Shown: piece after piece, positions 1 to 64,000 of the stretch | Layout of the letters: every line of letters starts with the position of its first letter | Position numbering within the stretch: position 1 is the first letter of the stretch | Origin: Linanthus parryae | Lineage: Eukaryota; Streptophyta; Magnoliopsida; Ericales; Polemoniaceae | Length of the DNA stretch: 64,000 nt | Direction: 5' to 3' | Assembly (NCBI GenBank): GCA_023055425.1 | Contig: JALGPY010000003.1 | Span: 64,588,991 to 64,652,990, forward strand | Made by a program: the position numbers and the translations under genes | Notes under the pieces: model-generated | The model's database searches: none | The model's input: the letters and a program-made list of their open reading frames with translations, nothing else | Told to the model about the DNA's origin: nothing

Positions 1-594
1 GACCATGGAGGCCATTGTTGGCCTTGAAGCTTTCTCTCTCTACCTCCATTCCTCTCTAGCTCAAACACACCAATTTTTCAAAAGTGATTGGAATAAAAAA
101 TCGAAGGCATATTTGGAATCCCCTCGTTGCAAGGAGCACGGAATTAGTCTCGGTTTTCAGAAATTCGAATCGAGCTAGTGTGGGAGTTGAAGGAAAGTGA
201 AGGGTGTTCTTGAGGAAAAATCTCAGATTCGTAGAGTTTGAAGCAAAACCAGAAAAATTCGTAGAAGGAAAGGTTGAAGAGGAGGAAGAAAGCTACGTGT
301 GGGTGTGCCCAGAATTTCATTCCGGCAAAGTTGACTTTTCTGGCGACTTTTCCGGCGACAACCTTGCCGGATTCTACACCTCATCCCCTTTGTGGGAAGG
401 TCCAACTTTCATTCCCTCGCTTTATTTTTCCGTTTTAAGCACGACCCGTAGCCGGGTCATTATTTCTGCAATTTTTCTCAGTTTCCGTGCCGAGTGGACC
501 TCTGGTAGATCTTAGGGGGCTTATTTGCTAAAACGCACGACTTCACGCGCACGTACTATAGATTTCTGTTTCTGCTCGTTGTTTCATATCTGTC
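1..594 (+). other. Athila-A sequence upstream of the third ORF
   Basis: I recognise no gene here. The stretch lies between pol (outside the window) and the third ORF of Athila-A and is probably its 5' untranslated leader. I looked for a palindrome array like the one Athila-B has upstream of its third ORF, and for a TATA box about 300 bases before the ATG, and found neither. If they exist in Athila-A they lie left of the window. Confidence 0.5.
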
Positions 595-2116
595 ATGGCT
601 TTGGTCAAACCTGTCGTAGACCCGGACCGTAGGCATGAGCCTATTGATATCCCTGCAAAAGACCTTAGGCCGCATTACTTTGACAGTTATCGTTTTGTGA
701 ACTACGCGGCCCATAACTATTATCTGACGGGTAAGAAGCCGAACTATAGGTTGGCTAAGGATTTCCGTTATGAAGTAGTTGACGATAGGATGCCTTTTCA
801 GATGGTGAATTTTGCCAGTCGAGCAGACATTTTTGGCACTTCACTGACTGGATTTGAGGGTGCGTCGAGTTCCACTTTGACTAGGGAGTTGCAACCTGTT
901 ATATGCTGGCGATGCCGAAAACACTGACACGTGGTGGGTCTATTGCCGTCGCGACTATATGCTGCTGACCCCCGAGTCCATTAGGCAGGCTGACGGGATT
1001 GAACCATCCCAAGAGCTGTGTGCGTACCAGTTGGCTCTTAACAACCCTCCGTCGGATGAGGAAATTCTGAGGGTCTTGACAGGTGGGGCCGCAGGGGCCC
1101 ACTTTGAGGGGGAAGAGGATGGACACCTAGGGCTTAAACTGTATTCTGGATATCTGTGCAAACCCGCGAGATGGTGGGGCTGAGTGGGTGGTGAACCGCA
1201 TTGTGGGGATCCAGCACTTTACTTACCTAGAGAATGAGTCTACCCTTATCGTGTACTGTCTTATGATGAGGAGGAGGATCGATATCTCCCATCTTACTTG
1301 GGCTTATATTCAGGAGCGGAACGTCGCCGCGAGCAGGAAGGGACTCGGGTATAAAAACCTGATTATCCAACTGGCTCGTATCTATCAGATTCCCATCACA
1401 GAAAACGAGGGTGACTGGCTGCCTCCTATACTTAAGTCCTATAGGAAGATTAGAGGGGGAGGTCCGGGACCGAATGACCCAGTCATTGACCTTGATGCTG
1501 ACCCTATGGAGGAGGACGAGCCTGCCCCTACCCCTGCCCCTAGGAGGAGATCGACTCAGGATAGACCTACTTGTGGGACGGGAGCGTCTGGACTTAGGCG
1601 TTCTCAGTCCACCCATGACCACGGGGAGTCGAGCCAGAGAGCCGGGCCGAGTCAGAGAGCCAGACCTAGCACGAGATGTGCGACCGGTCCACCGCCACTT
1701 TCGGTCATGAACCGTAGGTTGGCCCGAGTTGAGGAGGGAGTTGAGGGATGTCGTGCGGGCCAGCAGTCCCTTGGTGAGAAGATGCTTAATAAATTAGGGA
1801 AAATTTCTGATACCTAAAGCACACCAACAGGACCCAGAAGAAGATGGCAAAAGACCATGGCGACGCTATTACTGCCATCCGAGAGGAGCAGCGAGTGGCG
1901 GCACACCATGCGGGCCGAGAGGTGCCCCTGCACATTATTTTCCCTCCCTCCTATTCCAGTGACTACCCTACCAGCTGGTCGGACGAGGCGAGCTCGAGTG
2001 AGTTTGCCACAGATCCGGATCCACTGCCACCTAGCAGTCGGTCAGGATCCCGGACACAGTCCCGACATTCATCGAGCTCACGGTCACGCCAGTCGTCGAG
2101 CTCGCACCCACGATAG
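595..2116 (+). pseudogene. Broken Athila third ORF (env-like, ATHILA ORF-1 type)
   Basis: Three frames carry successive parts of one protein: 595-927, 959-1183 and 1188-1817, then a tail at 1844-2116. They match in order the intact Athila-B third ORF: an FGTSLTGFEG-like segment, ITPESIR here as LTPESIRQ, a WW-x-EWV...IVGIQHFT block, then YCLMMRRRIDIS. The frameshifts lie near 895-905 and 1177-1187, and a stop at 1815-1817 separates the Ser/Arg/Pro-rich C-terminal tail. The family is normally called env-like because of its place between pol and the 3' LTR. I see no signal peptide or membrane segment, so a structural or DNA-associated role is at least as likely. The protein cannot be made in full from this copy. 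Confidence 0.75.
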
Positions 2117-2235
2117 TCTAGTAGCGCCAGATTCAGGCAGAACAGCAGCTCACCCAGCAGCATGTCCGGTTCATCCGAGACAGGGTCAGACCCGCCGTAT
2201 AGTCCAGAGGAGTCAGTGCCATGAGGGCATGCCAC

Positions 2236-3634
2236 CTCTTAGTGTGTGGGTGGGAGTCGTGTCTACATTAACCCGGTCTGCACGTTTTTTCATATTTATT
2301 CGCAGTTTTCATTTTATTTTTTGAGTCTGCATATTTTTGTTCTTTGAGTCAACCCACCACACCATTCTGGCCTTGCATTGTGTATATCTAAAAAAAACTA
2401 AAAGTTTTAGAAATTTCTTAAAAATTAAAAAAATCAGAAATTTTGAGAAAGGGCAATCAAGATAACAGAAACTGGGAAGAAATCGAGGTTAAATCCTTTG
2501 ACGGAAAAGAAAACTTGCACCGAGGTATAGTAGATAGGTGAGAGCCAGAGACCATTGGAATCCGCAAGTAGTTATCACATGAGCAAAGGATCTGACTAGT
2601 TGCCACACCGCCGTCATCTAGGTAGTCGACAACCCGCCCACGGGCGCCGTCACGGTCATCGCATCTTTAGGTGGAGTGACTGGCTATCAAGGGACCTCAC
2701 GTCCTGTTTCTTACCCCTAGGTCCAACTAGTAAACCCATTTGAAGCCATTTACCCCTTTTATTCATATCCACTGTAGCCTAGGGAGCCTTCTTTGAGACC
2801 TTCATCAGTCGTTAGTTGGCTATTCTACGAGTTATGACAGAGGGAGTGAGTTAGGGAGGGTTTTAGATGGGAGAACTTCATGGTATATCAAATTTGGACA
2901 GTTTTTCACATTGACACGTTTTTCGAGGGAAGGACAGGGAAAGTTAGTGGCGACTGCATTAATTTGCGGAGGTGGATCACTGCATTATATAGTGACCACA
3001 GGTGGAGTTAGTCGCGTGCGAGACATTTTTTTGCACAAAATGGGGTCCGGGGATTGTGAGAGTAATTGGTGGTTGTGCCGTTTTTCTACATCTTTGGTGA
3101 TGAGGAGGTTCGGTGGGACTGCACAATATCATTCCGACTACAAGATCAGCACTTCAGGATTAGTGTGGGGGTACTTCACATGAGGACATCTTTCATACCC
3201 CACGACGACAGTTTATTTTTACTCACTCAACTTTAGTCCTTTTATTTATTGTTATTCGTATATTCATGTGTATATAGCGTCGTATTATTATTTTAAAAAA
3301 AAAGGAAAAAAAAGAGAAAAAAACACAGAAAAAAAAGAAAAAAAAAATAGAAAAAGAAAAAAATGAAATGATCTAGTTTTGCAGTTTTCCAGTTATTTAT
3401 ATTATTGAGTCAAAAAAGCTGAGTGAGTAGCACAATTTTCGAGACAGTTACACCACTTCACATTTGTGGCCGCGAGAACGGCGAAGATGCACCGGGGGAC
3501 ATGAAGATTGAGATGGCAGGAACTTAGTTGTTTCGGGCAGTTTTCGGGAACTCGGTGAGGGGTGTGAGTTTGGGGAAATTGTGAGAATGTCATAACGAGT
3601 AGGATCGTGCCGTGCCTATACACACACACACACA

Positions 3635-3693
<59 letters not shown>

Positions 3694-4146
3694 CCTACCT
3701 GTTAGATTTAGAACCTTGATTTGTAAATAGCTCAGATGGTAGGTTAACTAGGGATTCGCTCAGGTTGATAGCAAAAGTAACAGTACTTGGGTCCAGTGCT
3801 TAAATCGACCAAAGAAATCTGTTCAGACTTACCGATCGCTTGCAGGAAAGTATTTTCGGGAAAAAGGGTGAAGTCTTGAGGACACCCGGCTATGTTTTGG
3901 AGATTGCCCGATCTCACCAAAAATAAATTGTTTTTAGTACTTTTGAGTCATTGTGTATTGAGTATGTGTATATTCTTTCTGAGTCGGTCTTTCTATCGAG
4001 TCGTCTAGTTATACGGTTCAGGTCGAAAGAGTATGCAATTGCAGGGAGTATGCAAATGTAGTGTATGCACGACAGGGTCGGCTTTGCAAAGACAGAGTGG
4101 TATGCAAGCAGGATGGTATGCAAGGGGAATGCTCGGGACTAGCAAT
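2236..4146 (+). other. Athila-A 3' non-coding region
   Basis: About 1.9 kb between the third ORF and the polypurine tract with no convincing coding frame. It holds an A-rich run at about 3290-3366 and a CA/TA microsatellite. Long non-coding 3' regions of this kind are usual in Athila elements; the corresponding part of Athila-B is 16079-17409. Confidence 0.6.
3619..3693. repeat. (CA)n/(TA)n microsatellite
   Basis: A run of CA dinucleotides with one interruption (ACTCAC near 3635) that ends in TATATATA. It lies in the non-coding 3' region of Athila-A. Confidence 0.95.
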
Positions 4147-4148
4147 AT

Positions 4149-4164
4149 TTAGTATGGGGGTATT
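4149..4164 (+). other. Polypurine tract of Athila-A
   Basis: TTAGTATGGGGGTATT lies directly before the LTR start TGATAACG. Athila-B has the near-identical TTTAGTGTGGGGGTATTT in the same place on its own strand. This is the expected priming site for plus-strand DNA synthesis. Confidence 0.75.
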
Positions 4165-4446
4165 TGATAACGCCCAAATCGGGGTTATCTTATAGCTCGG
4201 TTTTTGTGCGTTTGTGCCGAAAAAATCATGTTTTAGCCAATTTACACCCTCATAAGGCCTCGGTTTTAGGAACAAGACAGTTATTTGCTCTTTATAAATT
4301 TCTGCATTTTCCGTACTTTTATTGGATATAATCGCGGGTGTGTTCGTGTTGTCTATGCAGGAACAGGGCCCAGGAATGCAACAGAAATTGATCGGGAATG
4401 CAGCAGGAAGCAAAATAGGCAGAAAAGAGCACCCTGCCTTGATGTC

Positions 4447-4811
4447 TGCATATTTTACGCAGGCAGGCTGCGTATTATACGCAGACAGCAAGGTTAGGGG
4501 AGGGTTTTGGCGATTTACGCAGCCTCTTGCGTATTATACGCAACCAGGGGGAGAAAATACGCAGGAAGATGAAGAAACAAGGCACAAGTGGGTCCTTGTC
4601 TGCGTATTTTACGCAGCCTATTGCGTATTATACACAGCCAGGGGGAGAAAATACGCAGGAAGATGAAGAAACAAGGCACAAATGGGTCCCTGTCTGCGTA
4701 TTTTACGCAGGGGCTGCGTATAATACGCAGACAACAGCAACAAGTGGAGAAAACAGCACAGGAGAAGACCCTGGCTGCGTATTTTACGCAGCAGGCTGCG
4801 TATAATACGCA
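4447..4811. repeat. Array of paired palindromes, TGCGTA-N3-TACGCA, in Athila-A U3
   Basis: Ten 15-bp palindromes with arms TGCGTA/TACGCA and a TTT, TTA or TAA centre, arranged as five pairs. They start near 4447/4469, 4508/4528, 4601/4622, 4695/4715 and 4776/4797, so starts within a pair are 20-22 bp apart. Three members are imperfect (4447, 4508, 4622). A block of about 94 bp carrying one pair has been duplicated in tandem: the stretch near 4545-4600 recurs near 4639-4694. The array ends 78 bp before the TATA box. Function is unknown; promoter-proximal binding sites are my inference. Confidence 0.85.
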
Positions 4812-4889
4812 GACAACATAAAAATTGAGGCGGTTTCAGGCAGTGGCTGTTTCGTAAATAAAGGCAAGTTCCAGAAACTTCTCAAGCAC

Positions 4890-4898
4890 TATATAAAG
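4890..4898 (+). promoter_or_regulatory. TATA box of the Athila-A LTR
   Basis: TATATAAAG lies 78 bp downstream of the last palindrome and within the LTR, at the place expected for the U3/R boundary. No transcript evidence is available. Confidence 0.6.
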
Positions 4899-5830
4899 AC
4901 TCGTCCAGACTCGTTTTGAAGACCCAATTCATCCAAGGAGAAGTCTGAGCATCCCCGGAGAGCACGGAAGCACTCATCGAGATCTGAAGACTTAGTTTGA
5001 TCTTATTCTCTTTCTTAATTTCAGAAACTTTGTTAATTGGTTATGTCGTTTAGTAGCTAAACCTTTTACCTAGGTTCTCGGTGAACCTAGGGTTTCGTTT
5101 TCGGACATTGTTCTGCAGTTTGATTATGAATTCATGATTACGTTATCTTAATTCAGCAGTATTATCAGTTATTTTGTCTTTCATTATATATGTTTATGCA
5201 TGATGGGAGTCGCTAACCAGAATTGCTACAGACCAAATCCTGTAGGTGAAAACGTCAGGTTAGGGTTAGGAAGAAAAGACGGGATTTAGTACCTTACCCT
5301 GATAGACCGACCAGAGAAAGGGAGATAGGGCTAGCCAAAACGTATAGACCAACTGTTAGAGAATTTAACCCGGGCCATCAGGACAGGTTAGAAACCCTAG
5401 CAGACTTAGAACGAGACTGCAGACTTAGGGAACTTAACAGGAACCCAAAAGTCTGCAGGATCGTGACAGCGTGTGGAATCTGAAAGGTTACTGCACAATA
5501 GGTACGTGGCACGGGTAATTAAAACTGCTCAGTGTTTTCATATCAAAACTAAGAACATAAATCTGAAGAAACCGTAGGGGATCCTGGGACCTAGTATTCC
5601 AAACCCTAGATTTACAAACTTTCAAGATTTCAGAAAAATGTCACAAAAAGTATTTACGTTTTATTTGTTTATTTTTAGTTTATAGTCAATCACAATCCAA
5701 AACTACTCCTCCTTTTACACTCTGCAAGTTAAAACTGATTTCGCAAAAAACCCAAAATAGTCCTCGTGGGAACGATCACCCGAGTTTAAATACACCCGGT
5801 ATTACAAGATTCGTATACTTGCAAACAACA

Positions 5831-6306
5831 CGTTAGTTTGCGCATCAGCGTACTCCCCTGAAGCTTGCTTTACTATTAGCTTGGAATCTCCCATTACAAC
5901 GAGATTCAGGACTTCCATGGCCTTGGCTGCAAGCAATCATGCGATCAGGGCTTCGTACACAGCCTCATTGTTGGTCACCGCGAAGTCTAGATTTATCGAC
6001 ATTTGAATGACTTATTTATCAGGCTTGATCAGCACCACTCCAATTCCGCCTCCCGACCTTGTCGAGGATCCATCAAAATACAACTTCCAGTAGTGGGTGC
6101 TGATCGCGTATAGCTCGGGCCCCTCGAGTTCCTCTTCTGCTACCGGCTCGCATTTTTCATTGGGGAACTGAGCCAGTAAGTCTGCCAATGCTTGGGATTT
6201 GATGGTTTTTGGTTGCTTGCAAAATATGTCATACTGGGAAATGGTCAAGTACCATTTCGCCAATCTCTCGCAAAGAGGTGAATGTCCCCGCAAGTATCGT
6301 ATAGGA
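5831..6306 (-). pseudogene. Tat-1 RNase H region with archaeal-type RNase H
   Basis: The frame at 6293-6012 carries the end of the pol RNase H connection and then WKLYFDGSSTRSGGGIGVVL, the first catalytic aspartate block of an archaeal-type RNase H. After a stop at about 6012 the same frame continues with NLDFAVTNNEAVYEALIA and VVMGDSKLIVKQ, which supply the other acidic blocks. At least two stops interrupt it, and Athila-A cuts it off at 5831. A second RNase H of this kind identifies the Tat clade. Confidence 0.8.
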
Positions 6307-7369
6307 TCAGTTTTTGTGAGCCAGCAACGCTCCGATGGATTTCTTCGTTGAAGTTAAGTATAGTAACATAGGTGACCCCAACGGCGCAATCATTACGCTG
6401 GAAGATGTCAATAGCTTTTTCAACCTTTCAAACGCAGCTTGATGCTCTTCCGTCCACAAGAACGTCGCGTTCTTCTTGAGCAAATTACTGAAGCAAAAGG
6501 TTAGCTCCGCAATAGACGGTATAAATCTCCTCATATACGATAATTTTCCCACAAACGTCTTCAACATGCTCTGAGACTGTGGCTCGGGTAGATTGGTAAT
6601 CGCAGATATCTTCGCGGGATCAGGCTCAATCCCGTGCCGGTGGATTACGCAACCTAAGAATTTCCCTAAAGTTACTCCGAACGTGCACTTCATGGGGTTC
6701 ATATTCAGTTGGAAAGCTCGACACCTGTCGAAGACTTTGATCAAGTCTTTCCAATGATCCTTCTTCTGCTTTGACTTGACCACCAAATCATCCACACAAA
6801 ACTCAGCTTCTTGATGCATCATGTCATGGAACAAGGCCATCATTGCGAGTTGATAAGTAGCTCCTTCATTCTTCAGACCAAACGACATAACTATATAGTT
6901 AAAAACCCCCACGGGCGTAATGAACGCCGTCTTCTTCGCGTCTACTGGGTCCATTTTAATCTGGTTGTAGCCTCTAAATCCGTCCATGAAACTAAACATC
7001 TCATGCCCCGCAGTGGAGTCGATCATGAGATCTATGTTTGGCAGAGGGAAATCGTCCTTCGGGCATAATTTATTGAGATCTCTGAAGTCGAAACATACGC
7101 GAAGGCTCCCATTCTTTTTCAAAACAAGGAAGATATTTTCAAGCCATGTGGGATGGTGTTTAGGCTCGATAAACTTGGTATTCAGTAACTTTACTATTTC
7201 CTCCTTTATTGATATTGATCTCTGGACATAAATTCCTCGCACTTTGCTTTACGGGTTTCGAGCCTGGAATGACATCCAGTCTATGCATTGTAAAAGCCTG
7301 GTCCAGCCCTGGCATTTCGTCATTGTCCCATGCAAAAACAACTCTGTACTCCTTCAGCAGGTTTAGCAA
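6307..7369 (-). pseudogene. Tat-1 reverse transcriptase
   Basis: The 311-residue frame at 7242-6307 runs through RT motifs: FIEPKHHPTWLENIF, the FDFRDLN block, the first catalytic Asp in FSFMDGFRGYNQI, VMSFGLKN, and FCVDDLVVK as the YxDD box with Y replaced by C. It goes on to FLGCVIHRHGIEPDP and the start of RNase H. The preceding residues (YRVVFAWDNDEMPGLD...) lie in a different frame at 7369-7160, so there is a frameshift near 7200. The product would not be made whole. Confidence 0.85.
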
Positions 7370-7616
7370 TTCTTGTTCCTCCTCATTGCTAAGATCCGCA
7401 ATGAAGAAGACTGGCCTTCTCTTTTCCTCAGTTGGACTTAGGAATTTATTTTAACTCTTGCTTTTGAGGTTTTGGGCGATCCTCCATGCATTCGGGAGCC
7501 TCCATCAATTCCTCCAGTGGTGCCTTTTTCCTGTCTTTTCCTGGATATTCTTCGAGCTCACAAATTATCACAGGGACACCTTCGATAGGATGGGTCGAAG
7601 ATGACCCCGCGCACCT

Positions 7617-8515
7617 TCAAATGCGATAACACTTCTTTCCATTGGAATATAAGCTGCCTACTTGCTTGCCCTCTCTGTTGTGCTCGATGACCCTCTTCAG
7701 AGTATATACATTCTTCTTGTTATAGATGACTTTGGGGGCTACTTCCCGCACAGACTGCTTTGCCTTCGGCTCTGCGCGCATCACCATCACCCCAATTGGT
7801 GACTGGTCCTTGATATCTTTCCATTTGGGTAAGGGAGTTGGCCGGAATGGAGCTGGAGTAGCTTCATCTACTATCTCCGTAAACCAGACAGCTTCAAACA
7901 AGTGCGCCTCCTCCAAATTGAATGGGTTTACTGAGGCGGGTATGGCGACCACCCTGTCTCTCCAAATGGCCTTCATTACTTGATGAGTCGTGGAAGGCAC
8001 ATCGTCGAAGCGGTGAATCCACGCACGATCAATGATCATGTGATAAGTAGTGTTGGCATGACATGGAATTTGGCAGCACACTTAATCCGCCCGATCTGAA
8101 CTCCCAGGCGAATCCATCCTACGATCATTCTGGAGTCACTTTCAAAGCCCACTAGTGGCGATGGCTTCTTAACAATCTTGCTTCGTGGGATTCCAGCTAA
8201 CTCCAGAGTGCTGAGAGGAATCACATTCACTGCGGCTCCTCCATCAACAAAAGCTCTCTTGAATTCGACATCATTTATGTCAGCCATCACATACAGCGGC
8301 CTCTGATGACTTGCATCTACCGTTTTGTCCAACTCGTCGAACGTCATGACCAGGCCATTTGATCGCGCGGCTCTCATGACTTTGCCGTTTGAGGTGACGA
8401 GGTCCTCTCCATAATCATCCGCCACCCTTAAAATGGCCTTTACCTTCTCATGCCTGCAGGTGCTGGAGAAGTTTATTTCATCAAATAGTTTTCCAAACTT
8501 GTTGGAATCCTTCAT
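7617..8515 (-). pseudogene. Tat-1 aspartic protease region
   Basis: The frame 8515-8036 carries FVDGGAAVNVIPLSTLELAGI, the active-site block of a retropepsin; the usual D-[ST]-G is D-G-G here. A frameshift near 8040-8080 leads into 8081-7617, which continues the protease-RT linker with HVMP...IIDRAWIHRFDDVPSTTHQ. The change in the catalytic triplet and the frameshift mark it as inactive. It lies between gag and RT, as expected for Ty3 elements. The 200 bases between it and the RT frame hold only degraded linker. Confidence 0.75.
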
Positions 8516-10222
8516 CTACTCAGCGCGCGAATCCTCTTTGTCCGCGCCGTAGTCTTCACCTTCGCAGATTTCGGAAATCACCGGGATTCCTTCATTCGCG
8601 ACTTCTTCATGGTCCATGATTGAGATCATAGCTACCTTCTTCCATTTGGGTTCCTTGTGTGCATGGGCCGACACAGGATTGCTTCACACATCTTCCGCTG
8701 GCTCATCGACAACCAACTGTCCCTCCTTGATCTTTCTGTCCACCAGCCATTTGAGCTTTTTTCACTCCCTTGTTGGGTGCGTGACCTTCCCGTGGCACTC
8801 GCACCACCTCGGGTCTCGTAGCTGGTCTCCAGAGGGTCTGTACTCCGGTGCTAGTAGGATTCAATCTTTCCGCCATATTTTGCAAAGGTCTATTGCGTCC
8901 TCGACCGAACAAGGCAGCGGTGGCGCCTCCCGGGGCGCTGGACGCTGTTTCTTGTGGGGGGAAGACACTGCATGTACATCGACATCGCGTCCACGCTTGT
9001 AGTTGAACCTCCCAATCTTGAAGTCGGAGCCTACTGGCGCACGTTCGCTGGTATATTTCTTCTTCATTTTGTCCACCAGTGGCTCAATTTTCCTAATGAA
9101 GTCAATCAACTTCGAAAAGGTAGGCATATTCAAATTGATTAACATACCTGTATATTCGTCGCGCATGCCTTGGAGGCATATTTCCACCAGAAGACTTTCC
9201 AAAACACCGTCGATGCGTTCCAAGGACCTGACCCTGAACCTTTTGATAAAGGCGACCCCTTATTCGTCATGTTTATGATGCATGCGGGAGAGATGAATAG
9301 TGGTGAATTTTTCCTCCACTTGAAAGAACTTGGTGTAGAATTTCTATACCATGTCATCCCATGACTTGACAGATCCTGCTTCGAGAGTCATATACCACTT
9401 GTATGCGACAGTCCCCAGGGATTTGGGGAATTCACGCATCAGTAGCCTAGTATCCACAGCATGCAGGCCCATCAAATCGACGAACCTCAATATGTGTTCG
9501 TGCGCGTTCCCACCAGCTTCATCGAACTTTTCCCATTTGGATGCTTTGTACCCAGCAGGATTGGGCATCATGTATATGTCATTTGGAATAGGAGGTGCGT
9601 TGTCAACCTTCGGGATGGCGGTATCTGCGAAACTCTGGTTTGCGATAATACTGTCTATTCGCTTTTCCAGAGCTGCGACACTGGCAGTCACACTTCCTCC
9701 AGGAGTTGACGATGAGATTGATGCGAAACCCAAAATTTAGGGCATGTTCGGATCGTAGGGAGGCGGTAGCGGTAGTACATAACTTTCCTGGACCCCACTC
9801 GCATGTGGAGGCATTGTGGGGTAAAGTGGTGGCGTAGGTATCAGGGATGAGCCTGATTGGAGTCCTGGCGCCTAAGGTACAGGACCATTTGGGAGAGAAG
9901 ATTGTGAGTTAGGTGGGGTAGACGTGCGCACCACAGAGGCGGTGGCTACCCCTGGTGGAAGCAGTTGAGTTGCTGGTGGTGGGGCTGAAGTCCCCTGAGC
10001 TGTGTTCTGAACAAGTCCTCCCAGAAGCGCCATGATCTGGGAGATCTAGATGGAGTGAGCCTGCATGGCCTTGGCCTGGCTCTGAATCGTAGCCTGCAAT
10101 GCCTCCAAAGACGGGTTGCTTACAGTAGTTGTTTGGGTGTTGGTGTTTGGAATCTCCTCCCTTGGGGTTTCCTCTCTCAAAGGAGATTGGTAACCGTCAC
10201 AAAGATTACCCTCAAGAGACAT
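8516..10222 (-). pseudogene. Tat-1 gag
   Basis: One frame from an ATG at 10222 can be followed through to the protease, broken by at least seven stops. The Gln/Pro-rich N-terminus begins MSLEGNLCDGY, similar to the MSQEDDVSN start of Tat-2 at the right end of the window. The capsid core is seen at 9733-9344 (PNPAGYKASKWEKFDEAGG, HILRFVDLMGLH, AYKWYMTLEAGSVKSWDDM) and 9223-8861 (CLQGMRDEYTGMLINLNMP). These are Retrotrans_gag-like features. I see no intact CCHC zinc knuckle. The start is chosen because it is the first ATG after the primer binding site, 44 nt away. Confidence 0.75.
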
Positions 10223-10265
10223 GGCTGCTTGGTTAATTGGTTGAAGTTTTGAAGGTGGATTGGTT

Positions 10266-10281
10266 CACGTCGGGTTCACCA
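10266..10281 (-). other. Primer binding site of Tat-1
   Basis: On the minus strand TGGTGAACCCGACGTG begins 3 nt after the LTR. The same sequence at the same distance follows the Tat-2 LTR at 63925. From memory it complements the 3' end of plant tRNA-Trp; this should be checked against a tRNA set. Confidence 0.7.
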
Positions 10282-10284
10282 AAT

Positions 10285-10915
10285 TGTGCACAAGGAAATC
10301 CTCGAGAGAGATCCAAGTGTACACCTCATGTAGGGGATTAGAACACAGAGAGATGTAGAGTGTGAGTAGGGAGAGAGTAAGCAAAGAAAACTGCTCTTGA
10401 ATGTGAGACAGTAGACTAGCAAAAGATCTTAGAGAGATTAGGGTGTCCAAGAAAATAAAAAGAGATATCTTGGAGGGCTAATGATCCTATATATAGTAGG
10501 GAAGTGACCGTTGTGGCGGGGGGGGGGGGTTAATGCACCATAATGGCAGCTTAATGATAGCCCCCTGTAACGGCACGTTCGACCGTATATATAGGGAACG
10601 TTACGCACCTGCCCGCATATATCAGAGACCGTTATGAGATCGTCCGCATTTATGGGATACATGAGCCTTAAACCTCTCAGTCAGTTACCAGCGGTCGCGC
10701 GCGAGCTTGGTTGTCATTCGCGCGCGACAGAACTTACTCTAGCCTCCAAACCACAAGTCCCTACAAGTCCCGTGTGGTTGGTACGCGAGGGCCCTGTCTT
10801 GCGGCCCCCAAGTGGATAAGAATGGGTAGTTATCCGGTGTGCATGGAGCACAGCTAGGTGTTCTAGATGGCTGCCACGTGATTGTGATATGTCTGTCTGG
10901 AAAGCACCATCTACA
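10285..10915 (-). repeat. 5' LTR of Tat-1
   Basis: On the minus strand it starts TGTAGATGGTGCTTT and ends CTTGTGCACA. The boundaries are fixed by alignment with the Tat-2 LTR at 63295-63921, which starts TGTAGATACTGCTTT and ends TTGTGCACA. Length is 631 bp. It contains a GC-rich inverted repeat (TCGCGCGCGA at 10695 and 10718), several AACGGT motifs next to TATATA stretches, and a 12-base G run at 10518-10529 that Tat-2 lacks. The flanking 5-mer on the right is CAAGA; the partner TSD is outside the window. Confidence 0.85.
10586..10593 (-). promoter_or_regulatory. TATA-like box in the Tat-1 LTR
   Basis: TATATATA is preceded on the minus strand by GTAACGTTCCC. Tat-2 has TATATA after TAACGGTTCC at 63630. 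A second TATATATA further downstream in Tat-1 (near 10490-10500) could serve instead. Confidence 0.4.
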
Positions 10916-11371
10916 CAAGACTTATGGGAAACTTTGACAGCAGACAAGGGAGGCTTGGATGCTACAACATCGGAGTTCAAGATGATGGAGGAGAAGGCAC
11001 ATTCAAACATCCTGTTGTGGTTATCGGATGACGTGATCATCGAGGTCGCAAATCATAAGCAAGCAGTAGGGATTTGGCTCAAGTTAATGGGTCTCTACAT
11101 GAAGAAGAGTCTCACTAGCAACTTGATGCTAATGAAACAGCTCTTCACCCTGAGAATGCTTACAACTCTCAAGGACCATGATGAGGATGATGCACTCTTG
11201 TTATTGTTCTCGTTACCTCCATCATATGAGAATGTTGTGCAGTACTTTATTGTGAATAAGGACGAATTAACCCTAGAAGAGGTCAGATCGGCGCTCCATG
11301 TAAGGGAACTGCGCCATAAGGGTGCAATCACAGGTACAGAGGATCATGCTTCCGGATTGATGACGACGTGA
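10916..11371 (+). pseudogene. Tork gag, 5'-truncated
   Basis: The open frame reads through 160 codons, but its first nine or so come from the Tat-1 LTR, so the apparent ATG at 10889 is not the gag start. Gag features are LWLSDDVIIEVA, GIWLKLMGLYMKKSLTSNLML, LFTLRM, LLFSLPPSYENVV and LTLEEVRSALHVRELRHK. A stretch around RMLTTLKDHDEDDALLLL is shorter than in Tnt1-like gags, so an internal deletion is likely. The stop at 11369 lies before the zinc knuckle. Confidence 0.75.
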
Positions 11372-12552
11372 GGAAGCAATAAGGGTTAGAAGAACAAGAA
11401 GAAGTAGTTCTCCGATTCTAAGTAATCCAAGGATGTTTGTGCCTGGTGCAAGGAGAAGGGGAACTGGAAGAGAGATTGCTCGAAACAAGATCAACAGGGA
11501 CATAATGGCTCTGTAGCCGTGGTAGAGATGGGGAATTTGTATGAGGATTATTTCGTTCTACTGGCGGATGATGTCAGGCATCAACCAGATGCGTGGTTTC
11601 TTGGCTTTGGGGCTTCTTATCACACATGTTCTAACAGTGAACTGTTTTTAAGCTACAACCGCGCATATGGAGGATACACACATACCCCTTGTGATAAAGA
11701 ATTCGATTTCTTTGAGTTTAATTGACAGCAAGGGTTTTAGCTTCAAGGTGAAGGTGTAGGATTATGCGTCTACAAGGGTCCGGATGTGCTACTCAAGGGA
11801 GTCAAGGATGAGACTTTGTAGGTTCTACATGGTTCAGCCATCACAGGGTCTGCCCGCAGTTGTCTCAGCCAAGATTAACGAAGCTGATCAAACCAAGCTA
11901 TGGTATATGAGGCTCGGTCATATGAGTGAACGTAGAATGCAGGAACTTCACTAGAAAGGCTATCTCACTGGGAATGCGCCCAAGAGCCTAGGGTTTTGTG
12001 AGCACTGTGTGTATGGGAAGCTACAATTAGCAAGTTCCATAAGGTGGTTCATAGATGAAAGGTGCTCTTGATTATATCCATTCTGATTGCCGGGGTCCAT
12101 CTTGAGTTGAGGCGATTGGCAGGTACGAATATTTCTTGAGCATTATAGATGACTACTCAAGGATGACTAGGATATTCGCAATGAAGCAGAGAAGTGAAGC
12201 CTTCCCCAAAATGAAGGATGGAGGACCTTAGTAGAGAATAAGGTGGGAAAGAAGGTGAAGAGGCTGCACAAGGACAACAGTTTGGAGTTTGTTCACCAGA
12301 GTTTGATTGATTCTGCAAGGACCAGGGTATAACTCACAATCACGCCGTTTGACACACACCACATCAGAATGGTGTAGCCGAAAGAATGAATCAGACACCT
12401 TTAGTGAAAGGAAGGTAGCTTTCGAATGTAGGTCTTTCTGGGGTGTTCTGGGGAGAGGCAGTTTCCATGGCATGCTATCTCGTAAATCGGAGCCCGCACA
12501 GAGGTATAAGATGCAAGATTCCTATTGAAGAAGAGATGCAGATTAGTCTGAT
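11372..12552 (+). pseudogene. Tork zinc knuckle, protease and integrase region
   Basis: At about 11430-11483 the sequence encodes CAWCKEKGNWKRDC, a CCHC knuckle whose His is Asn. The protease active site appears at 11519-11725 as DAWFLGFGASYHTC, where the catalytic D-[ST]-G is changed to G-F-G. Integrase follows in several frames: LWYMRLGHMSERRMQELH and FCEHCVYGKLQ give the HHCC zinc site near 11900-12030, and the catalytic core is scattered over 12060-12540 with stops and frameshifts. None of these could act. Confidence 0.65.
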
Positions 12553-14313
12553 TTGAGAGTTTTTCGTTGCATTCCCTATTATCAGGTTGATGATGAAAAA
12601 CTAGAAACAAGAGAAAATAATGGAGTATTCATGGGCTTCATAACAGGTGTGAAGGGATACATGATTTGGACGGACAAAAAGGTTAAACTTAGGATAAGTG
12701 TAGTCTTTGATGAGAGTTCAATGCTGAAGAATTCCATGAAGGTGGGGCTTGGAGATGCGGATAAGAAGTTGGAGGGAGAGTCGGATCCTAGTGATCTTAA
12801 GGATTCCAAAATCTCTACACCGCTGTCGGAAACCGAAGAGGAAAAAGTAGAAGAGTCTGATGGAGATGCGTCACTACCAGAGGAACCGGATCATCAGCAT
12901 ATTGATGTAGGAAGACCAAGGAGAGTTATAAAGCCACCCGAAAGATACAGAGATAATGGTATGGTGGGATATGTATTGCAGGTAGCGAAGGAGGTGGAGT
13001 ATGAGCCGGCCACCTACAAGCCCGCTATATCTAGTTATGAGTCAGCATAATGGATTGCCGCGATGGGAGAAGAGATGGAGTCTCTTAGAAATAAATCGAC
13101 TTGGGAGCTTGTTAAAATTTCAGTGGGAAGGAAGATAGTCAGTTTCAAGTGGGTCTTCAGAAGAAGTGAAGGAACTACAGCTGGCGAAGGCATCAAGTAT
13201 ATAGCAAGGTTAGTTGCAAGAGGGTTCAGTTAGAAAGAAGGGGTTGACTACAACAAGATCTTCTCACCAGTGGTTATACATTCTTCTATCCTGGTGCTAC
13301 TAACTCTAGTGGCGCACCACGACTTAGAGCTTGAACAGCTAGATGTGAGAACTGCTTTCCTACATGGAGAGTTGGAAGAGGAGATATACATGAGCCCGCT
13401 GGAGGGGTTCCAAGTTCCCGGAAAAGCAGAACACATGTGCAAGCTGAAAAGATCTCTCTATGGAATTAAGTAGTCGCCAAGGCAATGGTACAAGAGGTTT
13501 GTCAGCTTCATGTTGAAGATTGGTTACCAAAAGGACGATATGATTGTTGCATGTATCACAAGATGTTGCATGGCAGATCACGCATTTACCTGGTTCTATA
13601 TTGGATGACATTATGATTGCAAATCAGAATATCAAGGAAATTAGAGAACAAAGATGTCTCTCGGTGCGGAATTCGAGATGAAGGATCTGGGGGCTGCTCG
13701 AAAGATATTGGGAGTTGAGATCTATAGAGATCGGAAGAAGAAGAAGCTTTTCTTATCATTGCAAGGATACATCAAGAAGGTCTTGGCAAGATTCAGGATA
13801 TTATCAGCTAAATCTATAGATTCCCCTATGGAGACTAACAACAAGTTAGGAATGTACACCGTTCAGACTGAGGAGGAGAAGGAGGACATGTCCAAGTTTC
13901 CATATGCTAGCGCAGTTGGAAGTCGCATGTATGCTATGGTCTGTACTCGAGCGGACATAGCATTTGATGTTAGTGTGCTTAGTCGTGTTATGGCTCAACC
14001 AATTAAGGATCATTGCCAGGCTGTTAAGCGCATATTTAGGTATCTCAAAGGTACGTCCGACATTGGCCTATGCTATGGGGCTAATGAAAACATCTTCGTA
14101 CCTGGTTTCTCGGATTTGGATTATGCAAGGGACATTGATAGTCGAAGATCAATGACTTGCTATGTGTTTTCTTATGGAGCATTTGTTGTGAGTTCGAAGG
14201 CTACACTATAGTCGACGATGACTTTATCCACCACGGTGGCAGAGTATATGGGTCTAACAGAAGCAGCATAGGAGGAAATTTGGCTTAAAGGAATGGCCAA
14301 TGATCTAGGGCTA
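12553..14313 (+). pseudogene. Tork reverse transcriptase and RNase H, left part
   Basis: The 12553-13050 frame holds the integrase C-terminus and the linker with the GRPRRVIKPPERY motif. Reverse transcriptase is seen at 13060-13611 (LEQLDVRTAFLHGELEEEIYM, KLKRSLYGIK followed by a stop) and 13654-14211 (EFEMKDLGAARKILGVEIYRDR, YASAVGSRMYAMVCTRADIAF). The YVDD stretch near 13590 is degraded. RNase H begins FSDLDYARDIDSRRSMTCYVF, with TVAEYMGLTEAA after one stop. Athila-B interrupts it at 14313, and the next RNase H block is found at 28152. Confidence 0.8.
14309..14313. repeat. Target site duplication of Athila-B, left copy
   Basis: GGCTA directly before the LTR start TGACAGC. The same 5-mer follows the other LTR at 28147-28151. 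A 5-bp duplication is usual for Ty3 elements. Confidence 0.85.
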
Positions 14314-15310
14314 TGACAGCGTAAATCTATCTGCTTTTTCGCAAGTGTACGATCAAGTAATATAGAGTATGTAATTGTGACTCTGATTGTCGAACCCTCG
14401 AGAACAGTTTAAGTTTTGCTTATTAGAATTAGAATTAGACACAAAGTCTGTAAAAAGGAGGAAGGTTGGGATTTGATTCTACTCACTAAATTGCAGTAAA
14501 TAAAACGATATTTAGAAAAGCTTATTTTATTTTTCTTTTAAATACTTTGCAGAAATTGTTGTAGTTGTAAAAATCAATAATTCTAAGAATCTAGGTCCCA
14601 GGATCCCCTAGGGTTAATCTCCAGCTTTCATGGTATATTCGATTTCAGAAACACACGGTGGTTTTGTTTATGCCAGCATACCAACAGTACAATCTCCTCT
14701 CGGTCTCATGCACCTATCACTCTCCTGCAGATTTTCGGGTCCTCTCGGTCCACTTAAATCTGCAGGTTCGTTCTAAGTCTGCTAGGGTTACAGGTTCTCC
14801 TCTCGGTCTCCCCCTAAACGTCTAACAGTTGGTCTAATGCTTCTGGGCTAGTCCCCTGATTCTTTTCACCTCTCGGTCCATCAAGGCAGAGTACTAAATC
14901 CTCACTTTTCTTTCTAACTCTCACTGGTCACTCTCGCGCACCAGATCCTGTCTTTAACACTCCTGGGTGATCAAGCCATTCATGTATGTAAATAAAATCA
15001 AAGACAGAATAATAAACAATCCATCCTGTATTAAGGCTTCAACTAGCCATGCATCTGAAAATCAAACAACCAAGTATGCTGAATTCATAAGCCCTAGGTT
15101 CACCGAGAACCTAGGAAAAAGGTCTAGCTAGCTTGCATTATTGAAAAACAACGTTTCATAAAAGAGAGAAAAGATCAAACTAGTTATTGGCTGAATACTG
15201 AAAAACTGCTCCAATCCTGACGGCTCTGAAACTGGCTGATGTGATGGTGATGATGATGATAGATGTATGAGTGTGTATGTGTAACCCTAATTCAGTGCTG
15301 GGACACCTCC

Positions 15311-15317
15311 TTTTATA
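15311..15317 (-). promoter_or_regulatory. TATA box in the 3' LTR of Athila-B
   Basis: On the minus strand CAGTATAAAAGGAGG lies 84 bp downstream of the nearest palindrome. The same box at the same distance occurs in the other LTR (27395-27401). Confidence 0.65.
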
Positions 15318-15401
15318 CTGCCACAGTCTCCAAAACTGATGCACGAAATTCCTGTTTTACCCTCAAAAAGACCCGTCCTGGAAGCTTCTGGAAACCCTCC
15401 G

Positions 15402-15768
15402 TGCGTTCAAACGCAACTCACCTGCGTTCAAACGCAGTGCGTCTGAACGCACTCATCCTGCGTTTGAACGCAGGCCTTAACCGCTTTTCCTTCCTCTGGC
15501 TTCTGACTTCTCGGACATGTGCGTTTGAACGCAGCTCCCCTGCGTTTGAACGCACAACTTGGTCTTTTCTTCTTCTGATGTCGAGTCCTGCGTTTGAACG
15601 CAGGTTGTGCGTCTGAACGCACCCCTTAGCTTTTCTGCATTTCTGAATTTGAACCCTGCGTTTGAACGCAGGCCGTGCGTCTGAACGCAGGCCTTAGCCT
15701 CTTTTCCGCCATTTTCCCGCTGCTGCCATCTGGTGCGTTTGAACGCAGGTGCCCTGCGTTTAAACGCA
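15402..15768. repeat. Array of 12 paired palindromes, TGCGTT-YR-AACGCA, in the 3' LTR of Athila-B
   Basis: Starts at 15402, 15423, 15438, 15459, 15520, 15541, 15589, 15608, 15657, 15676, 15734 and 15755. Each is a 14-bp inverted repeat with arms TGCGTT/AACGCA and a two-base centre; some first arms read TGCGTC. Except for the closely packed first four, they form pairs 19-21 bp apart with 48-61 bp between pair starts. Spacer sequence differs from pair to pair, so simple recent tandem duplication does not explain it. The array lies in U3, upstream of the TATA box. Confidence 0.9.
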
Positions 15769-16062
15769 CAACTTAGACTTTTCTGCTCTTTTTTCTGCTC
15801 AGCTCTCCTAATACGCTGCCTCCCATCCAAGTCAATCCCATGCATTTCTCGGCACCTGTTACCTGCACATTATAACATGTACCCGCGATCATATCCAACA
15901 AACAAAAGTATGCATGAAATTACTCAAATCTTGCAATCATGTCCTATAAATCTCTGCCTCGTATCAGGTGGAAAATAAGCTGAAAATGGGCAAACTCAAC
16001 TCTCACAGGGTTAAAACCAATGGTAAAAAGATGTCCCAGACTAGTCCATTTTCAAGCTGTCA

Positions 16063-16079
16063 AAATACCCCCACACTAA
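16063..16079 (-). other. Polypurine tract of Athila-B
   Basis: On the minus strand TTTAGTGTGGGGGTATTT adjoins the LTR start TGACAGC. It resembles the tract of Athila-A at 4149-4164. Confidence 0.75.
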
Positions 16080-17409
16080 ACTCTGCTCGTCCCGAGCAGA
16101 CCCTTGCATACTGCCTTGCAGACCCATCTTTTGCATACTTTAATTGCATACTCGCCTTTTTCACAGATTCATGTCACAGACCAAAAGACTCAATAGATGA
16201 CTGACTCAGATACAGAATATACACAAACTGACTCAAGACACAGCAAATTTTTTTTTTTTTTTTTCTCTGAGATTGGGCAACCTCTCTATCATAAACTGAA
16301 ATTATCAAATCCTCACAAGAATTTTGAAATTCCACAACGCGCAGCAAGAAATGGTATAAACTGATCCTGTGCACAAACTCACTAAGGTGTCCCTAAACAT
16401 CCACCAAACCAACCAAGATAAAGCACGTCTTTTGACTTAGAGGGTCCAGGCTTCTTCAAGTCAACAAATAATTTTTCTTCGCCAAGTCATTTGAGGTTTT
16501 CAGACCCTCTTAGCCGTTATTGCGTTTGATTTGCAAATTGTCCCATTGCTGGGAGACACAACTCCTGTGTAATGGTTTGACTTTAATTTCCCTCTTAAGC
16601 TCTAAATTGGATTGAATCCAAATTTTCCATGTGAATGGAAGCACATTATGTTGTTTCTCCTTTAAGCACAAACAATTATTTATTTATTTTTTTTTCAGAT
16701 TGTTTTTTCTTTCTTTTTTTTATAAACCTTCTCTGTTTTTACAACTGTGCAGTAGAGCTTTAAGAGTGCGGGCTTTTTAGGATTTTCTCTTGGAACCACC
16801 TTAAGGGATGGTGGTGTACATTCCCCAACTTCGCTTAGGCCAAAGACTTGTACCACATAAAACCGACTCTACACGAAGGTCCACCCCAGATTCCAAGAGT
16901 CCACCAGTTTCCACGGGAAACAGAATATTCAATTATCTAAGGACCAAATCCACCTAGCACACTAGAGAAGTCAAAAGTATGCCTGTTATCTACTTTCCAC
17001 ATTCCTGAATACCCGGGACATCCTGTCGTGAGACTTGCGCACAAAACACTAAAATTTGAAGTATCCCTACTACGGTGCTTCCTACTCTCATAAGCTCTTT
17101 CATTGGATTCTCTTCAGTTTCTAGGTCCTAAGTTGCCCTTTCTCAAAAAATTTCAAATTATTTACATTTTATTTTGTTTTTGTTTTTTTATTTTTTTTTT
17201 TATTTTTTATTATTATTTTTTTTTAATTTTTTTTTTATTATTATCATGCAAGGTCAGAAAAGTTGGTGGGTAGACTCAACATAAAAAAACGTGCTGACTC
17301 AAAAATGAAAATAAAGTGAAAAATGAAATTGACAAAAATATGCTGACATGGCTATGCAGGAGGACACGATTCCCCACCCCCACACTTGAGGTGGCGTGTC
17401 CTCGCGACT
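16080..17409 (-). other. Athila-B 3' non-coding region
   Basis: No gene seen. The stretch separates the third ORF from the polypurine tract and contains T-rich runs at 16248-16264, 16679-16720 and 17160-17245. Its counterpart in Athila-A is 2236-4146, also with A/T-rich runs. Confidence 0.6.
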
Positions 17410-19095
17410 CTACTGATCTGGCCTGTAACTAGAATCTGTGTTCTCCGGAGTAGACTGGTCAGTCGGCTCTGGAGATGGTGAAGGGGTTCGCCCTCTGGCG
17501 CATTTCCTCGCAGCATGGCATGCTGCGGCAGCGGTACCAGCATGGCTGGCACCGGGATGGGCACTGCTGGCCCCTGGTTCTGCATGCTGCCTAGGTGGGT
17601 ACTGAGTACCGGGTCTGCCGGGGTCACCAACGCTGTCAGCGTGTTCCGGACTCGGTGTGGGGTCATGGCCAGAGAAGCTGTCATACGGACGACTATCCTC
17701 CATTGTCCAGCTGGGACAATTATCACTCGAATAGCGGTCCGGGAAATTAAATCTCTTACCACGCATGTTGCTCTGAATTTCAGCGAGTGTCGCCTCATGA
17801 GCTCTCAATGCGGCTGTGTTAGCGTGGTAAATATGCTTCTGGGTCTTGAACAATTTGCCAAGACCCCTGGCCATTTTCTTGACCGTCCTTACCAGGTAGT
17901 TCTGTACTTTTTCTTGGGCCTTAATTTTCTTTCTGACCCATTCCTCATGCTCAGTCCTCTCCAGGCGCCCAAAAGAACTGCGCCTGGCCCCTCTGCTGGA
18001 CTGCCCTAAGTCGGGGTCGGCCTGCCTGTGTTCACTGGAACTGGCAGATCGTGGCAGTCGGAGGGGACCTGGTAAGGCTGGAAAACCCCCATCACCGGGA
18101 GGAGGTGGTGGTGGCATGCCAACACCCCCACCCTGAGGTGGAGCATCATCATCATCATCATCCACTTGGACAAATTCTGGAGGCCCGTGCACGGCCTCAT
18201 GCAATGCACATCTCATGTTTCGGTACTTGCGTACCTGCACTGGTCGGATATCTCTCAGCTCGCCAGGGATAACCACCCGATAATCCTGCGCCATTTTTGT
18301 TAACATCCCCAGGAGACCCAAACCCTTCTTGCTGTGGGTCTCTCTTCGTTCCCGGAAAAACTCACAAATAATCTCCGGGAGGCTCACAGGCTCTCGGGCC
18401 ATCAGACAGTACACCAAAAGGGCAATGTTATAATCAATGCGGGTAAAGTGTTTAATACCCACAATTTTGTTGTTTACCCACTCAGTCCACCATCTCGCCT
18501 CTCGAATCAGGTAGGTCGCATGGAGTTTCCGGTAGGAAGGACTTCGTTCAGGATAGTACCAAGCAGCGCCTGGTACACCAGCACACATGGTGGTCAAGAT
18601 CTGCTCGCTAAGCTGTTCAGATGGATGACGCCTCAGTTCCTGAAACTGACAGTCATCCAACACTAATTCTAGACCCAGACTCTCTCGGATACTCTCTGGG
18701 GTGATTCGAATCCATCTTTTTCTGCAGTAAATCCAGTCAATTGACTGGGCTTCACTGTTCATGCACTGCTGGAGATTGCTGAAAATCTCCTTAGCCAGCA
18801 CAGAACTGACTTGCAGATTGGTGAAACCAGTAAACAAATCCCCAAAATGATCCTGCCCAGTATAGTTGAACAGTTCATCCCCCATTGCTACTCTATCACG
18901 GGGAAAGGTCCTCTCAGCAGGTATGTCATACCGAATCTTTTTGTCTTGCAGAAAGAAACGGTGAGCCTCCATGTTAACAAACCTATGGTCGCATAAATGG
19001 TCAACCCTAAGCAATCTGCAGTCTATGATGTTCAAAGGTGCAATCGCCCTATCAGGCCTCATGTAAGGGCTATCCTCATCCATTTCAAGATTCAA
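17410..19095 (-). CDS. Athila third ORF (env-like, ATHILA ORF-1 type), intact
   Basis: 561 codons without a stop, located between integrase and the 3' LTR, as in Athila elements. Residues about 60-290 form the conserved part: FTGFTNLQVSSVLAKE, WIRITPESIRESLGLE, REARWWTEWVNNKIVGIKHF, then LLVYCLMAREPVSLPEIICE. After about residue 315 come an Asp run, Gly/Pro-rich repeats, a basic helix-prone stretch (EEWVRKKIKAQEKVQNYL) and a Ser/Pro-rich tail. I find no N-terminal signal peptide and no hydrophobic membrane segment, so the env-like label describes position only. The Tyr-Cys-Leu-Met block also occurs in the SIRE third ORFs of this window. The ATG lies about 294 bp after a TATA box at 19389. Function is unknown. 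Confidence 0.85.
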   Translation of the reverse strand: MNLEMDEDSPYMRPDRAIAPLNIIDCRLLRVDHLCDHRFVNMEAHRFFLQDKKIRYDIPAERTFPRDRVAMGDELFNYTGQDHFGDLFTGFTNLQVSSVLAKEIFSNLQQCMNSEAQSIDWIYCRKRWIRITPESIRESLGLELVLDDCQFQELRRHPSEQLSEQILTTMCAGVPGAAWYYPERSPSYRKLHATYLIREARWWTEWVNNKIVGIKHFTRIDYNIALLVYCLMAREPVSLPEIICEFFRERRETHSKKGLGLLGMLTKMAQDYRVVIPGELRDIRPVQVRKYRNMRCALHEAVHGPPEFVQVDDDDDDAPPQGGGVGMPPPPPPGDGGFPALPGPLRLPRSASSSEHRQADPDLGQSSRGARRSSFGRLERTEHEEWVRKKIKAQEKVQNYLVRTVKKMARGLGKLFKTQKHIYHANTAALRAHEATLAEIQSNMRGKRFNFPDRYSSDNCPSWTMEDSRPYDSFSGHDPTPSPEHADSVGDPGRPGTQYPPRQHAEPGASSAHPGASHAGTAAAACHAARKCARGRTPSPSPEPTDQSTPENTDSSYRPDQ

Positions 19096-19388
19096 ACAGA
19101 AAAAATGAAAATATTCAAAGAGAAGGAAAAGATAGAACCTGGCTACCCGGAGTGAATCTTACGGGTATAGATCTGGAAATTGCTCTCTGAAGTGGATCTG
19201 TCGGTGTTTGGATCGGATGAGTTTGACCACCCCCACACTGTTCCTGACCTTCTGGTGGTCCTGCGGTGGTCGTCGGAGATTCCTGGCGGCTGACTGCTTC
19301 TGGCGGCTGCTAGGGCAGAGAGAATTTATAGAGAGAGAGTTGAAAACTGGATGACTTGGGTGAAAATGAGTCACTGTCATCCGTACAG

Positions 19389-19396
19389 TATATATA
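19389..19396 (-). promoter_or_regulatory. Candidate internal promoter (TATA box) for the Athila-B third ORF
   Basis: TATATATA on the minus strand (context GCCTATATATACTGT) lies 83 bp downstream of the pol-ORF3 palindrome array and about 294 bp upstream of the ORF start. The spacing from array to TATA box equals that in the LTRs (84 bp), which is the reason for calling it a promoter. No transcript data are available. Confidence 0.55.
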
Positions 19397-19479
19397 GGCA
19401 AATTTTCAGAAATTGCAGAATGGCCCCTGAATTTCAAATTTTTTCAAATTTTTCCGAAATTTCTGATCCCGCTCGAATG

Positions 19480-20049
19480 TGCGTTTAAACGCAGCTTCTG
19501 CGTTTGAACGCACGTCTTCAACTTTTCAGGAAATTTGAAATTCTCTTGATCTGCGTTTGAACGCATGGTGTGCGTTTGGACGCAGTGCTTGAAGTTCTAT
19601 GAATTTTCTGGGCTTTGTTGATTTGCGTTTGAACGCACATGAGTTGCGTTTAAACGCAATGCTTAGCTTCTGCAATGCTTCTGATGAGCTGCGTTTGAAC
19701 GCACATGATCCGCGTTTAAACGCATGCCTTGACTCTAGAAATTCTCTGCTGATTGGCTTTTGCGTTCGAACGCACCCTCTGCGTTTAGACGCACGTCCTT
19801 AGGCTTTTTCCAACCCATCTTTTTCTTCTTGCGTTTGAACGTATCTTGTGCGTTTGAACGCACCACTAGTTGGCTGGAAATCTTCATTGTGTGATCTGCG
19901 TTTGAACGCACGGGTATGCGTTTGAACGCATAAGTGTTAGCCATTTCCAGTGTTTCTTCTGTCTGTTGGTGGGTCTGCGTTTGAACGCAAGGTGTCTGCG
20001 TTTGAACGCACATCTGCGTTTGAACGCATGTCTCCTGCGTTTGAACGCA
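19480..20049. repeat. Array of 18 paired palindromes upstream of the Athila-B third ORF
   Basis: Same motif as in the LTRs. Starts at 19480/19499, 19552/19571, 19624/19645, 19690/19711, 19761/19780, 19830/19849, 19897/19917 and 19976/19997/20015/20036. Spacing within pairs is 18-21 bp; pair-to-pair spacing is 45-59 bp. Some members are perfect 14-bp palindromes (TGCGTTTAAACGCA). A few have single changes (19571 TTGG, 19711 CGCG, 19780 TTAG, 19830 CGTA). The spacers are unrelated in sequence. The array fills most of the gap between integrase and the third ORF. Confidence 0.9.
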
Positions 20050-20222
20050 CGCCTCTGATTCCTGAAACACTGAGTTCAACATTAAACCCCTCTTTCTCAA
20101 TTTTCTCTCAAATTATGAACATTGTAAAAATTATATAAAAACAACTAATCTATGTTGGGTTGCCTCCCAACCAGCGCTTGTGATTTACAGTCGACAGCCC
20201 GACTTTGTTACCTCTGTTGTAA

Positions 20223-23200
20223 TCACGGAAGGTCGAGGTAGAGTGACTCTACCTCCATGATCTCCTGAGGATCTCTGTATGGCTTGACTCTGTTCCCATT
20301 CACCTTGAAAACTGTATTATCCCTCGGGTTCTCCAGCTCCACCACTCCCCATGATGTAATGTCCTTCACAATAAATGGTCCATACCATCTTGAGCGCAGC
20401 TTCCCTGGATAGAATTTCATCCTTGAGTTGTAGAGGAGAACCTTCTGCCCGATTTCTATCTTCTTTGGTAGAATGCGGTTGTCATGCCACTTCTTTGTTT
20501 TTTCTTTATAAATTTTGGCACTCTCATAAGCAGTTCTACGGAATTCTTCTAGTTCGAGGAGTGCCATCTTCCGTTTGTTTCCCGACAAACTGTGATCCAT
20601 ATTTAGCTGCTTGATTGCCCAGTATTGTGTTCCAATTCTACTGGTAAGTGACATGCTTTTCCAAACACCAACTGTTAAGGGGACATTCCCAGTGGGGTTT
20701 TATAAGCAGTTCTGTATGCCCAGAGCGCATCATCCAGCTTTAGCGACCAGTCCTTACGTCCAGGATTCACAGTTTTTTCCAGTATGCTCTTTATCTCCCT
20801 GTTGGACACCTCTGCTTGCCCGTTTGCCTGAGGGTGATAGGGCAGTGATACCTTATGGATAGACACCCCGTACTGCTTTAAAACTTTGGCAAAGACCTTA
20901 TTGATAAAATGAGAACCTTCATCACTGACCATGGCCCTCGGTGTTCCGAATCTGGTAAAGATATTACATTTGAGGAATCTTTCCACGACTGCCGCATCGT
21001 TCTTCTGACAGGCTATTGCTTCCACCCACGTAATCTACTGCCAGTAAGATGTAGAGATTTCCCAGAGACGAAGGGAACGGACCTTTAAAATCGATACCCC
21101 AAACATCAAAAGGCTCGACTTCCTGCCAAAGTGTCATGGGCATTTCATTCCGCTGGGAAATATTTCCTGTCCGTTGGCAGCGATCGCAACTCTGCGCATA
21201 ATCATGGCAATCCTTGAAGACTGTTGGCCAGAAAAATCCTGACTGCAGCACTTTGTGGGCTGTTCTCGGTCCGCTGAAGTGTCCCCCACATTGTGCTGAG
21301 TGGCAGTGCTGAATTACCTCCAAAATCTCGTGACATAGAATGCAGCGACGGAGAATATTGTCTGCCCCTTGCTTGAACAGATAAGGATTGTCCCAGAAAT
21401 ATTGTCTGCAATCTGAAATAAACTTCTTTTTCTGCCAAGGGGTGATGTCTTCAGGGAGTGCCCCATTAACCAAATAATTGGCTATGGCGTAATACCAGGG
21501 CCGTCTGTTGGTCTTGATCTTCATAATATGTTCATCCGAAAAAAATTCTTGAATGGGCACCAGTTCTTCTGTAGGGTTTTCCAGACGAGATAGATGATCA
21601 GCTACCACATTTTCAACTCCCTTTTTATCCCTGATTTCGACGTCAAATTCCTGCATCAGCAGAATCCAACGCAGCAGCCTTGGCTTTGCATCCTTCTTCT
21701 CCAGTAAGTATTTCAGCGCACTGTGATCTGTGAATATGATGACTTTTGAACCTACCAGGTAGGACCTGAACTTATCCAGGCCAAACACGACTGCCAGCAG
21801 CTCCTTCTCTGTAGTCCCATAATTAATCTGTGCCTCATTCAGGACCCTGCTGGCATAGTAGATGACACTGCACACTTTGTGGGCTGTTCTCGGTCCGCTG
21901 AAGTGTCCCCCACATTGTGCTGAGTGGCAGTGCTGAATTACCTCCAAAATCTCGTGACATGGAATGCAGCGACGGAGAATATTGTCTGCCCCTTGCTTGA
22001 ACAGATAAGGATTGTCCCAGAAATATTGTCTGCAATCTGAAATAAACTTCTTTTTCTGCCAAGGGGTGATGTCTTCAGGGAGTGCCCCATTAACCAAATA
22101 ATTGGCTATGGCGTAATACCAGGGCCGTCTGTTGGTCTTGATCTTCATAATATGTTCATCCGAAAAATTTTCTTGAATGGGCACCAGTTCTTCTGTAGGG
22201 TTTTCCAGACGAGATAGATGATCAGCTACCACATTTTCAACTCCCTTTTTATCCCTGATTTCGACGTCAAATTCCTGCATCAGCAGAATCCAACGCAGCA
22301 GCCTTGGCTTTGCATCCTTCTTCTCCAGTAAGTATTTTAGCGCACTGTGATCTGTGAATATGATGACTTTTGAACCTACCAGGTAGGACCTGAACTTATC
22401 CAGGCCAAACACGACTGCCAGCAGCTCCTTCTCTGTAGTCCCATAATTAATATGTGCCTCATTCAGGACCCTGCTGGCATAGTAGATGACACTGCACACT
22501 TTGTCCTTTCGTTGTCCCAGTACCGCGCCCACTGCGTAATCACTGGCGTCGCACATCAGCTCGAACGGGAGGGTCCAGTCTGGCGTTGTGATAATGGGTG
22601 CAGTTGTCAGCCTCTCTTTAAGCACGTCAAAGGCTTCTTTGCAGGCTTCATCAAATACGAATGGCACATCTTTTCCCAACAGATTACATAGTGGCTTTGT
22701 AATTTTTGAGAAATCTTTAATAAACCTTCTGTAAAATCCTGCGTGGCCCAAAAAACTCTTAATTGCCTTCACTGTGGTTGGATACGGCAGCTGCTTGATC
22801 ACCTCTATTTTTGCCCTGTCTACTTCCAGTCCTTTGCTGGAAATCCTGTGTCCCAGCACTATTCCTTCAGTAACCATGAAGTGGCATTTTTCCCAGTTGA
22901 GTACCAGGTTTGTTTTTCTGCAGCGAATCAGAACTCTGGCTAGATGGTATAAGAAGTCTTCGAAGCTGTCTCCAAACAACGAAAAATCGTCCATGAAAAC
23001 TTCCAAATTTTTCTCTATCATATCAGAGAAAATAGCCATCATGCATCTTTGGAATGTTGCTGGAGCATTGCACAATCCAAATGGCATTCGTCTAAAGGCG
23101 AACGTTCCATATTGGCAGGTGAACGTCGTCTTTTCTTAATCCTCTGGATTTATATAGATCTGGTTGTAGCCAGAATACCCGTCAAGAAAGCAGTAATAAG

Positions 23201-23333
23201 CATGGTGAGTTAGTCTGTCCAACATCTGATCCATGAATGGCAGCGGGAAGTGGTCTTTCAGTGTGGCCTCGTTCAGCTTCCGATAGTCCATACAGATTCG
23301 CCAGCCAGTGACAGTGCGCTGGGCGATCTGCTC
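20223..23333 (-). pseudogene. Athila-B pol: reverse transcriptase, RNase H, integrase
   Basis: The main frame is 23087-20964 (707 codons). It starts inside RT with [16 protein letters not shown], then [13 protein letters not shown] (YxDD box as FMDD), RNase H blocks [27 protein letters not shown] and [10 protein letters not shown], and the integrase zinc site [17 protein letters not shown]...[11 protein letters not shown] motifs upstream (GWRICMDYRKLN, FLDGYSGYNQI) are in the same frame but cut off by a TAA at 23136-23138. A loss of about 7-8 bases near 21030 shifts the frame within integrase; the core continues at 21025-20675 ([36 protein letters not shown]), has a TAA at 20675-20677, and after a further small deletion ends at 20654-20223. 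A 624-bp segment is duplicated in frame. The protein would be inactive. Confidence 0.85.
21249..22496 (-). repeat. 624-bp in-frame tandem duplication in Athila-B pol
   Basis: Copy 1 is 21249-21872 and copy 2 is 21873-22496. Both boundaries fall at CACTTTGT, an 8-bp microhomology that recurs at 22497. The unit is 208 codons and covers the end of RNase H and the integrase zinc site, so both appear twice in the frame without a shift. I see about six differences by eye (for example CATAGAATG against CATGGAATG), about 99% identity. Confidence 0.9.
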
Positions 23334-26246
23334 CTAATCAGCATTCTGTACTACTGTAGTACCCCCTTTCTTTGGTACACACTGGACAGGACTGACCCAG
23401 GTGCTGTCTAATATGGGGTATATAATTCCTGCTTCTAGCCACTTCATGACCTCCTTACGTACCACATCTTTCATAATTGGGTTTAGTCTCCGTTGAGGGT
23501 GGATGACTGGCTTCTTTCCTTCTTCGATTCTTATTTTGTGCATGCAGTAATCAGGACTGATTCCCTTTAGGTCTGCAATTGTCCATCCGATGGCTTCTTT
23601 ATGCTCTCGAAGTACCTCCAGCAGCTTTTGTTCCTGTTCCTGAGATAAAAGAGACGAAACAATTACCGGCAGACTATTATTTTCACCAATAAAATCGTAC
23701 CTGAGGTGGTCTTGCAACTGTTTTAATTCCAGGACTGGTGGTTCCTGGAGTGATGGGACCAGTGTCATTTTCTGCTCGCCTCCTTCATCCCTATATAGCG
23801 TGACCCAACTCTCTGTTCCCATGATCTGCTCATCCTGCTGCTCCTCTGTTCCCTCTGGATACATGTCCTCAAATTCTTCCCATAAATTTTCCATTTCCTC
23901 ATTCTCCAGATCATCAATTACCTCTACTGCAAAACAGTTTTCATGCCCATAATGGTCAGGAAGCTGGAGAGATTTGAAAACATTAAATTTCACTTTTTCC
24001 TCGTTGATTTGCATGGACAACTCTCCACTTTTGCAGTTAATAATGGCTTCACCGGTTGCTAGGAAAGGCCTGCCCAGGATTAGCGGGACCTCTCCAGCCT
24101 CCATATCCAGGATCACAAAGTCTGCTGGAAAAATAAGCTCTCCAACTTTTACCAGGATATCTTCAATTACTCCATAGGCGGGTTTCACAGATCTGTCAGC
24201 CATTTGAAGCATAATTCTTGTTGGACGTGGTTCTCCGACTCCCAGGCTTTTGAAGATGGTCAGTGGCATCAGGTTGATGCTGGCGCCCAAGTCGCATAAG
24301 GCTTTTCCTGTGTATGCACTGCCCAGGGTTACTGGGATAACAAAGCTGCCAGGGTCTTTCTTTTTCAGTGGTAGACCATTTTTCACACAACTGCTCGCTT
24401 CTGCCGTCAGATTCACTGTTTCGAAGTCACTCATTCGCCTTCTCCCATACAATATGTCTTTGAGAAATTTCGCATAAGTAGGCATTTTGGCAAGTGCTTC
24501 GGCAAAAGGTATGTTTATCTGTAATTGCTTGAATACCTCCAGAAATCTGGCGTAGTCCTTGCTGTCATCTCTCTTGCGTGTCTTCAGAGGGTAGGGTACC
24601 TCCTTAGAGTTAGGCACTATTTCTCGACTACCCTCATTAGTCTGCTCTGCTTCCTGCTCGACCGAACCCCTTTTCTGAGAGTTTACGGTTGAACTGTCTT
24701 CCCTGTCAATCACTTCCTGTTCAATAATTTTTGACTTTTCTGCACGTGCATGACTGGGATACGGTGGATCCTGCAGTGCAATTCCACTCCGAGTTGTGAT
24801 AGCATTGATTTGAGCGCGTGGATTGTTCACTGTATTGGATGGTAAATTCCCTCGGGCTCGTTCTGCCTGGTTCTGTGCAAGCTGACCATTCTGCACCTCC
24901 AATTTGCGGATAGCAATCTTCATTTGGCTTACATCGGCAGTTAATGACTCCATCTGCGCGAATCTAGTTTCCCACTGCTTATTGAATTTCTCCATATAGG
25001 ACTCAAAATGTTGCTGTGACAAATTTAGCTGTGGTGGTGCTGCTGGTGTGTGCTGTGCTGGGGCCGTCTGTTGTGCCTGTGGCCTGTGCTGGAATCCTGG
25101 TGCATAGACTGGTGCATTGGGATTTCCGTAGCGAAACCCTGGATGGTCACGTGTGCCTGGTCTGTAGCGACTAGGATCCCACTGCTGCTGAACATAGTTG
25201 GCATCTTCGGTCTGAAGCTCCAGAATTGCTGCGTCAAGGTCAGGTTCTTCCACTGATGCCACTGGCTTCTTCTCTGTATACACCTTTTTAACTAAGTCCT
25301 GTACCACTTTCGTGAGGTTGTCAATCATGTCGTCAGCCACTGGTTCTACTACCGCTGTGAGCCTGCGGTCATCAAACAGGCGAGTATCCTGTTTGGCTAA
25401 TTGTTTCATCAGTTCATATGCTCCATCCTTATCCACATGGTATAAAAAGTTACCCCCAGCTTCCCGATCAATTCTGTCAGCATTCTCCCTGTCGAGAGCA
25501 TGGTAGAATACCTGCAGAATTTTTGCGTCCCCGAAGCCATGATTGGGGCATTTTTTTACAAGTCTCATCAGCCTGTCCCATGCGTCTACCACCGTTTCCC
25601 CCATCTTCTGTTTGAACGATAAGATCTCACTCTGCAGCTTGATAACACGGGATGCGGGGTAGAACTTTGCCAAAAAATCAGTAACACACCCATCCCAGGT
25701 AGTGATGGACCTCGGTGGTCTTGCCTCCAGCCAGTCTTTTGCTGTTCCAAACAAGCAGTATGGGAATAAAATCAGCTTTAGCGTATTCGCTTCGACTCCT
25801 TTATATTTAATCTTGTTGCAGTAATCTTCAAACTTTCCAAGGAAGTCGTTTGGATCTTCATCTGCTTTCCCATTGAAAGGACAATGAGTCTGGGCGGTCT
25901 GAATGGTGGATGATTTCAGATCGAAGTGCTCTGTTGTAATGGGTGGAACCACGATAGCTGGTTGATGTCCTCCGGTTGGGAATTCAAAATTTTCAACTAT
26001 TTCCCTCCCAGACCTGTTGTAAGTCCTCTAATTGTTCCTGGCATCAAAGCCTGCTGCTATCAGCTCTTCAATGTAAAGAGCCATCTGTGCTGGAGTACGT
26101 TGCTGCTGTCCTGTGGGTGTTCCTGTTTCGGTTGTTGTGTCTTCTCCGTGCTCAGACATTGCGGCTCGGTGTATGCGACTTTGCTTTCTGAAAAGTTTTT
26201 CGGGATCTTTAAGTGGTGATACCAGTTTGCTAGGCAATCTGGACAT
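23334..26246 (-). pseudogene. Athila-B gag and protease
   Basis: A single frame starts at an ATG at 26246, is broken by a TAG at 26028-26030, and is then open from 25952 back to a TAG at 23334-23336. The capsid region (FNGKADEDPNDFLGKFEDYC, AKDWLEARPPRSITTWDG, DFLAKFYPASRVIKLQSEI) is Retrotrans_gag-like, at about residues 120-280. The retropepsin follows with ALCDLGASINLMPLTIFKSLG, where the usual D-[ST]-G is D-L-G as in Athila elements, then VILGRPFLATG. No CCHC knuckle is seen. The C-terminal part enters the RT N-terminus (HPQRRLNPIMKDVVRKEV). The upstream ATG is chosen because the reading frame continues past the stop without a shift. Confidence 0.85.
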
Positions 26247-26364
26247 AAACTAGAATATCCTGAAAATCAGAATTCAAGAGCAATAAGTCAAAAGAAAATA
26301 AACGTAAAAAAAAAGAAAAACTTTGAGACTTATTCTAATGTCTTTTTAACAAAACTGTAACCAT

Positions 26365-26382
26365 TCCCCGGCAACGGCGCCA
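26365..26382 (-). other. Primer binding site of Athila-B
   Basis: TGGCGCCGTTGCCGGGGA on the minus strand, 6 nt after the LTR. From memory it complements the 3' end of tRNA-Asp, which is the usual primer of Athila elements. Confidence 0.8.
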
Positions 26383-27394
26383 AAAACTTGACAGCGTAAA
26401 TCTATCTGCTTTTCCGCAAGTGTACGATCAAGTAATATAGAGTATGTAATTGTGACTCTGATTGTCGAACCCTCGAGAACAGTTTAAGTTTTGCTTATTA
26501 GAATTAGAATATGACACAAAGTCTGTAAAAAGGAGGAAGGTTGGGATTTGATTCTACTCACTAAATTGCAGTAAATAAAACGATATTTAGAAAAGCTTAT
26601 TTTATTTTTCTTTTAAATACTTTGCAGAAATTGTTGTAGTTGTAAAAATCAATAATTCTAAGAATCTAGGACCCAGGATCCCCTAGGGTTAATCTCCATC
26701 TTTCATGGTATATTCGATTTCAGAAACACACGGTGGTTTTGTTTATGCCAGCATGCCAACAGTACAATCTCCTCTCGGTCTCATGCACCTATCACTCTCC
26801 TGCAGATTTTCGGGTCCTCTCGGTCCACCTAAATCTGCAGGTTCGTTCTAATTATGCTAGGGTTACAGGTTCTCCTCTCGGTCTCCCCCTAAACGTCTAA
26901 CAGTTGGTCTAATGCTTCTGGGCTAGTCCCCTGATTCTTTTCACCTCTCGGTCCATCAAGGCAGAGTACTAAATCCTGACTTTTCTTCCTAACTCTCACT
27001 GGTCACTCTCGCGCACCAGATCCTGTCTTTAACACTCCTGGGTGATCAAGCCATTCATGTATGTAAATAAAATCAAAGACAGAATAACAAACAATCCATC
27101 CTGTATTAAGGCTTCAACTAGCCATGCATCTGAAAATCAAACAACCAAGTCTGCTGAATTCATAAGCCCTAGGTTCACCGAGAACCTAGGAAAAAGGTCT
27201 AGCTAGCTTGCATTATTGAAAAACAACGTTTCATAAAAGAGAGAAAAGATCAAACTGGTTATTGGCTGAATACTGAAAAACTGCTCCAATCCTGACTTGC
27301 TCCAATCCTGACGGCTCTAAACTGGCTGCTGTGATGATGATGATAGATGCATGAGTGTGTATGTGTAACCCTAATTCAGTGCTGGGACACCTCC

Positions 27395-27401
27395 TTTTAT
27401 A
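27395..27401 (-). promoter_or_regulatory. TATA box in the 5' LTR of Athila-B
   Basis: On the minus strand CAGTATAAAAGGAGG; the gap to the nearest palindrome at 27486 is 84 bp. This copy would drive the genomic transcript. Confidence 0.65.
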
Positions 27402-27485
27402 CTGCCACAGTCTCCAAAACTGATGCACGAAATTCCTGTTTTACCCTAAAAAAGACCCGTCCTGGAAGCTTCTGGAAACCCTCCG

Positions 27486-27852
27486 TGCGTTCAAACGCAA
27501 CTCACCTGCGTTCAAACGCAGTGCGTCTGAATGCACTCATCCTGCGTTTGAACGCAGGCCTTAGCCGCTTTTCCTCCCTCTGGCTTCTGACTTCTCGGAC
27601 ATGTGCGTTTGAACGCAGCTCCCCTGCGTTTGAACGCACAACTTGGTCTTTTCTTCTTCTGATGTCGAGTCCTGCGTTTGAACACAGGTTGTGCGTCTGA
27701 ACGCACCCCTTAGCTTTTCTGCATTTCTGAATTTGAACCCTGCGTTTGGACGCAGGCCGTGCGTCTGAACGCAGGCCTTAGCCTCTTTTCCGCCATTTTC
27801 CCGCTGCTGCCATCTGGTGCGTTTGAACGCAGGTGCCCTGCGTTTAAACGCA
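27486..27852. repeat. Array of 12 paired palindromes in the 5' LTR of Athila-B
   Basis: Same twelve sites as in the 3' LTR. Three are altered relative to it: GAATGCA at about 27522, GAACACA at about 27673 and GGACGCA at about 27741. The first two are changes at CG dinucleotides, as expected from deamination of methylated cytosine. Confidence 0.9.
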
Positions 27853-28146
27853 CAACTTAGACTTTTCTGCTCTTTTTTCTGCTCAGCTCTCCTAATACGC
27901 TGCCTCCCTTCCAAGTCAATCCCATGCATTTCTCGGCACCTGTTACCTGCACATTATAACATGTACCCGCGATCATATCCAACAAACAAAAGTATGCATG
28001 AAATTACTCAAATCTTGCAATCATGTCCTATAAATCTCTGCCTCGTATCAGGTGGAAAATAAGCTGAAAATGGGCAAACTCAACTCTCACAGGGTTAAAA
28101 CCAATGGTAAAAAGATGTCCCAGACTAGTCCATTTTCAAGCTGTCA

Positions 28147-28440
28147 GGCTACTTCAAGATCAAGCGATAGTCTACTGTGATAACTTAAGTGCGATTCACT
28201 TGACTCAGGACCAGTTTCATTATGAAAAGACCAAGCATATCAACGTCAAGTATCACTTTCTAAGAAGTGAAAGCAGGATCCCGCATATATGTTCACCAAG
28301 TAGCATCAGTTGCGAGATTTTAATAACCTGTTCTCAGTCTAGTGATAAGTTGTGTTTTGTCTCGACTTTGGAGCTTTGTATCTTCCTCTTCAATTCATGA
28401 AATGAGCTGATTCTTTTACCTGTATATTCATTACGTATCA
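28147..28440 (+). pseudogene. Tork RNase H, right part
   Basis: After the right TSD copy of Athila-B the copia RNase H resumes as IVYCDNLSAIHLTQDQFHYE and TKHINVKYHFLR, which contains the third catalytic Asp block. It is the continuation of the domain cut at 14313. Beyond about 28290 the similarity fades into a non-coding 3' part. The Tork 3' LTR is not seen; an Angela LTR begins at 28441. Confidence 0.8.
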
Positions 28441-29841
28441 TGTTGGAATAGATGCCCTAGAGGCAATCTAGTTTAGTATGAACAATAATTGGATAGAATA
28501 TTCATTTTATTATTTATTGAGATATTTAATATAATGAAGTCTTTAGACCTACAATTGTGTTCTTTATCTTAAATATCCCTAGTCCATTATACTGATTAAT
28601 AGGACAATCATCTATAGACTAGTATGGGGTTGGATTGATATGGATATATCACGATCCAACACATGGGTATGCATTTGGGGTAATGGCATAGTGGATTGAC
28701 CCATTTCCGAGAAGGCTACATACTGGTTATGTAAAGTCACAAGTGCTTCTCGCGGTTACAACGGTATTGTCATCGTTAGACTTGAAGTCAGTAGCTCATC
28801 TGGTTGTGGAGTATTGTGTTTTAGTAGCGTCACGCTACACCGTGACAGGGTAGCCATATCGGAAACAATATGAAGCAAGCTTAGATATCGTAGTGATGTA
28901 GGTAGATTTGTCACTCCCACATAACGGGAGCAAATACCCGCGGCTACTCGAGGGATGGTGCTTACAGAATGTCTGGCCCGAATCAAATAAATCAATATAG
29001 GATATTGATGTTATTTTCACGAATAAGGCTATTCCCCGGATCGAGAAACTATGGATTGGATATAAGAGTGTGACTTGTATGTATCGTTTCCAATCCGGAT
29101 ATAGAGACAAAGGGATGAGTAATACTTGCACAAGGTTTGTCGGATGACTATTTCTATTAGTTGGGTGGAATGGATGTGTTGCTAGACACCGCTCCATATT
29201 AGTAAATAGTTACTACAAACTAAGTAGAAACCTATGGGGTCACACACCATATGGACTGAACTAGACTTGGGAATTAATTAATATGATTAATTAATTAGAA
29301 GGATCAAAATGCAACAACTTGCTAACTTAGTAGGACTAATATGCAAGAGAGACTAATCTGAACTTGAGTAGGATTAGCAGAGGGCCTTTATGTAGTAAAG
29401 AAGGAGTTGTTGGAATATATAAAGGATGCTCCTTGCTTCCTTCCTACAGAATAATTCTCATTACTTGAGTAGGAAAGAAAGCCAGGAGAGAGAGATCAAG
29501 AAACAAGGAGTCCGAACCGACCCCCTTGGTCCGCCCCTTACCCGTCGGCGAAAGAGAGGAGGCCGAACGTCCTCTTTGGTATCCGTTGCGTGATTTCTTT
29601 TTCCTCTTCCACTGTTCCTAGATAGCACAAAGGATTTGGAGGATATAGATCTCAATCCTAGGCGTGGATCAACCGTATAGACACAACATTATTTGTGTTT
29701 GAAGTCATCACAGGAGACCCACAAGGTACTTATTACGAATCCCTTAGTATCGTCTTGAATTCTCTTCCTGTGATCTTTGGAGGGTCTTGTTCGGATTAAT
29801 TATTATTTATTCCGCTGCGTATCCATGATCAAAACCCCACA
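28441..29841 (+). repeat. 5' LTR of Angela-1
   Basis: 1401 bp, from TGTTGGAATAG to AAAACCCCACA. The ends match those of the Angela-2 LTRs. The sequence is clearly diverged from Angela-2, so this is an older copy. Confidence 0.85.
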
Positions 29842-29842
29842 G

Positions 29843-29853
29843 TGGTATCAGAG
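29843..29853 (+). other. Primer binding site of Angela-1
   Basis: TGGTATCAGAG, 1 nt after the LTR, the standard Ty1/copia site complementary to initiator tRNA-Met. Confidence 0.85.
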
Positions 29854-31473
29854 ACAGGTCGTAGAGCATAATGTAGTTTATGTGTTACGATTTTGTTATT
29901 TTTCACCTATAATTTTTAATTATTGGGTTAAAACGACAAATTAAGCATATTAGATGCAAGTTGAATGTGATTCAACCAAACAAGAACTAATTTTACATGG
30001 GATGCAGGAATTAGTGAGTTTGACAAATTTTAGGATCTTAGATATAGGGCTTGGGAACAAATTGGAAAGGAGTTTTAATTTGGAAACAGTTTGGACCTTG
30101 GGAACAAGGAAGAAGTTATTTTGGAAACAACTACTATGAGGTTCGGCCCCCTAAGGGGACCGCCAATTCTTCCTTTCCGCCCAAGCCACCGAGGCTGAAG
30201 GCCTAGGCGGTTGGGCCGACCCCACGGTTGGGCCGACTGGCCTAGGCTCGGTCCAGGCGACTCCAAGGGGTTCGGCCACTTGATTGGTTGGGCCTCTTTG
30301 ACCGTTTTGACCCTAGTAATTCTAAAATAAATTAAAATTGACCAAGCGCGTTACAATTGGGTTTTGAGTGTTTATATGCAATATGTATGGTGATTGGATA
30401 TGCCCTTAGATGTGGTTTGTTGCGAATGTTTAATTTTTGTGGTTTTTTACGGCCTGCGAGCTGATCAATTTGATTTAATAATTAATTAGGGTTTACGGCC
30501 TGCGAGCCAGTATATTTTTGTCTTAACTTGTGAGATTTATTTATTTAGGTTAGAAGCTAGCTAGTACTAAATAGAATAGATAGTCAAGATTGAAGAAAAG
30601 AAGCCTAAAGAATTAAAGGAGCCACAACATGAAGCATGGAGCATTCCACAAGGCTATGGAAGATGGACCAAAAGATGGAGGCACATAGAGATGCGCTTGC
30701 TTTTTTAGGGTTCATAGATATTCTCATTGGCTTGGGAATATCTTAGTCTAGGAGGCCATATCGACATCACGTTAATTTCTATTTTGTGGATGTTTACTTT
30801 ATTGTCTTATTATTGTTGTTGGTGTATGGATGATGCCTGCAATTTTATAATAAGATAATTAAACAACCCGGATCTTTTATTTGGAGTTTTGCCCAACTCA
30901 AATAAGTAGATTAGTTGATATGGATCAACAAAATAATAAATTGAAAGAAAGAAAAACCCCTCAAAACTGAAATATTACGTTTGCCTTCTCATTACTTAAA
31001 CACTCATCATAAATCGACCAATCAAGTTCGTGCGTGCCAAAGCAAGGTGACTTGATTCATCATTATGTGGTGCGATGGCACATGTAATGTGCAATTGTTG
31101 GAGTAAGAGGTTGGACGTAACTAGGAATTTTAGTAAGGATTAAAAGCCTAGAGGCACCAATTGGGATTATCTATAGGATAGATAAATAAGAAGTTATTTG
31201 TACAATTGAAACAAGAGTTGCATGGGATGCAATTGGAATTGTTCCTACCTAAATAACTAACTTTTGGGTGTTGCCAAAGCAAGCTCAAAAGGAAGTGAAA
31301 TATGGATCTTGGCCCACTAGAAAATATAATGATATTTTCCGCATTAATATCTTGAGGGCAATTAATCCGTAGAAAAATAGTGGGAGCAATATTTAATAAT
31401 CTAGCCATTATTAAATGAAGCTAATCGTTCACAAATACTAAAACTTGCGTATTTCCTTTTTTGTATAATTCCA
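29854..31473 (+). other. Leader of Angela-1
   Basis: No gene seen in 1.6 kb. It includes a GC-rich block at about 30130-30300 with repeated GGTTGGGCCGAC-like stretches and a 14-bp direct repeat TTACGGCCTGCGAG at 30447 and 30493. The same repeat at the same 46-bp offset occurs in the Angela-2 leader. Confidence 0.6.
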
Positions 31474-32517
31474 ATGGAAAACAACTCATCGAGTTCAACA
31501 CACTCCCTCCGCTCTGTCCTTGAGAAGGACAAGCTCTCTGGAACCAATTTTCTAGACTGGTACAGAAACATGAGAATAGTTCTCAACCAAGAAAAGAAAT
31601 CGTACGTTCTAGAGGAGCAAGCTCCAGAAGGTACGGAAAACAATACCCCTGCAGCCCTAAAGTCGTATCAAAAGCGTGTTGATTACGCTAATGATGCGGC
31701 CTGCGTAATGCTTTGCACCATGTCCTCTGAGCTTCAGAAGCAACATGAGAACATGAATGCAGTTGATATGATCGAACATGAAGAGCAGGCTAGGGTTGAG
31801 GGGTATGAAGTTTCCAAGGCATTTTTCAAATTTCATCTGAAAGAGGGAAACCATGTGGGACCTCATGTACTCCGTATGATCGGGTACTTGGAGAATCTCG
31901 CGCGTTTAGGGTTTCCGATTGGTCAAGAGTTGGTCACGAATCTTGTGTTGCAATAGTTGCCTGAGAGTTATGGACAATTTATCATGAACTATAACATGAA
32001 CGAGATCGTGAAACCACTTCCAGATTTATTCAATATGTTGAGGACAACTTAACAAAGCATCAACAAGGGTAACGGCAAATCCATAATGATGTTGCAGAAA
32101 GGAAAGGGCAAAATGTTTGCCTCTACCTCCAAAGAAAAAAGTAAAGCAGTTTCCAAACCCAAGGAATCTGCCCTTAAGCCTGTTGGTGGCATTGCCAAAG
32201 GTGTGACTAAAGGAGAGTGTCACTACTGCAGTCAACCGAGACACTGGAGGAGGAACTGCCCAAAATATCTGGAGGATAAGAGGCTTGGAATAGTGATTCC
32301 ACCACCACCAGGTATTTTTGTTATAGATGTCAACTTAACTGTGTCTTCATCATGGGTATTGGATACTGGATGTGGATCTCACATTTTTCGAAATGTGCAG
32401 GATCTAAAGAGAAGTAGAAGATTTGATGAAGGGGAGATATACCTGCGCGTTGGGAATGGAGCAAGAGTTGCTGCATTGGCCGTGGCGTGTACGAGCTGTC
32501 TCTGCCTTCATGATTAG
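31474..32517 (+). pseudogene. Angela-1 gag and protease
   Basis: Gag starts MENNSSSSTHSLRSVLEKDK, matching MANNNASSSSLRSVLEKDK of Angela-2. It has a stop at 31954-31956 and another near 32050, with a short deletion where Angela-2 has IIHLKQLFQ. The frame then continues to the CCHC knuckle CHYCSQPRHWRRNC (Gly to Arg before His) and the protease site WVLDTGCGSHIF. It ends at a stop at 32515 after the frame is lost. Confidence 0.85.
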
Positions 32518-33350
32518 TTTTAGAGTTAAATAATTACTATTTTGTGCCTGCTATGAGCATAAACATTATTTCTATTTCTTGTTTGGACAAGGATGGGTTT
32601 ACTATTTCATAAAGAACAATTGTTGTTCCATTTATTTTGATAGTATTCACTATCGTAGTGGGCAATTATTTAATGGATTATATATCCTTGAACTAAGAAA
32701 TCTTGACTATAACATTAATACCAAGAGGATAAAAATGAATAATTTAAATCCTGCTTATCTTTGGCACTGTCGTTTAGGCAATATAAACGAGAAATGTGTA
32801 TCTAGACTCCATAAGGATGGACTCCTATACTCATTTGATTTCGAATCATATGAGACACGTGAGGCTTGTTTATTGGAAAAAATGACAAAGTTCCCTTTCA
32901 ATAAGAAAGGTGAGAGGACTAGTGAGCAATTGGCGCTCGTGCATACTAATGTATGTGGGGCATTTTCCACGCCTGCCAGGGGTGGTTACGTCTACTTCAT
33001 CACGTTTACTGATGATTTCAGTAGATATGGATTTGTATACCTTATGAAGGCCAGATCCGAATCCTTTGAAAACTTCAAAGAATTCAAGAATGAAGTAGAG
33101 AAGCAGCTTGGCAAAAGTATTAAGGCTCTACGATCGGATCGTGGAGGGAATACTTGAGCCAAGAGTTTGACGACTATCTTAGAAAGTGTGGGATAATATC
33201 CCAATTCACTCCAACCGGAACGCCACAGTGGAATGGCGTGTTCGAGAGGAGGAATCGAACTCTATTGGATATGGTTCGATATATGATGTGTCAAACTGAT
33301 CTTCCATTATCATTTTGAGATTACGCTCTATTGTGTGCAGCTTTCACCAT
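32518..33350 (+). pseudogene. Angela-1 integrase, truncated
   Basis: The frame 32579-33157 carries LWHCRLGNINEKCVSRLHKDG (zinc-binding His in a GN instead of GH context), EACLLEKMTK, HTNVCGAF where the first catalytic Asp is Asn, and FTDDFSRYGFVY. One base or more is lost at SDRGGNT (33150), after which QWNGVFERRNRTLLDMV follows in another frame. Similarity to Angela-2 stops near 33350. Confidence 0.85.
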
Positions 33351-33360
33351 TATCATTTTG

Positions 33361-33885
33361 GACTTGTGAATTAATACGTTTTTACAGTGAAACATGAATT
33401 TCTCCCATGAGATTGCAATGTTTTAAGAACATCTTGAATACTCGTGATTTATAAATGCTTTAAAGTTGAGAAGTTTTGCTACACGCTTACTTACAATTTT
33501 CCCAATTTTCCCAAATCTTTTACTTATTAATGTTTCTAAATCTATTGTTTTATTTGAACTTATGCGTGTGTGCCACTCATTGCTTTACGTGTCGCAGTGT
33601 GTATTTATTCAATTTTTACTGATTATTTTCAAACTGTGGTGTCCGCGTTTGTTATTTCGAAACCACTACAGGTTAGTGCCAGTTTGGATGTGAGCGCTAA
33701 TCGAGAAGACACGATCGTTATCTTAAGTTAGATCACATAACTCATTTCAAATTTATTAATCCTGTAAGCTTATATCCTCAAAGATGGTTGTATTTGTTAG
33801 CTAAATTGTAATATTTTTAAATATATTTATACTTATGGTTATCTATTGTCTCTTTAACCCATAACCGAGATCCCGAAATGTTTCA
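33361..33885. other. Unassigned sequence right of the Angela-1 break
   Basis: AT-rich, without a convincing frame. It may belong to the same unidentified LTR as the palindromes and TATA box at 33967-34191, but I cannot fix its ends. Confidence 0.35.
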
Positions 33886-33966
33886 TCAAGTATAGGTGAA
33901 AATTTGTTTGAACAGTGCCTTGAAGGCTTGAGGAGACTCAAAGGAGCACAAATGGGAGTTCCAGGG

Positions 33967-34120
33967 GTCTTCGCATGAAGACAAAGGAGTCTTTGCACGA
34001 AGACATCTCACGGGAAGGCCAAAGCGCGAAGATCTTCGTGGAAGAGCTTGCTGTCTCAATGTGCGAAGAGTGTTCGCACGAAGAGGCAGAAGTCTTCGCA
34101 CAAAGTACTTCGCAAGAACA
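33967..34120. repeat. Palindrome array with arms CTTCG/CGAAG
   Basis: Clear members are GTCTTCGCATGAAGAC (33967), GTCTTTGCACGAAGAC (33989), CGAAGATCTTCG (34027), GTGCGAAGAGTGTTCGCAC (34061), GTTCGCACGAAGAG (34072) and GTCTTCGCACAAAG (34092), with a weaker one near 34105. The first two start 22 bp apart. A TATAAA lies about 65 bp downstream, so the layout resembles the arrays in the Athila LTRs with another sequence. No element is identified. Confidence 0.65.
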
Positions 34121-34184
34121 CAATCCTGAGGCGGCAACTAAATGATGGAAACATTCCTAAGAGCATCGGGGCGGTTTTGGGGGT

Positions 34185-34217
34185 TATAAATCGATCTTTT
34201 TTGGGGGGGGGGGGGGG
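34185..34217 (+). promoter_or_regulatory. TATA box followed by a 15-base G run
   Basis: TATAAATC at 34185 is followed at 34203-34217 by fifteen G. With the palindrome array upstream this looks like the promoter of an LTR on the plus strand. The element itself is not recognised. Confidence 0.4.
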
Positions 34218-34219
34218 TC

Positions 34220-35149
34220 CTTAACTAATATGTAAGCATTGTAATATGTTCTCCTCCGTTGAATAAATGTCGTTTTTGCCTGTGGACTTAGTTAGCATAT
34301 ATTATGCTAACGAACCACGTAAAACGTGTGTTTTGCATAGTTTAATTCGTCGCCCGTAAGTTGAGAGTATCGTGAGAGTTATAACAAGGGGATAAAAATA
34401 CCCTTTCTTAAGTCACCTCTTCCATATCAAGTACTAAGCATGGTAAAGAGAACACCATTCGGTCTTCTTATTTGTGGAGGGTTTTTTTTTATCTCGATTT
34501 GAACTTTTTCCGAAATTTCACATATGTATTTTTTTGTCTCTATTGTGGATCGCTCTACAGTTCCAACTTGCATATAATCAAGCAACACTTTAACTATTGA
34601 ACACTATAGTAACTGTGTTGTCCACTTGGAAAATGTATTTCCCATAGCAAAATTAGGTTAAAACATGGGTTAAATAAGCTCATGAAAACTCCGATAAAGT
34701 CATGATAGAGTAAATTCTAATTTAACACTATGTGTCTCGTAAAATAAATATTTATAGTAAACAAAATCGTGACGTGGATAATATTTGGTAAGAGAGAAAA
34801 TTTATTGAAACTTATATTTCCTTAAATTGCACTGATTCTCCATTAAATATGATATAATTGGTACATATCAACAAACGACACCTTGTTTAAAAAACAACAC
34901 CTAGTTAATACACTAACATTTCAAGAAGAATTGGAAAAACAAAATGCAGACAGAAGAAAAAGTTCCTCAAATGAAAAAAAAAATAATGGAAGAAAAAAAC
35001 GAATAATCAGAATGTCACGTCCACCTAACTAAAAGCTAGAGAACCCGTAGAGTCACGAAGTTGTCACGATGTCTATCAATTTCAAACTATTACATTGTAA
35101 ACTTTACCTAATACTAATATGACAGCATAATTGACCAAAAATATGTGGA

Positions 35150-35150
<1 letters not shown>
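34220..35150. other. Unassigned AT-rich sequence
   Basis: I see no coding frame, repeat structure or element end that I can name. The first 200 bases may be the R/U5 part of the LTR suggested by the TATA box at 34185. Confidence 0.3.

Positions 35151-35152
<2 letters not shown>

Positions 35153-35198
<46 letters not shown>
35153..35198. repeat. (AT)n microsatellite
   Basis: About 23 uninterrupted AT units. Confidence 0.95.
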
Positions 35199-35201
<3 letters not shown>

Positions 35202-35316
35202 AAAGAAGCTGGAATCCTATATTGTTTAGTCAAGCTGTTGAACGAAATTTTATAAAGTTAATTTTATATTATACTGAGACTAATCCTAATTAATGTTAAA
35301 TAGTGGTGTTTCCCAC

Positions 35317-35468
35317 GAGAAAGTATTCATTGGGGCTAGCCCCACCACTGTGGCATGCCTGCGTGGTGGGGCGCGCCATTCAACTTTTGACATGTCAAAA
35401 GTTGAATGGCGCGCCCCACCACGCAGGCATGCCACAGTGGTGGGGCTAGCCCCAAAGAATACTTTCTC
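35317..35468. mobile_element. 152-bp foldback element with 9-bp TSD (Mutator-like)
   Basis: The whole element is one inverted repeat centred on 35392/35393: 75 of 76 base pairs match, the exception being A35329 against A35456. The ends are GAGAAAGTATTC. Both sides carry GTTTCCCAC (35308-35316 and 35469-35477). A 9-bp TSD with terminal inverted repeats points to the Mutator-like superfamily. It has no coding capacity; the open frames across it arise from the palindrome. Its RNA would fold into a near-perfect 70-bp hairpin. Confidence 0.85.
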
Positions 35469-35757
35469 GTTTCCCACAGCCTGGCGTGGTCTCGATTACT
35501 TTTTTCCATTAAATAATCGAACAAAAAATGACACGTCTGGATAACTAATGACAATATGTTAGGAACTGGTCTTTCATAACGACTGCCACTTAATCAAATG
35601 CCGTTCTTTCATATGCATATTTTATAGTTAAACACCACCTTTGATGTAAAATGCGTTGTTTAATGATTCTTTGTCTGGGTCATTCTTTATTTGGAATGTA
35701 ACTTTATTATAGTTATTATTTAGTAAGTAAACGGTGAACATTATTGATAGTTAATAT

Positions 35758-35766
35758 TTAAGGATG
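35758..35766. repeat. Target site duplication of the L1 element, left copy
   Basis: TTAAGGATG. The same 9-mer follows the poly(A) tail at 49611-49619, so the DNA in between is one L1 insertion with later insertions inside it. Confidence 0.75.
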
Positions 35767-35822
35767 GTATTGTGTTAAAAGGAAGGGTTCGGACACAGTT
35801 TTTAGCCCGACAACAGTAAAGG

Positions 35823-36854
35823 CAGGGCCGGCTTTAGCCTTAAGCAACTCAAGTGCTTGCTTAGGGCCGCAGGACTCCTGGGGGCACCAAATTTGTAAGA
35901 ACATAGGGGTACTTTCGTCATTTTATATTATTAATAGTGTTAATTGTATGTTTTTGAAAGGTAATAGTATCAATTATTGTTAAGTCTAGTATTAATGGAG
36001 AGCTTAATTACTGAAAAACTTAATTAGTGGATATCAATTAACTGGAAATGTTGACTTGTTAATTTTAAATTAATAGAAAACTCAGTCAGTGGGGTTATCA
36101 ATTAACTTGATCCGTTCAAAAATTTCTTAATATCTCTCCCTCCAAAGTTTTTGCCTGAAATTTCTAGAAATTGTTACCTATTCACTGCATAATTTATTCA
36201 ATTTTTTATGGACATAATTTATTCGATAACTTGAGCTCTAGATTCTAAAAAAAATAATAATAATAAAAAAAACTGTGTTACAAGAAAGAAAAAAAAAACA
36301 AAACAAAAAAACTAAACTAAAAGAGAAAAATATAGAAAAGAGAAGACGATATACATGATGAATTCGTGCGGTGACTTGGAGTCGTTTGTTTGGAAATAAC
36401 GCAAGGCTGATGTGAATTATATATTTTGCATCTTTTACATTTGGATCACCAGTGCACTGATTTCTCAAATTTGAACAGCAGTGACTTAAGTTTCTCAGAT
36501 GTAAAACTGATTTTTTTAGTCACCTGTGTATAATACTTATAAATTTGGACAAATTATTTGATTAGTAATGTCATTATTCGACGAGTGGTGGTTCTACAAA
36601 CTCATTATCTAATATCACTAAATAGATCCGAACTCGCAATTGGTTTTATGGTGTATCTTTTTGTAAAACATTTTATGTGTGATGGAAGAGAGCTTCTTCT
36701 AAGAGAAAATGAGAACTTATGGGGGCTGTGTAACAAATAAGCTGTTTACAAAATGATGTGAAAGTCGATAAATTCTAGATATGGATTGAGTAGTTTTATA
36801 TAGGGCCCGGGCTGTTGTTCGCTTAGGGCATTGCAAAACCTAGAGCCGGCCCTG
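35823..36854. mobile_element. Non-autonomous hAT element
   Basis: The ends are CAGGGCCGGCTTTAG on the left and the inverse of CAGGGCCGGCTCTAG on the right, 14 of 15 bases matching. Both sides carry the 8-bp duplication AGTAAAGG (35815-35822 and 36855-36862). An 8-bp TSD with CAGGG termini is typical of the hAT superfamily. The 1032-bp interior is AT-rich and has no transposase frame, so it depends on an enzyme made elsewhere. It is inserted in the ORF1 end of the L1. Confidence 0.9.
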
Positions 36855-36893
36855 AGTAAAGGTGTTCGACAAAGAAGGCAGTAAAAAGGGAAG

Positions 36894-38330
36894 TGTTGGG
36901 TTTTGATGTAGGTAACGCAGCGGAATAACAAAAATTAATCCTACTCAAAGCCCACCAAGGATCACAGGAAGAGACATCATAACATGATTAAGGACATAGA
37001 AGATGTGTACCTTTTGATTTGTGAGATCACACGAAGAATGATGTCCTCGTCTCTACGGTTGATCCACGTCTAGAGGTGAGATCTAGATTCTTCCTTCAAT
37101 CAAGTGCTAGCTTGAACCTTGGAGGAAGAGGGATGAAGATCAAAGCAACCAAGCAACAAGGCAACAAAGGAGGGGCGGCCTCCCTTCTTGCCGTCGGGTA
37201 GGGGGGCGGACGGGGCTAGGGTTTCGGCCCTAGCTCTTGTCTTGCTCTCTCTTTTGCTCTCTCCCACTCTTTGTGTGTTATGATTAATAACTCATCTTGT
37301 GGGAAGGAAGCTAGAGCCTCCTTTATATACTCCAACAACTCCTTGTTGTTTCCATAAAAGAGTTTTCTTGTTCTAGTAGGACTAGAACTATTCCCTTCCT
37401 TGCAAATTAGTCCTACTAAGTTTGCAAGGTGTTGCACAATGATCCTTCTATTAATTAATCCATATTAATTAATCCCAAATCTAGCTCTACTCTATTTGAC
37501 GTGTGACCCCATAGGTTTCTATATAGTTGGTAGTAACTATTACTAACATGGAGCGGTGTCTAGCAACACATCCATGCAACCCAACCAATAGAAATAGTCA
37601 GTGATCCCGACAAACCTTTGTGCCCAATATGTCATATTGCATTATCCCTTTGTCTCCATATCCGGATTGGACACGAGACATAAATAGTCACACTCGTATA
37701 TCCAATCCATAGTTCCTCGATCCTGGGAATACGCTTATGCTTGCAGATAACATTAATATCTCCATATTAATTTATCTGAGTCTGGCCAGACATTCAATAA
37801 GCCTCATCCCTCGAGTGGCCGTGGATATTTACTCCCATTATGTGGGAGGGACAAATCCTATCTACATCACTACGATCTCTAAGCTTGCTTCCTATCACGC
37901 CCGATAGCCACCTTTATGATTACCCAGTTACGGTGTAACGTTTGATAACATCAAAGCGCAATATTTCACAACTAGAGTATCTAGTGACTTCAAGTCTAAG
38001 GATTGCAATAATATTAGCACTACGAAAAGCGATTGTGACTTCACATAATCTAATGTATCCTTTTCGTCGTGGGTCAATCCAGTATGCCATTACTCCTAAT
38101 GCATACCCATGTGTTAGACTTGATATCTCCATATCAATCTACCCACATACTAGTCTATATTTGATTGTCCTATTAATCAATATAATTGACTAGGGATATT
38201 TAAGATAAATAACACAATTTATCTAAGGACTTCATTATATTAAATATCGCCATAAATAATAAATGAATATTCTAGCCAAAACATTGTTCATACTAAATCT
38301 ACGATTGCCTCTAGGGCATCTATTCCAACA
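36894..38330 (-). repeat. 3' LTR of Angela-2
   Basis: On the minus strand it starts TGTTGGAATAGATGCC and ends CAAAACCCAACA. 1437 bp, apparently identical to the other LTR; the same incidental frames (for example 73 and 83 codons) occur in both. Confidence 0.95.
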
Positions 38331-38343
38331 GTCTCCCACTTGC
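38331..38343 (-). other. Polypurine tract of Angela-2
   Basis: GCAAGTGGGAGAC on the minus strand, directly before the LTR start TGTTGG. Confidence 0.7.
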
Positions 38344-38344
38344 A

Positions 38345-41300
38345 CTAGAGCCAATCTGGTGCATCTCGTATGCCTATAGATCTGGCGTGCCCTTCATGCT
38401 TTCGCTGCGCAAGAGGTTTCGTGAGCGGATCTGACACGTTGTCATCTGTCGGAATCTTGCATATCTTCACATCTCCTCGATCGATCATATCACGAATAAG
38501 ATGGAATCTCCTAAGTACATGCTTTGACTTTTGGTGCGATCTTGGTTCCTTTGCCTGTGCGATTGCCCCAGAGTTGTCACAGTACAACTCTACGGGATCC
38601 ACTATGCTAGGGACCACACCGAGCTCAGTGATAAACTTCTTTATCCATACTGCCTCCTTCGCCGCTTCCGCAGCAGCAATGTACTCAGCTTCTGTTGTAG
38701 AATCAGCAACTGTGCCTTGCTTGGAACTCTTCCAGCTCACAGCTCCTCCATTCAGGCAAAACACGTATCCAGACTGCGATCTGTAATCATCCTTGTCGGT
38801 TTGGAAGCTTGCGTCAGTGTAACCCTTTACACTTAGCTCTTCCATTCCTCCAAATATCAAGAACACATCCTTAGTTCTTCTTAAGTACTTTAGGATGTTC
38901 TTGACAGCAATCCAGTGACTCTCACCCGGATTGGACTGATATCTGCTCACCATACTCAACGCGTATGATACGTCTGGTCTAGTACATAGCATGGCGTACA
39001 TGATGGATCCTATGGCCGAAGCATAGGGTATCCTGCTCATGCGGTCCTTCTCCATCTCATTGGAGGGACAGTCATTCTTGGAAAGAGTGACTCCATGTGA
39101 CATGGGCAAGAATCCCTTCTTGGAATCTTGCATGTTGAACCTCTTCAACACCTTGTCAATATATGTACTCTGACTTAGGCCAAGCAACCTTTTAGATCTA
39201 TCTCTATAGATCTTTATACCAAGTATATAGGCTGCATCTCCTAAGTCTTTCATCGCAAAGCACTTTCCTAGCCAATCTTTAACAGATTGCAGAGTAGGAA
39301 TATCATTGCCTATGATTAGTATGTCATCCACATACAAGACCAGAAATACTATAGAGCTCCCACTAACCTTCTTGTAAACACAAGGCTCATCTTCGTTCTT
39401 GATGAAGCCAAACTCTTTGACCGCGTCATCAAAACGTCGATTCCAGCTCCTAGAAGCTTGCTTTAATCCATAAATGGACCTTTGCAGCTTACAGACTTTA
39501 TTGGCATTTTCTGGATCCTCAAAACCCTCTGGTTGTGTCATGTACACATCCTCAAGGAGGTTCCCATAAAGGAACGCTGTCTTGACATCCATTTGCCAAA
39601 TCTCATAGTCGTAGTATGCTGCAATAGCAAGTAAGATTCGAATGGATTTAGTCATGGCGACTGGTGAAAAGGTCTCATCATAGTCAATACCATGAATCTG
39701 TCTATAACCTTTGGCCACCAATCGCCCCTTATAGGCAACTACCTTGCCATCCATGTCGGTCTTCTTCTTGAAGACCCACTTGCACCCTATGGGTCGAGCC
39801 CCTTCGGGTGGTTCCACCAAAGTCCATACTTTGTTGGTATACATGGAATCCATTTCGGATCTCATGGCTTCTAGCCACTTCTTAGAGTCTGGGCCACTCA
39901 TGGCTTCTCCATAGTTTGCAGGCTCATCATCCATGAGTGGTACGTCATCGGGCTCAGTCACGAGAAGTCCATACCTCTCTGGCTCATGACGCACTCTTCC
40001 TGATCTACGGAGTTCCTGTGTTACCTGAACAGGCTCTTCCACATCTTCTTGTGGTTCCTGTTCATGTTCCATTATCGGTTCAGTGGTTTGTGGTTCATGA
40101 ATTTCTTCAAGTTCTACAACCCTCCCACTTGCTTCTTTAGAGACTAGTTCTCTTTCTAGAAACACGCCGGTCCGAGCAACAAACACTTTGTTTTCGGTAG
40201 GGTTATAGAAATAATATCCTTTAGTTTCCTTAGGATATCCCACAAACTTACACTTATCCGCTTTAGGCCCGAGCTTGTCTGTTTGTAAACGCTTTACATA
40301 GACGTCGCAGCCCCAAATCTTCATAAAAGACACTATGGGACGCCTCCCAGTCCATATCTCATATGGCGTCTTCATAACTGATTTGGATGGAACACGGTTA
40401 ATGGTAAAAGCTGCCGTCATTAGAGCATGTCCCCAAAAGGATATCGGAAGATCTGTTTGAGACATCATAGATCGCACCATATCTAATAGAGTGCGATTCC
40501 TCCTCTCAGATACACCATTCCATTGTGGTGTTCCGGGTGGAGTGAGCTGGGATACTATCCCACACTCTCTAAGATATTCATCAAACTCTTGGCTTAAGTA
40601 TTCTCCTCCACGATCCGATCGTAGGGCTTTAATACTCTTGCCAAGTTGCTTCTCTACTTCACTCTTGAATTCTTTGAACAATTCAAAGGATTCGGATTTG
40701 GCCTTCATAAGGTATACAAATCCATATCTACTGAAATCATCAGTAAATGTGATGAAGTAGGTATAACCACCTCTGGCAGGCGTGGGGAATGGCCCGCATA
40801 CATCAGTATGTATGAGTGCCAATAACTCACTAGTCCGTTCACCTTTCTTATTGAAAGGGGACTTTGTCATCTTTCCCAATAAACAAGACTCACATGTCTC
40901 ATATGATTCCAAATCAAATGAGTCTAGAAGTCCATCCTTATGGAGTCTAGATATGCGTTTCTCATTTATATGGCCTAAACGACAGTGCCATAGATATGTA
41001 GGATTTAAATCATTAGTTTTAATCCTTTTAGTACTTATGTTATAGATTGGATTATTTAGATCAAGGATATACAATCCATTAGACAAATGCGCACTACAAT
41101 AGTGCATACTATCAAAATAAATGGAGCAACACTTGTCCTTTATTGAAATAGAAAAACCTTTCTCGTCCAAACAAGAAATGGAAATAATGTTTCTGCTCAT
41201 AGCAGGCACATAAAAGCAATTGTCTAATTCTAAAATAAGTCCAGAAGGCAAAGATAGCTCATAAACGCCTACAGCTAATGCAGCAACCCTTGCTCCATTC

Positions 41301-42280
41301 CCGACGCGCAAGTCTATCTCCCCTTTTCGCAATCTTCTACTTCTTTTCAAATCCTGCACATTACGACAAATGTGAGAACCACATCCGGTATCCAATACCC
41401 AGGATGATGAAATAGAAAGATTGACGTCTATAACATAAATACCTGGTGGTGGTGGAATCACTATTCCAAGCTTCTTATCCTCCAGATATTTAGGGCAATT
41501 CCTCCTCCAGTGACCCGGCTGGCTGCAGTAGTGACACTCACCTTTAGCCACGCCTCCACTAGGCTTTAGGGCTTCCTTGGATTTCGCAACTTTCTTGCGT
41601 TTTCCCTTTGAAGTAGATGCAACTGACTTGCTCTTCTTCTTGTGTACCATCATTATGGCCTTGCCCTTGCCTTTATTGATGCTTTGCTCAGCTGTCTTTA
41701 GCATGTTCAATAGGTCTGGCAAAGACTTGTTGATCTCATTCATATTATAGTTCATGATGAACTGATTATAACTGTCAGGCAACGATTGCAAGACGAGATC
41801 AGTCGCCAAGTCCTGGCCGAGTGGGAACCCCAGTCTCTCAAGGTTCTCTATGTACCCGATCATTCGGAGTACATGAGGACCTACTGGATTCCCCTCTGCA
41901 AGACTACTTTTGAACAATGCTTTAGACACTTCATAGCGCTCATGCCTTGCCTGTTCCTGAAACAATTGTTTCAAGTGTATGATCATATCATAGGCTTCCA
42001 TGTTCTCGTGTTGCTTCTGAAGCTCACCAGTCATGGTACAAAGCATGAGGCAAGTCACGTCATTAGAATCATCAATATGTTTCTGACGTGCCCTTACTTC
42101 CGCTAATAGAGACTCATCTTGTGGTGGGTCTGGAATTGGAGTGTCCAAGACGTACAGCTTCTTTTCTTGCTTGAGGACAATCCTCAAGTTTCTGTACCAG
42201 TCAAAGAAATTCGTTCCAGACAATTTATCCTTCTCAAGGACAGATCGTAGGGATGAACTCGATGCGTTGTTGTTTGCCAT
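38345..42280 (-). CDS. Angela-2 gag-pol polyprotein
   Basis: 1311 codons, complete, from MANNNASSSS to IRDAPDWL. Domains in Ty1 order: gag core at about 10-230 (KLSGTNFFDWYRNLRIVLKQ, QSLPDSYNQFIMNYNMN); zinc knuckle CHYCSQPGHWRRNC at about 248; protease site WVLDTGCGSH at about 294; integrase zinc site HCRLGH...CESC at about 430-470, catalytic residues in HTDVCGPF, FTDDFSRY and QWNGVSERRNRT; reverse transcriptase with WVFKKKTD, QMDVKTAFLYGNL and YVDDILIIGND near 984; RNase H with YTDASF, STTEAEYIAAAEA and LYCDNSGAI from about 1155. All key residues I looked for are present. Length fits the lineage. It encodes everything needed for reverse transcription and integration; one reading frame means gag must be made in excess by another route. 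It ends just before the polypurine tract. Confidence 0.95.
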   Translation of the reverse strand: MANNNASSSSLRSVLEKDKLSGTNFFDWYRNLRIVLKQEKKLYVLDTPIPDPPQDESLLAEVRARQKHIDDSNDVTCLMLCTMTGELQKQHENMEAYDMIIHLKQLFQEQARHERYEVSKALFKSSLAEGNPVGPHVLRMIGYIENLERLGFPLGQDLATDLVLQSLPDSYNQFIMNYNMNEINKSLPDLLNMLKTAEQSINKGKGKAIMMVHKKKSKSVASTSKGKRKKVAKSKEALKPSGGVAKGECHYCSQPGHWRRNCPKYLEDKKLGIVIPPPPGIYVIDVNLSISSSWVLDTGCGSHICRNVQDLKRSRRLRKGEIDLRVGNGARVAALAVGVYELSLPSGLILELDNCFYVPAMSRNIISISCLDEKGFSISIKDKCCSIYFDSMHYCSAHLSNGLYILDLNNPIYNISTKRIKTNDLNPTYLWHCRLGHINEKRISRLHKDGLLDSFDLESYETCESCLLGKMTKSPFNKKGERTSELLALIHTDVCGPFPTPARGGYTYFITFTDDFSRYGFVYLMKAKSESFELFKEFKSEVEKQLGKSIKALRSDRGGEYLSQEFDEYLRECGIVSQLTPPGTPQWNGVSERRNRTLLDMVRSMMSQTDLPISFWGHALMTAAFTINRVPSKSVMKTPYEIWTGRRPIVSFMKIWGCDVYVKRLQTDKLGPKADKCKFVGYPKETKGYYFYNPTENKVFVARTGVFLERELVSKEASGRVVELEEIHEPQTTEPIMEHEQEPQEDVEEPVQVTQELRRSGRVRHEPERYGLLVTEPDDVPLMDDEPANYGEAMSGPDSKKWLEAMRSEMDSMYTNKVWTLVEPPEGARPIGCKWVFKKKTDMDGKVVAYKGRLVAKGYRQIHGIDYDETFSPVAMTKSIRILLAIAAYYDYEIWQMDVKTAFLYGNLLEDVYMTQPEGFEDPENANKVCKLQRSIYGLKQASRSWNRRFDDAVKEFGFIKNEDEPCVYKKVSGSSIVFLVLYVDDILIIGNDIPTLQSVKDWLGKCFAMKDLGDAAYILGIKIYRDRSKRLLGLSQSTYIDKVLKRFNMQDSKKGFLPMSHGVTLSKNDCPSNEMEKDRMSRIPYASAIGSIMYAMLCTRPDVSYALSMVSRYQSNPGESHWIAVKNILKYLRRTKDVFLIFGGMEELSVKGYTDASFQTDKDDYRSQSGYVFCLNGGAVSWKSSKQGTVADSTTEAEYIAAAEAAKEAVWIKKFITELGVVPSIVDPVELYCDNSGAIAQAKEPRSHQKSKHVLRRFHLIRDMIDRGDVKICKIPTDDNVSDPLTKPLAQRKHEGHARSIGIRDAPDWL

Positions 42281-43876
42281 TTGGAATTCTACAAAAACGA
42301 GAAATATGCAATTTTAGTATTTTGAACACTTTGACTATATTTAACAATGGCTAGATCATCAAATATAGCTCCCACTATTTTTCTCGGTTTAATAGCCCTC
42401 ACCATTAAAGCGGAAAATATCTCTATACTTTCTAGTGGGTCCAAGATCCTTATTTCACTTCTTCTTGAGCTTGCTTTGGCAAGTCACCCAAGAATTAGTT
42501 ATTTAGGTAGGAACCATTCCAATTGCATCCCATGCAACTCTTGGTCCAATTAGGTGAATAAATACCTTTTATTCTTTATCCAATTGGATAACTCCTAATT
42601 GTCATGCCTCTAAGCTCATCAATCCAATTGATTCTTGCCTAGTTGCGTCCAACCTCTTGTTTTCAACATACACGCATTACTAGCTTGCGTCGTCCGCAAC
42701 ACATCATGAAAAATTAAAATCGCCTTGCTTTGGCAAGCCCGAATTTTAATAGTCCACGATCATGAAGGGTGTTTTGGCAAGAGAAGGCAAAACGCAATAT
42801 TTAATTGAGGGATTTCTTTTAATTTGTTTGGTTGATCTTTATCAACATGGTCTACTTATTTTGGATTGGGCTATCCACAATAAAAGACCAACCTTGTTTA
42901 TTATTATCTTGTTATCGTTTTGCTTGTAGCGCCATACACACAAAATAAATAACAAGGCATGAATAATAAACATCCACAAAAATAAAGAAACGTGGTATGG
43001 ATATGGCCTCTAGACTAATGATATTATCAAGCCAATGATAATATCTAATTGCCCTAAAGTGCCGAGCTCATCTCCATGTGCTCCACCAAAGCTGCGCGCC
43101 TAGGGATGTCTTTTGGCTTCTTTGGTTCTCCGGTCTTCTTCTCCATGCTCTTGGCTATCATCTAAATATTTCTAATTCTAGCCTAACATCTAGAATAAAT
43201 AAATAATAAAAGCCTCACATGTCGAGGAGAAAAAGAACGACTCGCAGGCCGTAAAACTTAATTAATTATTACATTAATTTGATCAGCTCGCAGGCCGTAA
43301 ACCAAACCACAAAACAATAAACATCCACCATCCTAGGCCATATCCATCCACCATGCAATAAAGCACATAATACAGTTAAAACCAATTTTTAACGCGCTTG
43401 TTTAATTTTAATAAAATTGGGTAACTAGGGTTTCACAACGGTCCAAAGGGTCCAAGCCAACTAGTGGCCCGAACCCTAGGACCGCCGCACGCCTAAGGGG
43501 GCCGCGGCCTTGCTTGGCGCCCAAGGGAGGGGCGGGCGGCTAGGGTTTCGGCCCTAGTCCCCTTCCTCCTTCCTTGTTGCCCAAGCAAGGTTGTTTCCTT
43601 ATGGATTTAATTCCATAATTTTGTTTCCATAATTGAAAACCCCTTTTCAATCATGTGCCCATGAACCCTAATTTTTCAAGAACCCAATTATTCACATCCT
43701 ATGTGATTAAACTCACCAATTCTAACATCCAATGTTAAATTGGGTCTTGTTTGATTGAATCAAATTCAATATTGCATCTACTATGCCAATTTTTCAGTTT
43801 TCGCGTAATAAACAATAATACGGTGTATGAACTGAAATCGTAAACACATAATATCATGTTATGCTCTACGACCTGT
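42281..43876 (-). other. Leader of Angela-2
   Basis: About 1.6 kb between the primer binding site and the gag ATG without a gene. It has a GC-rich block at about 43470-43570 and the direct repeat TTACGGCCTGCGAG (minus strand) at 43241-43254 and 43287-43300, 46 bp apart as in Angela-1. Packaging and dimerisation signals would be expected here. Confidence 0.6.
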
Positions 43877-43889
43877 GGCTCTGATACCA
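43877..43889 (-). other. Primer binding site of Angela-2
   Basis: TGGTATCAGAGCC on the minus strand, 1 nt after the LTR; complementary to the 3' end of initiator tRNA-Met. Confidence 0.9.
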
Positions 43890-43890
43890 C

Positions 43891-45327
43891 TGTTGGGTTT
43901 TGATGTAGGTAACGCAGCGGAATAACAAAAATTAATCCTACTCAAAGCCCACCAAGGATCACAGGAAGAGACATCATAACATGATTAAGGACATAGAAGA
44001 TGTGTACCTTTTGATTTGTGAGATCACACGAAGAATGATGTCCTCGTCTCTACGGTTGATCCACGTCTAGAGGTGAGATCTAGATTCTTCCTTCAATCAA
44101 GTGCTAGCTTGAACCTTGGAGGAAGAGGGATGAAGATCAAAGCAACCAAGCAACAAGGCAACAAAGGAGGGGCGGCCTCCCTTCTTGCCGTCGGGTAGGG
44201 GGGCGGACGGGGCTAGGGTTTCGGCCCTAGCTCTTGTCTTGCTCTCTCTTTTGCTCTCTCCCACTCTTTGTGTGTTATGATTAATAACTCATCTTGTGGG
44301 AAGGAAGCTAGAGCCTCCTTTATATACTCCAACAACTCCTTGTTGTTTCCATAAAAGAGTTTTCTTGTTCTAGTAGGACTAGAACTATTCCCTTCCTTGC
44401 AAATTAGTCCTACTAAGTTTGCAAGGTGTTGCACAATGATCCTTCTATTAATTAATCCATATTAATTAATCCCAAATCTAGCTCTACTCTATTTGACGTG
44501 TGACCCCATAGGTTTCTATATAGTTGGTAGTAACTATTACTAACATGGAGCGGTGTCTAGCAACACATCCATGCAACCCAACCAATAGAAATAGTCAGTG
44601 ATCCCGACAAACCTTTGTGCCCAATATGTCATATTGCATTATCCCTTTGTCTCCATATCCGGATTGGACACGAGACATAAATAGTCACACTCGTATATCC
44701 AATCCATAGTTCCTCGATCCTGGGAATACGCTTATGCTTGCAGATAACATTAATATCTCCATATTAATTTATCTGAGTCTGGCCAGACATTCAATAAGCC
44801 TCATCCCTCGAGTGGCCGTGGATATTTACTCCCATTATGTGGGAGGGACAAATCCTATCTACATCACTACGATCTCTAAGCTTGCTTCCTATCACGCCCG
44901 ATAGCCACCTTTATGATTACCCAGTTACGGTGTAACGTTTGATAACATCAAAGCGCAATATTTCACAACTAGAGTATCTAGTGACTTCAAGTCTAAGGAT
45001 TGCAATAATATTAGCACTACGAAAAGCGATTGTGACTTCACATAATCTAATGTATCCTTTTCGTCGTGGGTCAATCCAGTATGCCATTACTCCTAATGCA
45101 TACCCATGTGTTAGACTTGATATCTCCATATCAATCTACCCACATACTAGTCTATATTTGATTGTCCTATTAATCAATATAATTGACTAGGGATATTTAA
45201 GATAAATAACACAATTTATCTAAGGACTTCATTATATTAAATATCGCCATAAATAATAAATGAATATTCTAGCCAAAACATTGTTCATACTAAATCTACG
45301 ATTGCCTCTAGGGCATCTATTCCAACA
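43891..45327 (-). repeat. 5' LTR of Angela-2
   Basis: 1437 bp, same ends and apparently the same sequence as the LTR at 36894-38330. The TSD copy GGAAG follows at 45328. Confidence 0.95.
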
Positions 45328-45455
45328 GGAAGGCAGCTCGACATGAACACAATACCAAGTACGGGTGACAGTGAGATGGTGGAAAGAAGTGGGGTCGAAG
45401 GAGAAGAACAACCAACTGATGAGGCGGTGGCTGCAGTGCAGCACCGCCATTCACA

Positions 45456-48400
45456 ATGAATCTCTTAAGTTGGAACGTGTGAGGACTCGGGAATCCGAAC
45501 ACGTTCCTAACTCTTCATGATGAGGTGAAGAGTAAATCTCCCGATATTGTTTTTCTTATTGAAACACGCCTTGATGTTAAAAGGATGGAACGAATACAAA
45601 ATAAGTTAAACTTTCAAAATGGGTACCACGTTAGTAGTGTGGGACTTAGTGGAGGGTTATCACTTATGTGGTCGCACCAAGTTAAGATCAAGATTTTTAA
45701 AAGATCTAGATTTCATTTTTCAGGATGGGTATACAATGAAGATGGAGGAAAGGAGTAGTTTCTGACTGGGTTTTACGGTGACCCGGACGCAAATCAGAGG
45801 CATAACTCTTGGGATCTTCTGTGGAGGTGTCGGCCAAGTCCAGTCTTGCCATGGTGTGTTTTTGGAGATTTTAATTCTATAGCTTCGGTCAGAGAGAAAG
45901 AAGGAGGGCGTGAAGTTAGATTTTCTCAGATTGAACTTTTCATACAGACAATCGATAGATGTGATATGCATGATTTAGGTTTCTCAGGAGTACCATTCAC
46001 ATGGTCCAATCGACAGTTTGACGGAAGCTTTATTAGAGAAAGACTCGACAGAGTATTAGCAAATAATGAATGGAGGGATAAGTTTGGATTCTCACGGGTG
46101 GAACACAGAGTTTTAGACAATTCAGATCACGTTGGGATTCTCCTCAATATAGCTCGTGGAGCTAGACCAGTGTTTAGACCAAAACGATTTCACTTTGAAG
46201 CATTTTGGGCTGAACATCCCAACTGCAAGAAATTAGTGGCGGACCACTGGGGGATAGGCGAATCTGTCCACAATAAGCTACAAGAGGTAGCAGCCAATTT
46301 GAAAATCTGGGAAAAAAGTGAATTTGGCAATGTTCGGAAGAGGGTACGAGAATTGAAGTCAAGACTGCAAAGGATTTGGGAACAACCACAAAATCAGTAC
46401 ACGGGGAGGGAGAGCAAACAGGTGCAGGACGAGTTAAATAAATTACTTCATCAAGAAGAAATATTATGGAGACAAAGAAGCAGGGCTATGTGGTTAAAAC
46501 ACGGCGATCGAAACACTAGTTTTTTCCACAAAAAGGCGTCTAGTAGGAGGCTCCGAAACAGAATAGACGGGTTGCAAGCAGAAGATGGTATAATGAAGAC
46601 TGAGAAGGGCGATGTAATCCGAATCCTAAGTAAACACTTTGGGGAAGTTTTTGAATCACAAAAACCAACAGAAATTCAGATTGAGAAATCACGAGATGTG
46701 TCCCACAATTGCTTACCGAAGCAGACAGTATGGAGATTGATCGAAAATTCACCAAGGAGGAAGTAGTTGCAGCTCTCAATGCAGCTCTCAACAACATTCA
46801 TCCACTAAAAGCACCAGGTTATGACGGTTTCCCTGCTTTATATTTTCAAAAATATTGGAGCATTGTTGGCGATGAAGTAACAAATTTATTCCTTGCTATT
46901 TTAAATGATGGTGCTACTATAGAATCTTTGAACAAGACAGTTATTACTTTAATCCCTAAAGTAAAGCAGTCGAAGAGCCCAGGGGAATTCCGACCGATCA
47001 GTATATGCACCACAATCTATAAAATTATTGCGAAAGCAATAGCGAATAGAATTAAGCCTTTTCTAGATTCTGTGATTGCAGAAACACAAAGCGCTTTTGT
47101 ACCAGGGAGACAGATTACAAACAATATTTTATCAGCTTTCGAAGTTATGCACACGATGAGGACCCGCGTCAAACGGAAGAAGGGCTACGTCGCTCTAAAG
47201 GTGGATATGTCAAAAGCCTATGATCGCGTGGAATGGGACTTCTTACATGCAATTATGTTAAAGATGGGTTTTAGTCCAAACACAGCAAGCCTAGTCCGAA
47301 GGTGTATTAGCTCAGTCAGGTATTCTTTCAATCTAAACGGAGAAGTAGTTGGTGATATCATACCTGAGAGGGGGCTCCGACAAGGATGCCCCTTGTCCCC
47401 ATATCTCTTTTTGGTATGCAGTGAAGGACTATCACGAGCTATTTCCACGGCAGTTCATGATAGACGTCTAGCAGGCGTTAAAGCATCTAGAGGAGGTCTT
47501 ACGGTATCTCACCTATTTTTTGCCGACGACAGAATATTTTTTACAAGAGCTAGAAAGGAAGATGTGCAACAATTATTACAGATTATTACAGACTATAAGA
47601 TGGCGTCGGGACAAAAAATCAATTTGGCAAAATCAGCAGCACTGTTCTCGGCAAGCGTGACGGATGAAACTAAGATGGAGATCAGCTCAGTATGTGGAGT
47701 GCCAGCGGTGGAGGATCATGAAAAATACCAGGGCCTGCCAACTACAATAGGGAGGAATAAGAAACTGACTTTCGGCTATATTTTAGACAGAGTTTGTAGC
47801 AAAGTCAAAGGTTGGAAGGAGAGATACTTATCTGTTGCTAGGAAGGAAGTATTGCTGAAGGCAGTGGTTCAAGCAGTCCTTAACTACGACATGTCATGTT
47901 TCCTGCTTCCGATAGGGACCTGCGAAGAAATAGAACAGATGATGAGACAATTTTGGTGGGGGAGTGGAGATAAAAATGTAATCAACTGGTTGGCGTGGGA
48001 TAAAGTTAAAAGAAGCAGAGAAGAAGGAGGTATCGGATTCAAAGACATACAAGATTTCAATATTGTTCTTTTGGCTAAGCAAAGTTTGCGAATTTTGACA
48101 AAACCAACTAGTCTGGTGGCGAAAATTATAAAAAGGAAAATATTTTCATGAAAAAGACCTGCTAGATGCAACTTTAGGGAGACAACCCTTTTATGCCTGG
48201 AGATCATTCGGGGGAGTTAAACTGTTGAAAAAAGGATTAAGGAAGAATATTGGAGATGGACGTACCATAGATTTGTTCACAGATCCCTGGTTATTTCGTG
48301 AACCGAACTTTAAAGTGCTATCGCAGAAGCCTGCAGGAGCAGATCCGTGGGTGAGCCAGTACATCGTCACAGAGACAAAGACATGGAATAAAGACAAGCT

Positions 48401-49550
48401 TAACCAAGTTCTATTACCAGTAGATGTCGAAGAAATTTGCAGAATTCCAATTCCAGGAACAGCGGAAGCAGATCAGTGGGCATGGTTTTATGAAGAAAAT
48501 GGCGTCTATTCTGTTAAATCAGGGTATAAACTCATCAACAGTCTTAGCACCGACACAAAAAATACAAGCAGCTCCAAAAATCGTAACAGATGGACTAAGA
48601 AGTTATGGAAGATGAAGATCCAGAGGAAAATCGTGTTCTTTGACTGGCGAGTGTATAGAGATATCATTCCAACCAAAGGAAACCTGAGGAAAAGAGGAAT
48701 CCCAATCGCAAACCAGTGTAATTTTTGTGAAGAAGAAGAAAACACCAGACATGCATTACTGGATTGTCCAACAATCAAACCTTTCTGGGAAAGATTTCTG
48801 TCAGGGGCTATAAACTCAAAGATTCATCATATCCAACAAGGACCCAACTGGTTCTTTGATATTTTCAGCAGTTTATCCAAGGAGCAAAGGCAGCAATTCA
48901 GTATCGGACTATGGACGGTTTGGGAGAACATAAAAAACAACATCTTCAGGGGTATTAATCGAAACACAGATGTGATGATACAAAAAGCAGAGAGCCACAT
49001 TGAGGAAGCTAGATCCGTGGATCTAAAAGGTCGCTCAGGTCTAATTCACAACACAGTCGAAGAAAGAAATACCATTTCCACAGGGGAAGAAGCAGATCTC
49101 TACTTCGACGGTGCCTGGACTTATATCCACCGGAAGGCCGGCGCCGGTGCTGTGATTAGACATCATCACGGCGACATCATAGCAGCAGTAGCTTCAAGAC
49201 TAAAATGGGGAAATCGAGCAAAGGAAGCAGAGTCGATGGAACTCGAGAGGGGCATCAATCTAGCTCTGAATAACCATTTCGATGAAATTCGAATCCATGG
49301 TGATGCGGAGAATCTCCTCAACCAAGTGAAGGTCCCGTCGAGTTCAATAGAGGAAGACCGTTCAGTGGTCAAGGAAATCATCTCACGAATTCTAGATAAG
49401 ATCAGAAGGTTCAAGAACGTGGAGATAGTGTGGATTCCGAGAGAGAGCAATAAATTAGCTCATCGATTAGCTCAACAGGGGTTAGGTTTACAGTGTGATG
49501 AAGAAATGTTATGGTCCTCTCCCGAGGACAGCTGTTTAAACCTTGCTTGA
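45456..49550 (+). pseudogene. L1 ORF2: endonuclease, reverse transcriptase, RNase H
   Basis: Starts MNLLSWNV and is broken by a TGA at 45480-45482, a TAG at 45756-45758, a frameshift near 46695 and a one-base gain in an A run near 48140. Domains in order: endonuclease (FLIETRLDVKRM, VFGDFNSIASVREK, DLGFSGVPFTWSN, ERLDRVLANNEW, LDNSDHVGIL); reverse transcriptase (KAPGYDGFPALYFQKYW, FRPISICTTIYKIIAKAIAN, KVDMSKAYDRVEW, GLRQGCPLSPYLF, FFADDRIFF as the catalytic box); a zf-RVT stretch (CNFCEEEENTRHALLDCP); and a C-terminal RNase H (LYFDGAWTY, AKEAESMELERGI, IHGDAENLLNQV, WIPRESNKLAHRLA). The RNase H is typical of plant L1 elements. With four lesions it could not act by itself. Confidence 0.9.
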
Positions 49551-49593
49551 AAAGCCACATTAGTGGTCCCCAATTAATGACAGTTTGATTCTC

Positions 49594-49619
49594 AAAAAAA
49601 AAAAAAAAAATTAAGGATG
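49594..49619 (+). repeat. Poly(A) tail and right TSD of the L1
   Basis: Seventeen A followed by TTAAGGATG, which equals 35758-35766. Confidence 0.8.
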
Positions 49620-50105
49620 CTAATATGCCCATGAAATCAGGTGAAAAGAATGCCTTATGTTAATTAATTTTAAGTATAATCCATCGTGACCTAGATACGT
49701 AAAGTCTGAATGATTGAAAAGAATGCGTGCTAATTTGAAGAGATGTATCATCTTAATGATTTTGCTCCAAAAAAAACTATCAATGATAAAAGTTTGTATT
49801 TCGTCATTTTCTCGCTCTATTATGAGTGTCACTATATCACTTTTGGGGTGAGCAGAATCTGCTCCAAACTGCTACCTCCAGCCGCCCAGTACGAAATCGG
49901 TCCTGTTGATGCTACTTTATCAACAATTGAGCAGAAATGAATAAAAATGTGAAGAATCAGATTAAGTGAGTAAACATTGTTACAATTTTTATACTTTTTT
50001 GAGGGGAACAACTTTTATACTTTGGAATAACTAACTCTAACAAAATTTTAACTAGGTCTAACAAAATTATACATGATTACTGTCAACTAATTTTTCAAAA
50101 ACTGG
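49620..50105. other. Unassigned sequence right of the L1
   Basis: AT-rich, no convincing frame. Before the L1 insertion it was contiguous with the sequence ending at 35757. Confidence 0.35.
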
Positions 50106-50356
50106 TATGGTCTTGGAGCCAAATATTTGGTAAGAATATCATCTAGTTGGTGTGAATATTGAACATGTAGCAGCCTCAACTTCTTGCTCTGCAACCTGTC
50201 TCTTATCAAATGACAATCAAACTCAATGTGTTATGTTCTTTCATGAAACACAGGGTTGGAAGATATGTGGGTTGCATCTTGACTGTCATAGTAAATTAGA
50301 GGCACATGTTGTTCAACTATATGCAAATCCTTCAACAAGTATCCTAACTGTTGCGG
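50106..50356 (-). pseudogene. Fragment of copia RNase H
   Basis: On the minus strand the sequence encodes YYDSQDATHISSNPVFHERT, then EFDCHLIRDRLQ and a DDILTKYLAP-like end, the C-terminal half of Ty1 RNase H. The form D-S-Q...A-x-H-I-x-x-N-P-V-F-H-E-R-T is standard. One or two frame changes are present. No LTR or other domain of this element is seen; it is a scrap joined to an Athila fragment of opposite strand. Confidence 0.65.
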
Positions 50357-50399
50357 CTAAAATTTACACGTAAAGATAAAATTTACATGTGCTTCTTGG

Positions 50400-51013
50400 C
50401 CATCCACTCGCACTGTCGCATGCCCTTTGGATTATGCAATGCTCCAGTAACATTTTAGAGATGTATATGTTGATCTTCTCTGATACGATGGAACAAAAAT
50501 TCAAGGTATTTATGGATGAACTCTTTCTATATGGAGATAGCTTTAGCGAATATTTATTTCAGTTGGAGAAAGTTCTGGACATGTGTATTGAAACCAACTT
50601 AGTGCTTAATTGGGAAATGTGTCACTTCATGGTAACCGGTGGTATCGCGTTGGATCATAAGATTTCGATTAAAGGGTTGGAAGTAGACAGAGAAAATATA
50701 GAGGTAATTGAGAAGCTTCCTTATCCCACCACAGTCAAATGGATAAGGAGTTTTCTTGGTCATGCATGATTCTATGGAAGATTTATAAATATAAGGGCAC
50801 CAAACCATTGTGTGGTCTCTTGGAAAAATATTTAGTATTATATTTTTATGGGGGATATAGGAAAACGTTTGACATTCTCAAAGAGAGATCGACTACAGCC
50901 CCAGTGATTACTACACATGATTCGTCATTAGTGTTTGAACTTATCTCCAACAAAAGTAACAATCTTCACTGAAAGACAGTAATGTAGGTGCCCTTATAGA
51001 AATTAGTTCAAAG
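50400..51013 (+). pseudogene. Fragment of Athila reverse transcriptase
   Basis: The sequence encodes [10 protein letters not shown], a stop, then DTMEQKFKVFMDELFLYGDS (FMDD as FMDE), [38 protein letters not shown] and, after a stop, FYGRFI. It parallels Athila-B RT at about 23110-22640 but on the plus strand. It fades near 51000, where VGALIEISSK matches the [11 protein letters not shown] region of RNase H. SIRE-1 is inserted at its right end. Confidence 0.8.
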
Positions 51014-51049
51014 GTAACAATCTTCACTGAAAGACAGTAATGTAGGTGC
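50956..51049. repeat. 36-bp direct repeat across the left edge of SIRE-1
   Basis: The 36 bases at 50956-50991 recur at 51014-51049, an offset of 58 bp. The second copy spans 14 bp of flank and the first 22 bp of the SIRE-1 LTR. The first copy lies wholly outside the LTR. Confidence 0.85.
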
Positions 51050-52181
51050 TAAAACAGGATCAATACTTTAGAAGGGGGGGGGGTTGAATAGAGTATGGCA
51101 AATTTTTGCAATTTATGCTAGAAGAGTAATTTCAAAGAAATTTGTGCACAACTGCAATTATTTCAAGGCCTTCAAATGAGTTCCAAGTCCTTGGAAAGAA
51201 AACAGATGACAAATAAAAAGCTGAGAGTTTTCAAGGCCTTGATATGCCTTTCAAACCCTTGAACTGAAACATGTTTTGTGCAGTTAATTTGACTAAGTAA
51301 TGAATAGCAAAATGAATGCAAGAGACACATAGATTTATATAGTTCAGTCCACTTGGAACTACGTCTTACTAATCAAAAGCTAACCCCTAGATCTCAAGCA
51401 CAGAGAGTTCCCTTACTCTGTACATGCTTGTGGTTCTCACTAACCTATCTAGTACCGGCTCTAGCTAACTGATTCAACAAGAATTATCTATTGTTCACTT
51501 GAACAATTCACGTAAACAAGAATGTAACAAGTATTATATGAATGATATACAAATAGAGTTCAGAAAGAAGATCACTGAGACAGAGTGTAACAGTGTGTAT
51601 GCAGTGTCCTTCATATGCTAGGATTGAGAGGAATGAATCTGATTATTTGTTGCTTGTCAATCCCTGAATGTGTTTGAGTGTGTCCTTGTTGATTCTCGTT
51701 CTGATCTTCATGTCCAACACCATCTTAAGGAGCTGGTTTGAATTGGAGATCTTCAAGATATTCTGGCAAAAAACTTTCCTATAAATCAGCAAAGTATCTT
51801 TGACTCTTCTAACTCTTCTTCTAACGGCTAGTTAATCAGTATTGGGCTTGATATTGGACTTGATCTTGTAGTAGAGTATATTACGAAGGTCCAGAAACAC
51901 TTGCATAGTCACAGAATCAATCAAACAATTCAGTTTCAATAGGTAATTGATTCTTCTTGCAAAAACTTGTTCAAACAGATGGATTAATGAGAGTTAAGAG
52001 AATCAAAATATTTGTGTTTCATCATCAAGGTGCATATAATCAACTATAGAGATGAGGGAATCATATTAATCAAATAGGCTCCCTCCTAGTTCATGTTGTA
52101 TACTACTCACTCTTTTTCAAACCTTTGAAAACAGTTTCAAGGCCTTGAAACAAACAAGTCTTTAACTAGCTGACCTTACAA
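51028..52181 (-). repeat. 3' LTR of SIRE-1
   Basis: 1154 bp. Minus-strand start TGTAAGGTCAGC, end GTCTTTCA. It holds a G run at 51074-51083 and palindromes of the TTTCAAGGCCTTGAAA type centred near 51168, 51188, 51236, 51256, 52122 and 52143, in pairs 20-21 bp apart. Compared with the other LTR it lacks about 40 bp near 51365. Confidence 0.85.
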
Positions 52182-52196
52182 TCTCCCCCTTGATGA
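52182..52196 (-). other. Polypurine tract of SIRE-1
   Basis: ATCAAGGGGGAGAT on the minus strand, directly before the LTR. SIRE-2 has ATCAAGGGGAAGAT at 61775. Confidence 0.8.
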
Positions 52197-52640
52197 AAGA
52201 CAAAACCTCAATCCTTTTAAGAACTGGTTCTCTGCAAAAGATAGTCATTAAAGAATAGCAGAGTAACCACCAAATATAAACAATAACACAAGATATCCAA
52301 ATAATCCAACTTATTATGCAGCAAAATCAGACAAAGACAAATCCTACTGTTCCAAAACCAGATCCATCTAAAATGTACCAAAAATAACAAGTAAACATAA
52401 TATTTTTCTCCCCCTTTTTGACTTTCATCGAAAAATAATAAGAGAATGTTGGATCAAAGTTTGAAAAATTTTGTAGTAAAAAGTTTTGAAAAGCATAAAT
52501 TTTCAAGACTTTTTTGAAAAGAAATTCTAGGCCTTGAAAAAGATAGAAAGACGAGGCAAGATTCAAGGGGTTGTGTTTGCATCTCCCTTTGGCTCTGCAT
52601 ATTCTTTTCCACTGTACTCTTCATCATCCTCATCATCTTT

Positions 52641-54254
52641 CTATTCTCCTTCTTGAGAATCTGTATCACTAGTGTCACCAACAACCTCATCATCAAAGAG
52701 TTCAACTGTAGTCACTATCTCTGGAATGATTTTATTCAGTTTCTTCTTCTTAAGTTCTTTGATGAACATCCCTGAGTCTGAACTTTCAGCATTATCTTGT
52801 TCCTGATCTTCATCACCCTGCTCTTGAGCTACTTGTTTCCCTTTGTCCACCACCCCTACAGCCTCATCATGTGTTGTATGGTCATTGAACAAGTCCTTGG
52901 TTGAACCAGTTTCTTGGATCCCTCTGCATCCAGAGAGACTTCTTCCTTTACATGAAGCACATTGATGCTTTTGAAGATGCTTCAACCATATACCTGACTT
53001 GCTTGAACTCAGTCCAAACTCATGCTGATTTTCCTTCAATTCTTCCATATCCTTCTCCAGAAAATCAAGTCTCATTGCAAGGTATTGAGATTGAGTGTGT
53101 AGGTTTGAAGGAGGGGTCAATGCCTTGGGTATAGTAATCTTTTGGATTGTAACTCTTCCTTAGACAGTTCAGGGTACAGTTTCTAGTTACCTTCACTAGT
53201 TATCATAACCCCATTTCTCTCCAGTGCTTTTTCTTCAAGCACCAAACCCAATAGTAACATTATCTTCTCTTTCATTTGGGAACTCAAGGTGTTTAAAGAA
53301 GGAATAAAGGAGGTTGGCATATGGTAACGGATGATTTCTTTCTTTGGTCTGAGAAAAAAGTATGTGTCCGATCACAATTTGAGGAACATCAATCTCATAA
53401 CCACGCATGATCAAATACATCAAGTACAACACCCTGTCTGTAATCAATTATTCGGAGTTATCCTTAGGTACTACACATGTCATAAGAATAGTAAACAATA
53501 CTTTTGCTTCAACAGTTTGCACAAAGTGTGTTAACTATTTGGAGGAGGTAGACACATTTGATAAAAAGAACTCTTCCCTAGCCAATTTCAGTGCTTCAAT
53601 CTTGTTAGGGTAGTTTTCTTTGTTATACCTCTCCGGAAAACCAAAAACATTTTCAAATTCAGAGTGATCTAACTCCATATCAACACCAGCCACTTTGGTT
53701 TGGATCACTAGGCTTACAGTTTTAACTTGCTTCATATTCAGATAGAAAAACCTAGTGAGTCTGAGATATGCAACTTCTGGAGGGTTTAGGGTTTTCCAAA
53801 TAGCACTCTTCTTCAAAATCTTAATGGATTCCATATTCATGGATTTCAGCATATTGACACTAATCATGCTACAAAAAGCTACTGGTATGGAAGCAAAGCC
53901 ATCTAACAATTGTCCTCTAGCAACATTAGATACAAACCACTTGTTGTTAATGCCGGATTTCTTACCAGGGGAATGTGGCTTTTATGAGTAGATCTCCAAT
54001 TCTTTTCGAGTGCCTTTTTCTGGTTCTTCCTCAATAACCTTCCGTTCGCCTTTGTCTTCCTTTGTTGGCTTCTTCTTCTTTACCTTTTTAGGACTAGAAA
54101 CATGTTCATCTGGTTGCTTTTCTGGAGCTGACTTATAACTTGAGTCATCACTGAGTGTTTGAACTTCTTCCTCTACACTCTTCCTCTTCTTGTCATCAAC
54201 ATTCTTTGATACTCCAGCCATCTTGATTCTGTCAGACGTTCTTCTGGTGATCAT
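52641..54254 (-). pseudogene. SIRE-1 third ORF (env-like), broken
   Basis: One frame of about 538 codons with stops at 53982, 53535, about 53449 and 53235 and a short region in another frame near 53130-53230. The N-terminus is Lys/Glu-rich (VKKKKPTKEDKGERKVIEEE). The middle part is the conserved domain: LTRFFYLNMKQ, VAGVDMELDHSEFENVFGFP, then YLMYLIMRGYEIDVPQIVIGH. The C-terminus has a heptad-rich stretch (YLAMRLDFLEKDMEELKENQ) and acidic and Lys-rich tails. No signal peptide or membrane segment is visible. Its central Tyr-x2-Met motif matches the Athila third ORF. A TATA box lies about 298 bp upstream of the ATG. Confidence 0.75.
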
Positions 54255-54551
54255 TAGGGTTTGAGGGATTAGAAGAGAGAGGCATGAATGATACGTGAGA
54301 GAGAGAGAGAGAGAGGATAGGAGATAAGTACTGAAGAGTTTGAGTTTGAAAAGGAAACCAAAATATTTCCAAATCTTTTAAGATTGTGCAGAATTAGTGA
54401 GATTCAAATTTGTGTGAGTGTGTAACGTGAAAAGGGAAATAAAATAATACTAATCTAAAGGAAATAGGTTTTAAAAAGTCAAAAAAATATTGAGCAAATA
54501 TCTACAGAGATATCACCCAACATGGAAAGATCCAGTTTATTGACTGACCAG

Positions 54552-54679
54552 TATATAGACTTGATTTCAAGGCTTTGGAAAGGATTTCAAGGCCTTGAAA
54601 AGCTATACTACTGAAACAAATAACGTCAAGGCTTTGAAAAGATTTTCAAGACTTTGAAAATCAATTCAAAACTTTGAAA
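54552..54679 (-). promoter_or_regulatory. TATA box and 20-bp-phased palindromes upstream of the SIRE-1 third ORF
   Basis: Palindromes of the TTTCAAGGCCTTGAAA type are centred at 54572.5, 54592.5, 54631.5, 54651.5 and 54671.5: steps of 20, 39, 20 and 20 bp. On the minus strand CTATATACTGG (54552-54557) follows the last of them after about 7 bp. The ORF ATG is about 298 bp further on. This is a candidate internal promoter; there are no transcript data. Confidence 0.5.
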
Positions 54680-54709
54680 CATATAAAACTTACCTTGTAA
54701 CTTACCTAA

Positions 54710-55481
54710 TACTCCTCCCAAACCAAAGCTTTTTTATTTAGAATGCCAAGTTCTAGTCTCAGGGCTGAGAATCTATCCTCCGGAAATGGTTTAGTGATGA
54801 TAGCTGCCAATTTCATGTTAGTAGAAAAAATGTAAGAGTAACATCACCTTTCTCAGCATGATCGCTGATGAAGTGATGTCTAACATCTATGTGCTTAGTT
54901 CTTCAGTGCTGAACTGGATTCTTTGTGACAGATATTGCACTGGTGTTATCACATTTGATAGGTATATCTCTGAAATCAAATCCAAGATCTCTCATTTTGT
55001 TGATCTATCCACAACACTTGTGAGTAGAAAGCTCCAACTGCTATGTATTAAGCCTCTGCTGTTGATAGAGCTACAAAGTTCTGTTTCTTTGAATGCCACC
55101 TGATTAGTGATTTCCCAAGAAATTGGCAACACCCTGATTTTATTTTTCTATCCACTTTGTAGCCTGCAAAGTCAGCATCTGAATAACCACACAAAGAGAA
55201 ATTAGATTGTTTAGGATACCAAAGCCCTAACTCTTTGATACCATCGAGTTATCTAAAAATTCTTTTAACAGCAAACAAGTGTGATTCTTTTGGATCATCT
55301 TGAAATCTAGCACACAAGCAGACATTTTAAACATGATATCTGGTCTACTAGCTGTGAAATATAGCAATGATCCATTCATACATATGTATTTCTTCACATT
55401 GACACTCTTACCATTTTGATCTTTGTCTAAAGACAATCAGGAGCTCATAGGAATTTTTGCTACCTTGGACATAGACATATT
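54710..55481 (-). pseudogene. SIRE-1 RNase H, degraded
   Basis: Fragments of the RT thumb and RNase H are seen in changing frames: SVNVKKYICMNGSLLYFTASRPDIMF (55400-55330), then weak matches through about 54750. The acidic blocks are lost or altered. It follows RT directly. Confidence 0.6.
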
Positions 55482-56258
55482 TTACTTGTTTAACAAGTCC
55501 TTGGTGTACTTGTTCTGATGTAGAAAAAATCCTTTCCTCATTTGATGAATATGGAGTCCAAGAAAGAAATTGAGCTCTCCCATCAAACTCATTTCAAATT
55601 CCCTGCTCATAAGACTTGAGAAATCCTTGATAAGAGAGTCATTAGTAGCTCCAAAAAGAATGTCATCAACATATACTTGAAGTCCTAGAATATCTTTCTC
55701 ATGAGTCTTTATGAAAAGGGTTTTGTCTACAAGTCCTCTTTTGAAATCATTTTCAAGTAAAAACTTTGACAATATTTCATACCAAGCCCTTTGAGCTTGT
55801 TTCAAACCATAAAGAGCTTTGTCAAGTTTGTAAACATGATTTAGAAACTCATAATTTTCAAAACCTGGAGGTTGAGAAACATAAACTTCTTCTTGCAAAT
55901 AACCATTTAGAAATGCACACTTCACATCCATTTTAGAAAGCCTTATATTTTTGTGATATGCAAATGCAAGTAACATTCTAATTGCTTCTAACCTTGCAAC
56001 ACGAGCAAAAGTCTCCTCATAATGAATACCTTCTTCCTGGTTGTAGCCTTGAGCTACCAGTCTGGCTTTGTTTCTAATTACCTTAACATTCTCATCTTGC
56101 GTGTTTCTGAATACCCACCTGGTACCAATGACAGATTGGTCTTGAGGTGGAGGAATTAGATTTCCAACCTTGTTCCTATCAAATTCATTGAGTTCACTTT
56201 GTATTTCAATGATCAAGTCAGCTTCTTGTAATGCTTCTTTCACATTATTTGGATCCAT
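55482..56258 (-). pseudogene. SIRE-1 reverse transcriptase
   Basis: 258 codons open: [78 protein letters not shown] and [11 protein letters not shown] with both catalytic Asp. The domain itself is whole, but the frame is closed on both sides, so it is part of a dead polyprotein. The [11 protein letters not shown] form is typical of SIRE. Confidence 0.85.
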
Positions 56259-57420
56259 AAGGGACGCAAAAGCATTAAAGGCACACAGATTCTTTAACTC
56301 TGATATTGTTTGTGTACCAGTGGATGAATCAGATATAATTTTATCAGCTGGATGAGATGAGAGATATTTGAATCTTTTCCTTGGTTTCCATGATTCTGGT
56401 TCTTTAGGAATATTCTCAGGTGTTTGAGAACTTGAAGTAGTGGCTTGTCCACTATGATACTCTTGTTATTCTTTTTCAAGGCTTTGAGGCTCATTCAAGG
56501 CCTTGAAAAATCTTCTTGTTTTCCTGCAAGATTTCTTTAAAACCATTTGAAGGCTCTGCTTCATATTATGACTCATGCTTGTTCAAATCTAATTCTGCTA
56601 AACTTTCACTCAAAGAACCATCATAGCTTTCATCAAAAATAACATGAATACTTTCTTCAACAAGCTTGGTTCTATTGTTATAGATTCTATAAGGTTTGCT
56701 AGTCAGTAAATAACCAAGAAAAATACATTCATCACTCCTGGAAACAAACTTACCAAGATTTTCCTTACCATTCTTATGGACATAACAAGTGCAACCAAAT
56801 AGTCTGAAGTAAGAGATGTTTGGCTTTCTTCCTTGAAAAGTTCATAAGGAGTCGTATTTATTATAGGTGTGATCAAGCACTTGTTAAGTATATAGTTGGC
56901 AGTATTCACAGCTTCTGCACAGAATAATTTTGACAATTTGTTCTCCACAAGCATTGTTCTTGGCATGTATTCAAGAGTCCAGTTCTTTTTTTAAACAACA
57001 CCATTCTGTTGAGGAGTTCTAGGTGCAGAAAAGTTGTGAGAGATTCTATGCTTATCACAAAATAAATAAAACTCAAGTTGATCAAATTCTCTACCATGAT
57101 CACTTCTAATATAACAAATAGGCAGGTTTTTTATAGATTGAAGTTCTTACAAAGCTTTGGAATTCAGAAAGACCTTCAAATTTATTTCTAAGAAACATTA
57201 CCCAACTAAATCTAGAAAAATCATCAACAATAACTAACTTGTACTTCTTACCCTTTTGGAGTTGGAGTTCTCATTGGACCACATAGACCCATATGCAATA
57301 GTTCAATGGTTCTAGTAGTACTTACAAATTTATTTGGCTTGAATGAGCTTCTTATCTATTTACCTTGAGAACATGTTTTTTATACTTCTTCATATTTGGA
57401 CTTGATAGGGGGCAGACCTC
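56259..57420 (-). pseudogene. SIRE-1 integrase and linker
   Basis: Seen in several frames. HMGLCGPMRTP stands where the first catalytic Asp should be (D to G), IRSDHGREFDQLEF has the second Asp, and RTPQQNGVV is followed by a stop in place of the catalytic Glu. MPRTMLVENKLSKLFCAEAVNTANYILNKC continues the core C-terminus. The linker near 56470-56510 contains two palindromes 19 bp apart inside the coding frame. Confidence 0.7.
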
Positions 57421-58310
57421 TTACAAAGTCTTTAGAAACCAGCTTGTTCAAAGTATGTAAGCTAATGAGTCAAAGCTTTCTTTGCCAAAGCATTGAATTC
57501 TCATTCAAGGCCTTGAGACACTTCAGACTTTCTTATGAAACTTTGTTAGTGTGCAAAGTATAAACGTTATTTGAACTTGAGGCAGTGAGGATGCAAACTC
57601 CAGATTTCTCATTTTGCACCTCACATTTCTCTTTGTCAAAGATAACTTTGTAACCTTTTTCATATAACTGAGATACACTAAGCAGATTGAACTTCAAGCC
57701 ATAAACTAAATAAACATCAGAAATAGATTTTTTTAGAGTCTATACCAACTTTACCAATACCTAACATGTTGCATTTTCCTTTGTCATCAAGTGTGATTGA
57801 TCCTTCATATTGCACTTTCAGTTCTGAGAATAAAGATCTCTTGCCACCCATATGCCTGGAGCAACCACTATCCATAAAACATTTTTGTTCTTACTCTTGG
57901 TGACAGCCTGCAATTACCATTCACTGCCTTGCCCAACTGTTAGACCAAGTGTGAAATTTAGATTCATATTCAGGGTCAACCATGGTCTAACCCCTTTAGG
58001 AACACAAATCTGTCTAACTTGTCCTTTAATTTGAACTGAAAAAGTGTTCCTCCTTATGTGAGGGTCTCTTCTTCTAAAAGGATAAATCATTTTAACATGA
58101 AAATTTCTGTTGCAGTAATTGCATTTAGGAGAAATTTTGTTTCCAGCCTTCACAAATGTGTTTTGTTCTTTTTGGGAAAGTTTGGATTGTAGCCACTACT
58201 AGTTTTGTGAACAGACTTTAAACTTCCTCCAAGAATCAGGTTTATATTGTGTTCAGAGCGGCAAGTTTCGTAATAACTTTCTTAGATTCTTGAAGTTTCT
58301 CAGCTAGGGT
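57421..58310 (-). pseudogene. SIRE-1 protease and integrase N-terminal region
   Basis: The protease site DSGCSRHMGGK is encoded at 57875-57840. The pre-integrase part with LLSLSQLYEKGYKVIFDKEKC follows at about 57680-57600. Stops and frame changes are frequent. The CNYCNRNFHV-like stretch in the 58153-57914 frame may be a second knuckle remnant. Confidence 0.6.
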
Positions 58311-59767
58311 AGTCCTATGTTCCTCCAATTTATCAAATGATGTTTTAGAGCAACAACATTGTAACTCAAAATAGAGTTCTCAGTGACTACTTCCTTGACT
58401 TGAGTTTTCAAGGCTTTGAAACTGGTTTCCAAGGCCTTGAAATATCTATCAGGCTTCTTCTGAGAACTTTCGAGATTTTGATTTTGATAAAAAAGTTGCA
58501 AGTTTTCTTTTGATTTCTCATGAACCTGTTCTTTCAAAGCCCTGATTTATTTCCTATAGTACTCTTCATTTAAAATCATTGTTCTAAGATAGTCAGAGAG
58601 AACATCTGTTGGTTTTGAAATCAAACAAATTACCATTACCTTATTGTTCTTTTCAGAACTGTCATCATGCAGCCATAAGGAAAAGTTGTATTGTTCCTCT
58701 TCAGATTCATAATCGCTTGAGGAATCTAAGTCACTGCAAGATGCTATCATAGCTCTTTCCTCCTGTCATGGTCTTTCTTTTGAAATTGTTTTCTTTTCTT
58801 GTGTGGACAATCTCTGATCAAATGTCCTGTATCACCACACTCAAAGCATTCATTACTTTAGATTTATTAACACGGAAGAAGATTTACCTTTGTAGTCTTT
58901 GCTACTGGATGATTTGTGTTTATCCCTGCTGAGGTCTTTTTTTCCAAAGTTATTTTTCATCTTTAGAATTTTGGTCAAGGCTTTGGAAATGAGAGCAAAT
59001 GGATCTTCATCATCATCATCATCTTCTTCTTTTTCAAGGCTTTAATATGGTACAGTTTCTTTAGCCTTGAGAGCTAGATTCTTGACATTATCTGGTAGTC
59101 CTCCATCAACTTCATTCATGGAGATTTCATGAGTGAGCAGTTTTCCCTACAAGTCATCTAGTTGAAGTGATGATAGATCTTGATATTCTTCAATGACAGT
59201 AGTATTTCGTTCCCATTTGGCTTTGGAAGACTTCTCAAGATCTTCCTGACTTTTCTTCATTGGAAAAAGATTTTCACAAGGAGTCCATATTGTTTACAAT
59301 GTCAGTGAACCTCTTAAACATGTCCTTGAATGAATCATCTCCATTCATCTTAAATAGTTCGTACAGTCTAAGAAAATTGTTGATATTTGTCTGATTTACT
59401 TGACTGGTTCCTTCAACGGTTACCACCAATTTGTCCCATATCTCTTTAACAGTCTTGCAGCCTGAAATCCTGTTAAATTCATCTGCACTCAAAGCACAAT
59501 ATAAAAGATTCATAGCTCTGTAATTTTAGAATATTGTTCTAACTCAGAAGCAGAAAGTGAATCCTCTGTCTTGGGATTTCTGATCCCATCTTTCGTTGTG
59601 TAAAAAGTGTGAGGACCATTCTGAATGATAGTCCACAATTCAATATCTTGATCAATGATGAACATTTTCATCAGGGCTTCCCAGTGCACAAATTTTTCAC
59701 CACAAAATAGAGGAGGTCTGTAAGCAGCTTGTCCCTGAGAGAAACCACCATCACCTATAGTACTCAT
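58304..59767 (-). pseudogene. SIRE-1 gag
   Basis: Starts MSTIGDGGFSQGQAAYRPPLF at 59767; the ATG is chosen over one 48 bases upstream because the upstream residues include the primer binding site. FVHWEALMKMFIIDQDIELW and, after a frameshift near 59510, CALSADEFNRISGCKTVKEIWDKL and FLRLYELFKMNGDDSFKDMF are gag core. The zinc knuckle CFECGDTGHLIRDC is at 58848-58807. Near 58450-58390 the frame contains FKALETSFKALK, encoded by two palindromes 21 bp apart. Confidence 0.75.
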
Positions 59768-59802
59768 AATCACTAGATGGTTAAATTTATACAGTGATAC
59801 CA

Positions 59803-59814
59803 GCTCTGATACCA
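59803..59814 (-). other. Primer binding site of SIRE-1
   Basis: TGGTATCAGAGC on the minus strand, 2 nt after the LTR end GTCTTTCA. Confidence 0.85.
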
Positions 59815-59816
59815 AT

Positions 59817-60469
59817 TGAAAGACTGTAATATAGGTGCTAAAACAGGATCAATACTCTAGAAGGGGGGGGGGGGGGGTTGAATAGAGTATGGTAACTTTT
59901 TGCAGTTTATGCTAGAGGAGTGATTTCAAAGAAATTTGTGCACAAATGTAAGTATTTCAAAGCCTTGAAATGAGTTTTAAGTCATTGGAAAGAAAACAAA
60001 TGACAAATAAAAAGCCGAGAGTTTTCAAGTCCTTGAAATGCCTTTCACCCATGAACTGAAACCTGTTTTGTGCAGTTAATTTGACTAAGTAATGAACAAC
60101 AAAATGAATGCAAGAGAAACAGAGATTTATAGAGTTCAGTCCACTTGGACCCACGTCTCTACCTCATGCATTTTATCCCTGCAGGATTTTCAACTCAAAT
60201 CTTATTAATCAAAAGCTAAGCACTAGATCTCAAGCACAGAGAGTTCCCTTACTCTGTTAAAGCTTGTGGTTCTCACAAACCTATCTAGTACCTACTCTAG
60301 CTAACTAATTCAAAAATAATTCTCTGTTGTTCACTTGAAAAATTACGAGAACAAGAACTTAAGAAGTGTTATCTGAATAATATACAAATAGAGTTCAGAA
60401 AGAAGAACACTGAGACAGAGTGTAGAAGTGTGTATGCAGTGTCCTTTAGATGCTAGGATTGAGAGGAAT
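59817..60469 (-). repeat. 5' LTR of SIRE-1, left part
   Basis: Colinear with 51028-51645 of the 3' LTR, with a 15-base G run at 59863-59877 against 10 in the other copy. It is interrupted after GAGAGGAAT, where SIRE-2 begins; in the 3' LTR the same sequence continues without a break. Confidence 0.85.
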
Positions 60470-61774
60470 TGAAAGTGTGAGTATGAATATGTTAATGCAG
60501 CTAAGATACTGTAGAGGGGGGGGGGGTTGTTGAATAGAGTATGCCAATTTTTTCCAAAACTTGCTAAGAAGATGAAAATTTGTGCAAACCGTGAAGTTCA
60601 AGGCCTTGAAAACTAGTTCAATCCTTGAAGAAGATGCAGGCAGTATAAAGCAAGTATGCCTTTTCAAGGCCTTGAAAACAAGTTCAAACCCTTGAAAAAT
60701 AGACAGTTTTGTGTGCTGCAAAAACTAAGAAAATGAATGAACTGTAAATACAGAAGACAAGTGATTTATAGAGTTCAGTCCACTTGGACCTACGTACTAC
60801 CTCAGGGATTAGATCCCTGCAGGATTTTCAACTCAATTCTTATTAATCAAAAGCTAAGCCCTATAACTCAAGCCCAGAGAGTTCCCTTACTCTGTTACAG
60901 CTTGTGGTTTTCCCTAACCTGTCTAGTACCTGCTCTAGCTAACTGATTAACTAAGAATTCTCTATTGTTCACTTTGAAAAATCCTTGAGAATAGATGTAG
61001 AGATAATACAGAAATGATCTACGAATACAGCTCAATACAGAAGTACACTTAGAGTAGAAAAACTGCAGTGAAAATGCAGTGAACTTCTGTGGAATGGATT
61101 GAGAGTTTGATGTTCTTCTTTGGTGCTTTGTCAATCCTGAAACTTGTCTCTTGTTTTTTCCCGTTGAGTCTCGTGTATTGTGTCTCCAAAGTAAGCTCTA
61201 TTTAAACTATTTGAAGCTCTGCAAATCTTCCCAGATTTTCAGCAACAACTTCCTATTTTGTAGGGAACAGCTTTGACTCTCCTTAACAGCTTTCTCCAAC
61301 GGATAGTTGAGCACAATGTACAGAGATATTGTTGTGATCTCTTCCAAAAGCAATCTGAGAAGCTGTCATAAGTATCTGATTGATCACAGGATCAAAATAT
61401 TCATCTATTTCCAAAATCTGCACAACTTTAGTTTAGGAAACAATCCTGCAAATATTGGAAACAAAATTTCCTGCCTTATCATGGTCAAACAGATGATTTC
61501 TTATGCTCAAAACATGTTAGAACAATTTTTCTTTCATCATCCTATAACAGTGAATCAAACATATGGAAGAAAGAGAGTGAATCAACTCAGAGAGTTTGCA
61601 GAAAACTCCCCCTAAGAGTGTGCATACAGGTTAAGCAGTTTCAAGGCTTTGAATTCATTTTCAAGGCCTTGAAAATAGCTTTCAAGCCTCTGAGACTGAT
61701 TCAAGGCTTTGTAAGCTGGTTCAAGGCCTTGAAATAGCTGAGCTATTCCAAGTCTTGCACAAGCTGATCTTTCA
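60470..61774 (-). repeat. 3' LTR of SIRE-2
   Basis: 1305 bp, minus-strand start TGAAAGATCAGC and end CACACTTTCA. G run of 11 at 60516-60526. Palindromes are centred near 60603, 60623, 60669 and 60689 (pairs 20 bp apart), plus the ladder at 61640-61735. Confidence 0.85.
61638..61735. repeat. Ladder of five palindromes at 20-bp steps in SIRE-2 U3
   Basis: Variants of TTTCAAGGCCTTGAAA are centred at about 61646.5, 61666.5, 61687, 61706.5 and 61726.5. The two best members are TTTTCAAGGCCTTGAAAA and TTCAAGGCCTTGAA. They lie within 130 bp of the LTR start. Confidence 0.85.
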
Positions 61775-61789
61775 ATCTTCCCCTTGATG
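61775..61789 (-). other. Polypurine tract of SIRE-2
   Basis: ATCAAGGGGAAGAT on the minus strand, directly before the LTR. Confidence 0.75.
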
Positions 61790-62094
61790 AAAGACAAAAC
61801 CAAATTCTGTTTGATCCTTAGTCTCTGCAAAATAAACTGATTAGTTCACAATTTATAACACTATATTTCCAAAAAGATCCAACTTATTCAATAATACCAA
61901 CAAAAAATTAAGCAATTTCAGCAAATAGCAAAATAAACCTAGAAAGAAATAAAAACTAAACCTTGAATTTTCTCTCCCTTTTTTGACTTTCATCCAAAAA
62001 ATAGAAGATGTTGGATCAAGTGTCTGGAAATTTTTTGATAACTTTACGGAAAAACTTTGAAGAAAAGAGAATGGGGAAGAAAGAGTAGGCAAGA

Positions 62095-63294
62095 TTAAGG
62101 GGTTGGATCTTCATATTCATCCTGATCTCCTTCCTCTTTCTCATTGTCTTCTTCATCAGTCTTGTCCTGCTCTTCCTGTTCCTCTGCATTCCCACCAGCA
62201 ACAGTTGTTTCTTCAGTCTTGTCCTTTGCAGCAGCCTTTGGAGATTTCTTTTTCTTCTTCAATGTAATCAGCACTTCATCTGAGTCAGGGCTATTGGCTT
62301 CATCTTCTTCCTGTGATGCTTGTTCTGCTAGCTTCATTTCCCTTATCTGAAACTGGAGTAACTTCTTCCTGGTCTGAATGCTCACTAGGCAAATCGTTGC
62401 CAGAGTCTCCTTTCTTTGCACCTTCAGCATCCTCAGGAACATCAAGCAAATTCATGCTTCTGAATATGCTTTCCATCATGTACTTAACTTGCCCCATATC
62501 ACTTTCTAGTCCAAAAACAGTTGCTTTCACATCCTCCATGTCCAACTCCAAACCATCAAGTCTCTAATTGTATGTTGCCTGAGAATTCTGACTTGAAGGG
62601 GGAGTCAAGGTCTTGGGCTTTGGAAACTTCTTTGCACCTAGTTCTGCTTCAGTCAAGTCTGAGTAAAGTTTCCACACTTTCTCTTTGGTTTTCACCACTC
62701 CAATGTTCTCAAAGGCTTTCTCATTGAGTACTCCAAATGCAGATGTGACTGATTCCTCTCCAGTAGTTGGAATCTCAAAGTGTTCAAAGAACAAAGTGAG
62801 CAAGTTTGCATAGGGTTGAGGGTGAATCCTTTTTACTGGTAAGGCTAAAGAGCATGTGTTCAATCACTAGTTTTGGAAGATCAATCTCATAGCCATGCAT
62901 AACCAGATACATGATGTGCAGCATTCTCTCAGTCACCAATTCTCTAGAGTTCTCTCTGGGAAAGATACACCTATCCAGAATAGTATGAAGGACTTTGGCT
63001 TCAACATTCAACACAGAATGTGTTAACTGTTTTGCTGAGGTTGAGATGTTTGGAAGAAAGAACTCATCTTTGGCTAGCTTCATGGTTTCTGATTTTGGTG
63101 GATGGTTGCTAGTATCATACCTCTTTGGACACCCTAGCAAATTGGCAAACTCAGAGTGATCTAATTCAATTATTATCCCAGCAACTTTAGATTTGATCAC
63201 CAAATGTGCAGATCTCTTAACTTGGGTCAAGTTCAGGTAGAAGAGTCTGGTGAGTCTAGGGTAGGCTAATTCATTAGGATTCAGCATACACCAC
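62095..63294 (-). pseudogene. SIRE-2 third ORF (env-like), broken and truncated
   Basis: Frames 63287-62784, 62863-62564, 62551-62300 and 62445-62095 give successive parts, so there are frameshifts near 62830 and 62350 and a TAG at 62564. The conserved domain is better preserved than in SIRE-1: LTRLFYLNLTQ, VAGIIIELDHSEFANLLGCP, VLHTILDRCIFPREN and MLHIMYLVMHGYEIDLPKLVIEH. A coiled-coil-like stretch (MELDMEDVKATVFGLESDMG) and an acidic/Lys-rich tail follow. The N-terminal part is separated by the Tat-2 insertion at 63294/63295. No membrane segment is visible. Confidence 0.75.
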
Positions 63295-63921
63295 TGTAGA
63301 TACTGCTTTATGACATGGCAGATCTAGGCCACGTGGCAAGCATCCAGCACACCATATTGTGCTCCATACACACAGGATCACCAGCCGAGCTGATCCATGT
63401 GGGGGCTGCGAGACAGAGCCCTCGCATACCACCGCACGGGACTTGTAGGGACTTTGTGGTCTGGAGGCTAGAGTAAGCCCTGTCGCGTGCGAGCCAAGCC
63501 CGCGCGCGACCTTTAGTAACTGTTTTGAGAGATCTTTGGCACGAGCTCCCTAGACCCGGTCAATCCGGTCAAACCCGGTCAACCTCGTAACGGTTCCGGT
63601 ACTCGCGCACCACGTGCTCTAACGGTTCCTATATACTCGGACGAACGTGCCGTTATGGTTAAGCTAATTAAGCCGCCATTAATGGGCGCATTAACCACAC
63701 TACAACGGTCACGTTCTCCAGTATATATACATCGTTAACCTTTCCATACAAAAGAGGACAACACTGCCATACGCGGAAGCTCTGCCAAACCTCTGTCTCT
63801 CTCTCAGACATTGCTACTGACTTGCTCTCTCCCTACACACACCCCTATTCTTCCTGTGCGATCCCTGATCCACTACGTACGGTGTACACGGAGGTCTCCC
63901 TGCCGGAATCTCTTGTGCACA
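63295..63921 (+). repeat. 5' LTR of Tat-2
   Basis: 627 bp, TGTAGATACTGC...TTGTGCACA. It contains the GC-rich inverted repeat GTCGCGTGCG/CGCGCGCGAC (63482-63510), CCGGTCAA three times at 63556, 63565 and 63575 (absent from Tat-1), and TAACGGTTCC at 63588 and 63620, the second followed by TATATA at 63630. Confidence 0.85.
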
Positions 63922-63924
63922 TTT

Positions 63925-63940
63925 TGGTGAACCCGACGTG
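63925..63940 (+). other. Primer binding site of Tat-2
   Basis: TGGTGAACCCGACGTG, 3 nt after the LTR, as in Tat-1. Probably tRNA-Trp. Confidence 0.75.
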
Positions 63941-63962
63941 AAACTTACCAGCAAAAGCAACC

Positions 63963-64000
63963 ATGTCTCAGGAGGATGATGTCAGCAACCGGTCGCCTTC
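63963..64000 (+). CDS. Start of Tat-2 gag
   Basis: The ATG lies 22 bases after the primer binding site. The twelve visible codons, MSQEDDVSNRSP, resemble the gag start of Tat-1 (MSLEGNLCDGYQSP). It is cut by the window end. Confidence 0.6.
   Translation, partial: MSQEDDVSNRSP

Follow-up and report, generated by a model that had tools for sequence, protein, structure and literature searches.

The window, the whole 64,000-nucleotide stretch analysed here, carries arrays of short palindromes where a sequence-only reading had placed them, in Athila-A, Athila-B and SIRE elements and in a stretch at 33.97–34.12 kb. The Athila-A LTR (U3) array (4447–4811, plus strand) holds 10 palindromes of the TGCGTA(T)nnTACGCA type, one of them with 5 mismatches, arranged as five pairs at 20–22 bp (start distances 22, 38, 21, 73, 21, 73, 20, 61, 21), with a TATA-like box 77–79 bp past it (4890–4897, plus strand). 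The half-site resembles NAC-type host-factor sites (TTGCGTA). An internal array with the family's own motif, in six pairs at 20–22 bp, was searched for and found; no TATA box lies within the 140 bp that follow it. A piece of the extra ORF (1131–1817, plus strand) matches PF20167 weakly, at 21 bits (E 0.0003) against a curated cut-off of 45.

The Athila-B features described here lie on the minus strand. A gag-protease ORF (23334–26027) and a pol ORF (20964–23135) together span 20964–26027, and the domains recognised are RVT_1, RT_RNaseH and Retrotrans_gag with no RVT_2, so the element is not a Ty1/copia Sirevirus. Its 3′ LTR (14314–16062, ends not set by a target-site search) is 97.7% identical to 26389–28146 and carries 12 palindromes of the TGCGTTnnAACGCA type at 15402–15768, with pairs at 19 or 21 bp (start distances 21, 58, 19, 49, 19, 48, 21, 61, 21, 15, 21) and a TATA-like box (TATAAAAG, 15310–15317) 84 bp past the array; the array of the other LTR lies at 27486–27852. 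Between pol and an extra ORF of 582 aa from stop to stop (17410–19158; PF20167, E 5.7e-15, 56 bits) is an internal array of 18 palindromes forming nine pairs, each at 19–21 bp (19480–20049), which also has a TATA-like box 83–85 bp past it (19389–19397). Both arrays of this family stand about 84 bp ahead of a TATA box. Among fetched copies, all 20 examined have TATAWA 83–84 bp past the LTR array, and 13 of 14 have it 79–88 bp past the internal one. No similarity was detected between the LTR and internal array-to-TATA stretches.

SIRE palindromes, which are TTTCAAGGCCTTGAAA-like, mostly lie 20 bp apart, as had been claimed, within a range of 19–21; all those listed here are on the minus strand. 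Some LTR sites are close to the LTR start, namely a 20-bp pair directly after the polypurine-tract-like word GGGGGAGATTG (52115–52150), and others are 3′ of a TATA-like box, namely two 20-bp pairs (51161–51264) beyond CTATATAAATC (51332–51342). Further LTR-like arrays combine one 20-bp pair with a site 48 bp away (59955–60038) or 66 bp away (60596–60697). Past pol, an internal array of three plus two palindromes at 20 bp (54565–54679) has TATATA 7 bp further on, and a broken extra ORF (53235–53981) survives as two pieces with weak PF20167 matches below cut-off (E 3e-05 and 0.0017). Five sites at 20, 19, 21 and 20 bp form another array (61639–61734), and SIRE-type pairs occur with a spacing of 19 bp (56474–56508), ahead of an RVT_2 ORF piece, and of 21 bp (58406–58442). 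A number of SIRE palindromes stand alone or are degenerate, such as those at 57503 and 52524. TATAWA is absent from the 140 bp downstream in 5 of 5 SIRE LTR-like arrays of the window and in 9 of 11 fetched SIRE loci. The unassigned stretch (33967–34118, plus strand) carries CTTCGnnnnGAAG palindromes as two pairs at 22 bp, with TATAAA about 66 bp further on.

Pair spacing within and between families

A motif-blind scan found arrays of repeated dyads in 21 of 254 windows and in none of 300 shuffles made in 2-base blocks, and all 21 positive windows coincide with palindromes of the reported families. This rules out a chance origin of the palindromes, and the claim of arrays in several families stands. 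The Ty1-copia LTR pair (36.9/43.9 kb), the LINE-like stretch and the Tat stretches contained no positive window; the weaker Tat LTR pair previously proposed at 10695/10718 thus falls below threshold. When the count of 19–22-bp neighbours was compared with random non-overlapping placement over the same span, the excess was clear for the Athila-A array (P=0.0008) and for the Athila-B LTR (P=0.0011) and internal (P=0.0002) arrays. The three SIRE clusters of at least four sites gave P=0.039, 0.033 and 0.058.

The sequence-only reading had proposed looking for 19–22-bp spacing in other copies of these families, and it is present genome-wide with palindromes that all differ between Athila-A, Athila-B and SIRE. 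Paired TGCGTTNNAACGCA occurs 11,334 times, against 2 for the reversed pattern, and paired TGCGTANNNTACGCA 3,140 times, against none; among the first 50 matches listed for each, the spacing is 19 or 21 bp in 41 and 20–22 bp in 48, respectively. The proposed layout recurs in these three families; it is not general. Athila-C LTR arrays at two loci have a 12-bp period (their internal arrays lack a TATA within 140 bp downstream in 2 of 2 cases) and a further locus, L082, has no array above shuffles. These loci, and the below-threshold copia, LINE-like and Tat stretches in the window, rule out a plan common to all LTR elements. A pattern search for relatives in viral contigs gave one match, a 22-bp tandem repeat with no LTR-element signs, and two other patterns and one pol query gave none.

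How much of this spacing is function and how much is descent has to be weighed within and between families separately. Tandem duplication with conserved spacers had been named as grounds for abandoning the common plan, and it is part of the explanation but not all of it. Larger units that contain the pairs are duplicated in tandem (94 bp at 95% identity in Athila-A, 68 bp at 80% in Athila-B). Within a family, descent thus accounts for most of the spacing, and the case for a common plan lies solely in the agreement from one family to another. One could go further and hold that spacing is history only, each family having a single pair origin copied by unequal exchange, with the 19–22 bp functionless and the single palindromes ordinary factor sites. 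Besides the repeat units and the 12-bp Athila-C period, this account is favoured by the Athila-B 19-bp and 21-bp classes, which come at the same places again in different copies, and by an (A)GCTAAGG-like word common to the last 14 bases ahead of the pairs; across 11 between-pair spacers these bases have a mean identity of 0.416, against 0.283 when shuffled (0 of 3000 shuffles). Within-pair spacers are also weakly similar (0.413 against 0.312, P=0.044, for 5-mers; 0.347 against 0.277, P=0.014, for 7-mers). However, the unalignable 14-, 15- and 16-bp palindromes of Athila-A, Athila-B, SIRE and the 34-kb stretch have similar spacing, diverged SIRE loci hold to 20–23 bp, and within-pair spacers change fastest yet retain their length. 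We consider spacing by history only to be unlikely, although a serious alternative.

Constraint on palindromes and spacers

In Athila-B LTRs (22 sequences) nucleotide diversity is 0.018 in the palindrome arms against 0.084 in all spacers, and in the internal array (15 sequences) 0.027 against 0.090, differences reached in none of 20,000 site permutations in either case. Arms that are three to five times less diverse than spacers indicate that the palindromes are constrained. SIRE internal arrays follow the same pattern (0.108 in arms against 0.237 in spacers, nine sequences). Within-pair spacers are the most variable class in sequence, while their length is unchanged in 298 of 304 spacer rows; the latter is weak evidence because indel rates are low everywhere. 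The statement that Athila-B spacers are not conserved is right in that they drift while palindromes are held, and too strong given the shared word and the weak within-pair similarity. Diversity at CpG sites of the LTR is 0.028 in arms (n=48) against 0.198 in between-pair spacers (n=14), a low arm value that would fit selection or low methylation.

The same arms bear on whether duplex DNA or RNA is the functional form. Transcribed palindromes, singly or pair with pair, could act in RNA during processing or packaging or supply small-RNA silencing, as has been proposed for maize Sireviruses. None of 100 shuffles folds as well as the Athila-B LTR array (z −10), one pair can form a stem of −17.2 kcal/mol, and a 2023 maize paper, in its accessible part, describes structured regions with small RNAs and the Sirevirus palindrome (PMC10760457). 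The preference of the sequence-only reading for duplex DNA fits better, but RNA had been dismissed too quickly given that two pairs can form a strong stem. Arm changes in Athila-B are nevertheless one-sided in 58 cases and complementary on both sides in 1, and the asymmetric centres of paired palindromes are oriented alike in 146 of 146 cases, leaving a mismatch in any hairpin between the two and so breaking the stem. Both observations disfavour selection for RNA pairing and, with a single SIRE palindrome folding no better than shuffles (z −0.46), make RNA hairpins a very improbable basis for the arrays. Silencing may still use RNA structure without having shaped the array.

A second array ahead of the extra ORF

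In Athila-A, Athila-B and the SIRE element of the window, a second array whose motif is that of the LTR array lies between pol and the extra ORF (PF20167). This second array is absent from the sequence-only reading. An array above shuffles lies upstream of PF20167 in 17 of 20 SIRE-type and Athila loci, and one further locus (L069) carries the SIRE motif. Among 19 extra-ORF sequences PF20167 alone rises above noise in Pfam, with no recognised DNA-binding domain; a PDB sequence search gave two matches, at E 0.65 and 0.97, which are taken as noise. The AlphaFold model of the product has a mean pLDDT of 49.7 and is unusable. A connection between PF20167 and plant mobile domain proteins was considered as an idea only and Pfam gave no such match; the accessible MAIN/MAIL1 'DOWN' motif literature has no bearing on it.

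Discussion

Our results favour, with some reserve, a model in which the arrays are operator (enhancer-like) modules for a putative dimeric DNA-binding protein, with paired sites about two helical turns apart serving two promoters. Read as duplex DNA, each 14–16-bp palindrome would be the site for one protein dimer. The basic unit would be a site pair whose centres lie about two helical turns apart, which would place two dimers on roughly the same side of the helix and able to bind together, and such units would multiply by tandem duplication. In Athila one module would act upstream of the LTR TATA box and a second, with the same motif, between pol and the extra ORF (PF20167), where it may serve an internal promoter. 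With the same motif at both modules, the genomic transcript and the extra ORF would answer to a single regulator, and a host transcription factor would be the most economical choice of binder. Several observations count against the operator model. Spacing within families is partly inherited through unit duplication, Athila-C LTR arrays have a different period, no TATA box follows within 140 bp of the Athila-A and Athila-C internal arrays or of most SIRE arrays, and the SIRE LTR sites at 51161–51264 lie 3′ of the TATA-like box. In addition, the claimed Athila-B range of 19–21 bp is correct, but nearly all pairs are at 19 or 21 bp and hardly any at 20, which helical phasing alone does not predict.

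Alternatively, the regulator may be encoded by the element itself, the extra-ORF product binding the palindromes of its family both in the LTR and at the promoter of the ORF, and lifting silencing or activating transcription, by analogy with VANC in VANDAL elements. Such a protein would account for the co-occurrence of array and extra ORF in the loci counted above and for a motif that varies by family yet is the same in LTR and internal arrays, and VANC is a precedent in the accessible part of that work (PMC12844716). Against it, the extra ORF offers neither a recognised DNA-binding domain nor a usable model, SIRE extra ORFs are only about 44% identical and yet have one motif common to all, published Sireviruses without env keep their LTR palindromes according to the accessible text (PMC2829016), and an adjoining ORF is equally compatible with an ordinary promoter. 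We therefore regard an element-encoded regulator as distinctly unlikely. More doubtful again is a two-promoter autoregulatory circuit common to SIRE (Ty1/copia) and Athila (Ty3/gypsy), in which the homologous PF20167 ORF would encode a dimeric, sequence-specific regulator. Its targets, both in the LTR and at the promoter of the ORF, would be palindrome pairs specific to each family and spaced by two helical turns. If true, retrotransposons would have a counterpart of VANC or of retroviral transactivators in which operator and protein co-change by family.

Under the operator model, a single layout of paired, fixed-spacing dimer sites at two promoters would be common to two unrelated plant retrotransposon groups, by sharing or by convergence. 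How Athila and SIRE express their extra ORF, and what turns on these abundant elements, would then become testable. As the motifs are short, fixed and present in thousands of copies in this one genome, the binder could be identified from data on DNA binding, methylation and transcript starts.

Comparison with known systems

Tobacco Tnt1, a plant LTR retrotransposon of a different lineage, has symmetric transcription-factor sites in U3, a resemblance to the symmetric, putative binding sites described here; we know of no second array ahead of an extra ORF in Tnt1. Bousios et al. reportedly described in 2016 clusters of a maize Sirevirus palindrome in the LTR cis-region, with emphasis on RNA structure and silencing. 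The maize clusters occupy a cis-region as here, and in the accessible account their motif differs (CACCGGAC...GTCCGGTG). VANDAL elements likewise have short motif arrays in non-coding parts, with a motif differing by family, but they are DNA transposons whose motif is proven to be bound by an element-encoded protein, whereas any such protein for the arrays here is hypothetical (PMC12844716, accessible part).

The closest parallel is the repeated motif (RM) boxes of Sireviruses (Bousios et al. 2010), palindromes upstream of the LTR TATA and, in the linker, upstream of env, with high identity between copies and a suspected regulatory role (PMC2829016). The accessible part of that paper reports them for Ty1/copia Sireviruses only, as absent from classic retrotransposons, and names box I of the Tnt1 U3 as symmetric. 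RM boxes have thus anticipated part of the plan, of which the sequence-only reading knew no prior description; within the sources at hand, no published description was found of the Athila case, of the pair spacing, which is absent from the accessible RM-box text, or of the matched second array. Both RM boxes and the SIRE sites here are palindromic repeated LTR motifs, the latter in LTR-like stretches. Unlike 12 of 13 published Sirevirus motifs, TTTCAAGGCCTTGAAA lacks a CGG-CCG core, as does the exception, Tnd-1. The published boxes upstream of env have a parallel in the SIRE arrays of the window and fetched loci, which lie between pol and the PF20167 ORF, a candidate counterpart of that env. 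Relative to the accessible RM-box account, our analysis adds Ty3/gypsy Athila elements, other motifs, paired sites and a measured diversity of sites against spacers. As judged from the DNA, an arrangement partly known from Sireviruses is present here also in a second group, Athila.

Results

The palindrome arrays that the sequence-only reading had proposed for the window are borne out by sequence reading, by dyad listing and by a motif-blind scan (500-bp windows, step 250 bp), in which a dyad in three or more copies was scored in 21 of 254 real windows and in 0 of 300 shuffled in 2-base blocks. Every positive scan window coincides with palindromes of Athila-A, Athila-B or SIRE, or with the stretch at 33.97–34.11 kb. 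The labels (Athila-A, SIRE, Tat and others) come from that earlier reading; RVT_1 and RT_RNaseH domains support Athila-B as Ty3/gypsy and an RVT_2 domain supports SIRE as Ty1/copia.

The minus-strand Athila-B element has LTR-like repeats at 14314–16062 and 26389–28146 (97.7% identity) and, 3' of its gag-protease and pol ORFs, an extra ORF of 582 aa that matches PF20167. Twelve palindromes form the LTR array and 18, as nine pairs, an internal array between pol and the extra ORF, giving the order LTR array – TATA – gag – pol – internal array – TATA – extra ORF – LTR. Twenty Athila-B stretches were fetched from the genome, selected out of 40 places scored among 1759 candidates. The LTR array is present in 20/20, each with TATAWA 83–84 bp past it (5–10% in shuffles of those stretches), and the internal array in 14/20, with TATAWA 79–88 bp past it in 13 of the 14 (shuffles 9–33%); the remaining six may represent a truncated element or a stretch reaching outside the element. 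The LTR and internal array-to-TATA stretches of the window's Athila-B have no similarity by short-word BLAST. The pol ORF (20964–23135) also holds a direct duplication at 21242–22504 (about 625–639 bp, 99% identity), which places two RNase H-type matches within one open frame.

Within pairs, start-to-start distance is 20–22 bp in Athila-A, mostly 20 in SIRE, 22 in the 34-kb stretch, and 19 or 21 but almost never 20 in Athila-B. Relative to placement at random, the spacing has P = 0.0008, 0.0011 and 0.0002 in the Athila arrays and P = 0.03–0.06 in three SIRE clusters. Genome-wide, at gaps of 1–30 bases, the Athila-B motif forms 11,334 pairs against 2 for its reversed control and the Athila-A motif 3,140 against 0, these being family copies and not independent events. 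By hand count of the first 50 places for each motif, all on one contig, 41/50 Athila-B pairs lie at 19 or 21 bp, seven at 36–42, one at 18 and one at 15, and 48/50 Athila-A pairs at 20–22 bp, one at 28 and one at 42. In the two fully printed Athila-B-motif pairs of the 36–42 bp class, an imperfect palindrome sits between.

Because of the Athila-B layout, an Athila-A internal array was sought left of the window, and the directly adjoining stretch (L079) contains 12 TGCGTATTTTACGCA-type palindromes in six pairs spaced 22, 21, 21, 21, 21 and 20 bp, with the motif of the Athila-A LTR. In the genome-wide Athila-A listing, groups of pairs separated by roughly 12 kb flank a further cluster (for example C1:4011721–4024249), an arrangement that we read as LTR – internal – LTR. 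Athila-C has GCCAGATACGCTGGC units at 21–22 bp in its internal arrays (L067, L070–L072) and TAGCTACGCAGC units at 12-bp intervals in its LTRs (L080, L081), so that both the spacing and the LTR/internal motif match fail in this family. The same LTRs hold repeats of ~22–24 bp, containing GGCACGyWTCCCGAG-like words, upstream of the TATA box.

The PF20167 ORF is present in SIRE-type elements as well. Of 13,206 PF20167 candidates, 150 matches were scored and 20 loci hand-picked from these; 17 of the 20 have a repeated-dyad array within the 0.9 kb fetched upstream that scores higher than the best of ten shuffles; in L069 an array appears on search with the SIRE motif, and in the 0.9 kb of L066 and L068 no repeated-dyad array was found. 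Among neighbouring sites less than 30 bp apart in the 12 SIRE-type loci, 27 of 31 are spaced 19–22 bp, the other distances being 23, 23, 23 and 26 (hand count). The window's own SIRE internal array (54565–54679, minus) has broken, weakly matching PF20167 pieces downstream. Three SIRE-side stretches downstream of the extra ORF hold two 20-bp pairs (L085), one (L083) and none (L084). The 150 scored PF20167 places include both SIRE-type and Athila-type elements, with 14–21% identity between the two groups, and an extra ORF common to two superfamilies merits separate study.

Athila-B arms vary less than spacers. In the LTR array (22 sequences) diversity is 0.018 in arms against 0.102 in spacers within pairs and 0.079 between pairs; in the internal array (15 sequences) it is 0.027 against 0.147 and 0.077, and 0 of 20,000 permutations reach the observed contrast of arms with all spacers. 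CpG positions of the arms are likewise conserved, at 0.028 (n=48) against 0.198 in between-pair spacers (n=14) in the LTR, and 0.025 against 0.156 (n=6) in the internal array. The outer flanks, promoter sequence included, are at 0.039 and 0.034, and fast spacers thus account for part of the contrast. Within-pair spacer length departs from the majority in 2/154 and 4/150 Athila-B rows, but indels are few throughout. For SIRE, the internal arrays in 9 of 11 examined sequences (those with at least four sites) give 0.108 in palindromes, 0.237 in spacers and 0.205 in flanks.

Elsewhere in the window, a Ty1/copia-type element (RVT_2 ORF 38345–42313) has LTR-like repeats at 36894–38331 and 43891–45328 that are 100% identical over 1438 bp, so the insertion is probably very young; a relative in inverted orientation lies at 28441–33352 (77–81% identity). 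A perfect 63-bp inverted repeat with no loop (35330–35455, 126 bp, ends TTGGGGCTAGCCCC) has the appearance of a small foldback element or hairpin locus, or of an assembly artefact.

Discussion

Our results suggest a model in which the arrays would act as operators for a dimeric protein, serving two promoters, with a host factor as the simplest candidate binder. Among 11 fetched SIRE loci, two have TATAWA after the internal array (shuffles 30–62%); the window's SIRE has one at +7, Athila-C has it in 0 of 2, and Athila-A has none. With no regular TATA in these three families, the internal-promoter step rests on Athila-B.

Tandem duplication with conserved spacers, which the sequence-only reading had named as evidence against a common plan, is half borne out within families, where 94-bp units recur at 95% in Athila-A and 68-bp units at 80% in Athila-B, and an (A)GCTAAGG-like word stands before Athila-B pairs. 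The arrays expand through copying of pair units; this does not explain the similar spacing, across families, of 14-, 15- and 16-bp palindromes that cannot be aligned. An ACGCA/TGCGT half-site is common to Athila-A, -B and -C, whose arrays may therefore share a single origin.

A role in RNA deserves consideration, since two neighbouring palindromes can fold into a ~14-bp stem with a short loop and the Athila-B LTR array folds with z −10. Against RNA pairing, however, where both centres of a pair are asymmetric (TCAA or TTGA) they run in the same direction in 146/146 cases, which spoils the neighbour–neighbour stem, and Athila-B arm changes are uncompensated (58 one-sided, 1 complementary two-sided), both counts coming from related copies at about 15 pair positions.

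It is possible that the SIRE extra ORF is made from a spliced transcript rather than from an internal promoter. A CAGGTAAG-like splice-donor-like word directly follows SIRE pol, ahead of the internal array (54700–54600, minus; L059–L065, L069, L075), and a TTTGTTTCAG-like acceptor-like word is aligned inside the internal array region at several loci. That the extra-ORF product itself might bind the arrays is a bold alternative.

No account of Athila arrays or pair spacing is among the matches listed in a literature search that covered mainly open-access papers, or in passages of PMC2829016, PMC10760457, PMC6911290, PMC11963269 and PMC12844716. Within that coverage, the Athila arrays, pair spacing, constraint relative to spacers and LTR/internal motif matching were not found in print. 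The novelty is lower for SIRE: as described by Bousios et al. 2010 (PMC2829016), Sirevirus LTRs carry palindromic boxes upstream of TATA, with further boxes in the linker upstream of env, and the SIRE arrays have the same plan.
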